A DNA stretch of 64,000 bases from Rhizobium sp. NRK18 (lineage in GTDB: Bacteria; Pseudomonadota; Alphaproteobacteria; Rhizobiales; Rhizobiaceae), in NCBI RefSeq assembly GCF_024385575.1, contig NZ_JANFMV010000004.1, positions 1-64,000 on the forward strand. Reading direction: 5' to 3'. The position numbers and the translations under genes are program-made. Every line of letters begins with the position of its first letter. The first letter of the stretch is position 1. Below the pieces are notes generated by a model, which searched no databases, was not told the DNA's origin, and worked only from the letters and a program-made list of their open reading frames with translations. Positions 1-64,000 of the stretch are shown here, piece by piece.

Positions 1-1
1 G

Positions 2-40
2 GGCGGCAAATTTGCCGCTGATCGCATCCACGAGGACTGA
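2..40 (+). CDS. Possible 3' end of an upstream gene cut by the window edge
   Basis: Reading from base 2 gives GGKFAADRIHED followed by TGA at 38-40, and a strong stem-loop follows eleven bases later. That arrangement is what the end of a gene looks like, but twelve residues are too few to identify a family. The codons are GC-rich like the rest of the window. It could equally be non-coding. Confidence 0.3.
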   Translation, partial: GGKFAADRIHED

Positions 41-50
41 GACGCCGCGA

Positions 51-81
51 AGGTTGCCGGCCCGACAAGGGCCGGCAACCT
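51..81 (+). terminator. 13-bp stem-loop, probable terminator or 3' mRNA end
   Basis: Bases 51-63 and 69-81 are perfectly complementary over 13 bp, with loop GACAA. No T-run follows, so this is either a Rho-aided end or an RNA-stabilising hairpin. It sits between the presumed upstream stop codon and the dmeR operator. Confidence 0.55.
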
Positions 82-100
82 AGAGAATTGCACCTTGCCA

Positions 101-119
101 TATCCTCTCCAGGGGGATA
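101..119 (+). promoter_or_regulatory. Candidate DmeR operator overlapping the dmeR ribosome binding site
   Basis: TATCC at 101-105 and GGATA at 115-119 form an inverted repeat around a G tract (GGGGG at 112-116). Operators of the CsoR/RcnR family are known to be short A/T-rich inverted repeats flanking G/C tracts. The G-rich half is also the Shine-Dalgarno sequence of the gene starting at 124, so a bound repressor would cover the start region. Binding is inferred. Confidence 0.45.
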
Positions 120-123
120 GGTT

Positions 124-405
124 ATGGCCATGTCAGAACATCGTCACAGCACACACCCGGACATCGCCAAGCGGCTGAAACGCGCCGAGGGACACCTGAA
201 GAGCGTCATCAAGATGATCGAGGACGGCAAGCCCTGCCTCGATCTCGCCCAGCAGCTGCATGCCGTCGAAAAGGCGATCAGCCAGGCCAAGCGCACGCTC
301 ATTCAGGATCATCTCGATCACTGCCTCGACGAGACGGTCGGTGCGCTTGACCACGGCCAGCGGCGAACCATCGACGAATTCAAGACCATCACCAAGTATC
401 TGTGA
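124..405 (+). CDS. dmeR: DmeR-type nickel/cobalt-sensing repressor (CsoR/RcnR family)
   Basis: A 93-residue, all-alpha metal-sensing repressor of the CsoR/RcnR/FrmR family. The RLKRAEGHL segment (residues 17-25) is the family's DNA-binding helix. Possible metal ligands are His6, Cys38, His63 and Cys67. Their spacing (32, 25 and 4 residues) equals the H-C-H-C pattern of the nickel sensor InrS; the C-H-C part alone is also that of copper sensors of the CsoR type. The next gene is a His-rich CDF exporter, overlapping as TGATG, so the pair matches the rhizobial dmeRF operon for Ni/Co resistance. ATG 124 is preferred over ATG 130 because of the AGGGGGA ribosome binding site six bases upstream. Confidence 0.85.
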   Translation: MAMSEHRHSTHPDIAKRLKRAEGHLKSVIKMIEDGKPCLDLAQQLHAVEKAISQAKRTLIQDHLDHCLDETVGALDHGQRRTIDEFKTITKYL

Positions 406-1433
406 TGGCCGCCATGTGGACACGGATCCTCGACTGGCTGGGCTTCGGTGGACACGGCCACTCCCACGGAGATCACGGGCATCACGGAAACCATGCGCAC
501 GGGCATCATGAACATGGATCGCATGGACATACCCATGGCGTGATCGACGCGACGATCGCCACCACCGAAAGGGGCATCTGGGCCATCAAACGGTCCTTCG
601 TCATCCTGGCCGCGACCGCGCTGATGCAGATCGTCGTCGTTGCCATCTCGTCAAGCGTGGCGCTGCTGGCGGACACGATCCACAACGTCGCCGATGCGAC
701 GACGGCGATCCCGCTGTGGATCGCGTTCGTGCTCGCCCGCCGCAAGCCGACGAAGCGGTTCCCCTATGGTCTCGGCCGGGCCGAGGATCTGGCGGGCATC
801 ACCATCGTCGCCATCATTCTGTTCAGCGCGATCGTTGCCGGATACGAGGCCGTCGACCGCCTGCTCAATCCCCTGCCCGTCACCAATCTTGGCTGGCTGA
901 CCGCGGCTGGCATCATCGGCTTTGCCGGCAACGAGGCGGTGGCGATCTTCCGCATTCGCATCGGCCGCCAGATCAACAGCGCCGCCCTCGTCGCCGACGG
1001 CTATCACGCCCGCACCGACGGGCTGACGAGCCTCGCCGTCGTACTCGGTGCCGTCGGCGTATGGCTCGGCTTTCCGCTCGCCGACCCGATCATCGGTCTG
1101 GTGATCACCATCGCCATCTTCGGGATCGTCTGGCAATCCGCCCGATCGGTACTGACCCGCATGCTGGACGGGGTGGAGCCGGACGTGATCGACGAGATCC
1201 GGCATGCCGCGGAACATGTGACAGGCATCCGGTCTGTCCCGGAGGCCAAGGCCCGCTGGCTCGGTCACAAGCTGCACGCCGACGTGTCGATAGAAGTTGA
1301 CAAGGCCCTTCTGCTGACCGAGGCGGAAGAAATCGCCAAGCGGCTGGAGACGGAGCTCTTCAAACACCTTCCGGCACTCTCCGTCGCCCGGGTGAGGACG
1401 ATATCATGGATGGACACAGCTCATCGTCATTGA
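405..1433 (+). CDS. dmeF: DmeF-type cation diffusion facilitator (Co/Ni efflux)
   Basis: A 342-residue inner-membrane CDF antiporter. The cytoplasmic N-terminus carries a His-rich stretch with 14 histidines in residues 17-45, typical of Co/Ni exporters. Six membrane segments follow. The two transport-site motifs are visible as HxxxD: His93/Asp97 in TM2 and His201/Asp205 in TM5. This pattern is linked to Co/Ni rather than the HxxxD/DxxxD types for Zn or Mn. A cytoplasmic ferredoxin-like domain follows. ATG 405 overlaps the dmeR stop (TGATG), implying translational coupling; GTG 402 and ATG 414 are alternatives. Expression is expected to be induced by Ni or Co through the upstream repressor. 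Confidence 0.85.
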   Translation: MAAMWTRILDWLGFGGHGHSHGDHGHHGNHAHGHHEHGSHGHTHGVIDATIATTERGIWAIKRSFVILAATALMQIVVVAISSSVALLADTIHNVADATTAIPLWIAFVLARRKPTKRFPYGLGRAEDLAGITIVAIILFSAIVAGYEAVDRLLNPLPVTNLGWLTAAGIIGFAGNEAVAIFRIRIGRQINSAALVADGYHARTDGLTSLAVVLGAVGVWLGFPLADPIIGLVITIAIFGIVWQSARSVLTRMLDGVEPDVIDEIRHAAEHVTGIRSVPEAKARWLGHKLHADVSIEVDKALLLTEAEEIAKRLETELFKHLPALSVARVRTISWMDTAHRH

Positions 1434-1549
1434 GGCCTTGATCGGCGTCAATGTGCATGGCATTGCCGCCGATAGACTGCCGCGCGCCCGTCCTGCGCGC
1501 TATTGACCCACTTGACAGGGCCGGGGCACGAAAAGACATTGCGGATATC

Positions 1550-3458
<1,909 letters not shown>

Positions 3459-3486
3459 CATACCCCCAAGAATGACTAGAACGTCC

Positions 3487-3653
3487 GCCGCCCGTCGATG
3501 AAGGCGGCAACCGGTCGCAGCCTACCCGGTCATAGCGAAAACAAGGGCCAATGACATGACCTGTTCTTTGATCCGCTCGCGAGAGCGGAACCGCACCTGT
3601 TTGGTGCACTGTCCGCATTTTCTCAGCCCGGCCGGCACTGGCCGTGAGGGAGG
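3487..3653 (+). ncRNA. Structured leader upstream of queD (several consecutive hairpins)
   Basis: The 200-base gap between bluB and queD contains GCCGCC/GGCGGC (3487-3508), ACCGG/CCGGT (3510-3530), CCGCTC-GCGA-GAGCGG (3573-3588, GNRA loop), GCACC-TGTTT-GGTGC (3593-3607), and CTCA...TGAG around GGCC/GGCC (3622-3648). The last stem holds part of the queD ribosome binding site (GAGGGAGG). That is the layout of a cis-regulatory RNA. I do not recognise it as a known preQ1 class. The first stem could instead be the bluB terminator. Confidence 0.4.
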
Positions 3654-3659
3654 ATGCTG

Positions 3660-4016
3660 ATGTATCGGATTTCCAAGGAATTCCACTTCTCCGCCTCCCA
3701 CCAACTGCTGGCGCTTGGCGACGATCACCCCTGCTCCCGGCTGCACGGCCATAACTACGTGGTCGTGGTGGAACTCAAGTCGGAACGGCTGAACGAGGTC
3801 GGCTTCGTGCGCGATTACCTCGACCTGAAACCGTTCAAGACTTATCTCGACGGTGAGCTCGATCACCAGCATCTGAACGACGTCTTCGGCGACGACGGGG
3901 TGACCGCCGAGCGGATGGCGAAGCATTTCTTCGACTGGTGCAGGGAGCGCTGGCCGGAGGTTTCGGCCGTGCGCGTGCACGAAACCCCGAAAACCATGGC
4001 GGAATATCGCCCGTGA
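3660..4016 (+). CDS. queD: 6-carboxy-5,6,7,8-tetrahydropterin synthase QueD
   Basis: A 118-residue T-fold enzyme converting 7,8-dihydroneopterin triphosphate to 6-carboxytetrahydropterin in queuosine (preQ0) synthesis. Zinc-binding histidines are visible in FSASHQL and LHGHNY, the catalytic cysteine in HPCSRLHGH, and the family motif in DHQHLND. ATG 3660 is chosen because GAGGGAGG at 3646-3653 is six bases upstream, whereas ATG 3654 would abut it. The stop overlaps the GTG start of queE, so the two are coupled. Confidence 0.9.
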
Positions 4017-4744
4017 CGTTGGAAGCCAATATCCGGGTCAGCGAAATCTTCGGGCCCACCATTCAGGGCGAAGGGGCGCTGATCGGCCATCCGACCGTTT
4101 TCGTGCGCACCGGCGGCTGCGATTACCGCTGTTCATGGTGCGACACGCTGCATGCGGTGGATTCCGCCTATCGGCACGACTGGAAACCGATGTCGGCCGA
4201 GGCGATCATGGCCGAAGTCGAGCGCCTGACCGGCGGCAAGCCGCTGGTCGTCTCGCTTTCCGGCGGCAATCCGGCGATTCAGCCGCTTGGCGACCTCATC
4301 GATCTCGGCCACAGCAAGGGTTACAGCTTTGCGCTCGAGACGCAGGGGAGCCTTGCGCAGCACTGGTTTGCGGATGTCGACGTGCTGACATTGAGCCCGA
4401 AGCCGCCGTCCAGCGGCATGACCACCGACTGGCAGGCACTGTCGGAGTGCATGACGGCCGCCGGCCTTCCGGACAAGATCGCCTTGAAGGTCGTGGTTTT
4501 CGACGACGTCGACTATGCCTACGCGCAGGAGGTGGCGGCCCGCTATCCGTCGCTTCCCGTCTTCCTGCAGCCCGGCAACCATACGCCACCACACCCCGAC
4601 GGCGAAACCGCCGCGCCGGACATGGAGGGTATCATGGCTCGCATGCGCTGGCTGATCGACAAGGTGGCCGCCGACCGCTGGTTCGAAGCGACCGTCCTGC
4701 CGCAGCTGCACGTGCTCATCTGGGGCAATCTGCGCGGCGTCTGA
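4013..4744 (+). CDS. queE: 7-carboxy-7-deazaguanine synthase QueE (radical SAM)
   Basis: A 243-residue radical SAM enzyme that rearranges 6-carboxytetrahydropterin to 7-carboxy-7-deazaguanine, the step after QueD. The iron-sulfur cluster cysteines are in CDYRCSWC (CxxxCxxC). SLSGGNPA is the SAM-binding GGE-like region, and TLSPKPPSS is typical of the family. The GTG start at 4013 overlaps the queD stop as GTGA; in-frame upstream sequence is out of register with any conserved residue. QueC is not in the window. Confidence 0.9.
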
Positions 4745-4748
4745 GCGA

Positions 4749-5414
4749 CTACTCCTCGAAGACGAGGCCGTCTGGATCGGCGCCGAGCGATTTCAGCGCG
4801 GCGTTGACATCCTCGACCATCTCGTCCGGGCCGCAGACGTAGAATTTCTGGCTGAAGTCCTCGACATGGTCCTTGAGGAAGGCCTTGTCGATGCGGCCAT
4901 GCAGATAAGGCCGCTTGTCCTCCTTGCTCAGGACATGGTGGACGTCGAGGCCCTGCATGGCTTCAAGCTCTTCCTTGTCGAAGATATCACGCTCGCGCTT
5001 GTTGGCGAAGAACAGGGTGTGTCCGGCAAGCGCATTGCGGGACTGAAGATCGCGCAGGATCGACAGGAACGGCGTCATGCCTGCCCCACCGGCGATGAAG
5101 ACACCCTTGCCCTTGTATTCAATCGTCCCCCAAGGGTCTCGGATCAGCAGGTGATCTCCGGCGCGAAGTTCCATCAGCTTCCTGGTGACGCCGTCATGGT
5201 CTGGATAGCTCTTGATGGTGAACTGCAGATGCTCCCAGGAAGGCAGCGAGGTGAAGGTAAAGGGCCGCTTTTCGTCCTCCATGCCGTCCTTTGCGATGGA
5301 GACCTCGGTCGCCTGGCCCGGCCGGAAATCGAATCCCTTCGGCTTTTCCACCTCGTACTGGAACACCGTCTCGCCAAGCGGCTTGATTTCGCGGATTTCC
5401 ACTTTGTGGGCCAT
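4749..5414 (-). CDS. FAD/NAD(P)-binding oxidoreductase (ferredoxin-NADP reductase fold)
   Basis: A 221-residue two-domain reductase. The N-terminal FAD barrel has the RPFTFTSLPS flavin motif, and the C-terminal nucleotide domain has IAGGAGMTPFLSIL and YVCGPDEMVEDV. It ends in an acidic tail (LVFEE) without an added [2Fe-2S] domain, so electrons probably go to a separate acceptor such as a flavodoxin or haem protein. It is convergent with queE (4 bases apart) and divergent from the GhrA-like gene. The physiological partner cannot be read from the sequence. Confidence 0.75.
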   Translation of the reverse strand: MAHKVEIREIKPLGETVFQYEVEKPKGFDFRPGQATEVSIAKDGMEDEKRPFTFTSLPSWEHLQFTIKSYPDHDGVTRKLMELRAGDHLLIRDPWGTIEYKGKGVFIAGGAGMTPFLSILRDLQSRNALAGHTLFFANKRERDIFDKEELEAMQGLDVHHVLSKEDKRPYLHGRIDKAFLKDHVEDFSQKFYVCGPDEMVEDVNAALKSLGADPDGLVFEE

Positions 5415-5549
5415 TTCGATGCTCCTTTGCCTTGCATGTCCTGTCTAAAGAAGGGAATGTCGCACCACCGTCAAAGTTCCGCATCCGCCGGATGGAAAAG
5501 CCACCTCCGCCGGTCTGCGTTTCAGCCTGAAGAATGGAGAAAGTGCCGC

Positions 5550-6497
5550 ATGCCCTCTACCGTCGCCTTCGTCGCCCGCGTCGACCACGCATCGGATGAG
5601 GAGGCCTGGCTCTCCGCTCTGCGCGCGGCCATGCCGGAGGAAACCATCCTTCCGTTTCACGCGATGAGCGCCGAGGAGCGGAATGCCGCGAAACTGGCGA
5701 TCGTCGCCAATCCGGACCCGGCCGACATCAAGGCGCTGCCCAATCTTGAATGGATTCACAGCCTGTGGGCTGGCGTCGAGCGGCTGGTCGCCGAACTGCC
5801 GCAGCCGGCCCCGCCGATCGCCCGTCTGATCGACCCGGAACTCTCCAGGGTCATGGCCGAGGCCGTGCTCGCCTGGACCTACTACCTGCAGCGCGACATG
5901 CCCTTCTATCGGCACAGCCAGGAACAAAAGGAATGGGCTCCCCGCCCCTATCGCCAGCCGGGCGAGATGACCGTCGGCATTCTCGGCCTCGGCGTTCTCG
6001 GCCAGGCCGCCGCAGACCGGCTGACGGCGGCAGGTTTCGGCGTGAAGGGCTGGAGCCGTTCGCAAAAGGAGATCGCCGGCGTCGAGACGTTCAGCGGGGA
6101 AGACGGCCTCTTCGACATGCTCGCATCAAGTGACATCGTCGTCTGCCTGCTGCCGCTGACCGCCGAAACGCGCGGCCTGATCAGCGCCACGCGCCTGTTC
6201 CGCATGAAAAAGGGGGCGGCGCTCATCAATTTCGGCCGCGGGCCGGTGATCGTCGAGGCTGACCTGCTGGCCGCGCTCGACAGCGGATATCTCTCCCATT
6301 GCGTGCTGGACGTGTTCGACAACGAGCCGTTGCCGCAGGGCTCGAGCTTCTGGAGCCATCCGAAGGTGACGGTGCTGCCGCACATTTCCGGACCGACCAC
6401 CCAGCAATCGGCGGCTTCCGTCGTCTCCGCCAATGTCGAGCGCTGGCGCAAAGACGGCAGGCTTCCCACCACTGTCGATCTCGACCGGGGCTATTGA
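5550..6497 (+). CDS. ghrA: Glyoxylate/hydroxypyruvate reductase A-like D-2-hydroxyacid dehydrogenase
   Basis: A 315-residue member of the D-isomer-specific 2-hydroxyacid dehydrogenases, GhrA branch. The NAD(P) site is GILGLGVLGQ. The catalytic triad is visible as Arg in NFGRGPV, Glu in FDNEPLP and His in LPHISGPT. It should reduce glyoxylate or hydroxypyruvate with NADPH in the cytoplasm. The frame stays open far upstream over the antisense of the reductase gene, but homology begins at ATG 5550, which has a GGAG about ten bases upstream. The symbol is by family resemblance only. Confidence 0.75.
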   Translation: MPSTVAFVARVDHASDEEAWLSALRAAMPEETILPFHAMSAEERNAAKLAIVANPDPADIKALPNLEWIHSLWAGVERLVAELPQPAPPIARLIDPELSRVMAEAVLAWTYYLQRDMPFYRHSQEQKEWAPRPYRQPGEMTVGILGLGVLGQAAADRLTAAGFGVKGWSRSQKEIAGVETFSGEDGLFDMLASSDIVVCLLPLTAETRGLISATRLFRMKKGAALINFGRGPVIVEADLLAALDSGYLSHCVLDVFDNEPLPQGSSFWSHPKVTVLPHISGPTTQQSAASVVSANVERWRKDGRLPTTVDLDRGY

Positions 6498-6519
6498 ACG
6501 AAAGCCAGAAGCAATTTCT

Positions 6520-6534
6520 TGACTATAAAAATCA
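6520..6534 (+). promoter_or_regulatory. Candidate iron-rhodo-box (RirA site)
   Basis: TGA at 6520-6522, nine bases CTATAAAAA, then TCA at 6532-6534 match the TGA-N9-TCA consensus for RirA, the rhizobial iron-sulfur repressor. It lies 148 bases upstream of a siderophore-interacting protein gene and overlaps TATAAT at 6535-6540, where it would block RNA polymerase. The match is short, but its place and AT-rich setting make it credible. Confidence 0.6.
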
Positions 6535-6681
6535 TATAATATAGCCAAGACATCGCCCCTGCGGATCATCCCGCACGTAAGCGTTAACGTCACTCAACGC
6601 GCATGATCGAACGGCTTCGGCGGTTTCGGTCTGCGCGACTGTGTCCGCAGATCAGGCCGTCCGGGCTCATAAGGATACGGA

Positions 6682-7452
6682 ATGACAATGACTTCTTCAC
6701 TCACCCTTCAAGCAGCGCCGGAGATCGAGCGCATCAGGCACGACCTGAAGCGCCGCAAGCTGACGGTGAAAGCCGTCGAACGCCTCACCCCGGCCATGCT
6801 GAGGATCACATTCCAAGGTGACGATCTCGCTGATTTCGTCAGCCTTGGCGCCGACGATCACGTCAAGCTCATCATTCCTGTCGAGGGAAGCGAGCCCCAA
6901 CTTCGAGAATACACGCCACGTCGGTATGACAACGAGGCGCGGACGCTGGTGATCGACTTCGCGGTCCATGACGCCGGTCCGGCGAGGCTCTGGGCGCTTT
7001 CCGCGAAGCCGGGCGATACGCTGACGGTCGGCGGGCCGCGCGGATCGGCGGTGATTTCCCCAGCCGTCACCGACTGGCTGCTGATCGGCGACGAGACGGC
7101 GCTGCCGGCCATCGGACGGCGGATCGAGGAGGCCGTCAAGGGCATGCGCATGACGGCGATCCTTGCCGTGCCGAGCCCGGCCGACCAGCAGGTCTTCGAG
7201 ACGGACGCCGAACTCTCCGTGCACTGGGTCTACCGCTCGGTGAAGCAAGCGGCCAACCCGGCCCCGGTCCTCGCAGCCCTTCAGGGTCTGGACATTGCAC
7301 CCGGCACATTCGTCTTCATTGCGGCCGAAGCCGGCGTTGCGAGAGCGATCCGAACGCATCTCGTCGAGGAGCGCGGCCATCCGCTCGGCTGGACGAAGGC
7401 AGCGGGCTACTGGACGCTCGGCAAGGCCGACGCCAGCGACAAGTTCGGCTGA
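6682..7452 (+). CDS. Siderophore-interacting protein (ferric-siderophore reductase, SIP/ViuB family)
   Basis: A 256-residue FAD-dependent cytoplasmic reductase that releases iron from imported ferric siderophores. The N-terminal FAD domain contains REYTPRRYD, the SIP-family flavin motif (R-x-Y-T-x-R). The C-terminal domain ends in the GYWTLGKA motif that marks this family. ATG 6682 follows an AAGGA at 6671-6675. Iron control is expected through the TGA-N9-TCA site upstream. No siderophore receptor or transporter is adjacent. It ends four bases from the convergent racemase gene. Confidence 0.85.
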   Translation: MTMTSSLTLQAAPEIERIRHDLKRRKLTVKAVERLTPAMLRITFQGDDLADFVSLGADDHVKLIIPVEGSEPQLREYTPRRYDNEARTLVIDFAVHDAGPARLWALSAKPGDTLTVGGPRGSAVISPAVTDWLLIGDETALPAIGRRIEEAVKGMRMTAILAVPSPADQQVFETDAELSVHWVYRSVKQAANPAPVLAALQGLDIAPGTFVFIAAEAGVARAIRTHLVEERGHPLGWTKAAGYWTLGKADASDKFG

Positions 7453-7456
7453 CGGC

Positions 7457-8176
7457 CTAGCGCATGTCGAAACGGGTCGGGACCAGCGACGCCTGGAACC
7501 AGCGCACGAAAGTCTCGATCGAGAAGACCGGCAGGCCCGTCGCCTGCCGGATGTCGGCGGCATAGGGGATCATGTTGGTGCATTCCAGCACGATCGCGCC
7601 GAGATCGGGATTGTCCGCCTGCAGCTTCAGCGCCGCATCGACATTGTCCAGACGGGCGGCATCGACGTCGAGATAGAGTTCGTTGTCGAGAATGGCGCGG
7701 GTGAATTCGCGGCCGCCCTCCGTCGTGCCGATCGGCGTTCCTTCCGGCACGCCGGCCTTTTCCAGATGCAGCGGGGTGAGCGCAGTACCGGAGATCGTCA
7801 GGATGCCGGCGCGCTTCCCGGGCGCGAGCAGCCGGTTGACCAGCGCCACCTGCATCAGCGACGAGGTGGCGACCGGAACCGGCACAGCCGCTGCCAGCTC
7901 TTCCTGGAAGAGTGCGAGGAAGCCGCAATTCGTCGTGATGCCGTCGACGCCGTCGGCCACGAGTTCGCGGGCTGCGGCGATGAACATGTCGAGCGTGCCG
8001 GCAGCCCCCTTGCGCACGACGAGATCCGGCGTGGCCGAACGCACCACCTTGTAGTGAACCGGGAACGGCCATGTCAGCGCATTGCCCATGTCGCCGGGAA
8101 TGCGCGGAAACTGCGCCTCCAGCATCAGAATGCCCACCGATGCGCCGTAGACCGCCTTGCCGCCCTTTGCCTTCAT
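7457..8176 (-). CDS. Aspartate/glutamate racemase superfamily protein
   Basis: A 239-residue protein of the Asp/Glu/hydantoin racemase superfamily. The two active-site cysteines are visible in TTNCGF and LECTNM, one per domain as expected for cofactor-independent racemases or isomerases. Members racemise acidic amino acids or hydantoins, or isomerise maleate; the substrate cannot be told here. It is read leftward right after the GntR gene (5 bases apart), and the divergent operon encodes a ThDP enzyme and a DadA-like oxidase, which suggests a role in supplying one enantiomer of an amino acid. Confidence 0.7.
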   Translation of the reverse strand: MKAKGGKAVYGASVGILMLEAQFPRIPGDMGNALTWPFPVHYKVVRSATPDLVVRKGAAGTLDMFIAAARELVADGVDGITTNCGFLALFQEELAAAVPVPVATSSLMQVALVNRLLAPGKRAGILTISGTALTPLHLEKAGVPEGTPIGTTEGGREFTRAILDNELYLDVDAARLDNVDAALKLQADNPDLGAIVLECTNMIPYAADIRQATGLPVFSIETFVRWFQASLVPTRFDMR

Positions 8177-8181
8177 GACTT

Positions 8182-8880
8182 TCAGCCTTCGTTTTCCAGC
8201 CGGCGCTCGAAGATTTCCTCCGGCCCGGCGACGTAGATGTTGGAATAGCCTTCGCGAACGGAGGCGACGATCTGGTCCATGCGCTTGACCACATGGCCCC
8301 GCATCAGCGCAATCGCCCGGTCGGACTCGCGCGCGGCCAGCGCCTCCATGATCAGCTTGTGCTCGCCCTTGGTGCGGGCGACCGCCGAGGCCATGTCGAC
8401 CCAGCGGATGTAGCGGATGCGCTCGTTCAGGTGTTCGAGCTGACGGACGATCTCGCCGTTTCCCGAAAGCCGGGCAATCGCGATGTGAAACGCCTCGTCG
8501 GCAGCCGTGGCCGCGCCGATGGTGCGCCCGGCATAGATCAGCCCGTCGGCATATTCGTTGGCTTTGAGGCGCTCCAGCGCCGCGTCGCTCGCCCGCTCGC
8601 AGGCAAGCCGCACGGCGGTTTCCTCCAGCACGGCGCGGACCTCGTAAAGATCGAAGATCGACTGTGCGTCCAGCTCGCGGCAGAAGAAGCCCTTGCCGGG
8701 CTGAAAATCGAGAAGCTGCTCGGCGACGAGGCGGTTCAACGCCTCGCGCAGCGGCGTGCGACTGGCGTCCAGTTCGCGGGCAAGCGTCACCTCATTGATC
8801 CGCTCACCGGGCCGGATCCGGAAATTCACCGCCATTTCCTTCAGCTGCGCATAGAGCGCGCCGACGCGTCCTTCGCTCAT
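8182..8880 (-). CDS. GntR-family transcriptional regulator (FCD domain)
   Basis: A 232-residue FadR-subfamily repressor. The winged helix (residues about 10-75) shows the typical INEVTLARELDASRTPLREAL helix-turn-helix region (two halves, ELDASRTPLREAL being the recognition part). The helical FCD ligand-binding domain fills the C-terminal two thirds, with metal-binding His in AFHIAIARL. It is divergent from the ThDP enzyme gene, with the palindrome CTGTATACAG between them, so it probably controls the TRAP cluster and itself. The effector is likely the imported acid. Confidence 0.85.
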   Translation of the reverse strand: MSEGRVGALYAQLKEMAVNFRIRPGERINEVTLARELDASRTPLREALNRLVAEQLLDFQPGKGFFCRELDAQSIFDLYEVRAVLEETAVRLACERASDAALERLKANEYADGLIYAGRTIGAATAADEAFHIAIARLSGNGEIVRQLEHLNERIRYIRWVDMASAVARTKGEHKLIMEALAARESDRAIALMRGHVVKRMDQIVASVREGYSNIYVAGPEEIFERRLENEG

Positions 8881-8943
8881 CCATCACCTTCCATTGTCGA
8901 TTCAATCCTTGACATAAGTCCGAGCGGCAATCAACATGCAGTG

Positions 8944-8953
8944 CTGTATACAG
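8944..8953. promoter_or_regulatory. Palindromic operator CTGTATACAG in the divergent GntR/ThDP region
   Basis: A perfect 10-bp palindrome, 38 bases before the ThDP gene and 64 before the GntR gene. Flanking TGCA at 8937-8940 and 8960-8963 extends the symmetry. TGTATACA cores are commonly bound by FCD-type GntR proteins. A TTGACA at 8909-8914 could be the rightward -35 element, placing the operator just after the start of transcription. Confidence 0.55.
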
Positions 8954-8990
8954 TACGAAATGCAGATTCCAATCAGTTGAGTGAGAGAGA

Positions 8991-10694
8991 ATGACGGAGC
9001 AGAGCCGCAGCAACACCATGACAGGGGCCGAAGCCATGGTCCGCATGCTGGAAGCCCATGGGGTGACCCATATGTTCGGGCTGTGCGGCGACACGACGCT
9101 GCCCTTCTATGACGCGATGGCGCAGCTGGATCACGGCATTACCCACATCCTGACGCGCGACGAGCGGCATGCAGCCTACATGGCCGACGGCTACGCGCGG
9201 GTGACCGGCAAGCCCGGCGTCTGCGAGGGCCCGTCTGGCGGCGGCGCGACCTACATCCTGCCCGGCCTCGTCGAGGCAAACGAAAGCTCGGTCCCGATCC
9301 TCGCCATCACCACCGACGTCGCCACCACCTCGCGCGGCCGCTATCCGCTGACAGAACTCGACCAGGTGGCGCTGATGCGGCCGCTGACCAAATGGAACGC
9401 CTCGATCGACAATCCGGCCAAGGTGCCGGCGATGATGCGCGCCGCCTTCCGCGCCATGACCACCGGACGCCCCGGCTCCGCCCATATCGCGCTGCCCTTC
9501 GACACCCAGAAAGGCGCGAGCGATGCGGCCGACATCTGGGCCGACCCGCGCCACAAGGCGTTTCCGGCGGAGCGGGTGGGACCTGATCCGGATGCGATCA
9601 GGGACGCGGCGGATGCGCTTCTGTCGGCGAAAAGCGCGATCGCCATCTGCGGTGGCGGCCCGGTGATCGCCGGCGCGGAGGCCGACCTCTTACGTCTTGC
9701 CAGGCTGCTCGACATGCCGGTCGCGACGACCGTTTCCGGCCAGGGCTCGATTGCCGAGACCGATCCGCTCTCGCTCGGCGTCGTCGGTTCGAACGGCGGC
9801 GTTCCCGCCACGCGGGCCGTCGTCGATGCCGCCGATCTGGTGCTCTTCATCGGCTGCCGTGCAGGTTCGGTGACGACCGAGCGCTGGCGTTCGCCGAAGC
9901 CCGGCACACGCATCATTCACATCGACAGCGATCCGGAGGTGATCAGCGCCAACTATCAGACGGAAGTGGCGATCGTTGCCGATGCCCGCCTGGCGCTTTC
10001 GGCCCTTGCCGATGAGGTCGCCGCCCGGCATCCGTCGATTTCCTTCTCCGGCCGCGAACGGGTGTCCCCCGCCTGGGCGGAAAAGCTTGCCGCCTTCGAG
10101 GCGCTGGCGCAATCGACCGACAGACCGATCCGCCCCGAACGCGTGGTCGCGACCCTGTCGAAGCTGCTCGACGACGACGCGATCATCGTCGCCGATCCCG
10201 GCACGCCCTGCCCGTACTTCTCGGCGCATTACCGCTGGCGCAAGCCCGGCCGCAACTTCATCACCAATCGCGCGCATGGTGCGCTCGGCTACGCGCTCGC
10301 CGCCTCGATGGGCGCGCATACAGGCCGTCCATCGGCAAAGACCGTCGCGGTGATGGGCGACGGCTCCTTCGGCTTCTGCTGCGGCGAATTCGAAACCATC
10401 GTCCGGCACAAGATGCCGATCACCTCGATCGTCTTTTCAAACGCGACCTATGGCTGGATCAAGGCCGGCCAGAACTCCGGTTTCGGCCAGCGCTTCTACA
10501 ATGTCGACTTCAACCGCACGAACCACGCTGCCGTCGCCAGCGCCTTCGGGGTCAAGTCCTGGACGGTCGAGGATCCGGCCATGCTGGAACCGGTGCTGAA
10601 AGAAGCGCTTGCCTTTGACGGCCCGACACTGATTGATGTCATTTCGCAGCCGCTGCACGAAGCCGCGGCTCCAGTCAGCGAATGGGTGGCATGA
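8991..10694 (+). CDS. Thiamine-diphosphate enzyme of the acetolactate synthase/decarboxylase family
   Basis: A 567-residue three-domain ThDP enzyme. The catalytic Glu58 lies in RDERHAAYMADGYAR, and the cofactor motif begins at GDGS (Gly456) and ends near the Asn of IVFSNATYG. Such enzymes decarboxylate 2-oxo acids or join C2 units. It lacks the segments I associate with Xsc or with IlvB, so neither name is used. Context (a DadA-like oxidase that would make a 2-oxo acid, a racemase and a TRAP importer) suggests decarboxylation of a 2-oxo acid derived from an imported amino acid. Its TGA overlaps the next start as ATGA. Confidence 0.7.
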   Translation: MTEQSRSNTMTGAEAMVRMLEAHGVTHMFGLCGDTTLPFYDAMAQLDHGITHILTRDERHAAYMADGYARVTGKPGVCEGPSGGGATYILPGLVEANESSVPILAITTDVATTSRGRYPLTELDQVALMRPLTKWNASIDNPAKVPAMMRAAFRAMTTGRPGSAHIALPFDTQKGASDAADIWADPRHKAFPAERVGPDPDAIRDAADALLSAKSAIAICGGGPVIAGAEADLLRLARLLDMPVATTVSGQGSIAETDPLSLGVVGSNGGVPATRAVVDAADLVLFIGCRAGSVTTERWRSPKPGTRIIHIDSDPEVISANYQTEVAIVADARLALSALADEVAARHPSISFSGRERVSPAWAEKLAAFEALAQSTDRPIRPERVVATLSKLLDDDAIIVADPGTPCPYFSAHYRWRKPGRNFITNRAHGALGYALAASMGAHTGRPSAKTVAVMGDGSFGFCCGEFETIVRHKMPITSIVFSNATYGWIKAGQNSGFGQRFYNVDFNRTNHAAVASAFGVKSWTVEDPAMLEPVLKEALAFDGPTLIDVISQPLHEAAAPVSEWVA

Positions 10695-11944
10695 TGGGGA
10701 CAGAGGCAAAACATATCGGCATTGTCGGTGCCGGCATCGTCGGCGTCTCGACGGCCATCTGGCTGCAGCGGGCCGGCCATCGCGTGACGCTGATCGACAG
10801 GCTCGGCCCCGGCGAGGGTACGAGCTACGGCAATGGCGGCGTGCTCGCCTCCTGCTCCATCGTCCCGGTCACCGTGCCCGGCCTCCTCAAGAAGGCGCCG
10901 CGCATGCTGTTCGATCCGAACCAGCCGCTGTTCCTCAAGTGGTCATACCTGCCGAAACTCGCGCCTTGGCTCGTCAAGTACCTCTCCCACGCAAACGCCG
11001 ACGACGTGAAGCGGATTGCCTCCGCAGTCCATGGTATTGTCGGCGACAGCCTCGCCGACCATCAGGCGCTCTCTGCAGGCACCGGCGCCGAGCGCTTCCT
11101 GGTGCCGTCAGACTATGTCTTCGTCTACAATGACCGTGCCCATTTCGAGGGCGACGCCTTCGGCTGGGGCATCCGCCGCGCCCACGGATTTTCATGGGAC
11201 GAACTGGAAGGCCGCGCCTTCAGCGAATACGATCCGACGCTTGCCCCTGCACTCGGCTTTGGCGTCCGGCTCGGCAATCATGGCGTCATCAAGGATCCCG
11301 GCGGCTATGTGAAGGCGCTCGCCGCCCATGCCGAAATGAACGGCGCACGCCTGATCAAGGCCGATGTTACCGGCTTCGTTCGCGAAGGCGGCAAGGTGAC
11401 CGGTGTGCGGACCGGCGGCGAGACCTTGTCCTTCGACGACACGGTGATCGCCACCGGCGTCTGGTCGAAGCCTCTCGCCGAAACCTTCGGGCTCAAAGTG
11501 CCGCTGGAAAGCGAGCGGGGCTATCACATAGAGCTTTGGGAGCCGAACATGATGCCGCGCTCGCCGGCCATGATCGCCTCCGGCAAGTTCGTCATCACAC
11601 CGATGGAAGGCCGTATCCGGCTGGCCGGCGTCGTCGAATTCGGTGGGCTTGATGCCCCCGCCTCGCGTCCGCCCTTCGATCTCCTGATGCGCAACATCCG
11701 CGCTGCCATGCCGGGGCTGTCCTGGAAGGACAAGACCGAATGGATGGGACACAGGCCCGCGCCGGCCGATTCCATTCCGGTCATCGGCAAGGTGCCGAAC
11801 GCGCCCGGAGCCTGGATGGGCTTCGGCCATCATCACATCGGACTGACCGGTGGACCGAAGACAGGCTACCTGCTGTCGCAGATGATCTCGGGGCAACAAT
11901 CCAATTTGGACCTTGCCCCTTATGCTCCGATGAGGTTTCAATAG
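10691..11944 (+). CDS. FAD-dependent oxidoreductase, D-amino acid dehydrogenase (DadA)-like
   Basis: A 417-residue flavoprotein of the DAO family. The FAD dinucleotide site is HIGIVGAGIVGVSTAIWL near the N-terminus, followed by GTSYGNGGVLA, typical of DadA proteins. The C-terminal HRPAPADSIPVIG and GFGHHHIGLTGGPKTG are the second FAD and substrate segments. It would oxidise a D-amino acid or similar secondary amine to the 2-oxo acid. The start at 10691 (ATGATG) overlaps the upstream stop; 10682 and 10694 are alternatives. It precedes the TRAP genes by 31 bases. Confidence 0.75.
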   Translation: MMGTEAKHIGIVGAGIVGVSTAIWLQRAGHRVTLIDRLGPGEGTSYGNGGVLASCSIVPVTVPGLLKKAPRMLFDPNQPLFLKWSYLPKLAPWLVKYLSHANADDVKRIASAVHGIVGDSLADHQALSAGTGAERFLVPSDYVFVYNDRAHFEGDAFGWGIRRAHGFSWDELEGRAFSEYDPTLAPALGFGVRLGNHGVIKDPGGYVKALAAHAEMNGARLIKADVTGFVREGGKVTGVRTGGETLSFDDTVIATGVWSKPLAETFGLKVPLESERGYHIELWEPNMMPRSPAMIASGKFVITPMEGRIRLAGVVEFGGLDAPASRPPFDLLMRNIRAAMPGLSWKDKTEWMGHRPAPADSIPVIGKVPNAPGAWMGFGHHHIGLTGGPKTGYLLSQMISGQQSNLDLAPYAPMRFQ

Positions 11945-11975
11945 CGTACCAATAAAAACAGGAAGGGAACTGAAC

Positions 11976-12950
11976 ATGAAGAAACTGGGATATCTTCTCG
12001 CCGGCACCGCCATCGGCCTGACGGCTGCAACGAGTGCGTTTGCCGAAAGCTGGGACATGCCGATGGCCTATCCGGCCAGCAACTATCACAGCGAGAACGG
12101 CGCGGAATTTGCCAAGTGCGTTGGTGAAAAATCCGGCGGAGCGCTCGACATCGTCACGCATCCGAACGGCTCGCTGTTCGCCGGCAACGATATCAAGCGC
12201 GCCGTCCAGACCGGCCAGGCGCCAATCGGCGAGCGCCTGCTCTCCGCACACGCCAACGAAAATCCGCTGTTCGGTGTCGACTCGATTCCGTTCCTCGCGA
12301 CCTCCTTCGACGCCTCGGACAAGCTGTGGTCGGCTGCGCTCGATCAGGTGAAGGCAGCGCTCGACGAGCAGAACCTCGTCTATGTCTATTCCGTGCCGTG
12401 GCCGCCGCAGGGCCTTTACACCAAAAAGGAAATCAACTCGGCTGCCGACCTCAAGGGCATCAAGTTCCGCGCCTACAATGCGGCGACCGCCCGCATCGCC
12501 GAGCTTGCCGGCATGGTGCCGGTGCAGATCGAGGCCGCCGAACTCAGCCAGGCGCTGGCGACGGGCGTGGCCGAGAGCTTCATCTCCTCGGGCTCCACAG
12601 GCGTCGATTCCAAGGTCTGGGAAAGCCTGACCCATTTCTACGACGTGCAGGCCTGGCTGCCGCGCAACGTCGTGTTCGTCAACAAGGGCTCGTTCGACGG
12701 CCTGGATGACGCCGGCAAGAAGGCCGTGATGGATTGCGGCGCGGAAGCCGCCAAGCGCGGCGAGGACACCGCCAAGGATCTGACCGCCAAATACCTGAAA
12801 ACGCTTGCCGAAAACGGCATGGCCGTCGCCGGCCCGGGCGATCAGCTGAAGTCGGATCTCGAAGGCTTCGGCGCGACGATGACAGACGAATGGCTTAAGA
12901 ACGCCGGCGACAAGGGCAAGGCCATCATCGACGCCTACAAGGCCAACTGA
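11976..12950 (+). CDS. dctP: TRAP transporter substrate-binding protein (DctP family)
   Basis: A 324-residue periplasmic binding protein. A Sec signal peptide (MKKLGYLLAGTAIGLTAATS, cleaved near AFA|ESW) is clear. The family's conserved FRAYNAATARIAE region carries the arginine that binds the substrate carboxylate, so the ligand is an organic acid. Dimeric or monomeric DctP proteins serve the two membrane subunits encoded next. AGGAAGGGAA precedes the ATG. A stable hairpin separates it from dctQ, consistent with excess binding protein. The exact substrate is not readable; the operon suggests an amino acid or sulfonate-like acid. Confidence 0.85.
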   Translation: MKKLGYLLAGTAIGLTAATSAFAESWDMPMAYPASNYHSENGAEFAKCVGEKSGGALDIVTHPNGSLFAGNDIKRAVQTGQAPIGERLLSAHANENPLFGVDSIPFLATSFDASDKLWSAALDQVKAALDEQNLVYVYSVPWPPQGLYTKKEINSAADLKGIKFRAYNAATARIAELAGMVPVQIEAAELSQALATGVAESFISSGSTGVDSKVWESLTHFYDVQAWLPRNVVFVNKGSFDGLDDAGKKAVMDCGAEAAKRGEDTAKDLTAKYLKTLAENGMAVAGPGDQLKSDLEGFGATMTDEWLKNAGDKGKAIIDAYKAN

Positions 12951-12967
12951 GCCCCGTGACAAAAGCC

Positions 12968-12995
12968 GCCCGGCCTCTGCAAGCGGAGGCCGGGC
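12968..12995 (+). other. Intercistronic stem-loop after dctP
   Basis: GCCCGGCCTC at 12968-12977 pairs perfectly with GAGGCCGGGC at 12986-12995 over an eight-base loop. It sits between the binding-protein gene and the permease genes and has no T-run. It most likely protects the upstream mRNA or causes partial termination. Confidence 0.65.
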
Positions 12996-13023
12996 TGTTG
13001 ATCCATTTCCGTCAGGGGGCATT

Positions 13024-13560
13024 ATGAGCGCACCTTCCCGCAAGCATCCGGTCCGCAGAACGCTGGACGGGCTTTACGATTTCGCCGGCTATCTCGCCGC
13101 CGCATGCCTCATGGCGCTCCTGATCGTCATCGTCATACAGATGGTGGCGCGCTGGTCGAGCCTGACCTTTCCGGGAGGCGCCGAATATGCCGGCTATCTC
13201 ATGGCGGCTTCGTCCTTCCTTGCCTTTGCGCATGCGCTGAACCACGGATCGCATATCCGGGTCGGGCTCCTGCTGACCGCGCTTGGCAGGCACAAGTTCT
13301 GGGCCGAACTCTGGTGCCTGGCAATCGCGACGGCAGCGTCCGGCTATCTCGCCTGGTACGCCGTCAAGCTCGTCTACTGGTCGCGCAAGCTGCACGACAT
13401 CAGCCAGGGCCAGGACGCCACGCTGCTCTGGTACGTGCAGATCCCCGTGGCCGCAGGCGCCGTACTGCTGGCCATCTGCTTTGCCGACAATCTCGTCTCC
13501 CTGATCATCAACGGCCGCGACAACATCGTCGAGAGTGCCGAACAGGCGCATGGGGAATAA
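13024..13560 (+). CDS. dctQ: TRAP transporter small permease (DctQ family)
   Basis: A 178-residue protein with four predicted membrane segments (around residues 22-43, 57-75, 95-115 and 140-160), the fold of the small TRAP subunit. The HGSHIRVGLLL segment between TM2 and TM3 is the usual DctQ signature. It pairs with DctM in the inner membrane to drive sodium-coupled uptake. CAGGGGGC precedes the ATG. Only three bases separate it from dctM. Confidence 0.85.
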   Translation: MSAPSRKHPVRRTLDGLYDFAGYLAAACLMALLIVIVIQMVARWSSLTFPGGAEYAGYLMAASSFLAFAHALNHGSHIRVGLLLTALGRHKFWAELWCLAIATAASGYLAWYAVKLVYWSRKLHDISQGQDATLLWYVQIPVAAGAVLLAICFADNLVSLIINGRDNIVESAEQAHGE

Positions 13561-13563
13561 GAC

Positions 13564-14877
13564 ATGACGGCTGAACTCGCCCCGATCGCCATTTTCCTCT
13601 TCATCCTCTTCCTGCTGCTCGGTTCCGGCGTCTGGGTCGGTCTGGCCCTGCTCGGCGTCGCCTGGTTCGGGATGGAAATCTTCACCAACCGGCCGGTCGG
13701 CGACGCGATGATGACGATCATCTGGCGCGCCTCCTCGTCCTGGACGCTGACGGCGCTGCCGCTGTTCATCTGGATGGGGGAAATCCTGTTTCGAACGCGA
13801 TTGTCGGAAGACATGTTCAAGGGCCTGTCGCCGTGGATGGCGAAGCTGCCCGGTCGCCTGCTGCACACCAACGTCGTCGGCTGCACGGTCTTCGCCGCCG
13901 TCTCCGGATCGTCTGCCGCCACCCTGATGACGGTCGGCAAGATGTCGGTGCCGGAACTGCGCCGGCGAAACTATCCCGAGACGATGGTGATCGGCACGCT
14001 GGCGGGCGCCGCGACCCTCGGCCTGATGATCCCGCCGTCGCTGACCCTGATCGTCTACGGCGTCACCATCAACGAATCCATCACCAAACTGTTCATCGCC
14101 GGCATCGTGCCCGGCCTCGTGCTGGCCGCCTTCTTCATGGCCTATATCGCCATCATGTCGAAAGTCTCGAAGGACTTCGCGCCGGACGACGAACCGGAGA
14201 TGACATTTGCCGAAAAGGTGAAAAATTCGCGCTTCCTGGTACCAGTGATCAGCCTCATCCTCGTCGTCATCGGCTCGATGTATCTCGGTTTCGCGACGGC
14301 GACGGAAGCCGCCGCCTTCGGCGTCATCGGCTCGCTGCTGCTTGCCGCCTTGCAAGGCTCGCTCACCCGGCACTCGTTCTTCGAAAGCCTGATGGGCGCC
14401 ACCCGCACCTCCGCGATGATTGCGCTGATCCTTGCCGGTGCGGCCTTCCTGTCCTTGTCGATGGGCTTCACCGGTCTGCCGCGCGCGCTCGCCGAATGGA
14501 TCAATTCCATGGGCCTCACCCGCTTCGAACTGCTGATGGCGCTCTTGGTCTTCTACATCATCCTCGGCTGCTTCCTCGACGGCATCTCGTCGGTGGTGCT
14601 GACCATGGCGGTCGTCGAGCCGATGATCCGCCAGGCCGGCATCGACATCATCTGGTTCGGTATCTTCATCGTCGTCGTCGTCGAAATGGCGCAGATCACG
14701 CCGCCGATCGGCTTCAACCTGTTCGTGATGCAGGGCATGACCGGGCATCAGATGAATTTCATCGCCCGCGCCGCCTTTCCGATGTTCCTGATCATGGTGG
14801 TGATGGTGTTCATCCTGATCGCCTTCCCGGAACTGGCCACCTGGCTGCCCGCCCATATGCGCGAGATCGGAATCTAG
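13564..14877 (+). CDS. dctM: TRAP transporter large permease (DctM family)
   Basis: A 437-residue inner-membrane protein of about twelve segments, the transport subunit of the TRAP system. Family landmarks are FAAVSGSSAATLMTVGKM, the GTLAGAATLGLMIPPSLTLI loop with its helix-breaking prolines, and QITPPIGFNLFVMQGM near the C-terminus. Length is normal. It forms one operon with dctP, dctQ and the upstream enzymes. Confidence 0.9.
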   Translation: MTAELAPIAIFLFILFLLLGSGVWVGLALLGVAWFGMEIFTNRPVGDAMMTIIWRASSSWTLTALPLFIWMGEILFRTRLSEDMFKGLSPWMAKLPGRLLHTNVVGCTVFAAVSGSSAATLMTVGKMSVPELRRRNYPETMVIGTLAGAATLGLMIPPSLTLIVYGVTINESITKLFIAGIVPGLVLAAFFMAYIAIMSKVSKDFAPDDEPEMTFAEKVKNSRFLVPVISLILVVIGSMYLGFATATEAAAFGVIGSLLLAALQGSLTRHSFFESLMGATRTSAMIALILAGAAFLSLSMGFTGLPRALAEWINSMGLTRFELLMALLVFYIILGCFLDGISSVVLTMAVVEPMIRQAGIDIIWFGIFIVVVVEMAQITPPIGFNLFVMQGMTGHQMNFIARAAFPMFLIMVVMVFILIAFPELATWLPAHMREIGI

Positions 14878-14885
14878 CCCGTATC

Positions 14886-15614
14886 ATGGAAATCCTATCA
14901 TCCCCCGGACTGCTGGCGGCGGTTTTCTGCATCGTCGTCGTCGCGGCCATCGTTCAGGCGGGCCTTGGCATGGGCTTCGGCCAGACGGCGGCACCGCTTC
15001 TGGCGCTGATCGACCCGCATCTGGTCCCGGCCTCCGTCCTCTTTCTCGGCATGGCGACATCGGCCTGGGGAGCGTGGCGCGAGCGCGACGCCATCCACTG
15101 GAACGAGGTCGGGCTCGGGATGATGGGGCGACTTGCCGGCGTCATAGCCGGATCGGCGATCCTCGCCAGCCTCAGCGACCGGCGCCTGTTCATGCTGATC
15201 TTCGGTCTCCTGATCGCCAGCGCCGTGCTTCTCTCCGTCAGCGGCTGGCGCATGGCCTTCAACAGGATCACTCTGCTTCTGATGTCCTCGTTCTCCGGGC
15301 TGATGGGGACGATCACCTCCGTCGGCGCGCCGCCGATGGCGCTGATCTATCAGGACCGCCCAGCGCGCGACGCACGGCCAACGCTCGCCGCCTTCTTCGC
15401 CATCGGTTGCGCGCTTTCATTGGCGGGGCTCTATCTCAGCGGCTGGGCCGGCTTGCGCGATTTCGAGCTGGCGCTGCTCATGGTACCGCCGATGCTGATC
15501 GGCACCTTCATTGCCCGCGGGCTCGGCGCGCGCTTCGACCGGCGCTTCCGCCCGGCACTCCTCATCGTCGCCTCGATCGCCGCCGCCATGCTCATCTATC
15601 GGGGACTTGCATGA
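14886..15614 (+). CDS. TauE/SafE-family membrane protein (putative anion/sulfite exporter)
   Basis: A 242-residue protein with about seven or eight membrane segments. The GLGMGFGQTAAPLL motif near residue 25 and GTITSVGAPPMALIYQ in the second half form the two-fold repeat of the TauE/SafE family. Known members export sulfite or sulfoacetate made during organosulfonate breakdown, or carry other small anions. It begins eight bases after dctM and overlaps the next gene (ATGA), so it is part of the TRAP operon. Whether it exports sulfite here is unproven. Confidence 0.7.
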   Translation: MEILSSPGLLAAVFCIVVVAAIVQAGLGMGFGQTAAPLLALIDPHLVPASVLFLGMATSAWGAWRERDAIHWNEVGLGMMGRLAGVIAGSAILASLSDRRLFMLIFGLLIASAVLLSVSGWRMAFNRITLLLMSSFSGLMGTITSVGAPPMALIYQDRPARDARPTLAAFFAIGCALSLAGLYLSGWAGLRDFELALLMVPPMLIGTFIARGLGARFDRRFRPALLIVASIAAAMLIYRGLA

Positions 15615-16552
15615 ACGCGGCCTTCCTGCCGCTGAATTTTCTGGCAAGGCACGGACGCCTGGTGCTGGTGGCGGGTCTTGTCGTCGGCATAGTTTTCCCG
15701 ACACTCGCCAGGTCGCTGCAGCCGCTGATTCCGCAGGCAGCCGCCCTGATGCTGTTCGTCACGGCGCTGCGCATCGGCCCGCGCGAGGCCCTCGGGCGCC
15801 TGTCGCAGATGCGGACCTCGCTCGGCGCCGTCGCTGTGTTCCAGGTTGCCGTGCCCTGCCTCTTCGCCATCGTCTTCAAGATGATCGGCTTTCACGGTCC
15901 GGTCGCCAACGCCATCGTGCTGGCAACGACGGCGCCGCCGATCTCGGGCAGTCCGAACCTCGTGATTCTGACCGGCAACGATCCCGCCCCCGCGCTGCGG
16001 ACGCTGATCGCCGGAACCGCCCTTCTGCCGCTGACGATCTTCCCCGCCTTCATCCTTTGGCCAGACTTCGGCGACGCCGGCGCGGTGCTGCACTCGTCGT
16101 TCAGGCTGCTGGCGTTGATTGCCGGCGCCACGGCTCTTGCCTTCCTGATCCGGGCCTACCTGCTGAGGAACCCCGCGCCGCCGACGCTGACAGCGATCGA
16201 CGGACTGTCCGTTCTCGCCATGGCGCTGGTGGTCATTGCCCTGATGGCGGATTTCGGTCCGGCGCTGATCGACCGGCCGGGCCTTCTAGCCCTGACGCTG
16301 GTCGCCGCGTTCGCACTGAATTTCGGCCTGCAACTTTTCGTCTTTGCCGGCATCCGTCTCACCGGACTGTCCGACGGCCACGACGTCGCCTACGCAATCC
16401 CCGCCGGCAACCGCAACATCATGCTGTTCATAGCCGCCCTTCCGGCCGCGCTGACCTCGCCGCTGCTGCTGTTCGTCGCCTGCTACCAGATTCCGATGTA
16501 TCTCACGCCCCTACTCCTGGGGCGGCTTTACCGGCGCAAGTCGGTGGATTGA
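15611..16552 (+). CDS. Bile acid:sodium symporter (SBF)-like membrane protein
   Basis: A 313-residue hydrophobic protein with about ten membrane segments. TTAPPISGSPNLVILTGND resembles the first discontinuous helix of the SBF/AEC-like permeases, and AYAIPAGNRNIMLFIA in the second half is like the sodium-site region of SBF proteins. It overlaps the TauE/SafE-type gene by four bases and closes the operon. Substrate unknown; it could be a second carrier or an exporter for a pathway product. Confidence 0.6.
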   Translation: MNAAFLPLNFLARHGRLVLVAGLVVGIVFPTLARSLQPLIPQAAALMLFVTALRIGPREALGRLSQMRTSLGAVAVFQVAVPCLFAIVFKMIGFHGPVANAIVLATTAPPISGSPNLVILTGNDPAPALRTLIAGTALLPLTIFPAFILWPDFGDAGAVLHSSFRLLALIAGATALAFLIRAYLLRNPAPPTLTAIDGLSVLAMALVVIALMADFGPALIDRPGLLALTLVAAFALNFGLQLFVFAGIRLTGLSDGHDVAYAIPAGNRNIMLFIAALPAALTSPLLLFVACYQIPMYLTPLLLGRLYRRKSVD

Positions 16553-16567
16553 CGGCCTGCGTGCTCG

Positions 16568-17191
16568 TCAGAGTGCATAGGCGACGTCGATGCCGCCGCG
16601 CCAGATCATCTCGACCGCCACGAAAAGGATGATCGCCAGGCCACCATAGGCAATCCAGCGATGGCGATTGAGGAGGCCGGCGATGAGGGAAGCGGCGAAG
16701 CCCATCAGCACGACCGACAGGCAGAGCCCGAAGACCAGCACCACCGGATGTTCATGCGCGGCACCGGCAACGGCGAGAACATTGTCGAGCGACATGGAAA
16801 CGTCGGCGATGATGATCTGCTTGATCGCTTCCCGGTAATTCTTCCGCGGCGCGGGTGGGCTGCCGCCTTCGGCGACGATTTCTTCCGCCTGCTGGTCGCG
16901 CAGCTCCCGCCACATCTTCCAGCATACCCAGAGCAAGAGCAGACCGCCGGCAAGCAGAAGGCCGATGATCGACAGGAGGTAACTCGCCATCAGCGCGAAC
17001 AGGATGCGCAGAACCGTGGCGGCGGCAATGCCGACCATGATCGCCTTGCGCCGGTCCTTTTTTGAAAGACCCGCCGCCGCCATGCCGACGACGACGGCAT
17101 TGTCGCCGGCAAGCACGAGGTCGATCATGACCACCTGCAGGAAGGCGCTGACCGTCGCCGGGATCATGAAATAGTCGAGTGCCGCCTCCAT
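16568..17191 (-). CDS. TerC/YjbE-family integral membrane protein
   Basis: A 207-residue membrane protein. VMIDLVLAGDNAVVVGMAAAG and ADVSMSLDNVLAVAGAAH hold the paired Asp-Asn motifs (GDN and LDN) that define the TerC/Alx/YjbE family, linked in other bacteria to manganese export or metal loading of exported proteins. It has seven predicted segments and a charged loop near residues 92-115. It is convergent with the SBF-like gene and follows the sialidase-like gene by 15 bases, so it may be read from that gene's promoter. No yybP-ykoY-type leader fits in the gap. Confidence 0.75.
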   Translation of the reverse strand: MEAALDYFMIPATVSAFLQVVMIDLVLAGDNAVVVGMAAAGLSKKDRRKAIMVGIAAATVLRILFALMASYLLSIIGLLLAGGLLLLWVCWKMWRELRDQQAEEIVAEGGSPPAPRKNYREAIKQIIIADVSMSLDNVLAVAGAAHEHPVVLVFGLCLSVVLMGFAASLIAGLLNRHRWIAYGGLAIILFVAVEMIWRGGIDVAYAL

Positions 17192-17206
17192 CGATCGATC
17201 TCCCGA

Positions 17207-18430
17207 TCAGGCCTGCGGACGTGCCGCCAGCACCCAGTCCTCACCGAAGCGAACATGCTTGATGCCCTGCCGATAATAGGTGAAGGCGAGATGGATCACG
17301 CCGTCATCCGTCTGAATGATACTCGGATAGGAGAATTCGCGGTTCTGCTTGTCGGCCGAATTGTTGGTCAGGCAATGGCCGTCCCCCACCTCGACGTCGC
17401 GGCGGATCAGGAAGCTCTTGCCCTCGTCCTCGGAGATGGCGATCGTCAACGGCGCACGCGGCGTGCCCCAGACCGCGCCCGGCTGGCCGGGATCCGGCTG
17501 GTCCTCGTCCTTGCCGTCAGCCTCGATCTCGTCGTAAAGCCCGGCCCGGCGGGCCGACCCTTCGCTGGCAGAGCTGTGGTTGTAGATCACCGCCAGCTTG
17601 CCGTCCTGCAGCCGGACCATCTGGATCGACGAATTGTTGTTGGGCAGGTCGGTCGGTTCCGGCGCGCTCCAGCTCAGGCCGCCGTCATTCGAATAGCTGC
17701 GGAAGATGTGGTCGGCGAAGCGTGAGCGATAGACGGCGATCATGCGGTCACCATCGAGGGGAACGATGTTCATGTGCACGGCCCCGAGACTGTCAGGCAC
17801 CGCCACGCGGCGCCAGGTCTTTCCCTCATCGGACGATATGCAGACGGCGCTCGTGTCGCGATGGCCCTTCCAGCGCTTGCCTGCAGGGGCCCGGCACAGG
17901 AATACCGGCAACAGCCAGTCACCGGCGGCATTGACGATGATCGGCTGGCGAACGAAGGTGCCCGGCTCGTCGAACAGCACGCCGACGGGACCGAAGGTCT
18001 CGCCGTTGTCATCGGAAATGCGGTACTTGACCAGCGCCGTCGCCTGATCTCCGAGGATCTGCGACGTGTAGACCAGCCACAGCCGCCCGTCCGGCGCCGT
18101 GAACAGGAAGGGGTTCTGCTCGGACCGCGCCATGTCATCGGTCAGCCTCACCGGCGGCTGCCAGTGCTGTTCGCCCTTCTTGAGTCTCGAGAAATAGATG
18201 CAGACGTCGCCCTTGCCCTCCTGCGAGCCGGCGAACCAGACGCAGGCGAGATCGCCGTTCTTCAGTTCGGCAAGATTGGCCGCATGGCTCTGCGGCTCGG
18301 GACAGGCAAGCCAGGCCTCGTCCCGCTCCTTGTCACCCGGATTAGGCCTAATGATGCCATCCATATGGTCATGGACGTTCTGCGGATTCAGCGCCGGATA
18401 CACGGCCGGCAATGCGTTTTGTACCTGCAT
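17207..18430 (-). CDS. Sialidase-like BNR/Asp-box beta-propeller protein (exo-glycosidase family)
   Basis: A 407-residue six-bladed-propeller protein of the exo-alpha-sialidase superfamily. Four Asp-box-like motifs are visible (ISDDNGETF, SSDEGKTW, SNDGGLSW, SEDEGKSF). There is no signal peptide, so it should act in the cytoplasm on an imported oligosaccharide or glycoconjugate. The start ATG at 18430 has GGGAGGAAAG just upstream; a longer in-frame start at 18454 lacks one. It is divergent from a peptide-type ABC importer, and both promoters carry the shared regulon element. True sialidase activity is doubtful: no nan genes are here apart from a DapA/NanA-family lyase at 29.1 kb. Confidence 0.7.
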   Translation of the reverse strand: MQVQNALPAVYPALNPQNVHDHMDGIIRPNPGDKERDEAWLACPEPQSHAANLAELKNGDLACVWFAGSQEGKGDVCIYFSRLKKGEQHWQPPVRLTDDMARSEQNPFLFTAPDGRLWLVYTSQILGDQATALVKYRISDDNGETFGPVGVLFDEPGTFVRQPIIVNAAGDWLLPVFLCRAPAGKRWKGHRDTSAVCISSDEGKTWRRVAVPDSLGAVHMNIVPLDGDRMIAVYRSRFADHIFRSYSNDGGLSWSAPEPTDLPNNNSSIQMVRLQDGKLAVIYNHSSASEGSARRAGLYDEIEADGKDEDQPDPGQPGAVWGTPRAPLTIAISEDEGKSFLIRRDVEVGDGHCLTNNSADKQNREFSYPSIIQTDDGVIHLAFTYYRQGIKHVRFGEDWVLAARPQA

Positions 18431-18548
18431 TCTTTCCTCCCGAAAGCAAAGCAAGGAAGGGCTTACGCCCCATCGGCAGGCGACATGAATGGTCGCGGCT
18501 GCCCTGACCGGCCTCCTGCCGGAACTGAATGCACAAGTGTTTCCTTCT

Positions 18549-18562
18549 TATGAATTTGTCAA
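18549..18562 (-). promoter_or_regulatory. Shared regulon element, copy 1 (sialidase-like gene promoter)
   Basis: On the minus strand this reads TTGACAAATTCATA, 119 bases before the sialidase-like start. It is one of six related elements beginning TTGACA that lie in three divergent promoter regions, and it could double as a -35 box. See the other copies at 18677, 25764, 25969, 33871 and 33959. Confidence 0.5.
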
Positions 18563-18676
18563 GTTAGGATTTTGATTTTACCCCATCAAGGCCGGCGCAA
18601 TAGAGTCAGGAACAGACAAAAAAATCATTAATTTCATATGGTAACTCGAGAAATCAAGTCTGCGTCGAATTTTTCA

Positions 18677-18697
18677 TTGACATATTTACAAATTGAG
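18677..18697 (+). promoter_or_regulatory. Shared regulon element, copy 2 (dpp-type operon promoter)
   Basis: TTGACATATTTAC at 18677-18689 is identical over 13 bases to copy 4 at 25969, followed by AAATTGAG. It points toward the ABC binding-protein gene 88 bases away. The 354-base divergent gap 18431-18784 otherwise shows only AT-rich sequence without a credible gene. Confidence 0.6.
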
Positions 18698-18784
18698 AAC
18701 AGGTTTTACTCGTTCTAAATTCCGGGACGCTTGGCATCTGGAGAATGCCTGGCTGGACCCGTGGTCGATATGGAGGGAGGAATC

Positions 18785-20422
18785 ATGTCGGACGAGAAGA
18801 ATGCACGATTTGAACTGTCGAGGCGCGGCCTGCTGAAAACGGGCGCCGCCGCCATGGCCGGCGTGTCGGTCTATGCGATGGGCATGCGCTTTGCCGCGGC
18901 CGCCACCGAGCAGGTGCTGATGGTCGCACACCCTGTCTTCACCAATGACTGGTCGCCCCTGCGTGGCGGTGGCGAAAGCTTCCGGTGGAACTCACTCTGG
19001 TGGGCAGCGCCGATGTATTTCGACACCGATGCCAAGCTGCAGCCCTACGTCTTCCAGTCCTGGGAGCCATCCGACGACAAGAAGACCTGGACCTTCAAGC
19101 TTGCCGACGGCGTCAAGTTCTCCGACGGCAGCCCGATCACCGCAGCCGACGTCAAGGGTTCCTGGGAGCTTTGCGCCATGCCGGCGACGAAGAGCCAGCG
19201 CGCCGCCCAGGTTCTCTCCGGCGTGGACGGCTACGACGCCGTGTCCAACGGCAACGGCAAGGAACTTCCCGGCGTCACCACTCCGGATGACACGACCGTC
19301 GTCGTTGCGCTGACCAATGCCGACCCGATCTTCTACATGCGCCTCGCCAACCACATCATCCCGATCGTCAAGGCCTCGCAAGCCCGCGACGCCGACGGCA
19401 ACGAGGTTCAGGACTGGTTCCTGCCGGACAATGGCGGCGTGGTTTCCGGCCCGTTCAAGATGACCGGCATGGACCTGGACGCCGGCAAGATCGTCATGGA
19501 GCCGAACGAGAATTTCTTCGGCCCCGCGCCCAAGCTGACGAAGATCGAGATCAATACGGTCGAAGACTCCGTCGCGGCCACCGCCCTCCTCGAGAACGGC
19601 GACTACAACGCCCACACCGAGCTCGTCACGTCGACGATCATCCAGGACCTCGGCAAGGAATTCTCCTCGGGTCCGCTGATCCCGACCAGCCAGCACTTCT
19701 GGTTCAACACTTCGCGCGCGCCGTTCGATGATCCGAAGGTGCGTCAGGCGCTGATCCTTGCCGTCGACCGCGAAGGCCTGATCAAGGCGACCTTCCCGGA
19801 CGGCCCCTACGCCAAGGCAGACCAGATCATCACGCCGGTGCCAGGCTCCGAGGACAGCGGCTTCGAGCCCTACCCCTTCGATCCGGACCAGGCAAAGGCG
19901 CTCTTGAAGGAATCCAAGTATGGCGGACCGGAACGGCTGCCGAAGATCCTGATCGCCGGCGCATCATCACCTGCCCGCCAGCTGGCCGCCCAGTTCATCG
20001 CCGAGCAATGGCGCCAGAACCTCGGCATCAGCGCGGTCGACATGAAGCCGAGCCAGGACGATTTCGGTCCGGAAGGATCGCAGGTCCAGGTCATCCGCGA
20101 TGACGTCGGCACCCGCGTTCCCGATGCGATCGCCTACCTGCAGAGCTGCATTGCCTCGAGCTCGTCGAACGCGACGAACAAGCTCGGCGGCTACAAGAAC
20201 GAGGCGGTCGACAAGCTTCTGGCGGATGGCGCCGTGCTTGCCGCCGACGACCCGGAGCGCATCAAGAAGGCGCAGGAAGCCCAGAAGCTGTTCCGCGACG
20301 ACTACTGCTTCATCCCGTGGTACGTCGAAGTCATCTCGCGCTGGGCTCTGCCGTCGGTGAAGAACATCGACAAGAACCTGGACTGGCAGGTCGCCAAGCC
20401 CTGGCTGATCGAGATCGCCTGA
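18785..20422 (+). CDS. ABC transporter substrate-binding protein, peptide/nickel/opine type (SBP_bac_5), Tat-exported
   Basis: A 545-residue periplasmic solute receptor of the DppA/OppA family. The signal is of Tat type: SRRGLLK near residue 11 followed by a hydrophobic stretch and an AAA cleavage region. TWTFKLADGVKFSDGSPITA is the family signature. ATG 18785 has GGAGGGAGGA just upstream; earlier in-frame starts do not. The partners dppBCDF-type follow in one operon. In rhizobia such systems import opines, oligosaccharides or acidic sugars as well as peptides; next to a BNR glycosidase a glycoside substrate seems likely. Confidence 0.85.
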   Translation: MSDEKNARFELSRRGLLKTGAAAMAGVSVYAMGMRFAAAATEQVLMVAHPVFTNDWSPLRGGGESFRWNSLWWAAPMYFDTDAKLQPYVFQSWEPSDDKKTWTFKLADGVKFSDGSPITAADVKGSWELCAMPATKSQRAAQVLSGVDGYDAVSNGNGKELPGVTTPDDTTVVVALTNADPIFYMRLANHIIPIVKASQARDADGNEVQDWFLPDNGGVVSGPFKMTGMDLDAGKIVMEPNENFFGPAPKLTKIEINTVEDSVAATALLENGDYNAHTELVTSTIIQDLGKEFSSGPLIPTSQHFWFNTSRAPFDDPKVRQALILAVDREGLIKATFPDGPYAKADQIITPVPGSEDSGFEPYPFDPDQAKALLKESKYGGPERLPKILIAGASSPARQLAAQFIAEQWRQNLGISAVDMKPSQDDFGPEGSQVQVIRDDVGTRVPDAIAYLQSCIASSSSNATNKLGGYKNEAVDKLLADGAVLAADDPERIKKAQEAQKLFRDDYCFIPWYVEVISRWALPSVKNIDKNLDWQVAKPWLIEIA

Positions 20423-20447
20423 GACTGAAATCTGCTACACTAACAGT

Positions 20448-20472
20448 GAAGGCGGCCCATTCGGCCGCCTTC
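20448..20472 (+). other. Intercistronic stem-loop after the ABC binding-protein gene
   Basis: GAAGGCGGCC at 20448-20457 pairs perfectly with GGCCGCCTTC at 20463-20472 over loop CATTC. A second imperfect hairpin (CGGCT...AGCCG, 20471-20502) follows. They lie between the receptor and permease genes, where partial termination or mRNA protection would favour receptor synthesis. Confidence 0.65.
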
Positions 20473-20521
20473 GGCTACCGGCTGGAGGAAGACCGGCAGC
20501 CGATGACAGGGAGGATGCGCG

Positions 20522-21478
20522 TTGCTGCGATATGTCGCCAAACGATTTCTGTTGTGGATACCGTCCGTCCTGTTGGTCGTTCTCGCGGTCTACGCACTCG
20601 CCTTCTACGGCACCGGCGATCCGATCAAGCTGATCTTCATCCGCGCCCCGGGCGACGTCGCCTATGATCCCGCGCGCATCGAGGCAATGCGTCAGGCAGC
20701 AGGCCTCGACCAGCCGTTCCTCGTGCAGTTCGGCAAGTATGTCTGGAATTTCGTCCACGGCAATTTCGGCAACTCGCTGGTATCGGGACGTTCGGTCTGG
20801 GTGATGATCAAGGCGGCGACGCCGGTCACCTTCCAGCTCGGCGTCATCACGATCCTGTTCTCGGCGCTGATCGCCATCCCGCTCGGCATGATTGCCGGCC
20901 TCCGGCAGAACAGCAAGCTCGACTACGTCATCCTGTCTTCGGCGCTGTTTGCCTGGGCAATCCCTGCCTATGTGGCCGGCCCCGTGTTGATGGTGGTGTT
21001 GATCACTGTCATGCCCGGCGCCAAGATTCCCTACGGCTGGGGTGGACTTTTCGACGCCCGGATCATTCTGCCGCTCATCGTCCTGTCGTTCCAGCCAATC
21101 GCGCTGACGATCCGACAGACGCGCGCCGCGGTGATCGAAATCCTCAGCGAGGATTTCGTCCGCACCGCCCGCGCCAAGGGCGTACCGGAACTGATGGTGG
21201 CGCTGCGCCACATCCTGCGTCCCGTTCTCACGCCCATCGTCACCCAGCTCGGCATCATGATGATCATCCTGCTCAACGGCGCGATCTTCGTCGAACTGGT
21301 GTTCGGCCTTCCGGGGCTCGGGCGGCTGACAATCCAGTCGCTGATGAACTCCGACTATCCCGTCATTCTCGCCATCACCGTCATCGGGTCCTTCATGGTG
21401 ATGGCGTCCAATCTTCTCGTTGACATTCTCTACCCGCTGCTCGACCCGCGCGCGGCGGATGCGCGGAGGGCGAAATAA
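20522..21478 (+). CDS. ABC transporter permease (DppB/OppB family)
   Basis: A 318-residue inner-membrane permease with six segments. The N-terminus LRYVAKRFLLWIPS and the coupling-helix motif (ARAKGVPELMVALRHILRP, the EAA loop) are typical of DppB. The start is TTG at 20522: GGGAGG at 20509-20514 is seven bases upstream, and no ATG in this frame matches the family N-terminus. Its stop overlaps the next start (TAATG). Confidence 0.9.
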   Translation: MLRYVAKRFLLWIPSVLLVVLAVYALAFYGTGDPIKLIFIRAPGDVAYDPARIEAMRQAAGLDQPFLVQFGKYVWNFVHGNFGNSLVSGRSVWVMIKAATPVTFQLGVITILFSALIAIPLGMIAGLRQNSKLDYVILSSALFAWAIPAYVAGPVLMVVLITVMPGAKIPYGWGGLFDARIILPLIVLSFQPIALTIRQTRAAVIEILSEDFVRTARAKGVPELMVALRHILRPVLTPIVTQLGIMMIILLNGAIFVELVFGLPGLGRLTIQSLMNSDYPVILAITVIGSFMVMASNLLVDILYPLLDPRAADARRAK

Positions 21479-22437
21479 TGGCCGACGCCACGATCCACAC
21501 ACCTGCCATCGCCGAAGAGCCGCCGGCAAACCTGTGGCGTGACGCCTGGACGCGTTTGAAGCGCAACAAGGCGTCGCTCGCCAGCCTGATCATCATCGGA
21601 CTGCTTGCGTTCACCGCCATTTTCGGCCCGTGGCTGACGCCATATGACTTCCTCAGCCAGGACCTGACGGCCCGAAACGTTCCGCCGACCATGGCGCATC
21701 TGCTGGGCACCGACGATCTCGGACGCGACGTGCTGTCGCGGATCATCTACGGCACGCGTACGGCCTTCATCGTCGCCCTGTCAGTGACGTTGATCGCCAT
21801 GGTCATCGGCACCGTGCTCGGCGCCATAGCCGGCTATTTCGGCGGGCTCATCGACAATTTCATCATGTGGCTGACCGACATGACCATGTCCGTGCCGCAG
21901 ATCCTGCTGGTCGTCGTCATCAACGCCTCGCTGAAGCCGCCGCTCAGCAAGTGGATGGAGGCGCAATACCAGGCGACCTTCAATCCCTTCTATCGCAACA
22001 CCGTGCTCATCGACTTCGTGCTGGTGTTCGGTACGATCGCCCTCGTCACATGGCCGCAATATGCCCGCCTGGTGCGCGCACAGGTGCTCGGCGTTCGCTC
22101 GCGGCCCTATGTGACGGCGGCCCGTGCGCTCGGCCTGCCGCCAAGCCTGATCATCCGCCGTTACATCATTCCCAATGCGCTCGGACCGCTGATCGTCGCC
22201 GTCAGCGCCGGTCTCGGCACGGCCATGGTGCTGGAAAGCGCCTTCTCCTTCCTTGGCGTCGGCGTCAGCCCGCCAACCCCAAGCTGGGGTGCGATGATCT
22301 CGGATGGCCTGCGCGTCTGGCGCAACTATCCGCACCTCCTCATTTCGCCGGCGCTGATGCTTGCCGTCGCCACCGTCGCGTTCTCCTTCCTCGGCGACGG
22401 CCTCAACGATGCGCTCAATCCGAAGGGGCAGAAATAA
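21478..22437 (+). CDS. ABC transporter permease (DppC/OppC family)
   Basis: A 319-residue permease. HLLGTDDLGRDVLSRIIYGT is the DppC signature and TAARALGLPPSLIIRRYIIP the EAA coupling loop. The central loop (residues about 150-185, with KWMEAQYQATFNPFYRN) is longer than in E. coli DppC, as in the transporters that carry non-peptide substrates. Both of its ends overlap neighbours by one base. Confidence 0.9.
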   Translation: MADATIHTPAIAEEPPANLWRDAWTRLKRNKASLASLIIIGLLAFTAIFGPWLTPYDFLSQDLTARNVPPTMAHLLGTDDLGRDVLSRIIYGTRTAFIVALSVTLIAMVIGTVLGAIAGYFGGLIDNFIMWLTDMTMSVPQILLVVVINASLKPPLSKWMEAQYQATFNPFYRNTVLIDFVLVFGTIALVTWPQYARLVRAQVLGVRSRPYVTAARALGLPPSLIIRRYIIPNALGPLIVAVSAGLGTAMVLESAFSFLGVGVSPPTPSWGAMISDGLRVWRNYPHLLISPALMLAVATVAFSFLGDGLNDALNPKGQK

Positions 22438-23432
22438 TGGCGGAAAGACTGCTGGACGTTCAAGACCTGGCGATCGAGGTGATGGGCCGCAGCGGCCCGG
22501 CCCGGATCGTCGACGGCATATCGCTGCATGTCGACAAGGGCGAGACGCTCGGCGTGGTCGGCGAAAGCGGCTGCGGCAAGAGCCTGACGATGATGAGCCT
22601 GCTGAAGCTCTTGCCGAACAAGATTTCCGTTGCCGGCGGCACGGCAAACTTCAAGGGCAAGGATCTCCTGGCGATGTCATCATCGGAGCTGCGCAAGGTG
22701 CGCGGCGGCGAGATCGGCTTCGTTTTCCAGGACCCGATGACGTCGCTGAACCCGGTCGTCAAGATCGGCCTGCAGGTGATGGAGCCGCTCATCTACCATA
22801 ACCGGATGTCGAAGGCCGAAGCCCGCAAGCGCGCCGGCGAGCTTCTGGCGCTGGTCGGCATTCCCGGCGCCCAGGAACGGCTCGACAACTATCCGCACGA
22901 ATTGTCCGGCGGCATGCGCCAGCGTGTCATGATCGCCATCGGTCTCGCCTGCAATCCGTCACTGCTGATTGCCGACGAACCGACCACGGCCCTGGACGTC
23001 ACCATCCAGGCGCAGATCGTCGACATCGTCAAGGATCTGCGCACCAAGCTCGGCATGTCCATCGTCTGGATCACCCACGATCTGGCGCTGATCGCAGGGC
23101 TCGTGGACCGCGTCGTCGTGCTTTATGCCGGCACGGTCGTCGAGGATGCGCCGGTCGATGTGCTCTACAGGACGCCGTCTCACCCCTATACGCAGGGGCT
23201 GCTCGCCTCGTTGCCGCATCTGACCGGCGATCCCGGCGAGAAGCTGCCGTCCATTCCGGGAACGCCGCCCGAGCCCGGCCGCAGACCGGCTGGCTGTCCT
23301 TTCGCGCCGCGTTGTCCGATCGCCCGTGCCGAATGCAATGCCGCCGTTCCGAAACTCGCCGATGTCGGCGATGTGGCAGGGCACCGCGTCGCCTGTTTCG
23401 CCGTAACCGGATTTGCGGAGATGGCCGCATGA
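22437..23432 (+). CDS. ABC transporter ATP-binding protein (DppD/OppD family)
   Basis: A 331-residue ATPase. Walker A is GESGCGKS, the signature is LSGGMRQRV, and Walker B is [12 protein letters not shown]. The C-terminal region has the oligopeptide-type domain with the cluster-like cysteines [17 protein letters not shown] 22437 overlaps the preceding stop as TAATG; the long open frame upstream is antisense-like readthrough and is not used. Confidence 0.9.
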
Positions 23433-24424
23433 ACATGATGACCAACACCGATCCGCTGCTGAAGATCGAGGGGCTGACCAAGCACTTCCACGTCAGGCTC
23501 GGGGCTTTCGGCGAAACCGAGGCGGTGGTCTACGCGCTCGATGACCTGACCTTCGACATCATGTCCGGAGAGACGCTGTCCGTCGTCGGCGAGAGCGGCT
23601 GCGGCAAGTCGACCGCCGGCTTCACCATCCTCCAGCTGCACCGGCCGACCAAGGGCAAGATCGTCTATCAGGGCAAGGATATCGCAGGCTTCGACGAGAA
23701 GGGCCTGCAGCCCTTCCGCCGCGACCTGCAGATCATCTTCCAGGATCCCTACTCGACCCTCAATCCGCGCATGACCATTGGCGAGGCGATCGGCGAGCCG
23801 ATGCTGTTTCACAAGCTGGCGACGAAGGCGGAACTGAAGGACAAGGTCGAGCGGCTTCTTGACGATGTCGGCCTGCCCGCACGATTTGCCCGCCGCTATC
23901 CGCACGAGCTTTCCGGGGGACAGCGCCAGCGCGTCGCCATTGCCCGCGCACTTGCCTGCAATCCGAAGTTCATCGTCTGCGACGAGGCGATCTCGGCGCT
24001 CGACGTCTCCGTGCAGGCACAGATCATCAACCTCTTGAAGGACCTGCAGGCGAAATACGGCCTCACCTATCTCTTCATCGCCCACGATCTCGCGGTCGTG
24101 CGCCACATCAGCTCGCGCGTGCTCGTCATGTATCTCGGACGCGCCGCGGAGCTGGGGCCGAGGGACGGCGTGTTCGCCAAGCCGCTTCACCCGTACACCA
24201 AGGCTCTTCTTTCGGCCGTCCCCGAGGCGGACCCGGAACTGGAACGCAAACGGCAGCGCCAGATTCTCGAGGGTGACGTGCCAAGCCCCCTCTCTCCGCC
24301 GGCCGGCTGCCGGTTCCATACGCGGTGTCCGATCGCGGCGCCGCAATGCAGAACCGAGGTGCCGGAATGGCGCGAGGTCCTGCCCGGACATTTCGTCGCC
24401 TGCCATCTGGCAAAGGCGGACTAG
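23429..24424 (+). CDS. ABC transporter ATP-binding protein (DppF/OppF family)
   Basis: A 331-residue ATPase, partner of the preceding one. Walker A is GESGCGKS, signature LSGGQRQRV, Walker B FIVCDEAISALD, with the C-terminal CRFHTRCPIAAPQC cysteine cluster. The ATG overlaps the previous stop (ATGA). Asp-Glu-Ala replaces the common Asp-Glu-Pro in Walker B, a frequent variant in OppF. The operon ends at the terminator 27 bases downstream. Confidence 0.9.
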   Translation: MNMMTNTDPLLKIEGLTKHFHVRLGAFGETEAVVYALDDLTFDIMSGETLSVVGESGCGKSTAGFTILQLHRPTKGKIVYQGKDIAGFDEKGLQPFRRDLQIIFQDPYSTLNPRMTIGEAIGEPMLFHKLATKAELKDKVERLLDDVGLPARFARRYPHELSGGQRQRVAIARALACNPKFIVCDEAISALDVSVQAQIINLLKDLQAKYGLTYLFIAHDLAVVRHISSRVLVMYLGRAAELGPRDGVFAKPLHPYTKALLSAVPEADPELERKRQRQILEGDVPSPLSPPAGCRFHTRCPIAAPQCRTEVPEWREVLPGHFVACHLAKAD

Positions 24425-24450
24425 ACGAAACCTTTACCGTTGGAACGCAA

Positions 24451-24480
24451 GAAAGGGCGGAAATATCCGCCCTTTCTCAT
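24451..24480 (+). terminator. Intrinsic terminator of the dpp-type operon
   Basis: GAAAGGGCGG at 24451-24460 and CCGCCCTTTC at 24467-24476 form a perfect 10-bp stem over loop AAATAT, ending in a TTTCTC tail. It lies between the convergent ABC operon and alcohol dehydrogenase gene and may serve both. Confidence 0.8.
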
Positions 24481-24515
24481 GTCGTCTTGGGAAGAAATGG
24501 TGTGACGGTTGCCGG

Positions 24516-25640
24516 TCACCAGGCCCGGTGATAGATCTCTTGAATCTGCTGCTCGCTGAGATCGACCGGGTTCCAGTCGAGCAGCCGGCGGATGGCATGG
24601 GCCTCGCGCGCCATGTTGGCAAGGTCGTCCTCGGGCACGCCGTGCGCACGCAGGCGCATGTCGAGACCCAGACCTTCGCAGAAGGATTGAGCGCCCTTCA
24701 GCACCGCTTCGGCAGAACCGCCTTCAAAGCCCAGCGCCTTGCAGACCAGCGCCGTCTTTTCCGGCTCCGCGGCCGCATTGACCGCCAGCACATGCGGGAA
24801 GATGAGCGCGTTGGCGATGCCATGGGCAATCTTGTGGCGCGTGCCGAGCGGATAGGCGATCGCGTGGCCGGCCGTCGTGTTGACCGGGCCGAGACAGATA
24901 CCGCCATAGAAGGAGGCCAGCGCCAGTGCCGAGCGCGCCTTCATGTCGGAGCCGTCTTCGACCGCACGCTTCAGGTTCGCGCCGACAAGCTCAATGCCGC
25001 GCAGCGCATAGTCGTCGATCAGCGGATGAGCGCGCTTCGAGGTATAGGCCTCGACGCAATGGGCCATCGCATCGACGCCGGTGGCGGCCGTGATGAAGGG
25101 CGGCACAGTGGCAGTCAGCTCCGGGTCGATGATGGCGATGTCGGCCAGCATGTAGACGCTTTCGGTCGCCACCTTGTTCTGCGTCGCGGGATCGGTGATC
25201 AACGCCCGTGTGCCCACTTCCGAGCCGGTGCCGGCGGTGGTCGGGATCTGCGCCAGGCCGCGGGTGCGGGCCGGAGCACGGTGCGGGCCGGAAATGTCGG
25301 AAAGCGCCTTGCCGCTGCCGGCCATCACCGCAACGAGCTTGGCAAGGTCCATAGCCGAGCCGCCGCCAAAGCCGATGACGAGATCGGCGCCGGCCGCCTC
25401 AGCGGCATGAACCGCCTCCATCAGGTTCGGGAGATCCGGTTCCGGCTTAACGGTGCCGAAGCAGGCGACGTCGCCAAGTCCAAGCACATGAAGACGCGCG
25501 GCATTGACCGTGTCGGCGATGACAAACGGCTTGCGGTAGCCATGGGCTTCCACCCAGGCGGCCAGCTTCGTCAGCGTGCCCTCGCCGAACTGAACGATCG
25601 GCGGCCGCAACATTTCCAACGGATGATTGAGGGCAAGCAT
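24516..25640 (-). CDS. Iron-containing alcohol dehydrogenase (group III ADH / maleylacetate reductase-like)
   Basis: A 374-residue NAD(P)-dependent dehydrogenase of the iron-type family. GFGGGSAMDLAK (residues about 89-100) binds the cofactor, IPTTAGTGSEV is the second signature, and metal ligands are the Asp/His of GVDAMAHCVEA and the histidines in GHAIAYPLGTRHKIAHG. It would reduce an aldehyde or oxidise a primary or secondary alcohol. It is divergent from the TCT operon and carries regulon element copy 3 in its promoter, so it belongs to the same pathway, perhaps reducing an aldehyde produced by the DapA-family lyase. Confidence 0.8.
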   Translation of the reverse strand: MLALNHPLEMLRPPIVQFGEGTLTKLAAWVEAHGYRKPFVIADTVNAARLHVLGLGDVACFGTVKPEPDLPNLMEAVHAAEAAGADLVIGFGGGSAMDLAKLVAVMAGSGKALSDISGPHRAPARTRGLAQIPTTAGTGSEVGTRALITDPATQNKVATESVYMLADIAIIDPELTATVPPFITAATGVDAMAHCVEAYTSKRAHPLIDDYALRGIELVGANLKRAVEDGSDMKARSALALASFYGGICLGPVNTTAGHAIAYPLGTRHKIAHGIANALIFPHVLAVNAAAEPEKTALVCKALGFEGGSAEAVLKGAQSFCEGLGLDMRLRAHGVPEDDLANMAREAHAIRRLLDWNPVDLSEQQIQEIYHRAW

Positions 25641-25763
25641 GAATCACTCTCCAGATAATGCGCGTCTTCGAGCGCGCTGACATTTGGGAAACCGCTGACA
25701 AGTTGGCTTAGAACCATCGCGCCAGGCGCATTTCCTCCCCATTCGTGGATTACAACTAAGGCA

Positions 25764-25785
25764 GAATTTACATATTTGTCAATTC
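25764..25785 (-). promoter_or_regulatory. Shared regulon element, copy 3 (alcohol dehydrogenase promoter)
   Basis: On the minus strand it begins TTGACAAATATGTAAATTC (from 25782). The plus strand shows outer GAATT at 25764-25768 and AATTC at 25781-25785 as an inverted repeat. It lies 124 bases before the dehydrogenase start, pointing at it. Confidence 0.6.
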
Positions 25786-25968
25786 ATAAGAATGAGAAAT
25801 GAAAGCCGGAGCAGGCGCCAAAGGTCAGCCGCCTCAAAATGCCGGGATCCGAAATATAATTGTTATATCTCAATATCTTATAGAATACATCCAGATCACG
25901 AGCGGACGCAATCCGAATGGAAAAGAGGACGAAATGCACAGAAAATAATCGATCTTTTCCAGAATAAG

Positions 25969-25990
25969 TTGACATATTTACGATTTGTCA
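25969..25990 (+). promoter_or_regulatory. Shared regulon element, copy 4 (tct operon promoter)
   Basis: TTGACATATTTAC, then GATTTGTCA; TGACA and TGTCA form an inverted repeat spaced by 11 bases. TTGACA is followed after 17 bases by CATGAT at 25992-25997, a fair -10, so the operator would lie inside the promoter. The tctB start is 63 bases downstream. Confidence 0.6.
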
Positions 25991-26053
25991 CCATGATCCG
26001 GCCAACAAAAGAGGAGCCGCGCACATGCGTTCGCGCGGCGTCAGGGAGTAAGA

Positions 26054-26533
26054 ATGCGAAAATTGGGAAGTGATGCGGTCATTGGCTGCGGCCTGCTGGC
26101 GTTCTCTGCGTTTGCAGCATGGCGCAGCCTGAGGATCGGTGGCCAGAGCGTCGGTACGGTCGCCGGCCCGTCCTTTCTCCCCTGGCTGATGATCGCCGCA
26201 ATCGTGCTTCTGTCCATTGCGCTGCTGATGCGTGCCCGCCGGGCTGCCGCGGCAGCAAGCCCCGAAGTCGGGCCGGTGACGACGGAGCAGGAGGAAGATG
26301 CCGCCCTCGGAAAACGCAATCTGCGGCGCATCTGGATCTTTGCCGCGATGCTCGTCGCCTATTCCGCCGCCTTCATGCCGGTGGGATACCTGCCGGCGAC
26401 CTACGCCGTGTTCGTCATCGGCATGCTGCTGATGGGCGAGCGCAAGCCGCTGATGTTCCTGATCCTGCCCGCCATCATCACCGGCGCCGTCTGGTTCGGC
26501 TTCACGCATTTCCTTCAGGTCTGGCTTCCCTGA
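26054..26533 (+). CDS. tctB: Tripartite tricarboxylate transporter small membrane subunit (TctB family)
   Basis: A 159-residue protein with four membrane segments and a polar central loop (residues about 62-85), the size and layout of TctB. It supports the large TctA channel. It is first in an operon with tctC, tctA and four enzyme genes. GTCAGGGAGTAAG precedes the ATG. The sequence itself is poorly conserved in this family; the identification leans on tctC and tctA next door. Confidence 0.8.
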   Translation: MRKLGSDAVIGCGLLAFSAFAAWRSLRIGGQSVGTVAGPSFLPWLMIAAIVLLSIALLMRARRAAAAASPEVGPVTTEQEEDAALGKRNLRRIWIFAAMLVAYSAAFMPVGYLPATYAVFVIGMLLMGERKPLMFLILPAIITGAVWFGFTHFLQVWLP

Positions 26534-26569
26534 CCTGACCACATTTCCCATTCATCGAGGAGGACTACC

Positions 26570-27529
26570 ATGAAAAAGACCCTGGCCCTGGCCGCAGCAC
26601 TGGCCGGCACACTTGCCGCAACCACCGCCTACGCGTTCCCGGATCGCCCGATCCAGATCATCGTTCCGTATTCCGCCGGCGGCGGCACCGACCTTTCCAT
26701 GCGCCTGCTCGCCGAAAGCATGCAGCGCCATATGGACGGCGCGACCGTCATCGTGCGCAACCAGCCTGGCGGCGGTGGTGCGATCGGCACCTCGGCCGCG
26801 GTTCACGCTCGTGCGGACGGATACACGGTCGGCGCCGGCGCGCAGGGCCCTCTCGCCCTCCTGCCGCACCTCGGCAGCGCCGACTACACGATCGATGACG
26901 TCGAGTTCATCGGTCTCGTCGGCCGCAACCTGCAGGTCATGATCGCCTGCAAGGACGCACCGTTCACCGATTTCGACAGCTTCATGGCCTACGCCAAGGA
27001 CAAGGCGCCGCAGATCGGCAATTCCGGCGCCGGCGGTGCAAACCACATTTCTACGGAAGCCTTTGCCAAGGCCGCCGGCATTAAGGTCGAATCCGTGCCG
27101 TTCGGCGGCTCTTCCGAAGCCATGGCGGCCTGCGCGGGCGGTCACATCCAGGCGATGGTGGCCTCCCCGGCCGAAGCGCTGGCGCAGGTCAATGCCGGCA
27201 CCGTGAAGCCGCTCTTCGTCGAGGAAGACAAGCGCATCGACATCTTCCCCGACACGCCGACGGCCGTCGAAAAGGGCGTCGATTTCACCTGGTCGTCCTG
27301 GAAGGGCATCATCGGTCCGAAGGGCATCCCGGCTGAAGACCTCGAAATCCTGCGCGCCGGCGTCAAGGCCGCCGTCGAGGACGAGGAATTCCAGAAGAAG
27401 ATGAAGGATATGGGCGAGTTCATCCAATACGAGGATGCCGCCGCATATGAAAAGCGCGCCCGCAAGGACAGCGACACGGCCGAGGCGGTCATCAAGGATC
27501 TGGGCATGTACCAGATGAACAAGAAGTAA
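26570..27529 (+). CDS. tctC: Tripartite tricarboxylate transporter receptor (TctC/Bug family)
   Basis: A 319-residue periplasmic binding protein with a Sec signal (MKKTLALAAALAGTLAATTA, cleavage near AYA|FPD). FPDRPIQIIVPYSAGGGTD is the Bug-family start, where the ligand carboxylate binds between the two beta-hairpin loops. Bug ligands are organic acids such as citrate, nicotinate or aldarates. GAGGAGG precedes the ATG. Cys residues at about 125 and 188 are unusual for the family. Confidence 0.85.
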   Translation: MKKTLALAAALAGTLAATTAYAFPDRPIQIIVPYSAGGGTDLSMRLLAESMQRHMDGATVIVRNQPGGGGAIGTSAAVHARADGYTVGAGAQGPLALLPHLGSADYTIDDVEFIGLVGRNLQVMIACKDAPFTDFDSFMAYAKDKAPQIGNSGAGGANHISTEAFAKAAGIKVESVPFGGSSEAMAACAGGHIQAMVASPAEALAQVNAGTVKPLFVEEDKRIDIFPDTPTAVEKGVDFTWSSWKGIIGPKGIPAEDLEILRAGVKAAVEDEEFQKKMKDMGEFIQYEDAAAYEKRARKDSDTAEAVIKDLGMYQMNKK

Positions 27530-27552
27530 GTCCGGTCCGCCGCAATTCTCCC

Positions 27553-27577
27553 GCCGGGGCGGCAACACCGCCCCGGC
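27553..27577 (+). other. Intercistronic stem-loop after tctC
   Basis: GCCGGGGCGG at 27553-27562 pairs perfectly with CCGCCCCGGC at 27568-27577 over CAACA. It again separates the receptor gene from the membrane subunit gene and has no T-run. Confidence 0.65.
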
Positions 27578-27599
27578 TTCACGACATGATGAGCTCCGC

Positions 27600-29078
27600 A
27601 TGATGGAATATCTCAGCTACCTCCTTCCGCTGTTCCACCCGGACGTCCTCTGGGCGATCGCACTCGGCACGCTCGGCGGCATCGTCATCGGCGCGCTGCC
27701 CGGCCTGACGGCCACCATGGGCGTTGCCCTGCTGATCCCGCTGACCTTCGGCATGGCGCCGGTGATGGGCATCAACATGCTCATCGGCATCTATATCGGC
27801 GGCATCTATGGCGGCTGCATCTCTGCGATCCTGCTGCGGACGCCCGGCACCCCGGCTTCCGCAGCAACCGTTCTCGACGGCTACCCGATGGCGCAGAAGG
27901 GCGAGGCCGGCAAGGCGCTCGGCATGGCGACGATCGCGTCTGCTGTCGGCACCCTGTTTGCCTCGATCGTGCTGGCCACGCTCGCCCCGCAGCTTGCAAC
28001 CGTCGCGCTGAAGTTCGGTGCGCCGGAATATTTCGCCCTTTCGCTTTTCGGTCTCACCATCATCGCGTCGCTCTCGGGCGATCTTCTGAAGGGCGCCATT
28101 TCCGGGTGCCTCGGCGTGCTGATCTCCTGCGTTGGCGCCGATCCGATTTCCGGCGTCCTGCGCTACACATTTGGCGTATCCGGCTTCGCGTCGGGCTTTT
28201 CCTTCACGCCGGCGCTGATCGGTCTCTTCGCGCTTTCGGAAGTCTTCACCCAGCTCGAGCATCTCGGTCGCAGCGACGGCACGGTGGCAAAGGTTTCCGG
28301 CCGCTGGCCGTCCGGCCGCGACATGCGCGAAAGCGCCAATGCGCTGGTCCGCGGCTCCATCATCGGCACGATCATCGGCATCATTCCGGGCACGGGCTCG
28401 GGCACCGCATCCTGGATTTCCTATAATGAGGCACGGCGCACGTCGAAGAAGCCGCATCTTTTCGGCACGGGGTATGCACCGGGTGTGGCGGCGACGGAAA
28501 GCGCCAACAATGCTGTTTGCGCAGGCGCGCTCATTCCGCTTCTCGCCCTCGGCATTCCCGGCGACGTGGTCACCGCCGTCCTGATGGGCGGCCTGATGAT
28601 CCAGGGCCTGGCGCCCGGACCGATGCTGTTCCAGTCGCGCCCGGACGTCATCGTCGGCATTTTCGGCGGCACGTTCATCGCGACGCTCTTCATGTTCATC
28701 TTCGGCATGCTGCTGATCCCGATCGCCTCGAAGATCCTGCTCGTGCCGCGTCGCATCCTGACGATGTCGATCGTCGTCTTCTGCTTCATCGGCTCGTTTG
28801 CGATCAACCTCAACCCGGTCGATCTCTACACCATGGTCGGCTTCGGCATTCTCGGCTGGGGCATGCAGAAATACGGCTTCTCGCAGGCTGCCCTCTGCAT
28901 CGCGCTGATCCTCGGCCCGCTGGCGGAAGCCAATCTGCGCCGCGGCCTGCTGCAGACCGGCGACGATGTGCTCGCCTTCGTCTCCGGCCCGATCACGCTT
29001 CTCTTCCTCGGCCTGTCGATCGTCTCGCTCGCCCTTCCCTTCATCCAGGCCCGCCGCGCCAAGACGTCCGCCGCCTGA
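27600..29078 (+). CDS. tctA: Tripartite tricarboxylate transporter large permease (TctA family)
   Basis: A 492-residue inner-membrane protein of about eleven or twelve segments, the sodium- or proton-coupled channel of the TCT system. GALPGLTATMGVALLIPLTF and IGIIPGTGSGTASWISYNEA are the duplicated family motifs, and GALIPLLALGIPGD is the third landmark. Length is standard. Tandem ATG codons at 27600 and 27603 are both possible. Confidence 0.9.
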   Translation: MMEYLSYLLPLFHPDVLWAIALGTLGGIVIGALPGLTATMGVALLIPLTFGMAPVMGINMLIGIYIGGIYGGCISAILLRTPGTPASAATVLDGYPMAQKGEAGKALGMATIASAVGTLFASIVLATLAPQLATVALKFGAPEYFALSLFGLTIIASLSGDLLKGAISGCLGVLISCVGADPISGVLRYTFGVSGFASGFSFTPALIGLFALSEVFTQLEHLGRSDGTVAKVSGRWPSGRDMRESANALVRGSIIGTIIGIIPGTGSGTASWISYNEARRTSKKPHLFGTGYAPGVAATESANNAVCAGALIPLLALGIPGDVVTAVLMGGLMIQGLAPGPMLFQSRPDVIVGIFGGTFIATLFMFIFGMLLIPIASKILLVPRRILTMSIVVFCFIGSFAINLNPVDLYTMVGFGILGWGMQKYGFSQAALCIALILGPLAEANLRRGLLQTGDDVLAFVSGPITLLFLGLSIVSLALPFIQARRAKTSAA

Positions 29079-29096
29079 GTCTCAAGGAGTACACCC

Positions 29097-29978
29097 ATGT
29101 CCAAATCGGCCTATGTCGCCCTTGTCACCTGCTTCAACGAAGATGAGACCATCAACTACGAGGCGACGCGCGCCCAGGTCCGCCGCCAGATTGCCGCCGG
29201 CAACAACATCCTGTGCGCCGGAACGAACGGCGACTTCAGCGCGCTGACCTTCGAGGAGAAGGTTCGGCTGACCGAGGAAGTCGTCGACGAAGTGGCCGGC
29301 AAGGTGAAGGTGATCGTCAATGCCGGCATGCCGGCGACGTTCGAGACCGTGAAACTCTCCCGCGAATTCGATCGCATCGGCGTCGACGGCATCGCCGTGA
29401 TCACGCCGTTCTTCATCGCCTGCACGCAGGAGGGGCTGATCCGGCACTTCTCGACGGTCGCCGACGCCGTCAACACGCCGATCTACCTTTACGATATTCC
29501 GGCCCGCACCCAGAACCACATCGAGCCGGAAACGGCCCGCAAGCTCGCCGCGCACGGCAACATCGCCGGCATCAAGGATTCCGGCGGCGCTCAGGAAACG
29601 CTCGCCGCCTACATGGCCGTTGGCCGCGAAATGCCGGGCTTCGACGTCTACTCGGGTCCCGACCACCTTGTGCTCTGGTCGCTGGAAAACGGCGCCGCCG
29701 GCTGCATTTCCGGCCTTGGCAACGTCCTGCCAGACGTGCTTGCTAATATCATCAACGCCTTCAACAAGGGCGATCGCGAAGAAGCCCTCCGAAACCAGGA
29801 AATTTACACGAATTTCCGCACGGATCTTTACGCACTCGGCTTCCCGCCGGCGCTGGTCAAGCGTTCGCTTTTCCTCATGGACAGCTCCGTCGGCGCCAGC
29901 CGCCAGCCGGCCCTGCTGCCGAACGCCGAGCAGGACGCCAAGGTCCTTGAAATCCTGAAGAAGTACGGCCGCGCCTGA
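29097..29978 (+). CDS. DapA/NanA-family (class I) lyase or dehydratase
   Basis: A 293-residue TIM barrel. The Schiff-base lysine is Lys160 (AGIKDSGG) and the catalytic tyrosine Tyr132 (YLYDIPARTQ). The substrate loop is GTNGDFSAL, where true DapA has GTTGE, so it probably does not make dihydrodipicolinate. The family includes N-acetylneuraminate lyase, KDG aldolase, and sugar-acid dehydratases. Embedded in a TCT operon and controlled together with a BNR hydrolase, it probably cleaves or dehydrates a 2-keto or acid sugar. AAGGAG precedes the ATG; its stop overlaps the next start (ATGA). Confidence 0.75.
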   Translation: MSKSAYVALVTCFNEDETINYEATRAQVRRQIAAGNNILCAGTNGDFSALTFEEKVRLTEEVVDEVAGKVKVIVNAGMPATFETVKLSREFDRIGVDGIAVITPFFIACTQEGLIRHFSTVADAVNTPIYLYDIPARTQNHIEPETARKLAAHGNIAGIKDSGGAQETLAAYMAVGREMPGFDVYSGPDHLVLWSLENGAAGCISGLGNVLPDVLANIINAFNKGDREEALRNQEIYTNFRTDLYALGFPPALVKRSLFLMDSSVGASRQPALLPNAEQDAKVLEILKKYGRA

Positions 29979-30943
29979 TGACTGTCATCCTGACCACATC
30001 GCCGGGCTTCGGCAAGCATGGCCGCGTACCGGAGCGCCTGAAGGAGCTTGGCTGGGAACTGATCCGCTGCGTCGACACAAGCCTGCCGGACGGCGGGGTT
30101 TCGGCCCACATCGCCCGCGCCGACTACATGGTCGTCGGCCTCGTGCCGGTGACCGCCCAGATGCTGGAAGGTGCGACGAAGCTGAAAGCCGTCCTTAAGC
30201 ACGGCGTCGGCGTCGACAATATCGACATTCCCGCTTGCACCGCCCGGGGGCTGCCGGTTGCCAACACGCCCGGTGCCAATGCCGATGCGGTTGCCGAACT
30301 CGCCGTCGGCATGATGCTGTCGCTTGCCCGCAATATCCCGGCCGGCCACCAGAGCGTCGTCACCGGCGGCTGGGACCGCAAGGTCGGCAGCCAGATCGGC
30401 GGCAAGACGCTCGGCATCGTCGGCCTCGGCAATATCGGCAGATCGCTCGCCCGCATGGCGCGCGGCATGGGCATGACCGTCGTCGCCACCGATCCCTATG
30501 CCGACAAGGCCTTCGCCGCCGACAACGGCATCGAACTCGTGGACCTCGACGATCTGCTCGGCCGCGCCGACTATGTCTCGCTCCACGTATTCGGCGGTGC
30601 CGGGAATGCCTCGCTGATCAATGCCGACAAGCTGCGGCTGATGAAGCCGACCGCCCGCCTGCTCAATCTCGCCCGCGGCGAGGTGGTCGACCTCGACGCG
30701 CTGGCCGAAGCCTTGAACGAAGGCCGTCTCGGCGGAGCCGGCATAGACGCCTACATCAAGGAGCCGCCGGAGACCACGCATCCGATCTTCTCGCATCCCC
30801 GGGTGGTCTTCATGCCGCATTCGGGCGCTGACACGGTCGAGGCCGTCGAGAATGTCGGCCTGATGAACATTGCCGACATCGAGGAACTGATGGCTGGCGG
30901 AAAGCCGCGCCGCGTGCTGAACCCGGACGTCTTCGAAAGCTGA
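29978..30943 (+). CDS. D-2-hydroxyacid dehydrogenase (phosphoglycerate dehydrogenase-like)
   Basis: A 321-residue NAD-dependent enzyme. The cofactor site is GIVGLGNIGRSLARMA, and the catalytic residues are Arg in LARGEVVD, Glu in KEPPETTHP and His in PHSGADT. The HGVGVDNIDIPACTARGLPV segment is typical of the SerA-like branch. There is no ACT domain, so it is a catabolic type rather than SerA. It may interconvert a 2-oxo acid and a D-2-hydroxy acid formed from the lyase product. Confidence 0.75.
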   Translation: MTVILTTSPGFGKHGRVPERLKELGWELIRCVDTSLPDGGVSAHIARADYMVVGLVPVTAQMLEGATKLKAVLKHGVGVDNIDIPACTARGLPVANTPGANADAVAELAVGMMLSLARNIPAGHQSVVTGGWDRKVGSQIGGKTLGIVGLGNIGRSLARMARGMGMTVVATDPYADKAFAADNGIELVDLDDLLGRADYVSLHVFGGAGNASLINADKLRLMKPTARLLNLARGEVVDLDALAEALNEGRLGGAGIDAYIKEPPETTHPIFSHPRVVFMPHSGADTVEAVENVGLMNIADIEELMAGGKPRRVLNPDVFES

Positions 30944-30945
30944 TC

Positions 30946-31995
30946 ATGGACCATTTCCCCATTCCCGCGCTGGTCGGCTTTGCGACCGACGTCTTCTCCG
31001 CGGCCGGTCTCGCAAGGGAAAAGGCCGCAGCCGTTGCGACCTATCTGGTCGAAGCCGATGCCATGGGCCACACAACCCACGGACTGGCACTCGCCCCCTG
31101 GTATCTGCAGGGCATCGCCGACGGTGTGGTCACCTGCGACGGCGAGCCGGAGGTCGTCTCCGACAAGGGACCGGCGATCTGCTGGCGAGGCAAGCGGCTG
31201 CCCGGCGCCTGGCTGACGTCGCAGGGCGTCAAGCTCGCTGTCGACAGGGCACGGCAATTCGGCACGGCGACGCTGGTGATCGGCGACAGCCATCACATTG
31301 GCGCGCTTGCCGCCTATCTGCAGATCGCGACGGATCAGGGCATGATGGTGTCGATCGCCTCGTCGTCGCCGTCCGGCGCGCAGGTGGCACCCTTCGGCGG
31401 CCGGACTGGCGTCTTTACTCCCGACCCGGTCGCCTACGGCATTCCGACGCCGGGCGACCCGATCCTGATCGACATTTCCGCCTCCATCACCACGGTCAAC
31501 ATGGCCCAGCGCATGATCCGCGAGGGTAGGCGCTATGCCGAGAAGTGGGTCATGGAAGCCGACGGAACGCCGACCGACGACCCTGAGGCCGTCACGCGCG
31601 GCGGCACGCTGCTGCCGACCGGCGGGCTGGATCATGGCCAAAAGGGCTATGGCATGGCTCTGTCGGTCGAGGCCATCACACAGGGGCTCGCCGGCTATGG
31701 CCGCGCCGATGCGCCGAAGGGCACGAACGCCGCCGTCACCATCAGCGTCTACGACCCCGAGGCTTTCGGCGGCAGCGATGCTTTCCTGAAGCAGACCAGC
31801 TGGCTGGTGGATGCCTGCAAGGCTTCAACGCCTTTGGACCCGAACGCACCGGTGCGTCTGCCGGGTCAGGCGGCGCTTGCGCGCAAGCGCAAGGCGGAAG
31901 CCGAAGGCGTCGTCTTCCACCCCGGCATCTGGCCGGCGCTGGTCTCAGCGGCAGAAAAACTGGGCGTGGCCGCGCCCGAACCTAGGAACGGCTGA
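30946..31995 (+). CDS. Ldh-family (malate/L-sulfolactate type) NAD(P)-dependent oxidoreductase
   Basis: A 349-residue member of the Ldh2/YlbC/ComC family. The catalytic His is in DSHHIGALAAYL, and AYGIPTPGDPILIDISASIT with GHTTHGLALAPWYL and GLDHGQKGYGMALSVEA are family landmarks. Members oxidise L-2-hydroxy acids (malate, sulfolactate, ureidoglycolate) or reduce cyclic imines such as piperideine-2-carboxylate. Together with the preceding D-specific enzyme it could invert a 2-hydroxy acid. Its last 14 bases overlap the convergent GntR gene. Confidence 0.75.
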   Translation: MDHFPIPALVGFATDVFSAAGLAREKAAAVATYLVEADAMGHTTHGLALAPWYLQGIADGVVTCDGEPEVVSDKGPAICWRGKRLPGAWLTSQGVKLAVDRARQFGTATLVIGDSHHIGALAAYLQIATDQGMMVSIASSSPSGAQVAPFGGRTGVFTPDPVAYGIPTPGDPILIDISASITTVNMAQRMIREGRRYAEKWVMEADGTPTDDPEAVTRGGTLLPTGGLDHGQKGYGMALSVEAITQGLAGYGRADAPKGTNAAVTISVYDPEAFGGSDAFLKQTSWLVDACKASTPLDPNAPVRLPGQAALARKRKAEAEGVVFHPGIWPALVSAAEKLGVAAPEPRNG

Positions 31996-32731
31996 GGTCC
32001 AGGAGCGCGCCGCCAAACAGGCGATCGCGCGAATGAACGAGGTGGTCGCGCATCAGGGTCCGCGCGGCCTCCACATTATGGGCCTTGATGGCGGTGAAGA
32101 TCGCCGAGTGTTCCTTGAACACGTCCTGCAGCCCCTTCGGGCCATCCGACATCAGCGACTTGCCGTGCATCTTCATGCCGACGGCGATGTGTTCGCGCAA
32201 CGCCCGCATCGACGCCTCGAAGTAATGGTTGCGCGCGCCTGCCGCCACCGCCAGGTGGAAGGCGAAGTCCGCATCCTCACGGTGCTGGTGGGAAAGCGTG
32301 GCGGCATCCATAAGCCTCAGGGCTTCCTCCATCGACTTGAGGTTGTCGTCGCTGCGGCGTTGGGCTGCGAGCCCTGCGGCTTCGGTTTCGAGATTGATTC
32401 GAAACTCGTAGCAGCGCTGTATATCGGCAATCGTCTCGACCTTGGCAAAGCCCAGAGCCTGTCCCTGCGGTGCGCGCACATAGCTGCCTGCGCCCTGACG
32501 GGAATAGACGAGGCCTTCGGCCCTCAGCCGCTCCAGCGCCGTGCGCAATACAGGCCGAGATACGCCGAATTCCTCGCTCAGATTGACCTCCGGCGGAAGC
32601 TTGGAATTGGCCGCGTAGTCGCCATTGGAGATGCGGGCATAGAGCATGTGATAGACACGCTCGGCGAGCGCCGGCTTCGCTTTTGACCGCGCGTTCTTGT
32701 CTGCATCGTCTGACGAATTGGCAACCGACAT
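31982..32731 (-). CDS. GntR-family regulator (FCD/FadR subfamily), candidate master of the 17-35 kb regulon
   Basis: A 249-residue regulator. The winged helix includes NLSEEFGVSRPVLRTALERL (residues about 50-69), and the FCD domain follows with its metal-binding His in DADFAFHLAVAAGARNH. It is read from the kinase gene's promoter, 18 bases behind it, with AAGGAG before the ATG. The kinase promoter contains the perfect palindrome GACAAATTTGTC, one of six related elements in three divergent regions; this protein is the only regulator inside that block, so it probably binds them and autoregulates. Confidence 0.85.
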   Translation of the reverse strand: MSVANSSDDADKNARSKAKPALAERVYHMLYARISNGDYAANSKLPPEVNLSEEFGVSRPVLRTALERLRAEGLVYSRQGAGSYVRAPQGQALGFAKVETIADIQRCYEFRINLETEAAGLAAQRRSDDNLKSMEEALRLMDAATLSHQHREDADFAFHLAVAAGARNHYFEASMRALREHIAVGMKMHGKSLMSDGPKGLQDVFKEHSAIFTAIKAHNVEAARTLMRDHLVHSRDRLFGGALLDLSRS

Positions 32732-32749
32732 GGATGGCTCCTTTTGCGA

Positions 32750-33832
32750 TCAGTCTATCTCGCAGGCGTTCGGAAAATCAATGTCTTCCGCGATCTGCAG
32801 CAGACAGTCCACATCCCCGAAGCCACCTGATTTGGTGGCCAGCAGAATGTTTTTGTCACCGAGACGCACCATCCCGGCCGGAACGCCGGGGGAAAGCTCG
32901 CCGACAAGGGTGATCACGCCGACGCCCGACGCGCCCAGCACCGCATCGGCAGTCTCGCCACCGCAGCACAGCAGGGAGCGGATATCCTGTTGCGTCAGCC
33001 GACAGACGCTGGCCGAGAAGTTATGGCCGGCCTCGTGGCCGTCGATGGCAGCCGCGCCGGCGGTCATCTGCAGAACCGTCAAGGACCTAACGGCCGGATC
33101 TCCATCGTCTGGCAGCGTGCCGTTGGGCGCCTCGATCCAGTTCGGCCGCGCCACGGCGCGCAAACGCTCGAGCTGGGCAAGCGTGATCGGGTCGCGGGAA
33201 CCGCAGGCAAGCAAGGCCGGTGCGGCAAGCCGCGGCGCCCTGCGATCCGTCGCATCTGCCGGCGCCATCTCATCGGCGAGCGCGAGCGCCAGTCCGGCTG
33301 CGCCGACAAGCAGGTCCTCCTTGCCCGCCTCCGCAACGATCCGAGCGAGATCCGCCTTGTCGGCGGCATCCGGCGCTTTGATGGAGAGGCCGGATCCTGC
33401 CAATCGCGCCGCGATGTCAATCGGCTCCAAAACGCCCCTGCCCCGCAGGAAGCCGGCAACGACCGTCCGCGCCTGGGTCGGTATCGCCGGGCAGACGATG
33501 GCCCTTGAGGCACCACCGAGCCGGGCCACTTCCTCCACCTCGGCCGCGACATGTCCCTTGAGACGCGAATCCACCTTCTTGAACAGACGGGGAGCAGGAG
33601 CGGCCATTGCGCGGACAAGCGCCCCAATGCGGGCGACCGCTCGACGGGCATCCGCCTCGCTGCCTTCGCGTGAAGCCGTCGACACGGCCGCAACGTCGAC
33701 ATCGCCATGCAACAGGCTTTCGAGATCTTCCGGACGGCGGGCAACCATCGTTTTGAGGCCACGCGCTGCAAACGGAACCGCGCTATCGAGCGCACCCGTC
33801 AGGTCGTCCGCGATGATCAGCAGTCTTGTCAT
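32750..33832 (-). CDS. dtnK: DUF1537 four-carbon acid sugar kinase (DtnK-like)
   Basis: A 360-residue kinase of the DUF1537 family, which phosphorylates C4 acid sugars at O4. N-terminal substrate motifs are ADDLTGALD and KKVDSRLKG; C-terminal nucleotide motifs are CGGETADAVL, GELSPGVP and ATKSGGFGD. The divergent gene is pdxA2, and DtnK plus PdxA2 are known to convert D-threonate through its 4-phosphate to DHAP and carbon dioxide. At 360 residues it is about 60 shorter than typical members and than the OtnK homologue at 44.6 kb, without loss of the listed motifs. D-erythronate-type specificity is possible too. Confidence 0.75.
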   Translation of the reverse strand: MTRLLIIADDLTGALDSAVPFAARGLKTMVARRPEDLESLLHGDVDVAAVSTASREGSEADARRAVARIGALVRAMAAPAPRLFKKVDSRLKGHVAAEVEEVARLGGASRAIVCPAIPTQARTVVAGFLRGRGVLEPIDIAARLAGSGLSIKAPDAADKADLARIVAEAGKEDLLVGAAGLALALADEMAPADATDRRAPRLAAPALLACGSRDPITLAQLERLRAVARPNWIEAPNGTLPDDGDPAVRSLTVLQMTAGAAAIDGHEAGHNFSASVCRLTQQDIRSLLCCGGETADAVLGASGVGVITLVGELSPGVPAGMVRLGDKNILLATKSGGFGDVDCLLQIAEDIDFPNACEID

Positions 33833-33870
33833 GGTCGTCAGTTACCCTTTCAATTGACGCACACCGTACC

Positions 33871-33888
33871 TAGACAAATTTGTCAAAA
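33871..33888 (-). promoter_or_regulatory. Shared regulon element, copy 5 (kinase-GntR promoter), perfect palindrome
   Basis: GACAAATTTGTC at 33873-33884 is a perfect 12-bp palindrome; on the minus strand it reads TTTTGACAAATTTGTCTA toward the kinase gene, whose start is 38 bases away. It is the most symmetrical of the six copies and probably the best operator. Confidence 0.65.
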
Positions 33889-33958
33889 CAAGTGATATTT
33901 TCCAACGTTAAATTTGAAAATAACAATGAAATCAATAAATCAACAATCATATGCGATG

Positions 33959-33979
33959 TTGACATTTTGTAAATTTATG
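33959..33979 (+). promoter_or_regulatory. Shared regulon element, copy 6 (pdxA2 promoter)
   Basis: TTGACATTTTGTAAATTTATG, 35 bases before the pdxA2 start (the first 20 bases are the conserved part). It points toward pdxA2. The surrounding 33,890-33,980 sequence is very AT-rich. Confidence 0.55.
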
Positions 33980-34014
33980 AGGCAAATAGCCTGTCTTCAA
34001 AACAGGAGTGCATC

Positions 34015-34986
34015 ATGACCAGTACCACCGCCGGCGCGCCATTCGTCATCACCATGGGCGACCCTTCCGGCGTCGGGGCGGAAGTCTCGCTGAAGGCGCT
34101 CGCGACCCTGCCTGCCGCCGAGCGCAGCCGCTACGCGATCATCGGCGACCTGCCGACGCTTGAGCGCGCCCGGGCCGCCTGTGGTCTCGATCTCTCCTTC
34201 GAAGCGGGCGCCGAAGGCGGTGTCCGAGTGGTTCACGTGCCGGTTGAAGGTCTGCCGGGCGAATTCGGCGTCCTGTCGCCGCGCTGCGGCGAAGCCTCCT
34301 TCCAGTTCATCAAGACCGCCGTCGACATGGCGGCCGCCGGCACGGCCGCGGGCATCGTCACCGCCCCCATCAACAAGGAAGCGCTGAACTCGGCGGGCCA
34401 CCACTATGACGGCCACACCGGCATGCTGGCGCACCTGACCGGCTGCAAGTCTTCATGGATGCTGCTCGCATCGGAGCGTCTGAACGTCATCCACGTCTCC
34501 ACCCATGTCTCGCTCAAGGATGCGATCGACCGGGCCACGCCTGAACGCGTGGCGGCGACGATCCGCACCGGCTACAATCATTTCCGCCGCATGGGCGTCG
34601 AAAACCCGCGCATCGCGGTCGCCGGCATCAATCCGCATTGCGGCGAAAACGGCCTTTTCGGCCGCGAGGACGACCTGCAGATCGTTCCGGGCGTTGAAAT
34701 GGCCAAGGCTGAAGGCATCAATGTCGTCGGCCCGATCTCGGCCGATACCGTTTACCACCGCGCCTATCAGGGCGCCTTCGATCTCGTGGTGGCGCAGTAT
34801 CACGACCAGGGCCATATCCCGATCAAGCTGATCGCCTTCCATACCGCCGTCAACTGCTCGCTCGGCCTGCCCATCGACCGCGTTTCGGTCGATCACGGGA
34901 CGGCTTTCGATATTGCCGGCAAGGGTATCGCCAATCACGTCAACATGCTTTCAGCGCTCGAATACGCCCGCAAGCTGGCGGCCTGA
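34015..34986 (+). CDS. pdxA2: PdxA2-type 4-phosphothreonate dehydrogenase/decarboxylase
   Basis: A 323-residue member of the PdxA family. [13 protein letters not shown] starts the fold; metal-binding histidines lie in [10 protein letters not shown] and [11 protein letters not shown]. The catabolic PdxA2 branch oxidises and decarboxylates 4-phospho-D-threonate (or the erythronate form) to DHAP. It is placed here rather than in vitamin B6 synthesis because it faces a DUF1537 kinase and lacks ksgA/surA/pdxJ neighbours. CAGGAG precedes the ATG at good spacing. Confidence 0.8.
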
Positions 34987-34993
34987 CAGCCGA

Positions 34994-35042
34994 ACTCCCG
35001 GACCGCGGACATCTAGTGCCGTAGATGCCGCGATCCGGGAGT
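34994..35042. terminator. Long bidirectional stem-loop between convergent pdxA2 and SDR genes
   Basis: ACTCCCGG at 34994-35001 pairs with CCGGGAGT at 35035-35042 and the stem continues inward through CGCGG/CCGCG and CATCTA/TAGATG to loop GTGCCG. About 20 base pairs form with one mismatch and one bulge. It should stop or protect transcripts from both sides. Confidence 0.7.
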
Positions 35043-35071
35043 CCGCTTTGCCGGGAGGGCAAAGGAGTTCT

Positions 35072-35818
<747 letters not shown>

Positions 35819-35857
35819 GAATGCCTCCGAAATATCTGAAATTGTTTCAACATATGG

Positions 35858-36757
35858 CTATTCCTTGACCGCGCCGGTCATGGACGAAACGTAGTAGTCG
35901 ACGAAGAAGGAATAGAGGATCACCACCGGCAGCGAGCCGAACAGCGCGCCTGCCATGAGCGATCCCCATTCGAAGATGTCGCCGCGCACGAGTTCCGTCA
36001 GCACGCCGACCGGAACCGTCTTGTTCTCCGACGACTGGATGAAGGTGAGCGCGTAGATGAACTCGTTCCAGGACAGCGTGAAGGCGAAGATGCCGGCCGA
36101 AATCAGCCCCGGAACCGCGAGCGGCAGGATGATCTTCGTCAGGATCTGCCAGCGGTTGGCGCCGTCGACCAGCGCGCTTTCCTCGAGCTCGAAGGGGATC
36201 GAGCGGAAGTAGCCCATTAGCAGCCAGGTGCAGAAGGGAATGAGGAAGGTCGGATAGGTCAGGATCAGCGCAAACTTGGAATCGTAGATGCCGATCTTGA
36301 AGACGATGAAGGCCAGTGGAATGAACAGGATCGACGGCGGCACCAGATAGGCGAGGAAGATCATCAGCCCGACCGGACGGGAGCCGCTGAAGCGCACTCG
36401 CTCGATCGCATAGGCGGCAAACACGGACGCCGCGAGCGACAGGAAGGTCGCCGAGGTGGCGATCACCATCGTGTTCCACAGCCAGCCCGGATAGGAGGTC
36501 TCGAACAGGAGATACTTGATGTGCTCGAGCGTCGGCCCCACCACCCAGAAAGGACTGTAGTGGTCGTAGTCGGTCAGCTGCGCGTTCGGTTTGATCGCCG
36601 TGATCGCCATCCAGTAGAACGGGAAGAGCAGCACGAAGACGAAGATGGCCAGCGGCAGGTAGATCGTCACGATCCGTCGCGGCAGCCGGTTGAGATAGCT
36701 CATGCCTTCTGCGTCATCGACGAGGTCAGCCGGGATTTTTGCAAGTTTGCTGGTCAT
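35858..36757 (-). CDS. Carbohydrate ABC transporter permease (MalG family)
   Basis: A 299-residue inner-membrane permease with six segments. The EAA coupling loop is ELEESALVDGANRWQILTKI (residues about 199-218). An N-terminal cytoplasmic extension of some 30 residues precedes TM1. It pairs with the MalF-like permease whose gene ends ten bases upstream in reading order. Confidence 0.9.
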   Translation of the reverse strand: MTSKLAKIPADLVDDAEGMSYLNRLPRRIVTIYLPLAIFVFVLLFPFYWMAITAIKPNAQLTDYDHYSPFWVVGPTLEHIKYLLFETSYPGWLWNTMVIATSATFLSLAASVFAAYAIERVRFSGSRPVGLMIFLAYLVPPSILFIPLAFIVFKIGIYDSKFALILTYPTFLIPFCTWLLMGYFRSIPFELEESALVDGANRWQILTKIILPLAVPGLISAGIFAFTLSWNEFIYALTFIQSSENKTVPVGVLTELVRGDIFEWGSLMAGALFGSLPVVILYSFFVDYYVSSMTGAVKE

Positions 36758-36767
36758 GGCTTTTTCC

Positions 36768-37712
36768 TTACTCGTCGCCGCCCTGCTGCCAGCGGCGACG
36801 CTGCAGGCCGAAGAATGAGAACATGATGGCGGCGAGCAGGAACGGGATCATCGCCACCGCGATCGCCGCGCCCTCGCCGAGCTGTCCGCCCGGAATGCCG
36901 CGCTGGAAGGACAACGTCGCCATCAGATGCGTGGCGTTGACCGGCCCGCCCTTGGTCAGCACGTAGATCAGCTGGAAATCGGTGAAGGTGAAGAGCACCG
37001 AAAAGGTCATCACGACGGCGATGATCGGGGTCAGCATCGGCAGGGTCACATAGCGGAAGCGCTGCCAGCTGGTGGCGCCGTCGAGCGAGGCGGCCTCCTG
37101 CAGCGAGGCCGGAATGGTCTGCAGGCCGGCCAGAAGCGAGATCGCCACGAAGGGGATGCCGCGCCAGACATTGGCGGCGATCACCGAGGCGCGGGCATTG
37201 TTGGGCGATCCGAGGAAATTGATCGGCGTGTCGATCAGCCCGAGCTTCATCAGCGACCAGGACACGATCGAGAACTGTGCGTCGTAGATCCACCAGAAGG
37301 CGAGCGCGGAGAGAACCGTCGGCACGACCCAGGGCAGAAGCACGATGGCGCGGAAGAAGGACTTGAACGGCAGCTTCTCGTTGAGGATCAGCGCCAGCCA
37401 GAGGCCGAGCGCGAATTTCAGCACCGAGGCGACGGTGGTGTATAGGACCGTGTTGAACACCGATTCCCAGAAGACGCTGTCGCTGAACAGGAACTGGTAG
37501 TTTTCCAGGCCAATGAAGATGCCCGGGCGGCCGATGCGCGTGTCGGTGAAGCCGAGCCACACGCCGAGCCCCAGCGGATAGGTCAGGAAGACCAGAAGAA
37601 AGGCCGCAGCCGGCACCATGAACAGAAGCCCCATGGCATTCCTGTTCGAGCCCAGCCGCGACAGGAGCGGCGCCCGCGCGGTCGCGTCGTTTGCGTCGGT
37701 AATCGTGTACAT
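36768..37712 (-). CDS. Carbohydrate ABC transporter permease (MalF family)
   Basis: A 314-residue permease of six segments. The EAA loop is SLQEAASLDGATSWQRFRYV. ATG 37712 has CGGAGA just upstream and matches the family N-terminus; the open frame to 38471 is the antisense-like extension over the binding-protein gene and is rejected. A GC stem-loop separates it from the binding-protein gene. Confidence 0.9.
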   Translation of the reverse strand: MYTITDANDATARAPLLSRLGSNRNAMGLLFMVPAAAFLLVFLTYPLGLGVWLGFTDTRIGRPGIFIGLENYQFLFSDSVFWESVFNTVLYTTVASVLKFALGLWLALILNEKLPFKSFFRAIVLLPWVVPTVLSALAFWWIYDAQFSIVSWSLMKLGLIDTPINFLGSPNNARASVIAANVWRGIPFVAISLLAGLQTIPASLQEAASLDGATSWQRFRYVTLPMLTPIIAVVMTFSVLFTFTDFQLIYVLTKGGPVNATHLMATLSFQRGIPGGQLGEGAAIAVAMIPFLLAAIMFSFFGLQRRRWQQGGDE

Positions 37713-37747
37713 GCTGTCTCCGCCTCGATTGTCTCTTGTCATGCGGC

Positions 37748-37772
37748 GGGGGCGACGGGATATGCCGCCCCC
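37748..37772 (-). other. Intercistronic stem-loop after the sugar-binding protein gene
   Basis: GGGGGCG at 37748-37754 pairs with CGCCCCC at 37766-37772 over an 11-base loop, extendable outward with one mismatch. It lies between the receptor and permease genes on the minus strand. Confidence 0.55.
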
Positions 37773-37792
37773 ACCGATTGCCCTTTGACGGG

Positions 37793-39106
37793 TCAGACGC
37801 GGTAGTAGCGGTTTGCCCGCTTCTCGGCCTGTTCCGCGGCTTCCTCCGGCGTCATGGCGCCGGTGACGGCCGAGGCGAACATGTCGACCACGACATAGTC
37901 GGCCATGACGGCGGCCGATGCATAGCCGAGCGGACCGGCGTAGCCGTTCGGGCGCAGCGTTTCCGACGCACGGGCGTAAGGCGCGTGGATCGGGTCGGCA
38001 GTCCAGACAGGATTGTCGGCAAATGCCTTGAGCGGCTGGCAGCAATAGGCGCTGGAGCCCTGGATCCAGGCGTTCATCTGATCGGCTTCGTACATGAACT
38101 TCAGGTAGGCCTTGCAGGCCTCCGGATACTTCGTGTGCTTGAAGACGATCGCCTGGGTGGTCTGGTGCAGCTCCACGCTCTTGCCGACCGGGCCGATCGG
38201 GAAGTTGGTGGTGCGGATGTCGGCGGCAAGCTCGGCCAGCGCCGGATCCTTCTTGGCAGCGTAGTAGAGCGAGACGCCGTTGGCCGTCAGCGACACCTGG
38301 CCGGCCAGGAAGGCGCGGTTGTTGTTGATGTCGAGCCAGCTTTCCGTGCCCGGGATGAAGTTCTCGTAGAGCGCCTTGGCATAGTTCAGCGCGTTGATGG
38401 TCTCCTTGGAGTTGACCACCACCTTGCCGCTCTCGTCGACCATCATCGCGCCATGGCTCCAGAGCAGCCAATGGGCGTAGTTGTTGCCGTCGCCGACGGC
38501 CTTGCCGTGGGCGAAGCCTGCCGGCGTGCCCTTGGCCTTCATGGCCTTGACCAGTTCCAGGAAGCCGTCGGTATCCTTAGGGAATTCCTTGAAGCCGGCC
38601 GCTTCCATGTGGCTCTGACGGTAGCAGACGGCGTTACCGATCGCTGCCAGCGGCAAGGCGATGAACTTGTCGTCACGGGTCGCATAGCCTCTCAGGCCGT
38701 CATAGAAACCGCCATACTTGCCGTCGAGATAGTTGCCGAGGTCGGTCAGATCGACCAGCTTGTCGGGATACTGATGCGGATCGTCGAACCAGCACAGCAC
38801 CATGTCCGGACCGGAGCCGACATTGGCGGCAACGGCAGCCTTCGGACGGATGTCCTCCCAGCTTTCCTTGTCGATGCGCACCTCGACGCCGGTTGCTTCG
38901 GTGAACTTCTTGGTGTTCGCCAGCCAGGCGTCCTCGTCGCCCTGCACGAAGGGCGACCAGCGCAGGAGCCTCAGGCTTGCGCCCGGCTCCGGCGTGTAGG
39001 TCGGCTCCTGCGCGAAGGCAGGCCGGAAGCCAAGTCCGTGCAGGCCCGCCATGCCGGCAAGGCCGGCGGTGCTTGCGAGAAATGTTCTTCTCTTAATCGT
39101 CATCAT
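37793..39106 (-). CDS. Carbohydrate ABC transporter substrate-binding protein (SBP_bac_1), Tat-type signal
   Basis: A 437-residue periplasmic receptor. The N-terminus MMTIKRRTFLASTAGLAG is a twin-arginine signal. LRLLRWSPFVQGDEDAWL begins the mature cluster-B fold. Two tandem ATG codons (39106, 39103) follow GAGGAGGAG; an upstream TTG at 39118 lies inside that ribosome binding site and is rejected. Given the erythronate/threonate enzymes in the operon, the ligand may be a C4 sugar acid or polyol. Confidence 0.85.
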   Translation of the reverse strand: MMTIKRRTFLASTAGLAGMAGLHGLGFRPAFAQEPTYTPEPGASLRLLRWSPFVQGDEDAWLANTKKFTEATGVEVRIDKESWEDIRPKAAVAANVGSGPDMVLCWFDDPHQYPDKLVDLTDLGNYLDGKYGGFYDGLRGYATRDDKFIALPLAAIGNAVCYRQSHMEAAGFKEFPKDTDGFLELVKAMKAKGTPAGFAHGKAVGDGNNYAHWLLWSHGAMMVDESGKVVVNSKETINALNYAKALYENFIPGTESWLDINNNRAFLAGQVSLTANGVSLYYAAKKDPALAELAADIRTTNFPIGPVGKSVELHQTTQAIVFKHTKYPEACKAYLKFMYEADQMNAWIQGSSAYCCQPLKAFADNPVWTADPIHAPYARASETLRPNGYAGPLGYASAAVMADYVVVDMFASAVTGAMTPEEAAEQAEKRANRYYRV

Positions 39107-39268
39107 GCTCCTCCTCAAAAGCCGGGATGCAAGTGCTGCGGCATGCGCTCTCCCGGATGGCGCAGGCCTGGTATCGCGGGGCGGAGCCGGTCGGACGGAG
39201 GTTCCGCCTGCCGGTTTCGCCGTAAAGAGGGCTCCCTTCCCTCCTTAAGGCGACCCGCCGTCACGCAA

Positions 39269-40336
<1,068 letters not shown>

Positions 40337-40439
40337 GCGTCTCCTCCCAAAGATGCAATTCGGTCCGCCCGTCCCCTCCATCCCGCGACCTTGGCCGCCT
40401 GCGGACGAAACGGGCTATGTAAGTCTCTGCGCGGCCGGG

Positions 40440-41216
40440 CTATCCCCGGCCGACAAACGGCATTTTCGTCGCCATGACGGTCATCGTCAGCACGTTGGCA
40501 TCGAGCGGCAGCCCGGCCATGTAGACGACGGCGTCGGCAATCAGCATCGGATCGATGGTCGGCTCGCTGGCCATCTCGCCGTTCGCCTGCGGCACGCCAC
40601 CGCTCATCTTCGCGGTCATGTCGCTCGCGGCATTGCCGATATCGATCTGTCCGCAGGCGATGTCGAACGGCCTACCGTCGAGCGCCGACGACTTGGTCAG
40701 TCCGGAAATCGCGTGCTTGGTCGCGGTATAGGGCGCCGACTTCGGACGCGGCGTCGTGGCCGAAATCGAACCGTTGTTGATGATCCGACCGCCCTGCGGG
40801 GTCTGCGCCTTCATCAACCGGAACGCCTGCTGGGTGCAAAGAAACGCGCCGGTCAGGTTGGCGGCGACCACGCTCGACCACTCCTCGAAGCTGATCTCCT
40901 CCAGCGGCACGGACGAGTTCGACCGTCCGGCATTGTTGACTAGCAGATCCAGCCGGCCGAACTTGCCCTCGATTTCGTCGAACAGCGCCCGAACGGAGGC
41001 CGGATCGCCGATATCGGCGGCAATACCCACCACTTCGCCGCCGGTTTCAGCGGAAAGCTCGGATGCTGCCTTGTCCAGCACATCCTTGCGGCGGCCGGCG
41101 ATCACGACGCGCCAGCCGGCAGTGCTCAAGGCGCGCGACATGGCCTTGCCGACACCGGTGCCGCCACCGGTCACCAGCGCGATCCTGCCCTTCACGTCGA
41201 AACCCCTCTGCGTCAT
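40440..41216 (-). CDS. Short-chain dehydrogenase/reductase
   Basis: A 258-residue [11 protein letters not shown] (about residues 17-24), NNAG at about 92, and catalytic Ser-Tyr-Lys with [19 protein letters not shown]. The Lys is followed by HAISGL as usual. It overlaps denD by four bases (ATGA), so the two are coupled and probably act in one pathway, for instance oxidising the precursor of D-erythronate. Substrate not readable. Confidence 0.75.
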
Positions 41217-42199
41217 GCGTGGCTACCTTCAAGTTCGTCTTCAAGATGAATGCGGATGATGTCGTCGAAGCTCGTCTCGGCCCTGAAGCCGAGTTCGCTG
41301 GCGCGGCGGGCATCGAAATTGGTCGGCCAGCCGTCGACGATCTTCTCGATGACCGGATCCCGCTCGCGGCGGATGAGGCTGATGGCCTTGTCGCCCGCCA
41401 CGCGGCGCAGCGCCTCGATTTCCTCGCCAACCAGCGCCGAAAGGCCAGGCATGGTCAGGTTGCGGCGCGGGCCGATGCGGCTCGTGTCCATCCGGGCGGC
41501 ATGGACGAAGAAGCCCACTGCGGCGCGCGGGCTCGCAAACCAGTGGCGGACGTTCTCGTCGACCGGCAGCACCGCTTCCTGGCCTACCAGCGGCTCACGC
41601 AGAATGTTGGAGAAGAAGCCGGACGCGGCCTTGTTCGGCTTGCCGGGACGGATGCAGATCGTCGGCAGGCGGATGCCGATGCCGTCGAAGATGCCCTTGC
41701 GGGTGTAATCGGCCAGCAGAAGCTCGGTGATCGCCTTCTGCGTGCCGTAGCTCGTCAGCGGCGTGGTGAAGAACTCGTCCCCGATCTTTTCCGGGAACGG
41801 CTGCCCGAAGACGGCGATGGACGAGGCGAAGATCACGCGCGGCGTATAGGGTTCGCGCAGACCCTCATGACGGATCGCCTCGAACAGCATGCGGCTGCCG
41901 TCGAGATTGACCGCATAGCCCTTCTCGAAATCGGCTTCCGCCTCGCCGGAAACGATGGCGGCCAGATGGAAGATGACGTCGGGTCGCCCGGCGATCAGCT
42001 TTTCTGGCTCGCCGGGCGTCGCCAGATCCATGGTCAGCGCCGTCGCAATGCCTTGCAACGCCGGCGGAACCGGAGGCTCGAAGGCGTCGGCAAGCGTCAG
42101 CCGGGAGACCTCAAAGCCGAACACCGATTGGTCCGAGGCCAATTTCTCCACCAGCTTTCGGCCAACCATGCCGGCTGCGCCAATCACGAGTACATGCAT
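41213..42199 (-). CDS. denD: D-erythronate dehydrogenase DenD (extended SDR)
   Basis: A 328-residue extended SDR of the NAD-dependent epimerase type. [12 protein letters not shown] binds NAD, and SSIAVFG with SYGTQKA supplies Ser and Tyr-x3-Lys. DenD is known to oxidise D-erythronate to 2-oxo-tetronate. Its partners OtnI, OtnK and OtnC are encoded just upstream in the same run, which strongly supports the name. Confidence 0.85.
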
Positions 42200-42254
42200 G
42201 TCCGGCTTTCCTCCCTGCCGTTCAGCGCCGCTCCCGCAGCGCTACATCGATTGT

Positions 42255-43013
42255 TCATCCAGCGCTCAGGCCGGTTTTCCCGGTCAGCGCCAGGATTTCC
42301 CTGGTCGTTTCGTAGATCCTCAGAAGATGCGTATGGAAAGCCGCCACGACTGCCTTGCGGTCATGGCTTCTAAGTCCCTCGACGATCTTTTCGTGATCGG
42401 TGTAGCTCGAATCCGTCGCACCGGGACGCGACATGACGGAGCGGCGATAGTCGATCATGTAGGTGTAGAGATCCGTCACCAGGTCGGCGAGCAGCGGGTT
42501 CCCGCAAGCGCGGTAGATGGTGACGTGGAATTCGCGGTCGCAGAGCAGGAAGCGCATGGCGTCCGGTCCGGCGATGCGCTGGGCTTCCATGAGATTGTCG
42601 AGTTTTTCCAGCGTCGCCTCGTCGATCAGTTCCGCCGCGTCGCCGACGACTTTCAACTCGATATGCAGGCGCGCCGCATGCACCGCCTCGAGATCGTAGC
42701 TGTCGATCGGATTGGACGAGGCGATTGTAATCGGCACATGGCTGAGATCGACATTGGCGACCCGGCTGCGGCTCCCCTGCGAAACCTCGATCAGTCCCTG
42801 CGTCGCCAGGATCTGGATGGCGCCGCGCACGGTCTCGCGGCTGACGTTCAGCACGGTGGCAAGCTCGCGCTCGCCGGGCAGTTCGTCGCCGGGGCGCAGC
42901 ATGTTCGTGGCGATCAGCGTCGTCAGCTTCTCGGCGATCACGTCCCGGGCCGTGCGGCGTTCCAGCCGCTGGCCAACCTGGGGGACCTCTCCGAGTATGC
43001 CTGTCACTTTCAC
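42255..43013 (-). CDS. GntR-family regulator (FadR subfamily, FCD)
   Basis: A 252-residue regulator. The winged helix shows ELATVLNVSRETVRGAIQIL at about residues 48-67; the FCD domain carries DREFHVTIYRACGN. GTG 43013 is chosen because GGGGG at 43021-43025 is seven bases upstream; the longer frame to 43112 would run through the operator region. It lies inside the tetronate run between otnI and denD, with a nested inverted repeat over its leader, so it probably autoregulates and tunes denD and the importer. Confidence 0.8.
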   Translation of the reverse strand: MKVTGILGEVPQVGQRLERRTARDVIAEKLTTLIATNMLRPGDELPGERELATVLNVSRETVRGAIQILATQGLIEVSQGSRSRVANVDLSHVPITIASSNPIDSYDLEAVHAARLHIELKVVGDAAELIDEATLEKLDNLMEAQRIAGPDAMRFLLCDREFHVTIYRACGNPLLADLVTDLYTYMIDYRRSVMSRPGATDSSYTDHEKIVEGLRSHDRKAVVAAFHTHLLRIYETTREILALTGKTGLSAG

Positions 43014-43024
43014 GCTGCATCCCC

Positions 43025-43059
43025 CAACTGGTATGCTGGCCGTACCAGCGGTCCAGTTG
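43025..43059. promoter_or_regulatory. Nested inverted repeat, candidate operator of the GntR regulator
   Basis: Outer arms CAACTGG (43025-43031) and CCAGTTG (43053-43059) are perfect; inner arms CTGGTA (43028-43033) and TACCAG (43043-43048) are perfect as well. A further ACTGGT lies at 43076-43081. TGGT/ACCA cores are typical of FadR-type sites. It adjoins the GTG start's ribosome binding site. Confidence 0.6.
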
Positions 43060-43134
43060 ATAGGAGAGAATCCGGAACTGGTCAATCGCAATTCGTCGCT
43101 GCGATGCACCATTCGGAAGCCTGTCGAGACGCCT

Positions 43135-43905
43135 TCAGCCGCTCTTCAGTACGGTCATCCAGCCGAGACTCGCGTCGGTACCGGCTGCGGGCCGGTATTC
43201 CGCGCCGAGAGGCCGGCCGTATCCCATGGCATCGAGACTGTGGACAATGTGCCGGTAGTCGACCTCGCCATGGTCGGGCTCTCCGCGATCCGGCACGGCT
43301 GCGATCTGGATATGGCCGATCACCGGCATCAGCGCCTCGATCCGCCGGGTGAGATCACCCTCCATGATCTGGATGTGATAGCAGTCGAACATCAGCTTGA
43401 GATTGGTCGCGCCGACGGCGTCGATGATCTCGGCAGCCTGCGCCGAAGTCGTGAGGAAATAGTCCGGGGCGTCGTAATGGTTCAGCGGCTCGATCAGGAT
43501 GGTGATGCCATGCGGCCTGGCGAGCTCTGTCGCGTAGAGAAGATTTTCGACGAAGGTTCGGCGTGCCGCCTCGCCTTCCGCCTTGCCGGCCATGACATGC
43601 ACGTTCGCGGCGCCGATGGCCGCTGCATAATCGACCGCCTGGCGGATGGCCGCACGCGCTTCCTCCTGCCGCTCCGGAATGGCGGCAAGTCCGTTGTCAC
43701 CGGCCGCCTCCCTTCCTCGGATCGTGTTGATGCCGAGCATGGCGAGCCCCGTCTCCGACAGCGCAGCGCGGACATCCTCGGTCGACACCTCGTACGGAAA
43801 ATGGCACTCCACCGCGTCGAAACCGGCGCGCCTGGCGGCACGGATCGCGTCGGGAAGCGGCAGCTCGCGCCACAGAAAGCCGAGATTGGCCGAAAACGTC
43901 GCCAT
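43135..43905 (-). CDS. otnI: 2-oxo-tetronate isomerase OtnI
   Basis: A 256-residue TIM barrel of the hydroxypyruvate isomerase family. Metal-binding residues include Glu in IEPLNHYDAPDYF, Asp/His in LMFDCYHIQIMEGD and Glu in LGAEYRPA. OtnI converts 2-oxo-tetronate to 3-oxo-tetronate, the substrate of OtnK. ATG 43905 overlaps the otnC stop as TGATG; a GTG at 43914 is possible. DenD and LtnD both feed it. Confidence 0.85.
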   Translation of the reverse strand: MATFSANLGFLWRELPLPDAIRAARRAGFDAVECHFPYEVSTEDVRAALSETGLAMLGINTIRGREAAGDNGLAAIPERQEEARAAIRQAVDYAAAIGAANVHVMAGKAEGEAARRTFVENLLYATELARPHGITILIEPLNHYDAPDYFLTTSAQAAEIIDAVGATNLKLMFDCYHIQIMEGDLTRRIEALMPVIGHIQIAAVPDRGEPDHGEVDYRHIVHSLDAMGYGRPLGAEYRPAAGTDASLGWMTVLKSG

Positions 43906-44555
43906 CAGTCCCACTCCACGTCGAATTTGCGCACAAGCCCGCCAATCTCGGCCGCCGACAGCATGGCCGGGTTCGCGCCGCGGGTCAGCAGCGCCAGCTT
44001 GGCCGTTTCTTCCAGTTCCTCGATCGCGTAGACCGCCGCCTCCAGATCCTTGCCGGCGACCACGGGACCGTGATGAGCGAGCATGACGGCGGAACGCTTG
44101 CCGGCAAGCCCGCGGATCGCATCGCCCATGGCCGGATCGCCGGGCATGAAATAGGGCAGCAGCTTGACCTTGCCGAGCCGCATGATCGAATAGGCGGTCA
44201 GCGGCGGCAGCATGTTGTCCGGATCGACCTCCGGCAAAAGCGACAGCGCCACCGAATGGCAGGAGTGCAGATGCACGACGGCGCCGGTCTTCGCCGGCCG
44301 CGTCTCGTAGAAGGCCTGATGCAGCGGCATTTCCTTCGTCGGCTTGTCACCGCCGATCAGGACGCCTTTGGCATCGAACAGCGACAGCCGCGCCGGATCG
44401 AGGCGGCCGAACGAACTGCCGGTCGGTGTGACCAGCAAACGGCCATCGGAGAGCCGGGCGGAAATGTTGCCCGAGGCGCCGGCGGTCAGCCCGCGGTCGA
44501 AGAGCGACTTCGCCATGAGGCAAATGTCCTCGCGCAGTTTCGCCTCTTCGCTCAT
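43905..44555 (-). CDS. otnC: 3-oxo-tetronate 4-phosphate decarboxylase OtnC (class II aldolase family)
   Basis: A 216-residue protein of the class II aldolase/adducin family. Zinc-binding histidines are in VHLHSCHSVAL and AHHGPVVAG, and TPTGSSFG is the phosphate loop. OtnC splits carbon dioxide from 3-oxo-tetronate 4-phosphate, leaving DHAP. It overlaps otnK by four bases and otnI by one. Confidence 0.85.
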   Translation of the reverse strand: MSEEAKLREDICLMAKSLFDRGLTAGASGNISARLSDGRLLVTPTGSSFGRLDPARLSLFDAKGVLIGGDKPTKEMPLHQAFYETRPAKTGAVVHLHSCHSVALSLLPEVDPDNMLPPLTAYSIMRLGKVKLLPYFMPGDPAMGDAIRGLAGKRSAVMLAHHGPVVAGKDLEAAVYAIEELEETAKLALLTRGANPAMLSAAEIGGLVRKFDVEWD

Positions 44556-45820
44556 TGCTCCTCCAGCCGCCGGAAGGCGGTTTCGAAAAAGTCCTCATCG
44601 CCGAAATTGCCGGATTTCAGGGCGAGCGCCACCGTCTGGCCCTCACAGGTGCCATAGGTCCACGGCACGCCCGGAGCGATCTCCGCGCCGATCGCCAGCC
44701 GGTCGATGCCGAGCGCCTTGACGACGGCGCCCGAGGTCTCGCCGCCGGCAACGACGAAACGACGAACACCACGCGAAAAGGCTTCGCGGGCAAGCGCTGC
44801 CAAGGCCTCTTCCACCACCGTGCCGGCACGGTCCACGCCGAGCGCCTCCTGCGCCTTGCGCACGGCATCCGGCTCGGCGGTCGCATAGATCAGTTTCGGC
44901 CGGTCCAGCACCTGTCCGGAGAGCCAGTCCAGCGCCTCGCCCGGGCCGGCTTCGGCCAACGCCAGGGGATCGAGGCGGAAGCTTGCGGCCTTCTCCACAT
45001 AACGGGCGACCTGCTTGCGGGTCATCGCCGAGCAACTGCCGGAAAGCACGATCATGCCGGCATCGACCTCGGGCCGCGCGGCATGGGCCGAAGCCCTCGA
45101 AAGCAGTCCCGCCTTCTCGTAAAGTCCTGGCAGGGGCATGGCGAGCGCGCTGCCGCCGGTCATCAGCGGCATGTCCATGCAGGCTTCCGCAATCACGGAC
45201 AGGTCGTCATTGGCCACCGCATCGGTGACGACATGCGCGACGCCGTCTAACTTCAACGTGGCAAGCCGGGCCTTCAGTGCATCGACACCGGCGGCGACCG
45301 TCAGCCGGTTGGCAAGCCCCACCTTGCCGGCGACCTGCGGCGACAACAGGCGCATGAGATTGGCGTCGCGCATCGGCGTCAGCGGGTGATCCTTCATCGG
45401 GCTTTCCGACAACAATTGCTCGCCGACGAAGAGGTTTCCCATGAAGATGCTGCGGCCGTTTTCGGGAAAGGCCGGGCAATAGACCGTCTGCGTCGCACCG
45501 AGCGCCTGCATCAGCGCCTCGGCCACCGGGCCGATATTGCCTTTCGCCGTGCTGTCAAAGGTCGAACAGTATTTCCAGTAGAAACGGGAGGCTCCGGCGC
45601 GCTTCAGCCAGTCGAGTGCGGCAACGGTATCGGCGACGGCTTCCTCAACCGGCGCCGTCCGGCATTTCAGCGCGACGATCTCGAAGGCGGCGGTGTCCGT
45701 TGGTGGTCGATCCGGGACACCGAGACGCAGGTTGACCGGATGCCCCGATCGGGCGATCAGCCCGGCGAGGTCGGTCGCCCCGGTAAAATCGTCGGCGATG
45801 GCGCCAAACAGCGTCGTCAC
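44552..45820 (-). CDS. otnK: 3-oxo-tetronate kinase OtnK (DUF1537)
   Basis: A 422-residue DUF1537 kinase. Motifs are ADDFTGATDLAG and KYCSTFDSTAKGNIG in the substrate domain, and VAGGETSGAVVKAL, GAEIAPGVPW and ALKSGNFGDEDFF in the nucleotide domain. The GTG at 45820 sits four bases after the ltnD stop; the frame open to 45952 overlaps ltnD and is rejected. It phosphorylates 3-oxo-tetronate at O4 before OtnC. Confidence 0.85.
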   Translation of the reverse strand: MTTLFGAIADDFTGATDLAGLIARSGHPVNLRLGVPDRPPTDTAAFEIVALKCRTAPVEEAVADTVAALDWLKRAGASRFYWKYCSTFDSTAKGNIGPVAEALMQALGATQTVYCPAFPENGRSIFMGNLFVGEQLLSESPMKDHPLTPMRDANLMRLLSPQVAGKVGLANRLTVAAGVDALKARLATLKLDGVAHVVTDAVANDDLSVIAEACMDMPLMTGGSALAMPLPGLYEKAGLLSRASAHAARPEVDAGMIVLSGSCSAMTRKQVARYVEKAASFRLDPLALAEAGPGEALDWLSGQVLDRPKLIYATAEPDAVRKAQEALGVDRAGTVVEEALAALAREAFSRGVRRFVVAGGETSGAVVKALGIDRLAIGAEIAPGVPWTYGTCEGQTVALALKSGNFGDEDFFETAFRRLEEQ

Positions 45821-45824
45821 GGGA

Positions 45825-46736
45825 CTATTCCTCTTCCATGCCGGGAAGCCGGATGCCGGCGCGCCGTGCCAGAACCATCGCCACCGCCGCATCATCCATC
45901 CGTCCGAGGCCGGCGGCAGACGCCTCCTTGAACAAGGCGAGCGCCGTTTCACTCAAAAGCACGGAGGCGCCGACACCGCCTGCTTCCGACGTGACGATGC
46001 CCATGTCCTTGACGAAGATGTCGACGGCCGAATGCGGGGTGTAATCGCCGTCGACGATATGCTTTCCGCGGTTCTCGAACATCCACGAATTTCCCGCCGA
46101 CACGCGGATGACATCGTAGACCTGAGCGACGTCGAGACCTTCACGGGCCGCTAGCGTCAATGCCTCGGCCGCGGCAGCGATGTGCACGCCGGCCAGAAGC
46201 TGGTTGATCATCTTCACCTTCGAACCCTCGCCCGGCCGGTCGCCAAGACGGAAGACCTTGGCGGCAACCGCATCGAGAGCGGGCTTGGCAAGCGCGAAGG
46301 CGTCCGGCGAACCGGAGGCCATGACCGTCATCTCGCCCGCCATCGCCTTGGCGGAGCCACCTGAAACGGGCGCATCGAGCACCTGCATGCCGGCATCGGC
46401 GAGCCGACCGGCAATTGCCACCGTCGTCGATGGCGGCATGGTCGGGCAAAGGAGAAAGAGCGTCCCGGGCGCCGCGGCGGCGACCGCCCCTCGCTCACCG
46501 AACAGCACCGTCTCGGCCTGTGCGGCGTTGACGACGAAGACGAAGACGATTGTGACGCCCGGCATGGCTTCGGCCGGGGTCGCGAACGCTTTTCCGCCCT
46601 CGCCGGAAAAGCGCGTCAGCACCTCCTCCCGCACATCGACTCCGTGAACGGAGAAGCCGGCGCGGAGAAGCGACAGGGCCGCCCCGTAGCCCATCGAGCC
46701 AAGCCCGATGACGGCAGCCGTACTGTTATTCGACAT
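45825..46736 (-). CDS. ltnD: L-threonate dehydrogenase LtnD (3-hydroxyisobutyrate dehydrogenase family)
   Basis: A 303-residue beta-hydroxyacid dehydrogenase. IGLGSMGYGAALSLLRAG binds NAD, DAPVSGGSAKA is the substrate loop, and the catalytic Lys is in GSKVKMINQLLAG. LtnD oxidises L-threonate to 2-oxo-threonate, which enters OtnI, OtnK and OtnC. It is first in the leftward run, facing a LacI regulator across a tandem operator. Confidence 0.85.
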   Translation of the reverse strand: MSNNSTAAVIGLGSMGYGAALSLLRAGFSVHGVDVREEVLTRFSGEGGKAFATPAEAMPGVTIVFVFVVNAAQAETVLFGERGAVAAAAPGTLFLLCPTMPPSTTVAIAGRLADAGMQVLDAPVSGGSAKAMAGEMTVMASGSPDAFALAKPALDAVAAKVFRLGDRPGEGSKVKMINQLLAGVHIAAAAEALTLAAREGLDVAQVYDVIRVSAGNSWMFENRGKHIVDGDYTPHSAVDIFVKDMGIVTSEAGGVGASVLLSETALALFKEASAAGLGRMDDAAVAMVLARRAGIRLPGMEEE

Positions 46737-46773
46737 GGAGCCTCCCTGCCCGGTCTTCCGCTTGAAAAATGCC

Positions 46774-46803
46774 TATGGTATCGGTACCGGTATCGCTACC
46801 ATA
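46774..46803. promoter_or_regulatory. Tandem LacI-type operator between ltnD and the LacI gene
   Basis: Two adjacent 12-mers, GGTATCGGTACC (46777-46788) and GGTATCGCTACC (46789-46800), differ by one base and each is an inverted repeat GGTA-N4-TACC around a CG as LacI proteins like. Outer TATGGTA and TACCATA close the whole element symmetrically. It lies 38 bases from the ltnD start and 49 from the LacI start. Confidence 0.7.
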
Positions 46804-46851
46804 ACTCAGAGTACCTGCCTGTCAATCGCGACGACGACGGCAGGCGAAAGT

Positions 46852-47862
46852 ATGACGGGATCGGACCACGCAATGGCCAAGCCGACATTGGAAGAGGTTG
46901 CAGCCCGCGCCGGCGTCAGCAAGATGACTGCCTCGCGCGCCTTGCGCGGCGCGGCGGACGTGTCGCCGGAAAGCCTTGCCCGCGTGCGCGCCACCGCCGC
47001 CGAACTCGGGTATGTCCGCAACCAGCTGGCGCTGTCGCTCTCTTCCCAGCGCACCAATCTCGTCGGCGTCGTCGTTCCCAGCATGTCCAACATCGTCTTT
47101 CCGGAAGTGGTGTCCGGCATTTCGGCCGGGCTGGAAGGCTCGCCGATGCAGGCGGTGTTCGGCATATCGGACTACGATCCCGCCCGCGAGCACGCCATCA
47201 TCGCCAACATGCTCTCCTGGCAACCCTCGGCGATGATCGTCACTGGGCTCGACCAGACCCCGGACACCCGCGCGCTGCTTGCCGGCGCCGGCATTCCGGT
47301 CGTGCAACTGATGGATCTCGACGGCGAGCCGATCGATTTCAACGTCGGCCTGTCGCATGGGGAAGCAGGTGCGGCAATGGCGCGTGCGCTGCTCGGTACC
47401 GGCCGCCGGCGCTTTGCCTATGTCGGCAGCGCCCTCGAAAAGGATATCCGCGCCGCCAAGCGCAAGGCCGGCTTCGAACGCGCCCTCGCCGAAAGAGGCA
47501 TGTCCCTTGTCGCCGAAGCCATCGCGCCGGACTTCTCCTCGATCAGCCTCGGTAAGACGCTGACCACCTCCCTCATCGACGCGCACCACGATCTCGACTG
47601 CATCTACTATTCGAACGACGACATGGCGGCCGGCGGGTTGTTTGCGCTGATGGAGCGGGGCATCGCCGTGCCGGACATCATCCTGCCGGCCGGCTTCAAC
47701 GGCCTCGATTTCGTCGCCGCCCTGCCGGTGCACATCGCCACCTCGCGCTCGCCGCGCCGGCAGATCGGCCGCACCGCCGCAGAGGTGGCGCTCAAGGCCA
47801 TTGCGGGCGACACCTCACGCATGGACCGCATCTACCGCTTTGAGCCCGAAGTGCTGCTCTGA
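46852..47862 (+). CDS. LacI-family regulator of the threonate/erythronate run
   Basis: A 336-residue repressor. The N-terminal helix-turn-helix (TLEEVAARAGVSKMTASRAL) is followed by a periplasmic-binding-protein-like domain with LVGVVVPSMSNIVFPEVVSG. It resembles gluconate-type LacI regulators (GntR of E. coli). ATG 46852 has AGGCGAAAG upstream; ATG 46873 at MAKPTL is the minimal alternative. Divergent placement against ltnD with a tandem operator makes control of the ltnD run very likely. Confidence 0.8.
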   Translation: MTGSDHAMAKPTLEEVAARAGVSKMTASRALRGAADVSPESLARVRATAAELGYVRNQLALSLSSQRTNLVGVVVPSMSNIVFPEVVSGISAGLEGSPMQAVFGISDYDPAREHAIIANMLSWQPSAMIVTGLDQTPDTRALLAGAGIPVVQLMDLDGEPIDFNVGLSHGEAGAAMARALLGTGRRRFAYVGSALEKDIRAAKRKAGFERALAERGMSLVAEAIAPDFSSISLGKTLTTSLIDAHHDLDCIYYSNDDMAAGGLFALMERGIAVPDIILPAGFNGLDFVAALPVHIATSRSPRRQIGRTAAEVALKAIAGDTSRMDRIYRFEPEVLL

Positions 47863-47922
47863 GCAGCATGCCTATCTCGCCAAAACATGTCGCCGCGGGA
47901 AATCCGCTTGCGCGCAATCGCG

Positions 47923-47939
47923 ATTTAGTAAAAATTTAC
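47923..47939. promoter_or_regulatory. Operator-like element before the lac-type regulator gene
   Basis: ATTTAGTAAAAATTTAC, containing the near-palindrome GTAAA-AA-TTTAC. Its first 15 bases recur exactly at 49127-49141 in front of lacE. It lies about 35 bases before the regulator's start, so autoregulation is likely. Confidence 0.65.
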
Positions 47940-47974
47940 CTCGGAGTGAGGTTGAGTCTGGGTGGTGGTCTGCA

Positions 47975-49039
47975 ATGGTGACAATTCGCGAAATCGCAAA
48001 ATCGGTCGGGGTCTCGTCGGGCACCGTGTCGCGGGTGCTGAACTACGACCCGTCGCTGTCGATCTCCGAGCAGAAGCGCCAGGCGATCATCGAGACAGCG
48101 GAAGCCCTGAATTACGAAACGCCGCGCAACCGCAAGCGCGAACAGGGCGCCGTCATCCAGTTGCCGAACCGGCTGCTCGCCATACCGCGGCTGGCAATCG
48201 TCCACTTTCTCGAACCCGCAGAGGAACTGGTCGATCCCTATTATATCGGCGTACGCCTCGGCATCGAGAATCGCTGCCGCGACAACAAGACGGAGATCGT
48301 CAAGATCTTCCATTCGCAGGCCGCCGCCGACAACGCGTTGCTGCAAAGCATGACCGGCGTGATCGCCATCGGCAAGCATTCCCTTGAAGAGATCGACCTG
48401 CTGGCGGCGAACTGCCGTCATCTCGTCTTCGCCGACTTCATTCCGAAGAACCCGTCTTTTGACAGCGTGTCGAGCGATCTCGCATTGGCGACGCGGCAGA
48501 TCCTCGACGGTTTGCACACAGCCGGATACCGGCGCATTGCCTTCATCGGCGCGCACGATCCGATCAATGGCGACGGCAGGCCGTTCGGCGAATTGCGCTG
48601 TCGCGCCTACATCAACTGGCAGCGCGAGCATGATTCTTTCGATCCTGCACTCATCGCGCTCGGCGACAACAACGGCCATGGCCAGAACCTTCGCCTGGAA
48701 GTGGGCTATGAACAGGCCAAACGCATTCTGGCGCTAAACGAACGCCCGGACGCGCTCATCGCGGCCAACGACAACATGGCGATCGGTGCCTACCGCGCCA
48801 TACAGGAAGCCGGCCTGTCGATTCCCCGCGACATCGCGGTCGCCTCCTATAACGACATACCGGTCGCACAATTCCTGAGCCCGCCGCTCTCGACGATGAA
48901 AATCCCGAGCGAGCCGATCGGTGAGACGGCCGTCGATCTTCTGGTCGAGCGCATCAACGGCCGGGAATACACCAAGCACGTTTCCATCCCCACGCAAATG
49001 ATCTGGCGGGACAGCTGCCGTCGCCCCATCGCCGATTGA
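47975..49039 (+). CDS. lacR: LacI-family regulator, probable LacR of the lactose operon
   Basis: A 354-residue repressor. IREIAKSVGVSSGTVSRVLN is the DNA-binding region, and the ligand domain includes PYYIGVRLGIENRC and ALIAANDNMAIGAYRAIQEA, as in EbgR/LacR-type proteins that sense galactosides. It is transcribed in the same direction as the lac-type genes, 187 bases before lacE, and both share an exact 15-base element. The frame upstream of 47975 is not conserved. Confidence 0.75.
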   Translation: MVTIREIAKSVGVSSGTVSRVLNYDPSLSISEQKRQAIIETAEALNYETPRNRKREQGAVIQLPNRLLAIPRLAIVHFLEPAEELVDPYYIGVRLGIENRCRDNKTEIVKIFHSQAAADNALLQSMTGVIAIGKHSLEEIDLLAANCRHLVFADFIPKNPSFDSVSSDLALATRQILDGLHTAGYRRIAFIGAHDPINGDGRPFGELRCRAYINWQREHDSFDPALIALGDNNGHGQNLRLEVGYEQAKRILALNERPDALIAANDNMAIGAYRAIQEAGLSIPRDIAVASYNDIPVAQFLSPPLSTMKIPSEPIGETAVDLLVERINGREYTKHVSIPTQMIWRDSCRRPIAD

Positions 49040-49126
49040 CCCCCCGTAAAATTCCCTCCTCGAAACATGATGTTGGCGCCAGTTGCCCACCGCGCGCGCC
49101 ACGCCGCCTTCGCACCTGCAAAAAAT

Positions 49127-49143
49127 ATTTAGTAAAAATTTTC
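49127..49143. promoter_or_regulatory. Operator-like element before lacE (repeat of the regulator's site)
   Basis: ATTTAGTAAAAATTTTC; bases 49127-49141 are identical to 47923-47937. It is 83 bases before lacE, within an otherwise GC-rich gap, where it could overlap the promoter. Confidence 0.65.
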
Positions 49144-49226
49144 TTGCGCTCGGCGAGGATTTGAAGTTACCTGCTGGCGCGGCAGGGAGAGCTGCCACCG
49201 ACAGGTTTTAAAAACGGGAGGATTTC

Positions 49227-50495
49227 ATGAACAAGGCTTCACTGACGAAGCATTTTGCCGCTGCCGCTTTGGCAAGCGCGAGCATCCTGAGCGCCACGGC
49301 CGCCATGGCCGGCGAAATCACGGTCTGGTGCTGGGACCCGAACTTCAACGTCGCCATCATGAAGGAAGCCGGCGCGCGCTACACCGCGACCCATCCCGAC
49401 ACGACGTTCAACATCGTCGATTTCGCCAAGGCCGACGTCGAGCAGAAGCTGCAGACAGCCCTTGCCTCCGGTACGACGGACGCCCTGCCCGACATCGTCC
49501 TGATCGAGGATTACGGCGCGCAGAAATATCTGCAGTCCTTCCCCGGCGCCTTCGCGCCGATGACCGGCAAGGTCGACTATTCCGGCTTCGCGCCCTACAA
49601 GGTGCAGCTGATGACCGTTGACGGCGAAACCTATGGCATGCCGTTCGATTCCGGCGTCACCGGCCTCTTCTACCGCCGCGACTATCTCGAGCAGGCCGGC
49701 TTCAAGCCGGAAGACCTCGAGAACATCACCTGGAACCGCTACATCGAGATCGGCAAGGAAGTCGAGGCCAAGACCGGCCACAAGATGCTGACGCTGGATC
49801 TCAACGACGGCGGCATGACCCGCATCATGATGCAGTCCGGCAAGGAATGGTACTTCGACAATGACGGCAACCTGAACATCGAGAAGAACGCAGCGCTCAA
49901 GGCTGCCCTCGAAGCACAGGTCACCGCCGTCAAGGATGGCATCGTCCGCCCGGCAACCGGCTGGACCGATTACGTGGCCGGCTTCACCTCCGGCGACGTC
50001 GCATCGGTCGTCACCGGCGTCTGGATCACCGGCACGATCAAGGCCCAGGCCGACCAGTCCGGCAAGTGGGGCGTCGCTCCGACGCCGCGCGTTGACATCG
50101 ACGGTTCGGTGAACGCCTCGAACCTCGGCGGCTCCAGCTGGTACGTTCTCGAAAGCTCGAAGGAAAAGGATGAGGCAATCGATTTCCTCAACGAAATCTA
50201 TGCCAAGGACCTCGACTTCTATCAGAAGATCCTGACCGAGCGTGGTGCCGTCGGCTCGCTTCTGGCCGCTCGCTCCGGCAAGGCCTATCAGGAAGCCGAT
50301 CCCTTCTTCGGCGGCGAACAGGTCTGGCAGAAGTTCTCCGACTGGCTGGCCCAGGTTCCGCCGGTCAACTACGGCATCTTCACCAACGAACTGGACACGG
50401 CCGTCACCGCCAACCTGCCCTCGCTTCAGAACGGCACACCGGTGGATGACGTCCTGAAGGCGATCCACGATCAGGCGGAAACGCAGATCCAGTAA
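49227..50495 (+). CDS. lacE: Lactose-type ABC transporter substrate-binding protein
   Basis: A 422-residue periplasmic receptor. The Sec signal runs to about residue 29 (TAAMA|GEITV). GEITVWCWDPNFNVAIMKEA starts the cluster-B fold. The order receptor, two permeases, GH2 beta-galactosidase, ATPase is that of lacEFGZK in Agrobacterium radiobacter and Sinorhizobium meliloti, hence the symbol. ACGGGAGGA precedes the ATG. The ligand is thus probably lactose or another beta-galactoside. Confidence 0.75.
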   Translation: MNKASLTKHFAAAALASASILSATAAMAGEITVWCWDPNFNVAIMKEAGARYTATHPDTTFNIVDFAKADVEQKLQTALASGTTDALPDIVLIEDYGAQKYLQSFPGAFAPMTGKVDYSGFAPYKVQLMTVDGETYGMPFDSGVTGLFYRRDYLEQAGFKPEDLENITWNRYIEIGKEVEAKTGHKMLTLDLNDGGMTRIMMQSGKEWYFDNDGNLNIEKNAALKAALEAQVTAVKDGIVRPATGWTDYVAGFTSGDVASVVTGVWITGTIKAQADQSGKWGVAPTPRVDIDGSVNASNLGGSSWYVLESSKEKDEAIDFLNEIYAKDLDFYQKILTERGAVGSLLAARSGKAYQEADPFFGGEQVWQKFSDWLAQVPPVNYGIFTNELDTAVTANLPSLQNGTPVDDVLKAIHDQAETQIQ

Positions 50496-50538
50496 GTCTC
50501 TTTGCAGACGGGCGGTCGAGGCCGCCCAATCCTCCCAG

Positions 50539-50566
50539 GGCATGCGGCGGCTTGCTGCCGCATGCC
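50539..50566 (+). other. Intercistronic stem-loop after lacE
   Basis: GGCATGCGGC at 50539-50548 pairs perfectly with GCCGCATGCC at 50557-50566 over an eight-base loop. An upstream GGGCGG/CCGCCC pair (50510-50527) may add a second hairpin. Both are in the receptor-permease gap. Confidence 0.65.
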
Positions 50567-50623
50567 TGGCGGAGAGACTGCAGCGAAAGGCGTGTTACCC
50601 GATACGCGAGGCACCGAGGTTCC

Positions 50624-51520
50624 ATGGCAAGTGCAAGACGTGGCAGCTTGAAGCGCTACTATGATGTGAACGGCTGGCTGTTCGTGACCCCGGCGCTCAT
50701 CCTGATCGCCATCTTCCTCTTCTATCCGATACTGCGCTCGCTATCGCTGTCGGTCTATTCCGGCCGCGGCATGATGATGAAATTCGCCGGTTTCGGAAAC
50801 ATCGTCCGGCTCTGGAACGACCCGGTCTTCTGGACCGCGCTTGGCAACACCGTGACGTTCTTCGTCATCCAGGTGCCGATCATGATCATGATGGCACTGA
50901 TCCTCGCCGCCGTGCTCAACAATCCGCAGCTGAAGCTCAAGGGCCTGTTCCGCACGGCGATCTTCCTGCCCTGCGTATCGTCGCTTGTCGCCTACTCCAT
51001 CCTGTTCAAGAGCATGTTCGCGGTCGACGGCATCGTCAATCGCATCCTCGAAACAGTCGGCATCATCGATGCCCCGATCAACTGGCTGACGGATCCCTTC
51101 TGGGCAAAGGTCTTGATCATCATCGCCATCACCTGGCGCTGGACCGGCTACAACATGATCTTCTACCTGGCGGCGCTGCAGAATATCGACAAGTCGGTTT
51201 ATGAAGCGGCGCGCATCGATGGCGTTCCGTCCTGGCGGCGGTTCCTGCATCTGACCATTCCGATGCTGAAGCCGGTCATTCTGTTCACCACCATCACCTC
51301 GACGATCGGCACCCTGCAGCTCTTCGACGAAGTCTACAACCTGACCGAAGGCAAGGGCGGCCCGGCAAACGCCACGCTGACGCTGTCGCTCTACATCTAC
51401 AATCTGACCTTCCGCTTCATGCCGAATTTCGGCTACGCGGCCACAGTGTCCTACGTCATCGTGCTGATGGTGGCGATCCTCTCCTTCCTGCAATTCTACG
51501 CCGCGAGGGAACGCAAATGA
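50624..51520 (+). CDS. lacF: Lactose-type ABC transporter permease (MalF family)
   Basis: A 298-residue permease of six segments. The coupling loop is SVYEAARIDGVPSWRRFLHL. ATG 50624 has CGAGG five bases upstream and matches the family N-terminus (KRYYDVNGWLFVTPAL follows); the frame from 50552 covers the intergenic hairpin and is rejected. Its stop overlaps lacG as ATGA. Confidence 0.8.
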   Translation: MASARRGSLKRYYDVNGWLFVTPALILIAIFLFYPILRSLSLSVYSGRGMMMKFAGFGNIVRLWNDPVFWTALGNTVTFFVIQVPIMIMMALILAAVLNNPQLKLKGLFRTAIFLPCVSSLVAYSILFKSMFAVDGIVNRILETVGIIDAPINWLTDPFWAKVLIIIAITWRWTGYNMIFYLAALQNIDKSVYEAARIDGVPSWRRFLHLTIPMLKPVILFTTITSTIGTLQLFDEVYNLTEGKGGPANATLTLSLYIYNLTFRFMPNFGYAATVSYVIVLMVAILSFLQFYAARERK

Positions 51521-52341
51521 GAGCCGCCAGAACCAACCGTCGGATCAGCGCAGTTCTTCAGTATGCGCTTCTAGGGATCGCTGCATTCCTGTCGGTATTC
51601 CCGTTCATCTGGATGGGCATTTCCGCGACCAACTCCACGGCCGACATCATCACCGGCAAGCTGGCGATCGGCTCGCAATTCATGGCCAACTTCGCGTCCT
51701 TCTTCGCCAAGGTCGACGTGCCGCTCATCATGTGGAACTCGGCAAAGGTCACCCTTTTGGGCACCGCCCTGACATTGCTCGTCTCGTCGGTAGCAGGCTA
51801 CGGCTTCGAGATGTTCCGGTCGAAGTTCCGCGACCGGATCTATGCGGTCGTGCTCCTGACCCTGATGGTGCCGTTTGCCGCGCTGATGATCCCGCTGTTC
51901 ATGATGATGGCCAAGGCCCATCTCATCAACACCCACATCGCCATCATCCTGCCGATGGTCGCCTATCCCTTCATCATCTTCTACTTCCGTCAGGCGTCGA
52001 AGGCCTTCCCGTCCGAACTGCGCGATGCGGCCAAGGTCGACGGCCTGAAGGAATGGCAGATCTTCTTCTACATCTACGTTCCGGTGATGCGCTCGACCTA
52101 TGCCGCGGCCTTCGTCATCGTCTTCATGCTCAACTGGAACAACTATCTCTGGCCGCTCATCGTGCTGCAGTCGAACGACACCAAGACGATCACCCTCGTG
52201 GTCTCGTCGCTGGCGTCGGCCTATTACCCCGACTACGGCACCGTCATGATCGGCACCATCCTCGCCACCCTTCCCACACTGCTCGTTTTCTTCGCCATGC
52301 AGCGCCAGTTCGTCCAGGGCATGCTTGGCTCGGTCAAATAG
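51517..52341 (+). CDS. lacG: Lactose-type ABC transporter permease (MalG family)
   Basis: A 274-residue permease with six segments. The coupling loop is PSELRDAAKVDGLKEWQIFF. Start overlaps the lacF stop by four bases. It ends nine bases before the beta-galactosidase gene, which keeps transporter and hydrolase in one transcript. Confidence 0.8.
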   Translation: MRAARTNRRISAVLQYALLGIAAFLSVFPFIWMGISATNSTADIITGKLAIGSQFMANFASFFAKVDVPLIMWNSAKVTLLGTALTLLVSSVAGYGFEMFRSKFRDRIYAVVLLTLMVPFAALMIPLFMMMAKAHLINTHIAIILPMVAYPFIIFYFRQASKAFPSELRDAAKVDGLKEWQIFFYIYVPVMRSTYAAAFVIVFMLNWNNYLWPLIVLQSNDTKTITLVVSSLASAYYPDYGTVMIGTILATLPTLLVFFAMQRQFVQGMLGSVK

Positions 52342-52350
52342 GATTTCAAA

Positions 52351-54597
52351 ATGCGTCGATATGAGAATTTCAACAGCGGCTGGATTTTCAAGGCCGGCTT
52401 CGAAAAGGACCAGGCGGGAAGCCTGCAGTCGGGCGAGACCGTGCGCCTGCCGCACACCGCGGTCGAACTGCCCTACAACTATTTCGACGAGACGGAATAC
52501 CAGAAGGCCTTCACCTATCAGAAGGTCATCGCCTACGAGCCCGGCTTCGACGGCCGGGAAGTCTCCGTTGTCTTCGATGCCGCCATGGCGGACGCCGTCG
52601 TTTATCTGAACGGCGTCGAGATCATCGCCCACAAGGACGGCTACACGCCGTTCGAGGCGCGCCTCACACCGCACCTGAAGGCCGGCGACAACCTGCTGAC
52701 GGTGAAGATCGACGGTTCGGAAAATCCGGAAATTCCGCCCTTCGGCGGCCAGATCGACTATCTGACCTATGCCGGCATCTACCGTGACGTCTGGCTGAAG
52801 GTGACGAGCCCGGTCTCGATCGCCAACGTCAAGATCGAGACCCCGGACGCGCTCGCCGACGAAAAGACGGTCCGCGCCAAGGTCTTCATCGCCGATCCGA
52901 CCGGCAAGGGCACGAGCGGCACGGTGCGCGTGACGGTTCGCGACGAGAGCGGGCTCGATGTCGCAAGCGGCGAGGCAAACGTCAGCGACAGCACGGTGAC
53001 CGTCGAGCTTTCGGGCATCAGGGAAGCCCAGCTCTGGGATATCGACGATCCGGTTCTCTACACGCTCGCCGTCGAGCTTCAGACGAGCCATGGCAAGGAT
53101 CACGTGGAAAGCCGCTTCGGCTTCCGGACCGCCGAATATACGGTCGACGGTTTCTTCCTCAACGGCCGGAACCTCAAGCTGCGCGGCCTCAACCGCCACC
53201 AGGCATGGCCGCATCTCGGCTATGCGATGGGCCGGCGCGGTCAGGAGAAGGATGCCGACATCCTGAAATTCGACCTGCGCTGCAACATCGTGCGCACCTC
53301 GCACTATCCGCAGTCCAAGTGGTTCCTCGACCGCTGCGACGAAATCGGTCTCCTGGTGTTCGAGGAAATCCCCGGCTGGCAGCATATCGGCGGCAAGGCA
53401 TGGCAGCAGGAATCGATCGAGAACGTCCGCCGGATGATCGAGCGCGACTGGAACCATCCGTCAATCATCATCTGGGGCGTTCGCATCAACGAGAGCCAGG
53501 ACAATCACGATTTCTACGCCGAGACCAACCGCGTGGCGCGTGAACTCGACAGCACCCGGCAAACCGGCGGTGTACGCTTCATCACCGACAGCGAGCTGCT
53601 CGAAGACGTCTACACGATGAACGACTTCATTCTCGGACAGGAGGAAATGCCGGGCCGCAACCGCGAGCGCGTGGTGCTGCGCCCGCAGTCGGAGACGACG
53701 GGCCTCAAGCACAAGGTCCCCTACATGATCACCGAATATAACGGTCACATGTACCCGACCAAGCGCTTCGACCAGGAACAGCGCCAGGCCGAACATGTGA
53801 CGCGCCATCTCCTGATCCTCAATGCCGCCGCCGGCGACCCCTCGATCTCCGGCTCCACCGGCTGGTGCATGTACGATTACAACACCCACCGCGACTTCGG
53901 TTCGGGCGACCGCATCTGCTATCACGGCGTCCTCGACATGTACCGCGAGCCGAAATTCGCGGCCTATGCCTACGCCTCGCAGGGCGATGCGGACGGCGGC
54001 GTGGTGCTGCAGCCGGTGACCTTCTGGGCCCGCGGCGAACGCAATATCGGCGGCGTCCTGCCGCTGATCGTGCTGACCAACTGCGACTATATCGAACTGA
54101 AGTTCGGCGACTACGCACCGAAGCGGATCTATCCGGACAAGGAGACCTATCCGCATCTGCCGCATCCGCCGGTCGTCATCGATCTCAGGACGGTGACGCC
54201 GGAAGAATTCGGCAGCTGGGGCCGGCTGTGGCGTGACGGCGTGATCACCGGTTTCGTCGATGGCGAAGCGGTCAAGACGATGACGCTCCATGCAGATCCG
54301 GAGCCGACCACGCTGCAGATCGCCCCCGATGCCACCGACCTCGTCGCCGGCGAGAAGGATTGCGTCCGCGTCATCCTGCGCGCGCTCGACCAGGGCGGCA
54401 ACATCCTTCCCTTCTTCGACGATCCGGTCGCGGTATCGCTGGAAGGCCCGGGCCGCATCGTCGGACCGGAGCTGATCAGCTTCAAGGGCGGCGCCGCCGG
54501 CCTCTATATCGAGGCCGGTGACGAAAAGGGTACGCTGACGCTGAAGGCGAGCTGCCGTCCCTTTGCCGACCAGACCGTAACCTTCACGCTGACCTGA
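52351..54597 (+). CDS. lacZ: GH2 beta-galactosidase-type glycoside hydrolase
   Basis: A 748-residue cytoplasmic glycosidase of family GH2. Signature one is NIVRTSHYP; signature two is WNHPSIIIWGVRINE, whose Glu381 is the acid/base. The likely nucleophile is Glu462 in MITEYNGHMYP. Domain order is N-terminal jelly roll, immunoglobulin-like domain (about 185-270), TIM barrel (about 275-560) and C-terminal beta domains. It is shorter than E. coli LacZ (1023) and of the S. meliloti LacZ1 size. Operon context favours beta-galactosidase; beta-glucuronidase or beta-mannosidase activity cannot be excluded from sequence alone. Confidence 0.8.
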   Translation: MRRYENFNSGWIFKAGFEKDQAGSLQSGETVRLPHTAVELPYNYFDETEYQKAFTYQKVIAYEPGFDGREVSVVFDAAMADAVVYLNGVEIIAHKDGYTPFEARLTPHLKAGDNLLTVKIDGSENPEIPPFGGQIDYLTYAGIYRDVWLKVTSPVSIANVKIETPDALADEKTVRAKVFIADPTGKGTSGTVRVTVRDESGLDVASGEANVSDSTVTVELSGIREAQLWDIDDPVLYTLAVELQTSHGKDHVESRFGFRTAEYTVDGFFLNGRNLKLRGLNRHQAWPHLGYAMGRRGQEKDADILKFDLRCNIVRTSHYPQSKWFLDRCDEIGLLVFEEIPGWQHIGGKAWQQESIENVRRMIERDWNHPSIIIWGVRINESQDNHDFYAETNRVARELDSTRQTGGVRFITDSELLEDVYTMNDFILGQEEMPGRNRERVVLRPQSETTGLKHKVPYMITEYNGHMYPTKRFDQEQRQAEHVTRHLLILNAAAGDPSISGSTGWCMYDYNTHRDFGSGDRICYHGVLDMYREPKFAAYAYASQGDADGGVVLQPVTFWARGERNIGGVLPLIVLTNCDYIELKFGDYAPKRIYPDKETYPHLPHPPVVIDLRTVTPEEFGSWGRLWRDGVITGFVDGEAVKTMTLHADPEPTTLQIAPDATDLVAGEKDCVRVILRALDQGGNILPFFDDPVAVSLEGPGRIVGPELISFKGGAAGLYIEAGDEKGTLTLKASCRPFADQTVTFTLT

Positions 54598-54608
54598 GGG
54601 CAGAAGAC

Positions 54609-55679
<1,071 letters not shown>

Positions 55680-55728
55680 ACAATCTGCCGTTTCAGCCGT
55701 TTAGTCCCTACACGAGTTGGAAAGGACC

Positions 55729-56232
55729 ATGATCATGAAACGGCTGAACCAGAAGCTGAGTGAAACGGATCGCGAGGAAGACTACCGCGATTACGAAGCG
55801 CGCGATCTCGACGAGGGCTGGCCTTACGCGGATGAGGACGCGACGGGTGGCAAAAACGGCACGCCCTACGGCAAGTCCACCTCGAATTTCGACGAATCCG
55901 CACGGGTCGGTGCGGAAATCAGCGACGAGACCATCATTCACAGCGAAGGTGGTCCCGCTGCTTCGCCAAGCGGTGAAGACAGCGTCATCGAAGATGATGT
56001 CCTGGAAGATACCGTCAATTCCATCTTCGAAAACCATGAGCGGATCGATACGTCCCTCGTCACGGTGACCGTTCATGACGGCGTCGTGACCCTGGAAGGC
56101 AGCGCCGAAACGGAAGGCTTGCGGATGCTCGCCGAGCGCACGGCCCTCTCCGTCAAGGGTGTGCGCGGCTGCAGCAATCGCCTGACGCTCATCGGCGCCG
56201 ACAGCCATATCCCCGCCGATGCCGATGAATGA
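55729..56232 (+). CDS. BON-domain protein, cytoplasmic or unanchored
   Basis: A 167-residue acidic protein. The C-terminal 70 residues form a BON domain (VTVTVHDGVVTLEGSAETEG, then MLAERTALSVKGVRGCSNRL). The N-terminal 95 residues are rich in Asp, Glu and Arg and look disordered, without a signal peptide or lipobox, unlike most OsmY-type periplasmic BON proteins. ATG 55729 has TGGAAAGGA upstream. It is 49 bases after lacK and ahead of a strong stem-loop, so it may be read with the lac genes or be separate. Function unknown. Confidence 0.75.
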   Translation: MIMKRLNQKLSETDREEDYRDYEARDLDEGWPYADEDATGGKNGTPYGKSTSNFDESARVGAEISDETIIHSEGGPAASPSGEDSVIEDDVLEDTVNSIFENHERIDTSLVTVTVHDGVVTLEGSAETEGLRMLAERTALSVKGVRGCSNRLTLIGADSHIPADADE

Positions 56233-56241
56233 CCGAAAGAT

Positions 56242-56287
56242 GCGGAGGATGAACGGCGATGGCGTTGACTACGCGGTCATCCTCCGC
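56242..56287 (+). terminator. 11-bp stem-loop after the BON gene
   Basis: GCGGAGGATGA at 56242-56252 pairs perfectly with TCATCCTCCGC at 56277-56287 around a 24-base loop. It lies nine bases after the BON stop codon. There is no T-run, so termination is probable but not certain. Confidence 0.6.
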
Positions 56288-56359
56288 CATCAAGGCTCAG
56301 CAGCGCCGGTTCCGGGATGCGGAGCGATAGCCGGCGTTGGCGAGGGAGCCTGAATTTCC

Positions 56360-57499
56360 ATGAATGACATACATGCCGGATCGACCCCGATCCTCCAGTT
56401 CGGCACGAGCAGATTTCTGCTTGCGCATGCCGATCTCTTCATCTCCGAAGCACTGGAAAACGGAGAAGCCCCCGGCGGCATCACCGTCGTGCAGACGACC
56501 GGAAATGCCGAGAGCCTGGCGCGCATCGTTGCTTTGTCGGAGGGTGAAGGCTATCCGGTGCGTGTACGGGGCATGATCGACGGCAGACCGAGCGACGAGG
56601 TCAAGACCGGGCGCGCCGTCCTGGGCGGACTGTCCGCCGCAACCGACTGGGTCTCGGTCAGGCGCGCGTTCGTCGCGGCCGACATCGTGATCTCCAATAC
56701 CGGCGACAGGGGCTACGAGCTGGACGCACGCGACACCGCCGAAACGGTCGCCGATCGCACTCGCCCTCCTTTAAGCTTTCCCGCCAAGCTTGCCGTCCTG
56801 CTCCTCGAGCGCTTCGAGGAGCGTCCCGACGCGGCCGTCTCCCTCTACCCTTGCGAACTCATCCAGAACAACGGCGACCGGCTGCAGGACATCGTCCGGC
56901 AACTGGCCGTCGACTGGAAATTCCCGTCCGCCTTCCTCGCCCACTTCGATCGGGACTGCCACTTCGCCAACAGCCTTGTCGACCGCATCGTTTCCGAAGC
57001 GATCCAGCCCGTCGGTGCCGTATGCGAACCCTATGGCCTCTGGGCGATCGAGCGGAAGGACGGTCTCATTCTGCCCTGCCGGCACCCGTCCGTCGTGCTG
57101 ACGGAGGACCTGCTTCCCTTCGAGCGGCTGAAGCTCCATATCCTCAATCTCGGCCACACCGTGCTCGCCGAACTCTGGCGGCAGGCCGGTTCAAAGCCGG
57201 ATGCCCTGGTGCGCGACGCGATTGCCGGCAGCGACGGCCAGCGGCTCGACCAGATCTGGCGTGAGGAAGTGCTGCCCGGCTTTGCAAGCGTCGGCATGGG
57301 CGACGAAGCCGCGGACTACATCCGCATCACCCGCGAGCGCTTCGAAAACCCCTTCCTCGACCATCGCCTTGCCGATATCGCCGGAAACCACGCCGAAAAA
57401 GCCAGACGCCGCATCGGCGCCTTCATCGAGTGGATCGATGAAAACGGCAGTGTTCCGATGCCAAACCTGCGCGAGATTCTGGCGCAGGCACAGGGCTGA
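56360..57499 (+). CDS. Mannitol dehydrogenase-family oxidoreductase (UxaB-like)
   Basis: A 379-residue NAD-dependent reductase of the long-chain mannitol/altronate dehydrogenase family. LQFGTSRFLLAHADLFI is the family N-terminus, VISNTGDRGYEL and SLYPCELIQNNGDRL are the cofactor and substrate regions, and the catalytic Lys region is around RLKLHILNLGHT. UxaB reduces tagaturonate to altronate, but E. coli UxaB is near 480 residues; this shorter form occurs in rhizobia with unclear substrates. No uxaA/uxaC partners are nearby. It converges with the RpiR gene. Confidence 0.7.
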   Translation: MNDIHAGSTPILQFGTSRFLLAHADLFISEALENGEAPGGITVVQTTGNAESLARIVALSEGEGYPVRVRGMIDGRPSDEVKTGRAVLGGLSAATDWVSVRRAFVAADIVISNTGDRGYELDARDTAETVADRTRPPLSFPAKLAVLLLERFEERPDAAVSLYPCELIQNNGDRLQDIVRQLAVDWKFPSAFLAHFDRDCHFANSLVDRIVSEAIQPVGAVCEPYGLWAIERKDGLILPCRHPSVVLTEDLLPFERLKLHILNLGHTVLAELWRQAGSKPDALVRDAIAGSDGQRLDQIWREEVLPGFASVGMGDEAADYIRITRERFENPFLDHRLADIAGNHAEKARRRIGAFIEWIDENGSVPMPNLREILAQAQG

Positions 57500-57520
57500 C
57501 TGGCGGTCCGTCCGCCCTGC

Positions 57521-58405
57521 TCAGCTCCAGCTGAAGGGCGGGCCCTCTTCCCGGAACCGGTCGAACTGCTCGATCGCCTTCAATGACCGGCCATTGTCGA
57601 TTGCCGCAAGGTCAAGGATCACCGTGTTGGCGATTGTCATCGGCACGACGAGTGATTGCGACTGGCCGAGGGAGCCGCGCGAAACGGTGATGTGGTGCTC
57701 GGGCTGCGGCGAGAAGCGGCCGCCGGCAATATCGGTGATTGCGAGCATTGTTCCGCCACGGCTTGCCGCAACAGAGCGAATGTCGTGGAGCAGTGGCGGC
57801 GGACTGCGAAAGGCGAAGAGCCAGAGGACATCGCGGCTGGTCATGGTCATCAGCGTCTCGCGCATCAGGTTCGGCGTCGCCGTCAGATCGACGGCGTCGT
57901 AACCCGACCGGTTGAGCCTGAGATTGACGAGATGGGCGAGCGCGCCGAAGTGGCCGACGCCGACGACGAACACTCGCCGACAGTCGCGCAGGGTTTCCGA
58001 GAACTTGCGGATCTGACCGTCATTGACCGCCTTTCGCGCATTCTCCAGCGCGGCGATCTCGCTTTCGATGACGGAGGACACCAGTTGCCCCTCATCGGCG
58101 CGAAGGAGGCGGGCGGCAACGCGCGCCGCGCCGTTGTCGAAATCCTCGCCCTCGTCCACGACGCTGTTCTGCAGAAAGGTCCGGAACTCGGGATAGCCTT
58201 CGAACCCCAGACGCCGAGCCAGACGAACGGCGGATGACGGGTGCAGGCCGGCGCGGCTGGAAATCTCACGGCCGTTTTCAAGCGCGGCCCGCAGGGGATT
58301 TTCCATCAAGACGTCCAGGAGCCGCGTATCGGCGTCGGTCAGTCGTTCGGCATTCAGCGCCACCAGGTCGCGCAGGTGCATGGGGGAATCGTCTGTCTTG
58401 TCCAT
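57521..58405 (-). CDS. MurR/RpiR-family regulator (HTH plus SIS domain)
   Basis: A 294-residue regulator. The helix-turn-helix of the HTH_6 type (ISSRAGLHPSSAVRLARRLG, about residues 46-65) is followed by a SIS domain that binds phosphosugars (RVFVVGVGHFGALAHLVNL, about residues 138-156). It ends the leftward Ugp-like operon, 13 bases after the ATPase gene, so it is likely autoregulated and responds to a phosphorylated sugar such as glycerol phosphate derivatives. Confidence 0.8.
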   Translation of the reverse strand: MDKTDDSPMHLRDLVALNAERLTDADTRLLDVLMENPLRAALENGREISSRAGLHPSSAVRLARRLGFEGYPEFRTFLQNSVVDEGEDFDNGAARVAARLLRADEGQLVSSVIESEIAALENARKAVNDGQIRKFSETLRDCRRVFVVGVGHFGALAHLVNLRLNRSGYDAVDLTATPNLMRETLMTMTSRDVLWLFAFRSPPPLLHDIRSVAASRGGTMLAITDIAGGRFSPQPEHHITVSRGSLGQSQSLVVPMTIANTVILDLAAIDNGRSLKAIEQFDRFREEGPPFSWS

Positions 58406-58418
58406 TATCGATCCGGCC

Positions 58419-59459
58419 TCACTGCACGACCGTCGAAAATTCGACCCGATCGCCCCTCTGGCTGTCGAAGAAGTGCGCGGCGTTCATATCGCATGCGATC
58501 CAGCAGTTGGAAAGGTCCGCCGGAAGTGTACTGCGATGCTCGGTCAGGGTAACCCGTCCTGCCGGTGTTTCGCAATGCAGCACGACATCCGAACCGATCA
58601 TCTCGCTCAAGGTGATGGTCGCGGGAAGTGCAGCACCCTCCGGCCTCTGACTGACGAGCCGCAACGCGTCGGAGCGCAACCCGACCGTAAGCGTATCCGG
58701 AATGCCGGCTTCGGGCAGGCGCGAGGCTTCGAAGAAGTTCATTTCCGGCGCCCCAATGAAGGAGGCGACGAAACGGTTGGCCGGCCGGTCGTAGATCGCC
58801 TCCGGCGTATCGAACTGCTGCAGATACCCACCCTTCATGACGGCGATCCGGTCGGCGAGCGACAACGCCTCGGTCTGGTCGTGCGTGACGTAGATGATCG
58901 TCGCCTTCAGCGACTGGTGCAGTTCCTTGATCTCGCGGCGCATGGTGACACGCAGGGCATTGTCGAGGTTCGACAGCGGCTCGTCCATCAGGAAGGTGGA
59001 GGTCTCGCGCGCGATCGCCCGGCCCATCGCCACCCGCTGCCGCTGCCCGCCGGAAAGGGCTGCAGGCTTGCGGTCGAGATAGTCTCCAAGCTCAAGAGTG
59101 CGCGCGACCGTCTCTGCCCTGACGTTGCGTTCCTTGCGCCCCATGCCGCGCAGCTCCAGCCCGAAGGCGATGTTCTCGCGAACCGTCATGTGCGGGTAGA
59201 GCGCGTAGTTCTGGAAGATCATGGCGATGTCGCGGTCCTGCGGCGAGACCGTGTTGGCGCGCTTGCCGTTGATGATGATATCGCCGTCAGGGCAGGCTTC
59301 GAGACCGGCAATCAGCCGCAACAGCGTTGACTTTCCGCAGCCGGACGGACCGACGATGACGATGAACTCGCCGGGTTCGATATCCATCGAGACGCCGTGC
59401 AGGACGGCCGGGCCATGGCCGTAGGCCTTGCGGATATCCTTGAGGGTAATGCGGCTCAT
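58419..59459 (-). CDS. ABC transporter ATP-binding protein (UgpC family)
   Basis: A 346-residue ATPase: Walker A GPSGCGKST, Q-loop FQNYALYPHM, signature LSGGQRQRV, Walker [12 protein letters not shown], and a TOBE domain after about residue 235. ATG 59459 is four bases after the phosphodiesterase stop; the longer frame to 59696 is the antisense of that gene's end and is rejected. It energises the importer encoded just upstream. Confidence 0.9.
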   Translation of the reverse strand: MSRITLKDIRKAYGHGPAVLHGVSMDIEPGEFIVIVGPSGCGKSTLLRLIAGLEACPDGDIIINGKRANTVSPQDRDIAMIFQNYALYPHMTVRENIAFGLELRGMGRKERNVRAETVARTLELGDYLDRKPAALSGGQRQRVAMGRAIARETSTFLMDEPLSNLDNALRVTMRREIKELHQSLKATIIYVTHDQTEALSLADRIAVMKGGYLQQFDTPEAIYDRPANRFVASFIGAPEMNFFEASRLPEAGIPDTLTVGLRSDALRLVSQRPEGAALPATITLSEMIGSDVVLHCETPAGRVTLTEHRSTLPADLSNCWIACDMNAAHFFDSQRGDRVEFSTVVQ

Positions 59460-59463
59460 GACC

Positions 59464-60225
59464 TCATCTCCTGGTCGTGTCGCTGTCGTTGCGGGCATTG
59501 CGGATGTCGAGCGCGAGCGTCGGCCTGTCGGTGGTGAACACCTTGACGCCGAGGTCGAGCGCCTTCCCAATCTGCGGACGCGTATGGGCGGCCCAGCAGC
59601 CGAAGGCGAGGCCCGCCTCCTCTGCCATCGCCTGCAGTGTCCGGTCGGCGGTGTCGATATGAACGCCGATCTCGGGGATGCCGCGGAGGCGGGCAAGGTC
59701 CATGACGCCGGCAGCGCCGACCAGCTTCAGGACCGCCGGTGCGACCAGCCAGAGGCTTGGCCGGTCCGTTGCCGCGGACAGGTCCTTGAGCGTATCGAGA
59801 AGAAACGAAGAGAATGTGGTCGTCGAGAGCCGGTCCGCAGCCTCAAGCGCCGCCACCGCTTTCGGCACGAAGCCTTGATAAAGACGTCCGTCGTGGCCGG
59901 GCTTGATCTCGCAGCGGAAGGCGACCGTGCTGCCTTGGAAGATGTCGCAGAGTTCCTCCAAGAACAGCGGATGGCGGAAGCCCTCTCCACTGTGATCGAC
60001 GATTGCCCGGCGCACCTCCTCTGCCGTCATGTCGGCGATGATGCCGGCGGTATCCGTCGTCCGGTCGAGCGTCGCGTCATGGTGGACGATGATGCGGCCG
60101 TCGGCGGTCGGATGCAGGTCGAACTCGACCTCCTCGACCGCCATCGCCGCCGTCGCGGCAAAGCCCGCCCAGGTGCTGTCGCCGAATTCGAGCGTTCCGC
60201 CACGATGAGATGCAATGCGTGTCAC
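59464..60225 (-). CDS. Glycerophosphodiester phosphodiesterase (UgpQ-like)
   Basis: A 253-residue GDPD-family TIM barrel. The catalytic pair is His7 and His49 region: ASHRGG at the N-terminus and EFDLHPTADGRIIVHHDATLD split over residues 34-54; metal ligands include the Glu/Asp of EVEFDLH and Glu in CEIKPG. UgpQ-type enzymes release glycerol 3-phosphate from deacylated phospholipids in the cytoplasm. Its place between permease and ATPase genes suggests the importer carries glycerophosphodiesters. Confidence 0.8.
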   Translation of the reverse strand: MTRIASHRGGTLEFGDSTWAGFAATAAMAVEEVEFDLHPTADGRIIVHHDATLDRTTDTAGIIADMTAEEVRRAIVDHSGEGFRHPLFLEELCDIFQGSTVAFRCEIKPGHDGRLYQGFVPKAVAALEAADRLSTTTFSSFLLDTLKDLSAATDRPSLWLVAPAVLKLVGAAGVMDLARLRGIPEIGVHIDTADRTLQAMAEEAGLAFGCWAAHTRPQIGKALDLGVKVFTTDRPTLALDIRNARNDSDTTRR

Positions 60226-60250
60226 GTTGTGTTTTCCAGTCCTGTGTCGA

Positions 60251-61060
60251 TTATTTGAGAGCGCCCATGGTGATGCCCCGCACCAGATGGCGTTCGACCA
60301 GCACGAAGCCGAGAATGACCGGCAGCATGGAAATGGTCGAAGCGGCCATCACCAGCGGCCAGTTGATCAGGCCTTCGCCCGGGTTCAGCCGGTAGAGCTT
60401 GGCGAGGCCGATCTGCAGGGTGAAGAGGTTCTCGTCGCTGGTGGCGATCAGCGGCCAGATGTAGTTGTTCCATTCGGTGATGAAGACATAGAGGCCCATG
60501 GAGAAGATCGCCGGCTTCGCGATCGGCACGATCACCCGCCAGAGCACGGTCAATGGCCTCGCGCCGTCCATGTAGGCTGCCTCGTCCAGCGCCCGCGGAA
60601 TGCCGCGGATATACTGACGGAGGAAGAATGCGGCAAAACCGTTCGATATCGCCGGCAGGATCAGGCCCGCATAGGTGTCGAGCAGGCCGGCATCCGCCAG
60701 CGTCAGGTAGTTCGGGATGAGGCTGATATGGCTCGGGATCATCAGCGTCGCCACGGTAGCGGCGAACAGCAGGTCGTTGCCGGGAAAATCGTAGCGGGCG
60801 AAGGCATAGGCAGCCATGGTGGAGACCGTGATGCTGATCACCGTCACGGCGCCGGCGACGATAATGCTGTTCAGCAGATAGCGGGCAAAATGATACTGGC
60901 CTATAGCCGCCTGATAATTGCCGAAGGTGAAATCGAAGCGGCCCGTATAAAACGCGGTGGAGGTCTGGAACGACATCCAGATCGCGTAGAGAACCGGGGC
61001 GAGGAACAGCAGCCCGCCGAGCAGTGCAAGGCCACTCAGGAAGCGATTGTCAGTCTTCAT
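60251..61060 (-). CDS. ABC transporter permease (MalG/UgpE family)
   Basis: A 269-residue permease with six segments. The coupling loop is RALDEAAYMDGARPLTVLWR. ATG 61060 overlaps the preceding permease gene by 11 bases; the frame extending to 61210 is in that gene's antisense-like frame and is rejected. Partner of the MalF/UgpA-like permease. Confidence 0.9.
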   Translation of the reverse strand: MKTDNRFLSGLALLGGLLFLAPVLYAIWMSFQTSTAFYTGRFDFTFGNYQAAIGQYHFARYLLNSIIVAGAVTVISITVSTMAAYAFARYDFPGNDLLFAATVATLMIPSHISLIPNYLTLADAGLLDTYAGLILPAISNGFAAFFLRQYIRGIPRALDEAAYMDGARPLTVLWRVIVPIAKPAIFSMGLYVFITEWNNYIWPLIATSDENLFTLQIGLAKLYRLNPGEGLINWPLVMAASTISMLPVILGFVLVERHLVRGITMGALK

Positions 61061-61919
61061 AGTGAATTCTCCGTCCGAGAACGCGCGCCTTGAAGATGGC
61101 AAGGCCGACCAGCAGGATGAACAGCAGGACGGCGAGCGCCGAGCCTTGCCCGATGTCGAACAGCGTGAAACCGATCTGGTAGAGGCGATTGACGAGGAGG
61201 TCGGTCGCACCGGCCGGTCCCCCTTGCGTCATCACGTCGACCAGCGTGAACAGCTGGAAGGCGTCGATGACCGAGATCACCAGCAGGAAATAGGTGGTTG
61301 GCATGACCAGTGGAAACGTCACGCGGCGAAACACATGGAGTTTCCGGCCGCCATCGACGGCGGCGGCATCGTAGAGCTCTTGCGGGATCGCCTGCAGGCC
61401 GGCGATGTAGATCACCACGTCGTAGCCGAGCTGCCGCCAGGTGTTGATGAAGATCAGCACGCCAAGCGCCAGATCCGGCCGCTGCATCCAGCCGACCTTG
61501 TCGATGCCGAACAGGCCGAGAAGACCGTTCATCATCCCGTAATCGGTGGAGAACACCCACGAAAACACGACGGCGATGGAGACCGTCGAGGTGACATAGG
61601 GCAGGAACAGGGCACCGCGCAGGATGCGGCGGGCAAAGGTTTCGCGCGACAGGGCGCTCGCCAGAACCAGTGCCAAGGCTAGCCGGATCGGAACGGAGAT
61701 GAAGGCGAAGATCGCCGTCACCTCGAACGAGTTCCAGAAGGCATCCGACTTCAGCAGGACACGATAATTGTCGAAGCCCACGAAGGGCTTGTCCGGCGAC
61801 ATGAAATCCCATTGCCGGAAGCTCAGGTCGACGCTGGTGACGATCGGGATGTAAGTGAACACCGCGATGAAGGCCATCAGCGGCAGAACGAAGAGATAGG
61901 GCGTCAGCTTTCGCGGCAT
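61050..61919 (-). CDS. ABC transporter permease (MalF/UgpA family)
   Basis: A 289-residue permease of six segments. LTPYLFVLPLMAFIAVFTYIP forms TM1, and QELYDAAAVDGGRKLHVFRR is the coupling loop. ATG 61919 has AGGAAG six bases upstream; a TTG at 61925 is less likely. A stem-loop separates it from the receptor gene. Confidence 0.9.
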   Translation of the reverse strand: MPRKLTPYLFVLPLMAFIAVFTYIPIVTSVDLSFRQWDFMSPDKPFVGFDNYRVLLKSDAFWNSFEVTAIFAFISVPIRLALALVLASALSRETFARRILRGALFLPYVTSTVSIAVVFSWVFSTDYGMMNGLLGLFGIDKVGWMQRPDLALGVLIFINTWRQLGYDVVIYIAGLQAIPQELYDAAAVDGGRKLHVFRRVTFPLVMPTTYFLLVISVIDAFQLFTLVDVMTQGGPAGATDLLVNRLYQIGFTLFDIGQGSALAVLLFILLVGLAIFKARVLGRRIHYED

Positions 61920-61973
61920 GAGCAACTTCCTGTGCCCTTGTCCATGGTCGACAATGGCGGGCTTGCAGTGGAG

Positions 61974-62000
61974 AGACCCGCGCGGCTGGCGCGCGGGTCT
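61974..62000 (-). other. Intercistronic stem-loop after the UgpB-like gene
   Basis: AGACCCGCGC at 61974-61983 pairs perfectly with GCGCGGGTCT at 61991-62000 over a seven-base loop, between the receptor and first permease genes of the leftward operon. Confidence 0.7.
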
Positions 62001-62020
62001 TCAAACCCTGGTTTTACGGG

Positions 62021-63277
62021 TTACTTGGCGAGGCGGGCAGCTTCCTCGCGCGTCCGGGCGGCAAAATCCGTCAGAGCGGACTTCGCGTCCTTCGTGCCGA
62101 GTGCGATGGCCTGCCAGACGTCGTATTCGTTGGTGCGCATCCAGGTGACGACCGGCGGGCGCGGACGACCGCGAGCGAAGTCGAGCTGCTTGATGGCGAC
62201 GTCGATGCCCTGTTCCTTGGCAAGCGCCTCGGCGGCCAGCGGCTGGTTCATGGTCTTCTTGTTGATCGGCATGTAGCCGGTTGCCGCAAACCAGATCGCA
62301 TTCGATTCCGGAGAGGCGGCGAAGGACATGAACTTGTAGGCGGCGTCCTTCACCTTCGGGTCTGCAGAAGACAGGATACCGATGCCGGCGCCGCCGATCG
62401 GAACCGCGCAGACCTTGTTGCAGGGCATTGGCAGCACGACGACATTGTCGCCGAGACCCTTCTTGACGTCACCGTAATCGCCGGTCGAGTTCATCATCAT
62501 GCCGGCATGGCCGGACAGGAAGACCTGCTTGTCGTTCTTCTCGTCGGTCACGCCGTCGGCGGACGCAAGCTTGTCCTTGACCAGCGACGCCATCCATTCA
62601 TAGGCCTCGATCGTGTTCGGGCTGTCGATCAGGATGTCGCCAGTCTTGGAATCGATCAGGTCGCTGTCGTTCGACATGACCAGACCCCAGCGGGAGAACT
62701 GGCCGGGCGCTGTCATACCCATGACACCATCGCCACCCAGTTTCTCGGTGATCTGGCGGGCAGCCGCGCTGATATCGTCGAAGGTCTTCAGCGGCGGCAA
62801 TTCGGCAAAACCGGCCTTCTTGAAGATGTCCGTGTTGACGTAGAGCACCGGGGTCGAGGAGTTGAAGGGGACGATATAGTTCTTGCCGTCATAGACGCCG
62901 ACCTCGCGGGCGAAGCCGAACAGGTCGGCGGAGAGCGGGTCATTCGCCAGCTGGTTGGTGAGGTCGTCGAGAACGCCCCGATCGGCGAAGAGACCGTAGC
63001 GGGTGACCTCCATGATCACCGCGTCAGGCGCACGGCGCGCCGGAATGGCGGCCTGGAGTTTGGCGACGATGTCGTCGTAATTGCCGATGAACTGGGAATC
63101 GATGTGGATATCGGGATTGGCTTTTTCGAAGTTGGCGATGATTTCGCCAATCGCCTTGCCGTTGGAGGCCGTGCTCTTGAAGCTGTGCCAGAATTCGACG
63201 GTCGTATCTGCGGCAAAAGCGGCCTGGGCCATGACCGAGACGGCGCCGGCCAGCAGGAGTGCGGAGAGTTTCTTCAT
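62021..63277 (-). CDS. ABC transporter substrate-binding protein (UgpB-like)
   Basis: A 418-residue periplasmic receptor with Sec signal (MKKLSALLLAGAVSVMAQAA, cleavage near AFA|ADT). TVEFWHSF and FEKANPDIHIDSQFIGNYDD resemble UgpB, the glycerol 3-phosphate/glycerophosphocholine receptor. A phosphodiesterase gene in the operon supports this ligand class. Cysteines in MPCNKVCAVP may form a disulfide. The promoter region holds repeated TTGCAA elements shared with the divergent RpiR gene. Confidence 0.8.
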   Translation of the reverse strand: MKKLSALLLAGAVSVMAQAAFAADTTVEFWHSFKSTASNGKAIGEIIANFEKANPDIHIDSQFIGNYDDIVAKLQAAIPARRAPDAVIMEVTRYGLFADRGVLDDLTNQLANDPLSADLFGFAREVGVYDGKNYIVPFNSSTPVLYVNTDIFKKAGFAELPPLKTFDDISAAARQITEKLGGDGVMGMTAPGQFSRWGLVMSNDSDLIDSKTGDILIDSPNTIEAYEWMASLVKDKLASADGVTDEKNDKQVFLSGHAGMMMNSTGDYGDVKKGLGDNVVVLPMPCNKVCAVPIGGAGIGILSSADPKVKDAAYKFMSFAASPESNAIWFAATGYMPINKKTMNQPLAAEALAKEQGIDVAIKQLDFARGRPRPPVVTWMRTNEYDVWQAIALGTKDAKSALTDFAARTREEAARLAK

Positions 63278-63288
63278 GGAATGATCCT

Positions 63289-63411
63289 TTGCAACTAAAA
63301 TTGCAGTGATATTACATCTTGCAATTATAGTGGCGAAGCGACGGTTCGTTGACGGATGGATGAAGAATTGATGACAGTGGCCGGGCTTGCGAACCCAGCG
63401 TAAATTTGCAA
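63289..63411. promoter_or_regulatory. Divergent control region with repeated TTGCA elements
   Basis: TTGCAA occurs at 63289-63294, 63319-63324 and 63406-63411, with TTGCAG at 63301-63306. TGCAA...TTGCA at 63290-63305 forms an inverted repeat. The cluster lies between the UgpB-like operon and the RpiR-type gene, as expected for an RpiR operator set. Confidence 0.5.
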
Positions 63412-63450
63412 GCCATCCGCTTTGTTATAGTGTCGGGCGACAGACTGTCT

Positions 63451-64000
63451 TTGAGGAGATTCTCCATCTCGGCCTTCCTTGATCAACTGAAAGCCTATGC
63501 GGCGGACGGCACGCCGGCGGAGCGCCGGCTGGCGCGCTTTTTCCTCGATAATCTGGCCGACATTCCCTTCGAGACGGCAGCGTCCATCGCCACCAAGATG
63601 GACCTGAGCCCGATGACGGTCGGCCGCTTCCTGCGCCGCCTCGGCTTCCAGGGTGTCGACGGGTTGAAGAGCGAATTGCGCAGCGGCGCGGTGTCCTCGG
63701 CCTGGCAGTTGACGGACCGCATCGAGACGCTGCGCGAGGACCTGAAGGCCGGCCGGCTGATGGCCGAACTGATGCAGGAACAGGTCGAGACGCTGCACCG
63801 GCTCTACGAGATGTCGAACCAGGAGCGCTGGATATCGGCCGTCGACATGATCCTCGGCGCCCGCGAAATCTTCATTGCCAGCTACCAGAACATCGGCGGC
63901 ATCGCCCGCTATTTCGCCGAGCAGCTTTCCTACGCCCGCGACGGCGTGCGCTACATGGACGGGCTGAACGGCACCTATGTGGAACTGCTCGGCCATCCGG
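63451..64000 (+). CDS. MurR/RpiR-family regulator, 5' part (runs off the window)
   Basis: An open frame without stop to the window end. It encodes FLDQLKAYAADGTPAERRLA, then the HTH_6 region ending MTVGRFLRRLGFQGVDGLK, a linker, and the start of a SIS domain (AREIFIASYQNIGGIARYF). It is divergent from the UgpB-like operon. The start is uncertain: TTG 63451 and GTG 63430 are in frame, and GAGGAG at 63453-63458 would suit an unusual ATC at 63466, where the family alignment seems to begin. At least 183 residues are present. Confidence 0.7.
   Translation, partial: MRRFSISAFLDQLKAYAADGTPAERRLARFFLDNLADIPFETAASIATKMDLSPMTVGRFLRRLGFQGVDGLKSELRSGAVSSAWQLTDRIETLREDLKAGRLMAELMQEQVETLHRLYEMSNQERWISAVDMILGAREIFIASYQNIGGIARYFAEQLSYARDGVRYMDGLNGTYVELLGHP

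Follow-up and report, generated by a model that had tools for sequence, protein, structure and literature searches.

A conserved sialidase-fold and Schiff-base lyase gene unit that may degrade the pectin sugar Dha to pyruvate and DHAP

The Schiff-base pyruvate chemistry of DapA-family lyases is established, as are the reactions of D-threonate kinase and PdxA2 in their respective families. The kinase and PdxA2 are said to have been described by Zhang in 2016 as a stand-alone catabolic pair, and no natural origin of the D-threonate consumed by DtnK and PdxA2 is known to us. RG-II (rhamnogalacturonan-II) is a component of plant primary cell walls. An enzyme that cuts the RG-II sugar Dha from this polymer is already known (PMC6811678), and the portions of the literature searched held no account of the bacterial fate of free Dha. 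Among bacterial gene clusters, the available sections of PMC12928451 place the E. coli region GR 6 among uncharacterised features, tie its kinase/PdxA2 pair to pyridoxal phosphate synthesis, and remark on a resemblance between E. coli and S. meliloti; these sections propose no substrate or route for GR 6.

Here we analyse a gene block in a 64,000-nucleotide stretch of DNA from Rhizobium sp. NRK18 (hereafter, the window). Every gene named in an earlier note on this DNA was recovered as an open reading frame in its expected place (ORF list; Pfam and NCBIfam scans), while Rfam scans at gathering scores and tRNA scans of the stretch gave no matches. The block represents one form of a bacterial pathway that is widely shared and so far unexplained, and at slightly better than even odds (roughly 0.55) we infer from its sequences that it degrades Dha, a rare seven-carbon acid sugar of pectin, to pyruvate and DHAP. 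A description of a route from Dha through D-threonate to DHAP was not found in the published literature searched.

In the proposed route, a glycosylated form of Dha would be imported by DppABCDF, with the DppA-type protein (18785..20422, plus strand; SBP_bac_5, 6.9e-68 in Pfam; ORF from 18731, start corrected to the ATG at 18785) as its putative receptor and with DppB, DppC, DppD and DppF as permeases and ATPases (20522..24424, plus strand; DppB and DppD from Pfam, DppC and DppF from position and relatives). The BNR_2 protein (17207..18430, minus strand) would then open this form in the cytoplasm and release the acid sugar, and the free diacid would enter through the tripartite tricarboxylate importer TctB-TctC-TctA (26054..29078, plus strand; TctA 504 bits, TctC 143 bits, TctB from position and relatives). 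Open-chain Dha would be cleaved by the DapA-family lyase (29097..29978, plus strand; Pfam DHDPS, 1.5e-54), acting as a retro-aldolase, to pyruvate and the C4 aldehydo acid D-threuronate, whose aldehyde the Fe-type alcohol dehydrogenase (Fe-ADH; 24516..25640, minus strand; Pfam Fe-ADH), as a threuronate reductase, would reduce to give D-threonate. The DUF1537 four-carbon acid sugar kinase (32750..33832, minus strand) is predicted to form D-threonate 4-phosphate, which PdxA2 (34015..34986, plus strand; NCBIfam PdxA), as a decarboxylating D-threonate-4-phosphate dehydrogenase, would oxidise and decarboxylate to DHAP and CO2. The earlier note had sketched a comparable sequence of import, release, retro-aldol cleavage, tetronate formation, phosphorylation and DHAP production, and this order fits the conserved neighbourhoods; its generic acid sugar is narrowed here to a C7 diacid.

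Co-conservation of the unit was assessed at 29 BNR loci, comprising all other BNR sites at E <= 1e-40 with the window's own genome excluded (25 from the family sample and four from the phylum sample only). All four partners (DapA, Fe-ADH, PdxA2 and DUF1537) were found nearby in 23 of the 29 and at least three in 26, with per-gene counts of 25 for DapA, 27 for Fe-ADH and 25 for the kinase. None of 20 control regions, drawn from 13 of the same genomes, held two or more partners (one holds a lyase match). Four of the six loci short of all five genes lie at contig ends (L135, L148, L161, and L162), and two do not (L139 and L140). Viewed from the lyase, BNR, Fe-ADH and PdxA2 were all present in 66 of 70 long DapA loci, a set obtained from 80 loci by excluding the 10 shorter than 19.6 kb and scored with per-family identity thresholds set by the analyst. 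The partners persist despite highly divergent versions of the lyase and of Fe-ADH: the lyases of the window and Rhizobium lentis are 26% identical, and the window Fe-ADH shares 31-33% identity with those of Pantoea and Comamonadaceae. The earlier note had treated the BNR, kinase and tct units as a single set that would lose its footing if they did not travel together; BNR and the kinase are co-conserved, so that part of the set holds, and BNR and tct mostly are not, so that the note's own ground for rejection applies to that part.

The earlier note also considered the block co-regulated, which six TTGACA sites in three divergent intergenic regions support short of proof. One site precedes each divergent gene start, and each lies within a longer shared motif: upstream of BNR (18543..18566, minus strand, core TTGACAAATTCATAAG) and DppA (18673..18696, plus strand, core TTGACATATTTACAAA), of Fe-ADH (25763..25786, minus strand, core TTGACAAATATGTAAA) and TctB (25965..25988, plus strand, core TTGACATATTTACGAT), and of the kinase (33867..33890, minus strand, core TTGACAAATTTGTCTA) and PdxA2 (33955..33978, plus strand, core TTGACATTTTGTAAAT). 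A genome-wide search with a pattern derived from the block's own sites recovered four of the six (BNR, DppA, Fe-ADH, and the kinase), and every match with at most one mismatch fell inside the block; the TctB and PdxA2 sites, more than two bases off the pattern, were missed. TTGACA also serves as the -35 hexamer of sigma-70 promoters. An FCD/GntR protein (31982..32731, minus strand; Pfam, NCBIfam) is the candidate regulator of the block.

The open reading frame of the BNR protein (Pfam BNR_2) runs to 18454, and its likeliest start, the ATG at 18430, gives 407 aa, the same as database protein P0001. No signal peptide was seen and the protein is therefore probably cytoplasmic. Fold comparison matched whole sialidase domains, and the protein has the sialidase propeller fold. 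The GH33-type catalytic Glu was not found, as His219 sits on that residue in HMMER alignments to NanB and NanC (we take NanB E541 and R557 to be the catalytic Glu and a triad Arg). His219 is invariant among the 33 BNR sequences of alignment A3, from which a Streptomyces member with Gln at this position was left out. In the HMMER alignment Arg235 falls on a sialidase triad Arg, while Arg325 and Tyr368, both invariant in A3, fit a triad Arg and the nucleophilic Tyr by eye, and the first triad Arg seems, also by eye, to be replaced by His49. Because His replaces the sialidase catalytic Glu, the release of the acid sugar assigned to the BNR protein is tentative. A profile match to 5mqr, presumably BT_1020, covers only 47 residues (E 0.0052), and no GH143 structure is among the fold matches listed for the protein. 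In Pantoea, Klebsiella and E. coli Nissle, a YhcH/NanQ-type gene adjoins BNR, with the Pantoea protein scoring under the NanQ cut-off (86.7 vs 160). A TerC gene adjoins BNR both in the window and in E. coli Nissle, the two proteins being 24% identical; one further match among the loci scanned for TerC (L037) is 44% identical to the E. coli protein and lies about 1 kb past the lyase.

In the lyase, the motif GTNGD, which had been flagged as departing from GTTGE, is real and belongs to the subfamily norm, GTNG[DE]. Lys161, Tyr133, Arg138 and Tyr107 of DHDPS are residues of known functional role. The window lyase keeps the first three and has Phe in place of Tyr107, so that the full DapA residue set is not present, and it scores 194.2 bits against the curated DapA model TIGR00674, under the 206.15 cut-off. 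Arg138 is kept in the main lyase type and missing from the Rhizobium-type, Caballeronia, and Streptomyces lyases.

Links to pectin were observed in several hosts. A Streptomyces BNR-DapA-Dpp locus is adjoined by a pectinesterase, two GH28 genes and an apiosidase-like gene; the PelZ-like match there is a weak one, at 124 of 840 bits, a neighbouring protein gave no match in a PDB search, and no Fe-ADH, kinase or PdxA2 is annotated within 25 kb. In the family sample, whose genomes are related and hence non-independent, GH28 above the Pfam cut-off occurred in 13 of 26 BNR-positive and 7 of 173 BNR-negative genomes (G051, a BNR-negative genome whose match fell short of this cut-off, is not counted). 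Among the same related genomes of one family, the non-pectin control GH10 was also enriched, though less so (12/26 vs 29/173), and apiosidase was not significantly enriched (5/26 vs 17/173). GH88/GH28 clusters share a contig with the block in the present genome, and in G265 they lie about 19 kb from BNR. Many hosts of the unit are plant-associated, and the lyase is also found in many E. coli.

A lyase, an aldehyde reductase and D-threonate together imply a C7 2-keto-3-deoxy diacid. Another C7 diacid of this kind, or Dha from a different carrier such as a bacterial polysaccharide, would follow the same pathway logic; we consider this unlikely. The parts set the carbon count and the C5/C6 stereochemistry, and leave C4 and the natural source free, as D-threonate results with C4 left or right, and the occurrence of the lyase in E. 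coli would also suit another carrier. Against this stand the plant-associated hosts and linked pectin genes, and to our knowledge Dha is the sole natural compound that fits. The term heptulosaric was not found in a limited literature search on bacterial polysaccharides, which settles little. A C6 keto-deoxy-glucarate was set aside by reasoning only, since its product would be a C3 rather than a C4 acid.

Stereochemical bookkeeping leads from Dha to D-threonate and from Kdo to D-arabinose, the wrong aldehyde for a tetronate kinase; sialic acid was set aside on the same ground, and a Kdo pathway would need neither D-threonate kinase nor PdxA2. We thus find it quite improbable that the block serves Kdo or a sialic-acid-like ulosonic acid, with BNR as ketosidase and a NanA-like lyase, even given the sialidase fold, the membership of the lyase in the NanA superfamily, the anomerase-like YhcH partner, and the occurrence of Kdo, too, in RG-II. 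The lyase falls far under the N-acetylneuraminate lyase cut-offs (TIGR00683, 89.5 vs 382; NF003164, 115.5 vs 281), and neither a ManNAc kinase nor an epimerase was found among the block genes.

The D-threonate end point rests on the kinase and PdxA2. The window kinase is a short form of 360 aa in which both SBD_N and NBD_C are matched in Pfam; its top NCBIfam match is D-threonate kinase (NF047819; 99.8 bits, under the 450 cut-off). Its PdxA2 scores 283.7 bits against D-threonate 4-phosphate dehydrogenase (NF002891), under the cut-off of 583, and 256.7 bits to the D-threonate 4-phosphate dehydrogenase 6e85 vs 159.9 to the PdxA 1ps7. Comamonadaceae (115.9 and 334.5) and Caballeronia (160.4 and 336.3) are likewise under both cut-offs, Klebsiella relatives pass both (kinase 507.8, PdxA 667.3), the Pantoea PdxA passes its own (658.8), and the E. 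coli Nissle cluster is annotated with dtnK and D-threonate 4-phosphate dehydrogenase. Were D-threonate or a D-threonyl glycoside itself the substrate, in keeping with the catabolic role reported for the pair on its own, DapA and Fe-ADH would process the other half of the molecule; we give this little credence, as both are as conserved in BNR loci as the kinase and are retained in the Tct clusters of genomes that lack BNR.

The BNR/Dpp and TctBCA modules look like mostly alternative front ends. DppA carries a twin-arginine signal (SRRGLLK), and the window DppC, DppD and DppF are 70-79% identical to their counterparts in Rhizobium-type BNR loci; Rhizobium sp. TCK carries annotated TctB, TctC and TctA genes in this order too. 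The four long lyase loci without BNR are the same four that carry TctA. The 10 kb flank of the lyase-locus count would be too short for a BNR gene at the window's spacing of 11 kb from the lyase, and whole genomes were searched for this reason: four of the five genomes with Tct loci had no BNR match at E <= 1e-30, including three of the four with long Tct loci (the L008 genome has BNR elsewhere). BNR and Tct occur together in the window and in L158, and a TctC-like gene adjoins BNR on a Comamonadaceae plasmid (plasmid and E. coli neighbourhoods were a handful picked by hand, not at random, and read as annotated). Carboxylate-family importers are represented by TctBCA in the window and by CitMHS/Na_sulph_symp in E. 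coli. Importers of the SSS and SLC13 types point to a small substrate, for which a role of BNR would be hard to place.

For the redox step to a tetronate, which is kept from the earlier note, Fe-ADH is the best candidate; the D- and L-type hydroxyacid dehydrogenases occur in two of the 29 BNR loci each. These two (29978..30943, plus strand, Pfam; and the Ldh_2-family protein, 30946..31995, plus strand, Pfam Ldh_2 1.9e-78) are better regarded as an accessory unit, perhaps converting 2-hydroxy analogues to the 2-keto acid; across the 80 lyase loci, the D-type enzyme is present in all five Tct loci and three others, and Ldh_2 in three of the five. That the Tct importer and both dehydrogenases form a separate, merely adjacent 2-hydroxyacid racemising pathway of the sulfolactate SlcHFG/SlcC/ComC type, which we take to comprise the same three family types, was set aside as highly improbable: Ldh_2 matches L-sulfolactate dehydrogenase (NF040650) at 135.5 bits, far under the 500-bit cut-off, Rhizobium sp. 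TCK has the Tct/dehydrogenase unit within its Fe-ADH/DapA/kinase/PdxA cluster, and TctB of the window carries the shared motif.

If the Dha assignment is correct, one five-gene unit accounts for both the fate of free Dha and a source of D-threonate, and a family with the sialidase fold and changed catalytic residues gains a testable function. At just short of an even chance, this would be the first recognised bacterial route for Dha, distributed in rhizobia, plant-associated Enterobacterales and apparently about one-fifth of complete E. coli genomes, and it would explain natural D-threonate and make the BNR protein a new enzyme family with His for the catalytic Glu. It would also name a substrate for an E. 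coli region that the available text of PMC12928451 lists as uncharacterised.

In its working, the proposed pathway resembles nan sialic acid catabolism (NanA/NanQ plus sialidase), with which it shares a sialidase-fold protein, a Schiff-base pyruvate lyase and, in enterobacteria, a YhcH/NanQ-like partner; it differs in its proposed C7 diacid, and in a C4 acid acceptor that would be reduced and phosphorylated towards DHAP without ManNAc steps. The last two steps are those of D-threonate catabolism by DtnK (DUF1537) and PdxA2, whereas here the sialidase-fold protein, lyase and Fe-ADH precede them and would supply the D-threonate, and the window proteins are divergent, with a short kinase. Region GR 6 of E. 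coli BEN2908 (nagE..glnS) and a cluster of S. meliloti 1021, both treated in PMC12928451, have the same gene set as this unit. The GH143 Dha hydrolase of B. thetaiotaomicron has in common with our proposal the sugar and a sialidase-like propeller, and differs, as far as the accessible part of PMC6811678 describes it, in being a bimodular enzyme with a five-fold propeller and a Tyr-Glu pair, whereas the window BNR protein aligns over whole sialidase domains and carries His in place of the Glu.

The window covers the opening 64 kb of contig C4 in a 4.5-Mb genome, and the block at 17207-34986, running from the BNR gene to the PdxA2 gene, carries the gene families that the earlier note had named there; the ORF list bears them out, most being placed by Pfam and NCBIfam. 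They comprise a sialidase-fold BNR_2 protein (BNR), a Dpp-type importer whose DppA bears a twin-arginine signal, an Fe-ADH, the importer TctBCA, a DHDPS-family Schiff-base lyase, a DUF1537 kinase, a PdxA protein, a D-2-hydroxyacid dehydrogenase, an Ldh_2 dehydrogenase and an FCD/GntR regulator, with DppC, DppF and TctB assigned from gene position and likeness to relatives. A TerC-family membrane protein (16568-17191, minus strand) lies directly downstream of BNR. E. coli Nissle has a different TerC (24% identical to the window's) between lyase and BNR, and this shared adjacency is probably due to chance.

Six TTGACA sites lie in three divergent intergenic regions, one pointing to each gene, and their alignment extends past the hexamer. 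In leave-one-out scoring, 3 to 30 of 127,954 window positions score at least as high as each site. Genome-wide, every match to TTGACAWATTTRTMAA with at most one mismatch falls inside the block (3 places), while two mismatches add one place in the block and four on another contig, C1; the reversed control pattern gives 3 matches. The TctB and PdxA2 sites are unmatched by this pattern, and no comparable site occurs at the neighbouring SDR/ABC genes (17.4 bits at 35854 versus 24-33 for the six).

We put at roughly 90% the probability that the block encodes a conserved pathway taking an acid sugar to DHAP. Lyase orthologs were sampled first: of 130 relatives the best 80 were taken, each at least 79% identical in its best segment, and among these BNR, Fe-ADH and PdxA2 are present at 66 of the 70 loci at least 19.6 kb long. 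Because this sample had been selected by the lyase, a second search used BNR alone, which at E <= 1e-40 was found in 9/299 Pseudomonadota genomes and 26/199 genomes of the same family, its own genome counted. Taking in all 29 BNR places outside that genome, the lyase, Fe-ADH, PdxA2 and DUF1537 occur together at 23 and at least three of them at 26; none of 20 control regions (13 of the same genomes) holds two or more. From these counts, the core of the system is BNR, lyase, Fe-ADH, kinase and PdxA2, and accessory genes are rare at the 29 loci (TctA 1, D-hydroxyacid dehydrogenase 2, Ldh_2 2). A Caballeronia locus with the same gene set encodes an N-terminal DUF1537 kinase and C-terminal PdxA as one 768-residue chain (L094:8133-10439). 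The unannotated BNR gene of Klebsiella pneumoniae CP125156 (L098:9989-10798) looks broken, with a 269-aa open piece and its match split in two.

Four of the long lyase loci lack BNR, and these four are also the ones that carry TctA. Since a BNR as far from the lyase as the window's would escape a 10 kb flank, five genomes with Tct loci were searched whole; four lack a BNR match and one (that of L008) has BNR elsewhere. Around the Tct version of Rhizobium sp. TCK, 27 kb hold no annotated BNR or Dpp. In the simplest reading, Tct would import the free acid, making BNR unnecessary, and Dpp would import a form that must be opened by BNR. This division is not strict: the window has both front ends, one BNR/Dpp locus (L158) has a TctC match at its end, and a TctC-like gene adjoins BNR on a Comamonadaceae plasmid. 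The window block looks like two modules joined, because its DppC/D/F are 70-79% identical to those of Rhizobium-type BNR loci and its Fe-ADH-to-PdxA2 stretch is collinear with Tct clusters of Paramesorhizobium and Phyllobacterium (L007, L009). Other importers also occur: Pantoea, Caballeronia and Klebsiella have an SSS symporter, Azospirillum an ABC importer of a different type, and E. coli Nissle a CitMHS/SLC13 permease.

The last steps of the route show most clearly in relatives. The Klebsiella kinase and PdxA score above curated cut-offs for D-threonate kinase and D-threonate 4-phosphate dehydrogenase, as does the Pantoea PdxA for the dehydrogenase, and the E. coli Nissle genes are annotated with both functions; the counterparts from Comamonadaceae and Caballeronia loci with this gene set fall below these cut-offs. 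The window PdxA is below the dehydrogenase cut-off but closer to D-threonate 4-phosphate dehydrogenase 6e85 (256.7 bits) than to PdxA 1ps7 (159.9). A separate D-erythronate cluster (41213-45952, minus strand) encodes D-erythronate dehydrogenase (358 bits against a cut-off of 325), 3-oxo-tetronate kinase (548 against 350), 3-oxo-tetronate 4-phosphate decarboxylase (299 against 250) and a protein resembling 2-oxo-tetronate isomerase that falls short of its cut-off (291 against 325); as it shares the block's contig, two tetronate routes would stand side by side.

DHDPS-family lyases yield pyruvate and an aldehyde, which Fe-ADH would here reduce to D-threonate; if so, the aldehyde would be D-threuronate and a C7 2-keto-3-deoxy diacid would be the substrate, an assignment we consider fairly probable. 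Lys161 and Tyr133 of E. coli DapA are retained in the lyases, and the window lyase has Phe at Tyr107. DapA Arg138, which binds the carboxylate of a C4 aldehydo acid, is retained in the main lyase type, where it suits such a product; it is absent from NanA and YagE and from the Rhizobium-type, Caballeronia and Streptomyces lyases, so that this support is limited to one type. Fischer bookkeeping takes Dha to D-threonate and Kdo to D-arabinose, and we lean slightly towards Dha as the substrate. Rhamnogalacturonan-II (RG-II) is the only reported plant source of Dha (PMC12168206), the side chain with Dha is ended by Araf (PMC12282258), and Dha is termed a seven-carbon sialic acid analogue (PMC6811678).

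Pectin-gene context lends support, short of proof, to the pectin reading. The BNR-lyase-Dpp locus of Streptomyces NBC_00184 lies amid a pectinesterase, two GH28 and an apiosidase-like gene, with a weak PelZ-like match. In the family sample, GH28 is found in 13/26 BNR genomes versus 7/173 others, apiosidase in 5/26 versus 17/173, and the control GH10 in 12/26 versus 29/173. One sampled genome (G265) has a GH28/GH88 cluster about 19 kb away from BNR, and another such cluster lies at 98-117 kb on the block's own contig. The latter (C4:98000-117900, L203) is of oligosaccharide type, with GH38, GH28, three Gfo/Idh oxidoreductases, ABC importer genes and GH88. Within the window, a GH2-family glycosidase (52351-54597, plus strand) lies near a sugar ABC binding protein.

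Among plasmid records, 314 have a BNR match and 120 a window-type lyase (E <= 1e-100). A stretch 60-80% identical to a Klebsiella lyase-symporter query occurs in 1043 of 5426 E. coli genomes, the matched part being the lyase (35% of the query) among the ten matches listed; in Nissle 1917, the one strain viewed, the cluster lies between glnS and nagE. We found no described pathway for this gene set in the literature searched, which mostly lay outside subscription journals. One report gives the region in seven further E. coli strains as uncharacterised and points out its likeness to S. meliloti 1021 (PMC12928451).
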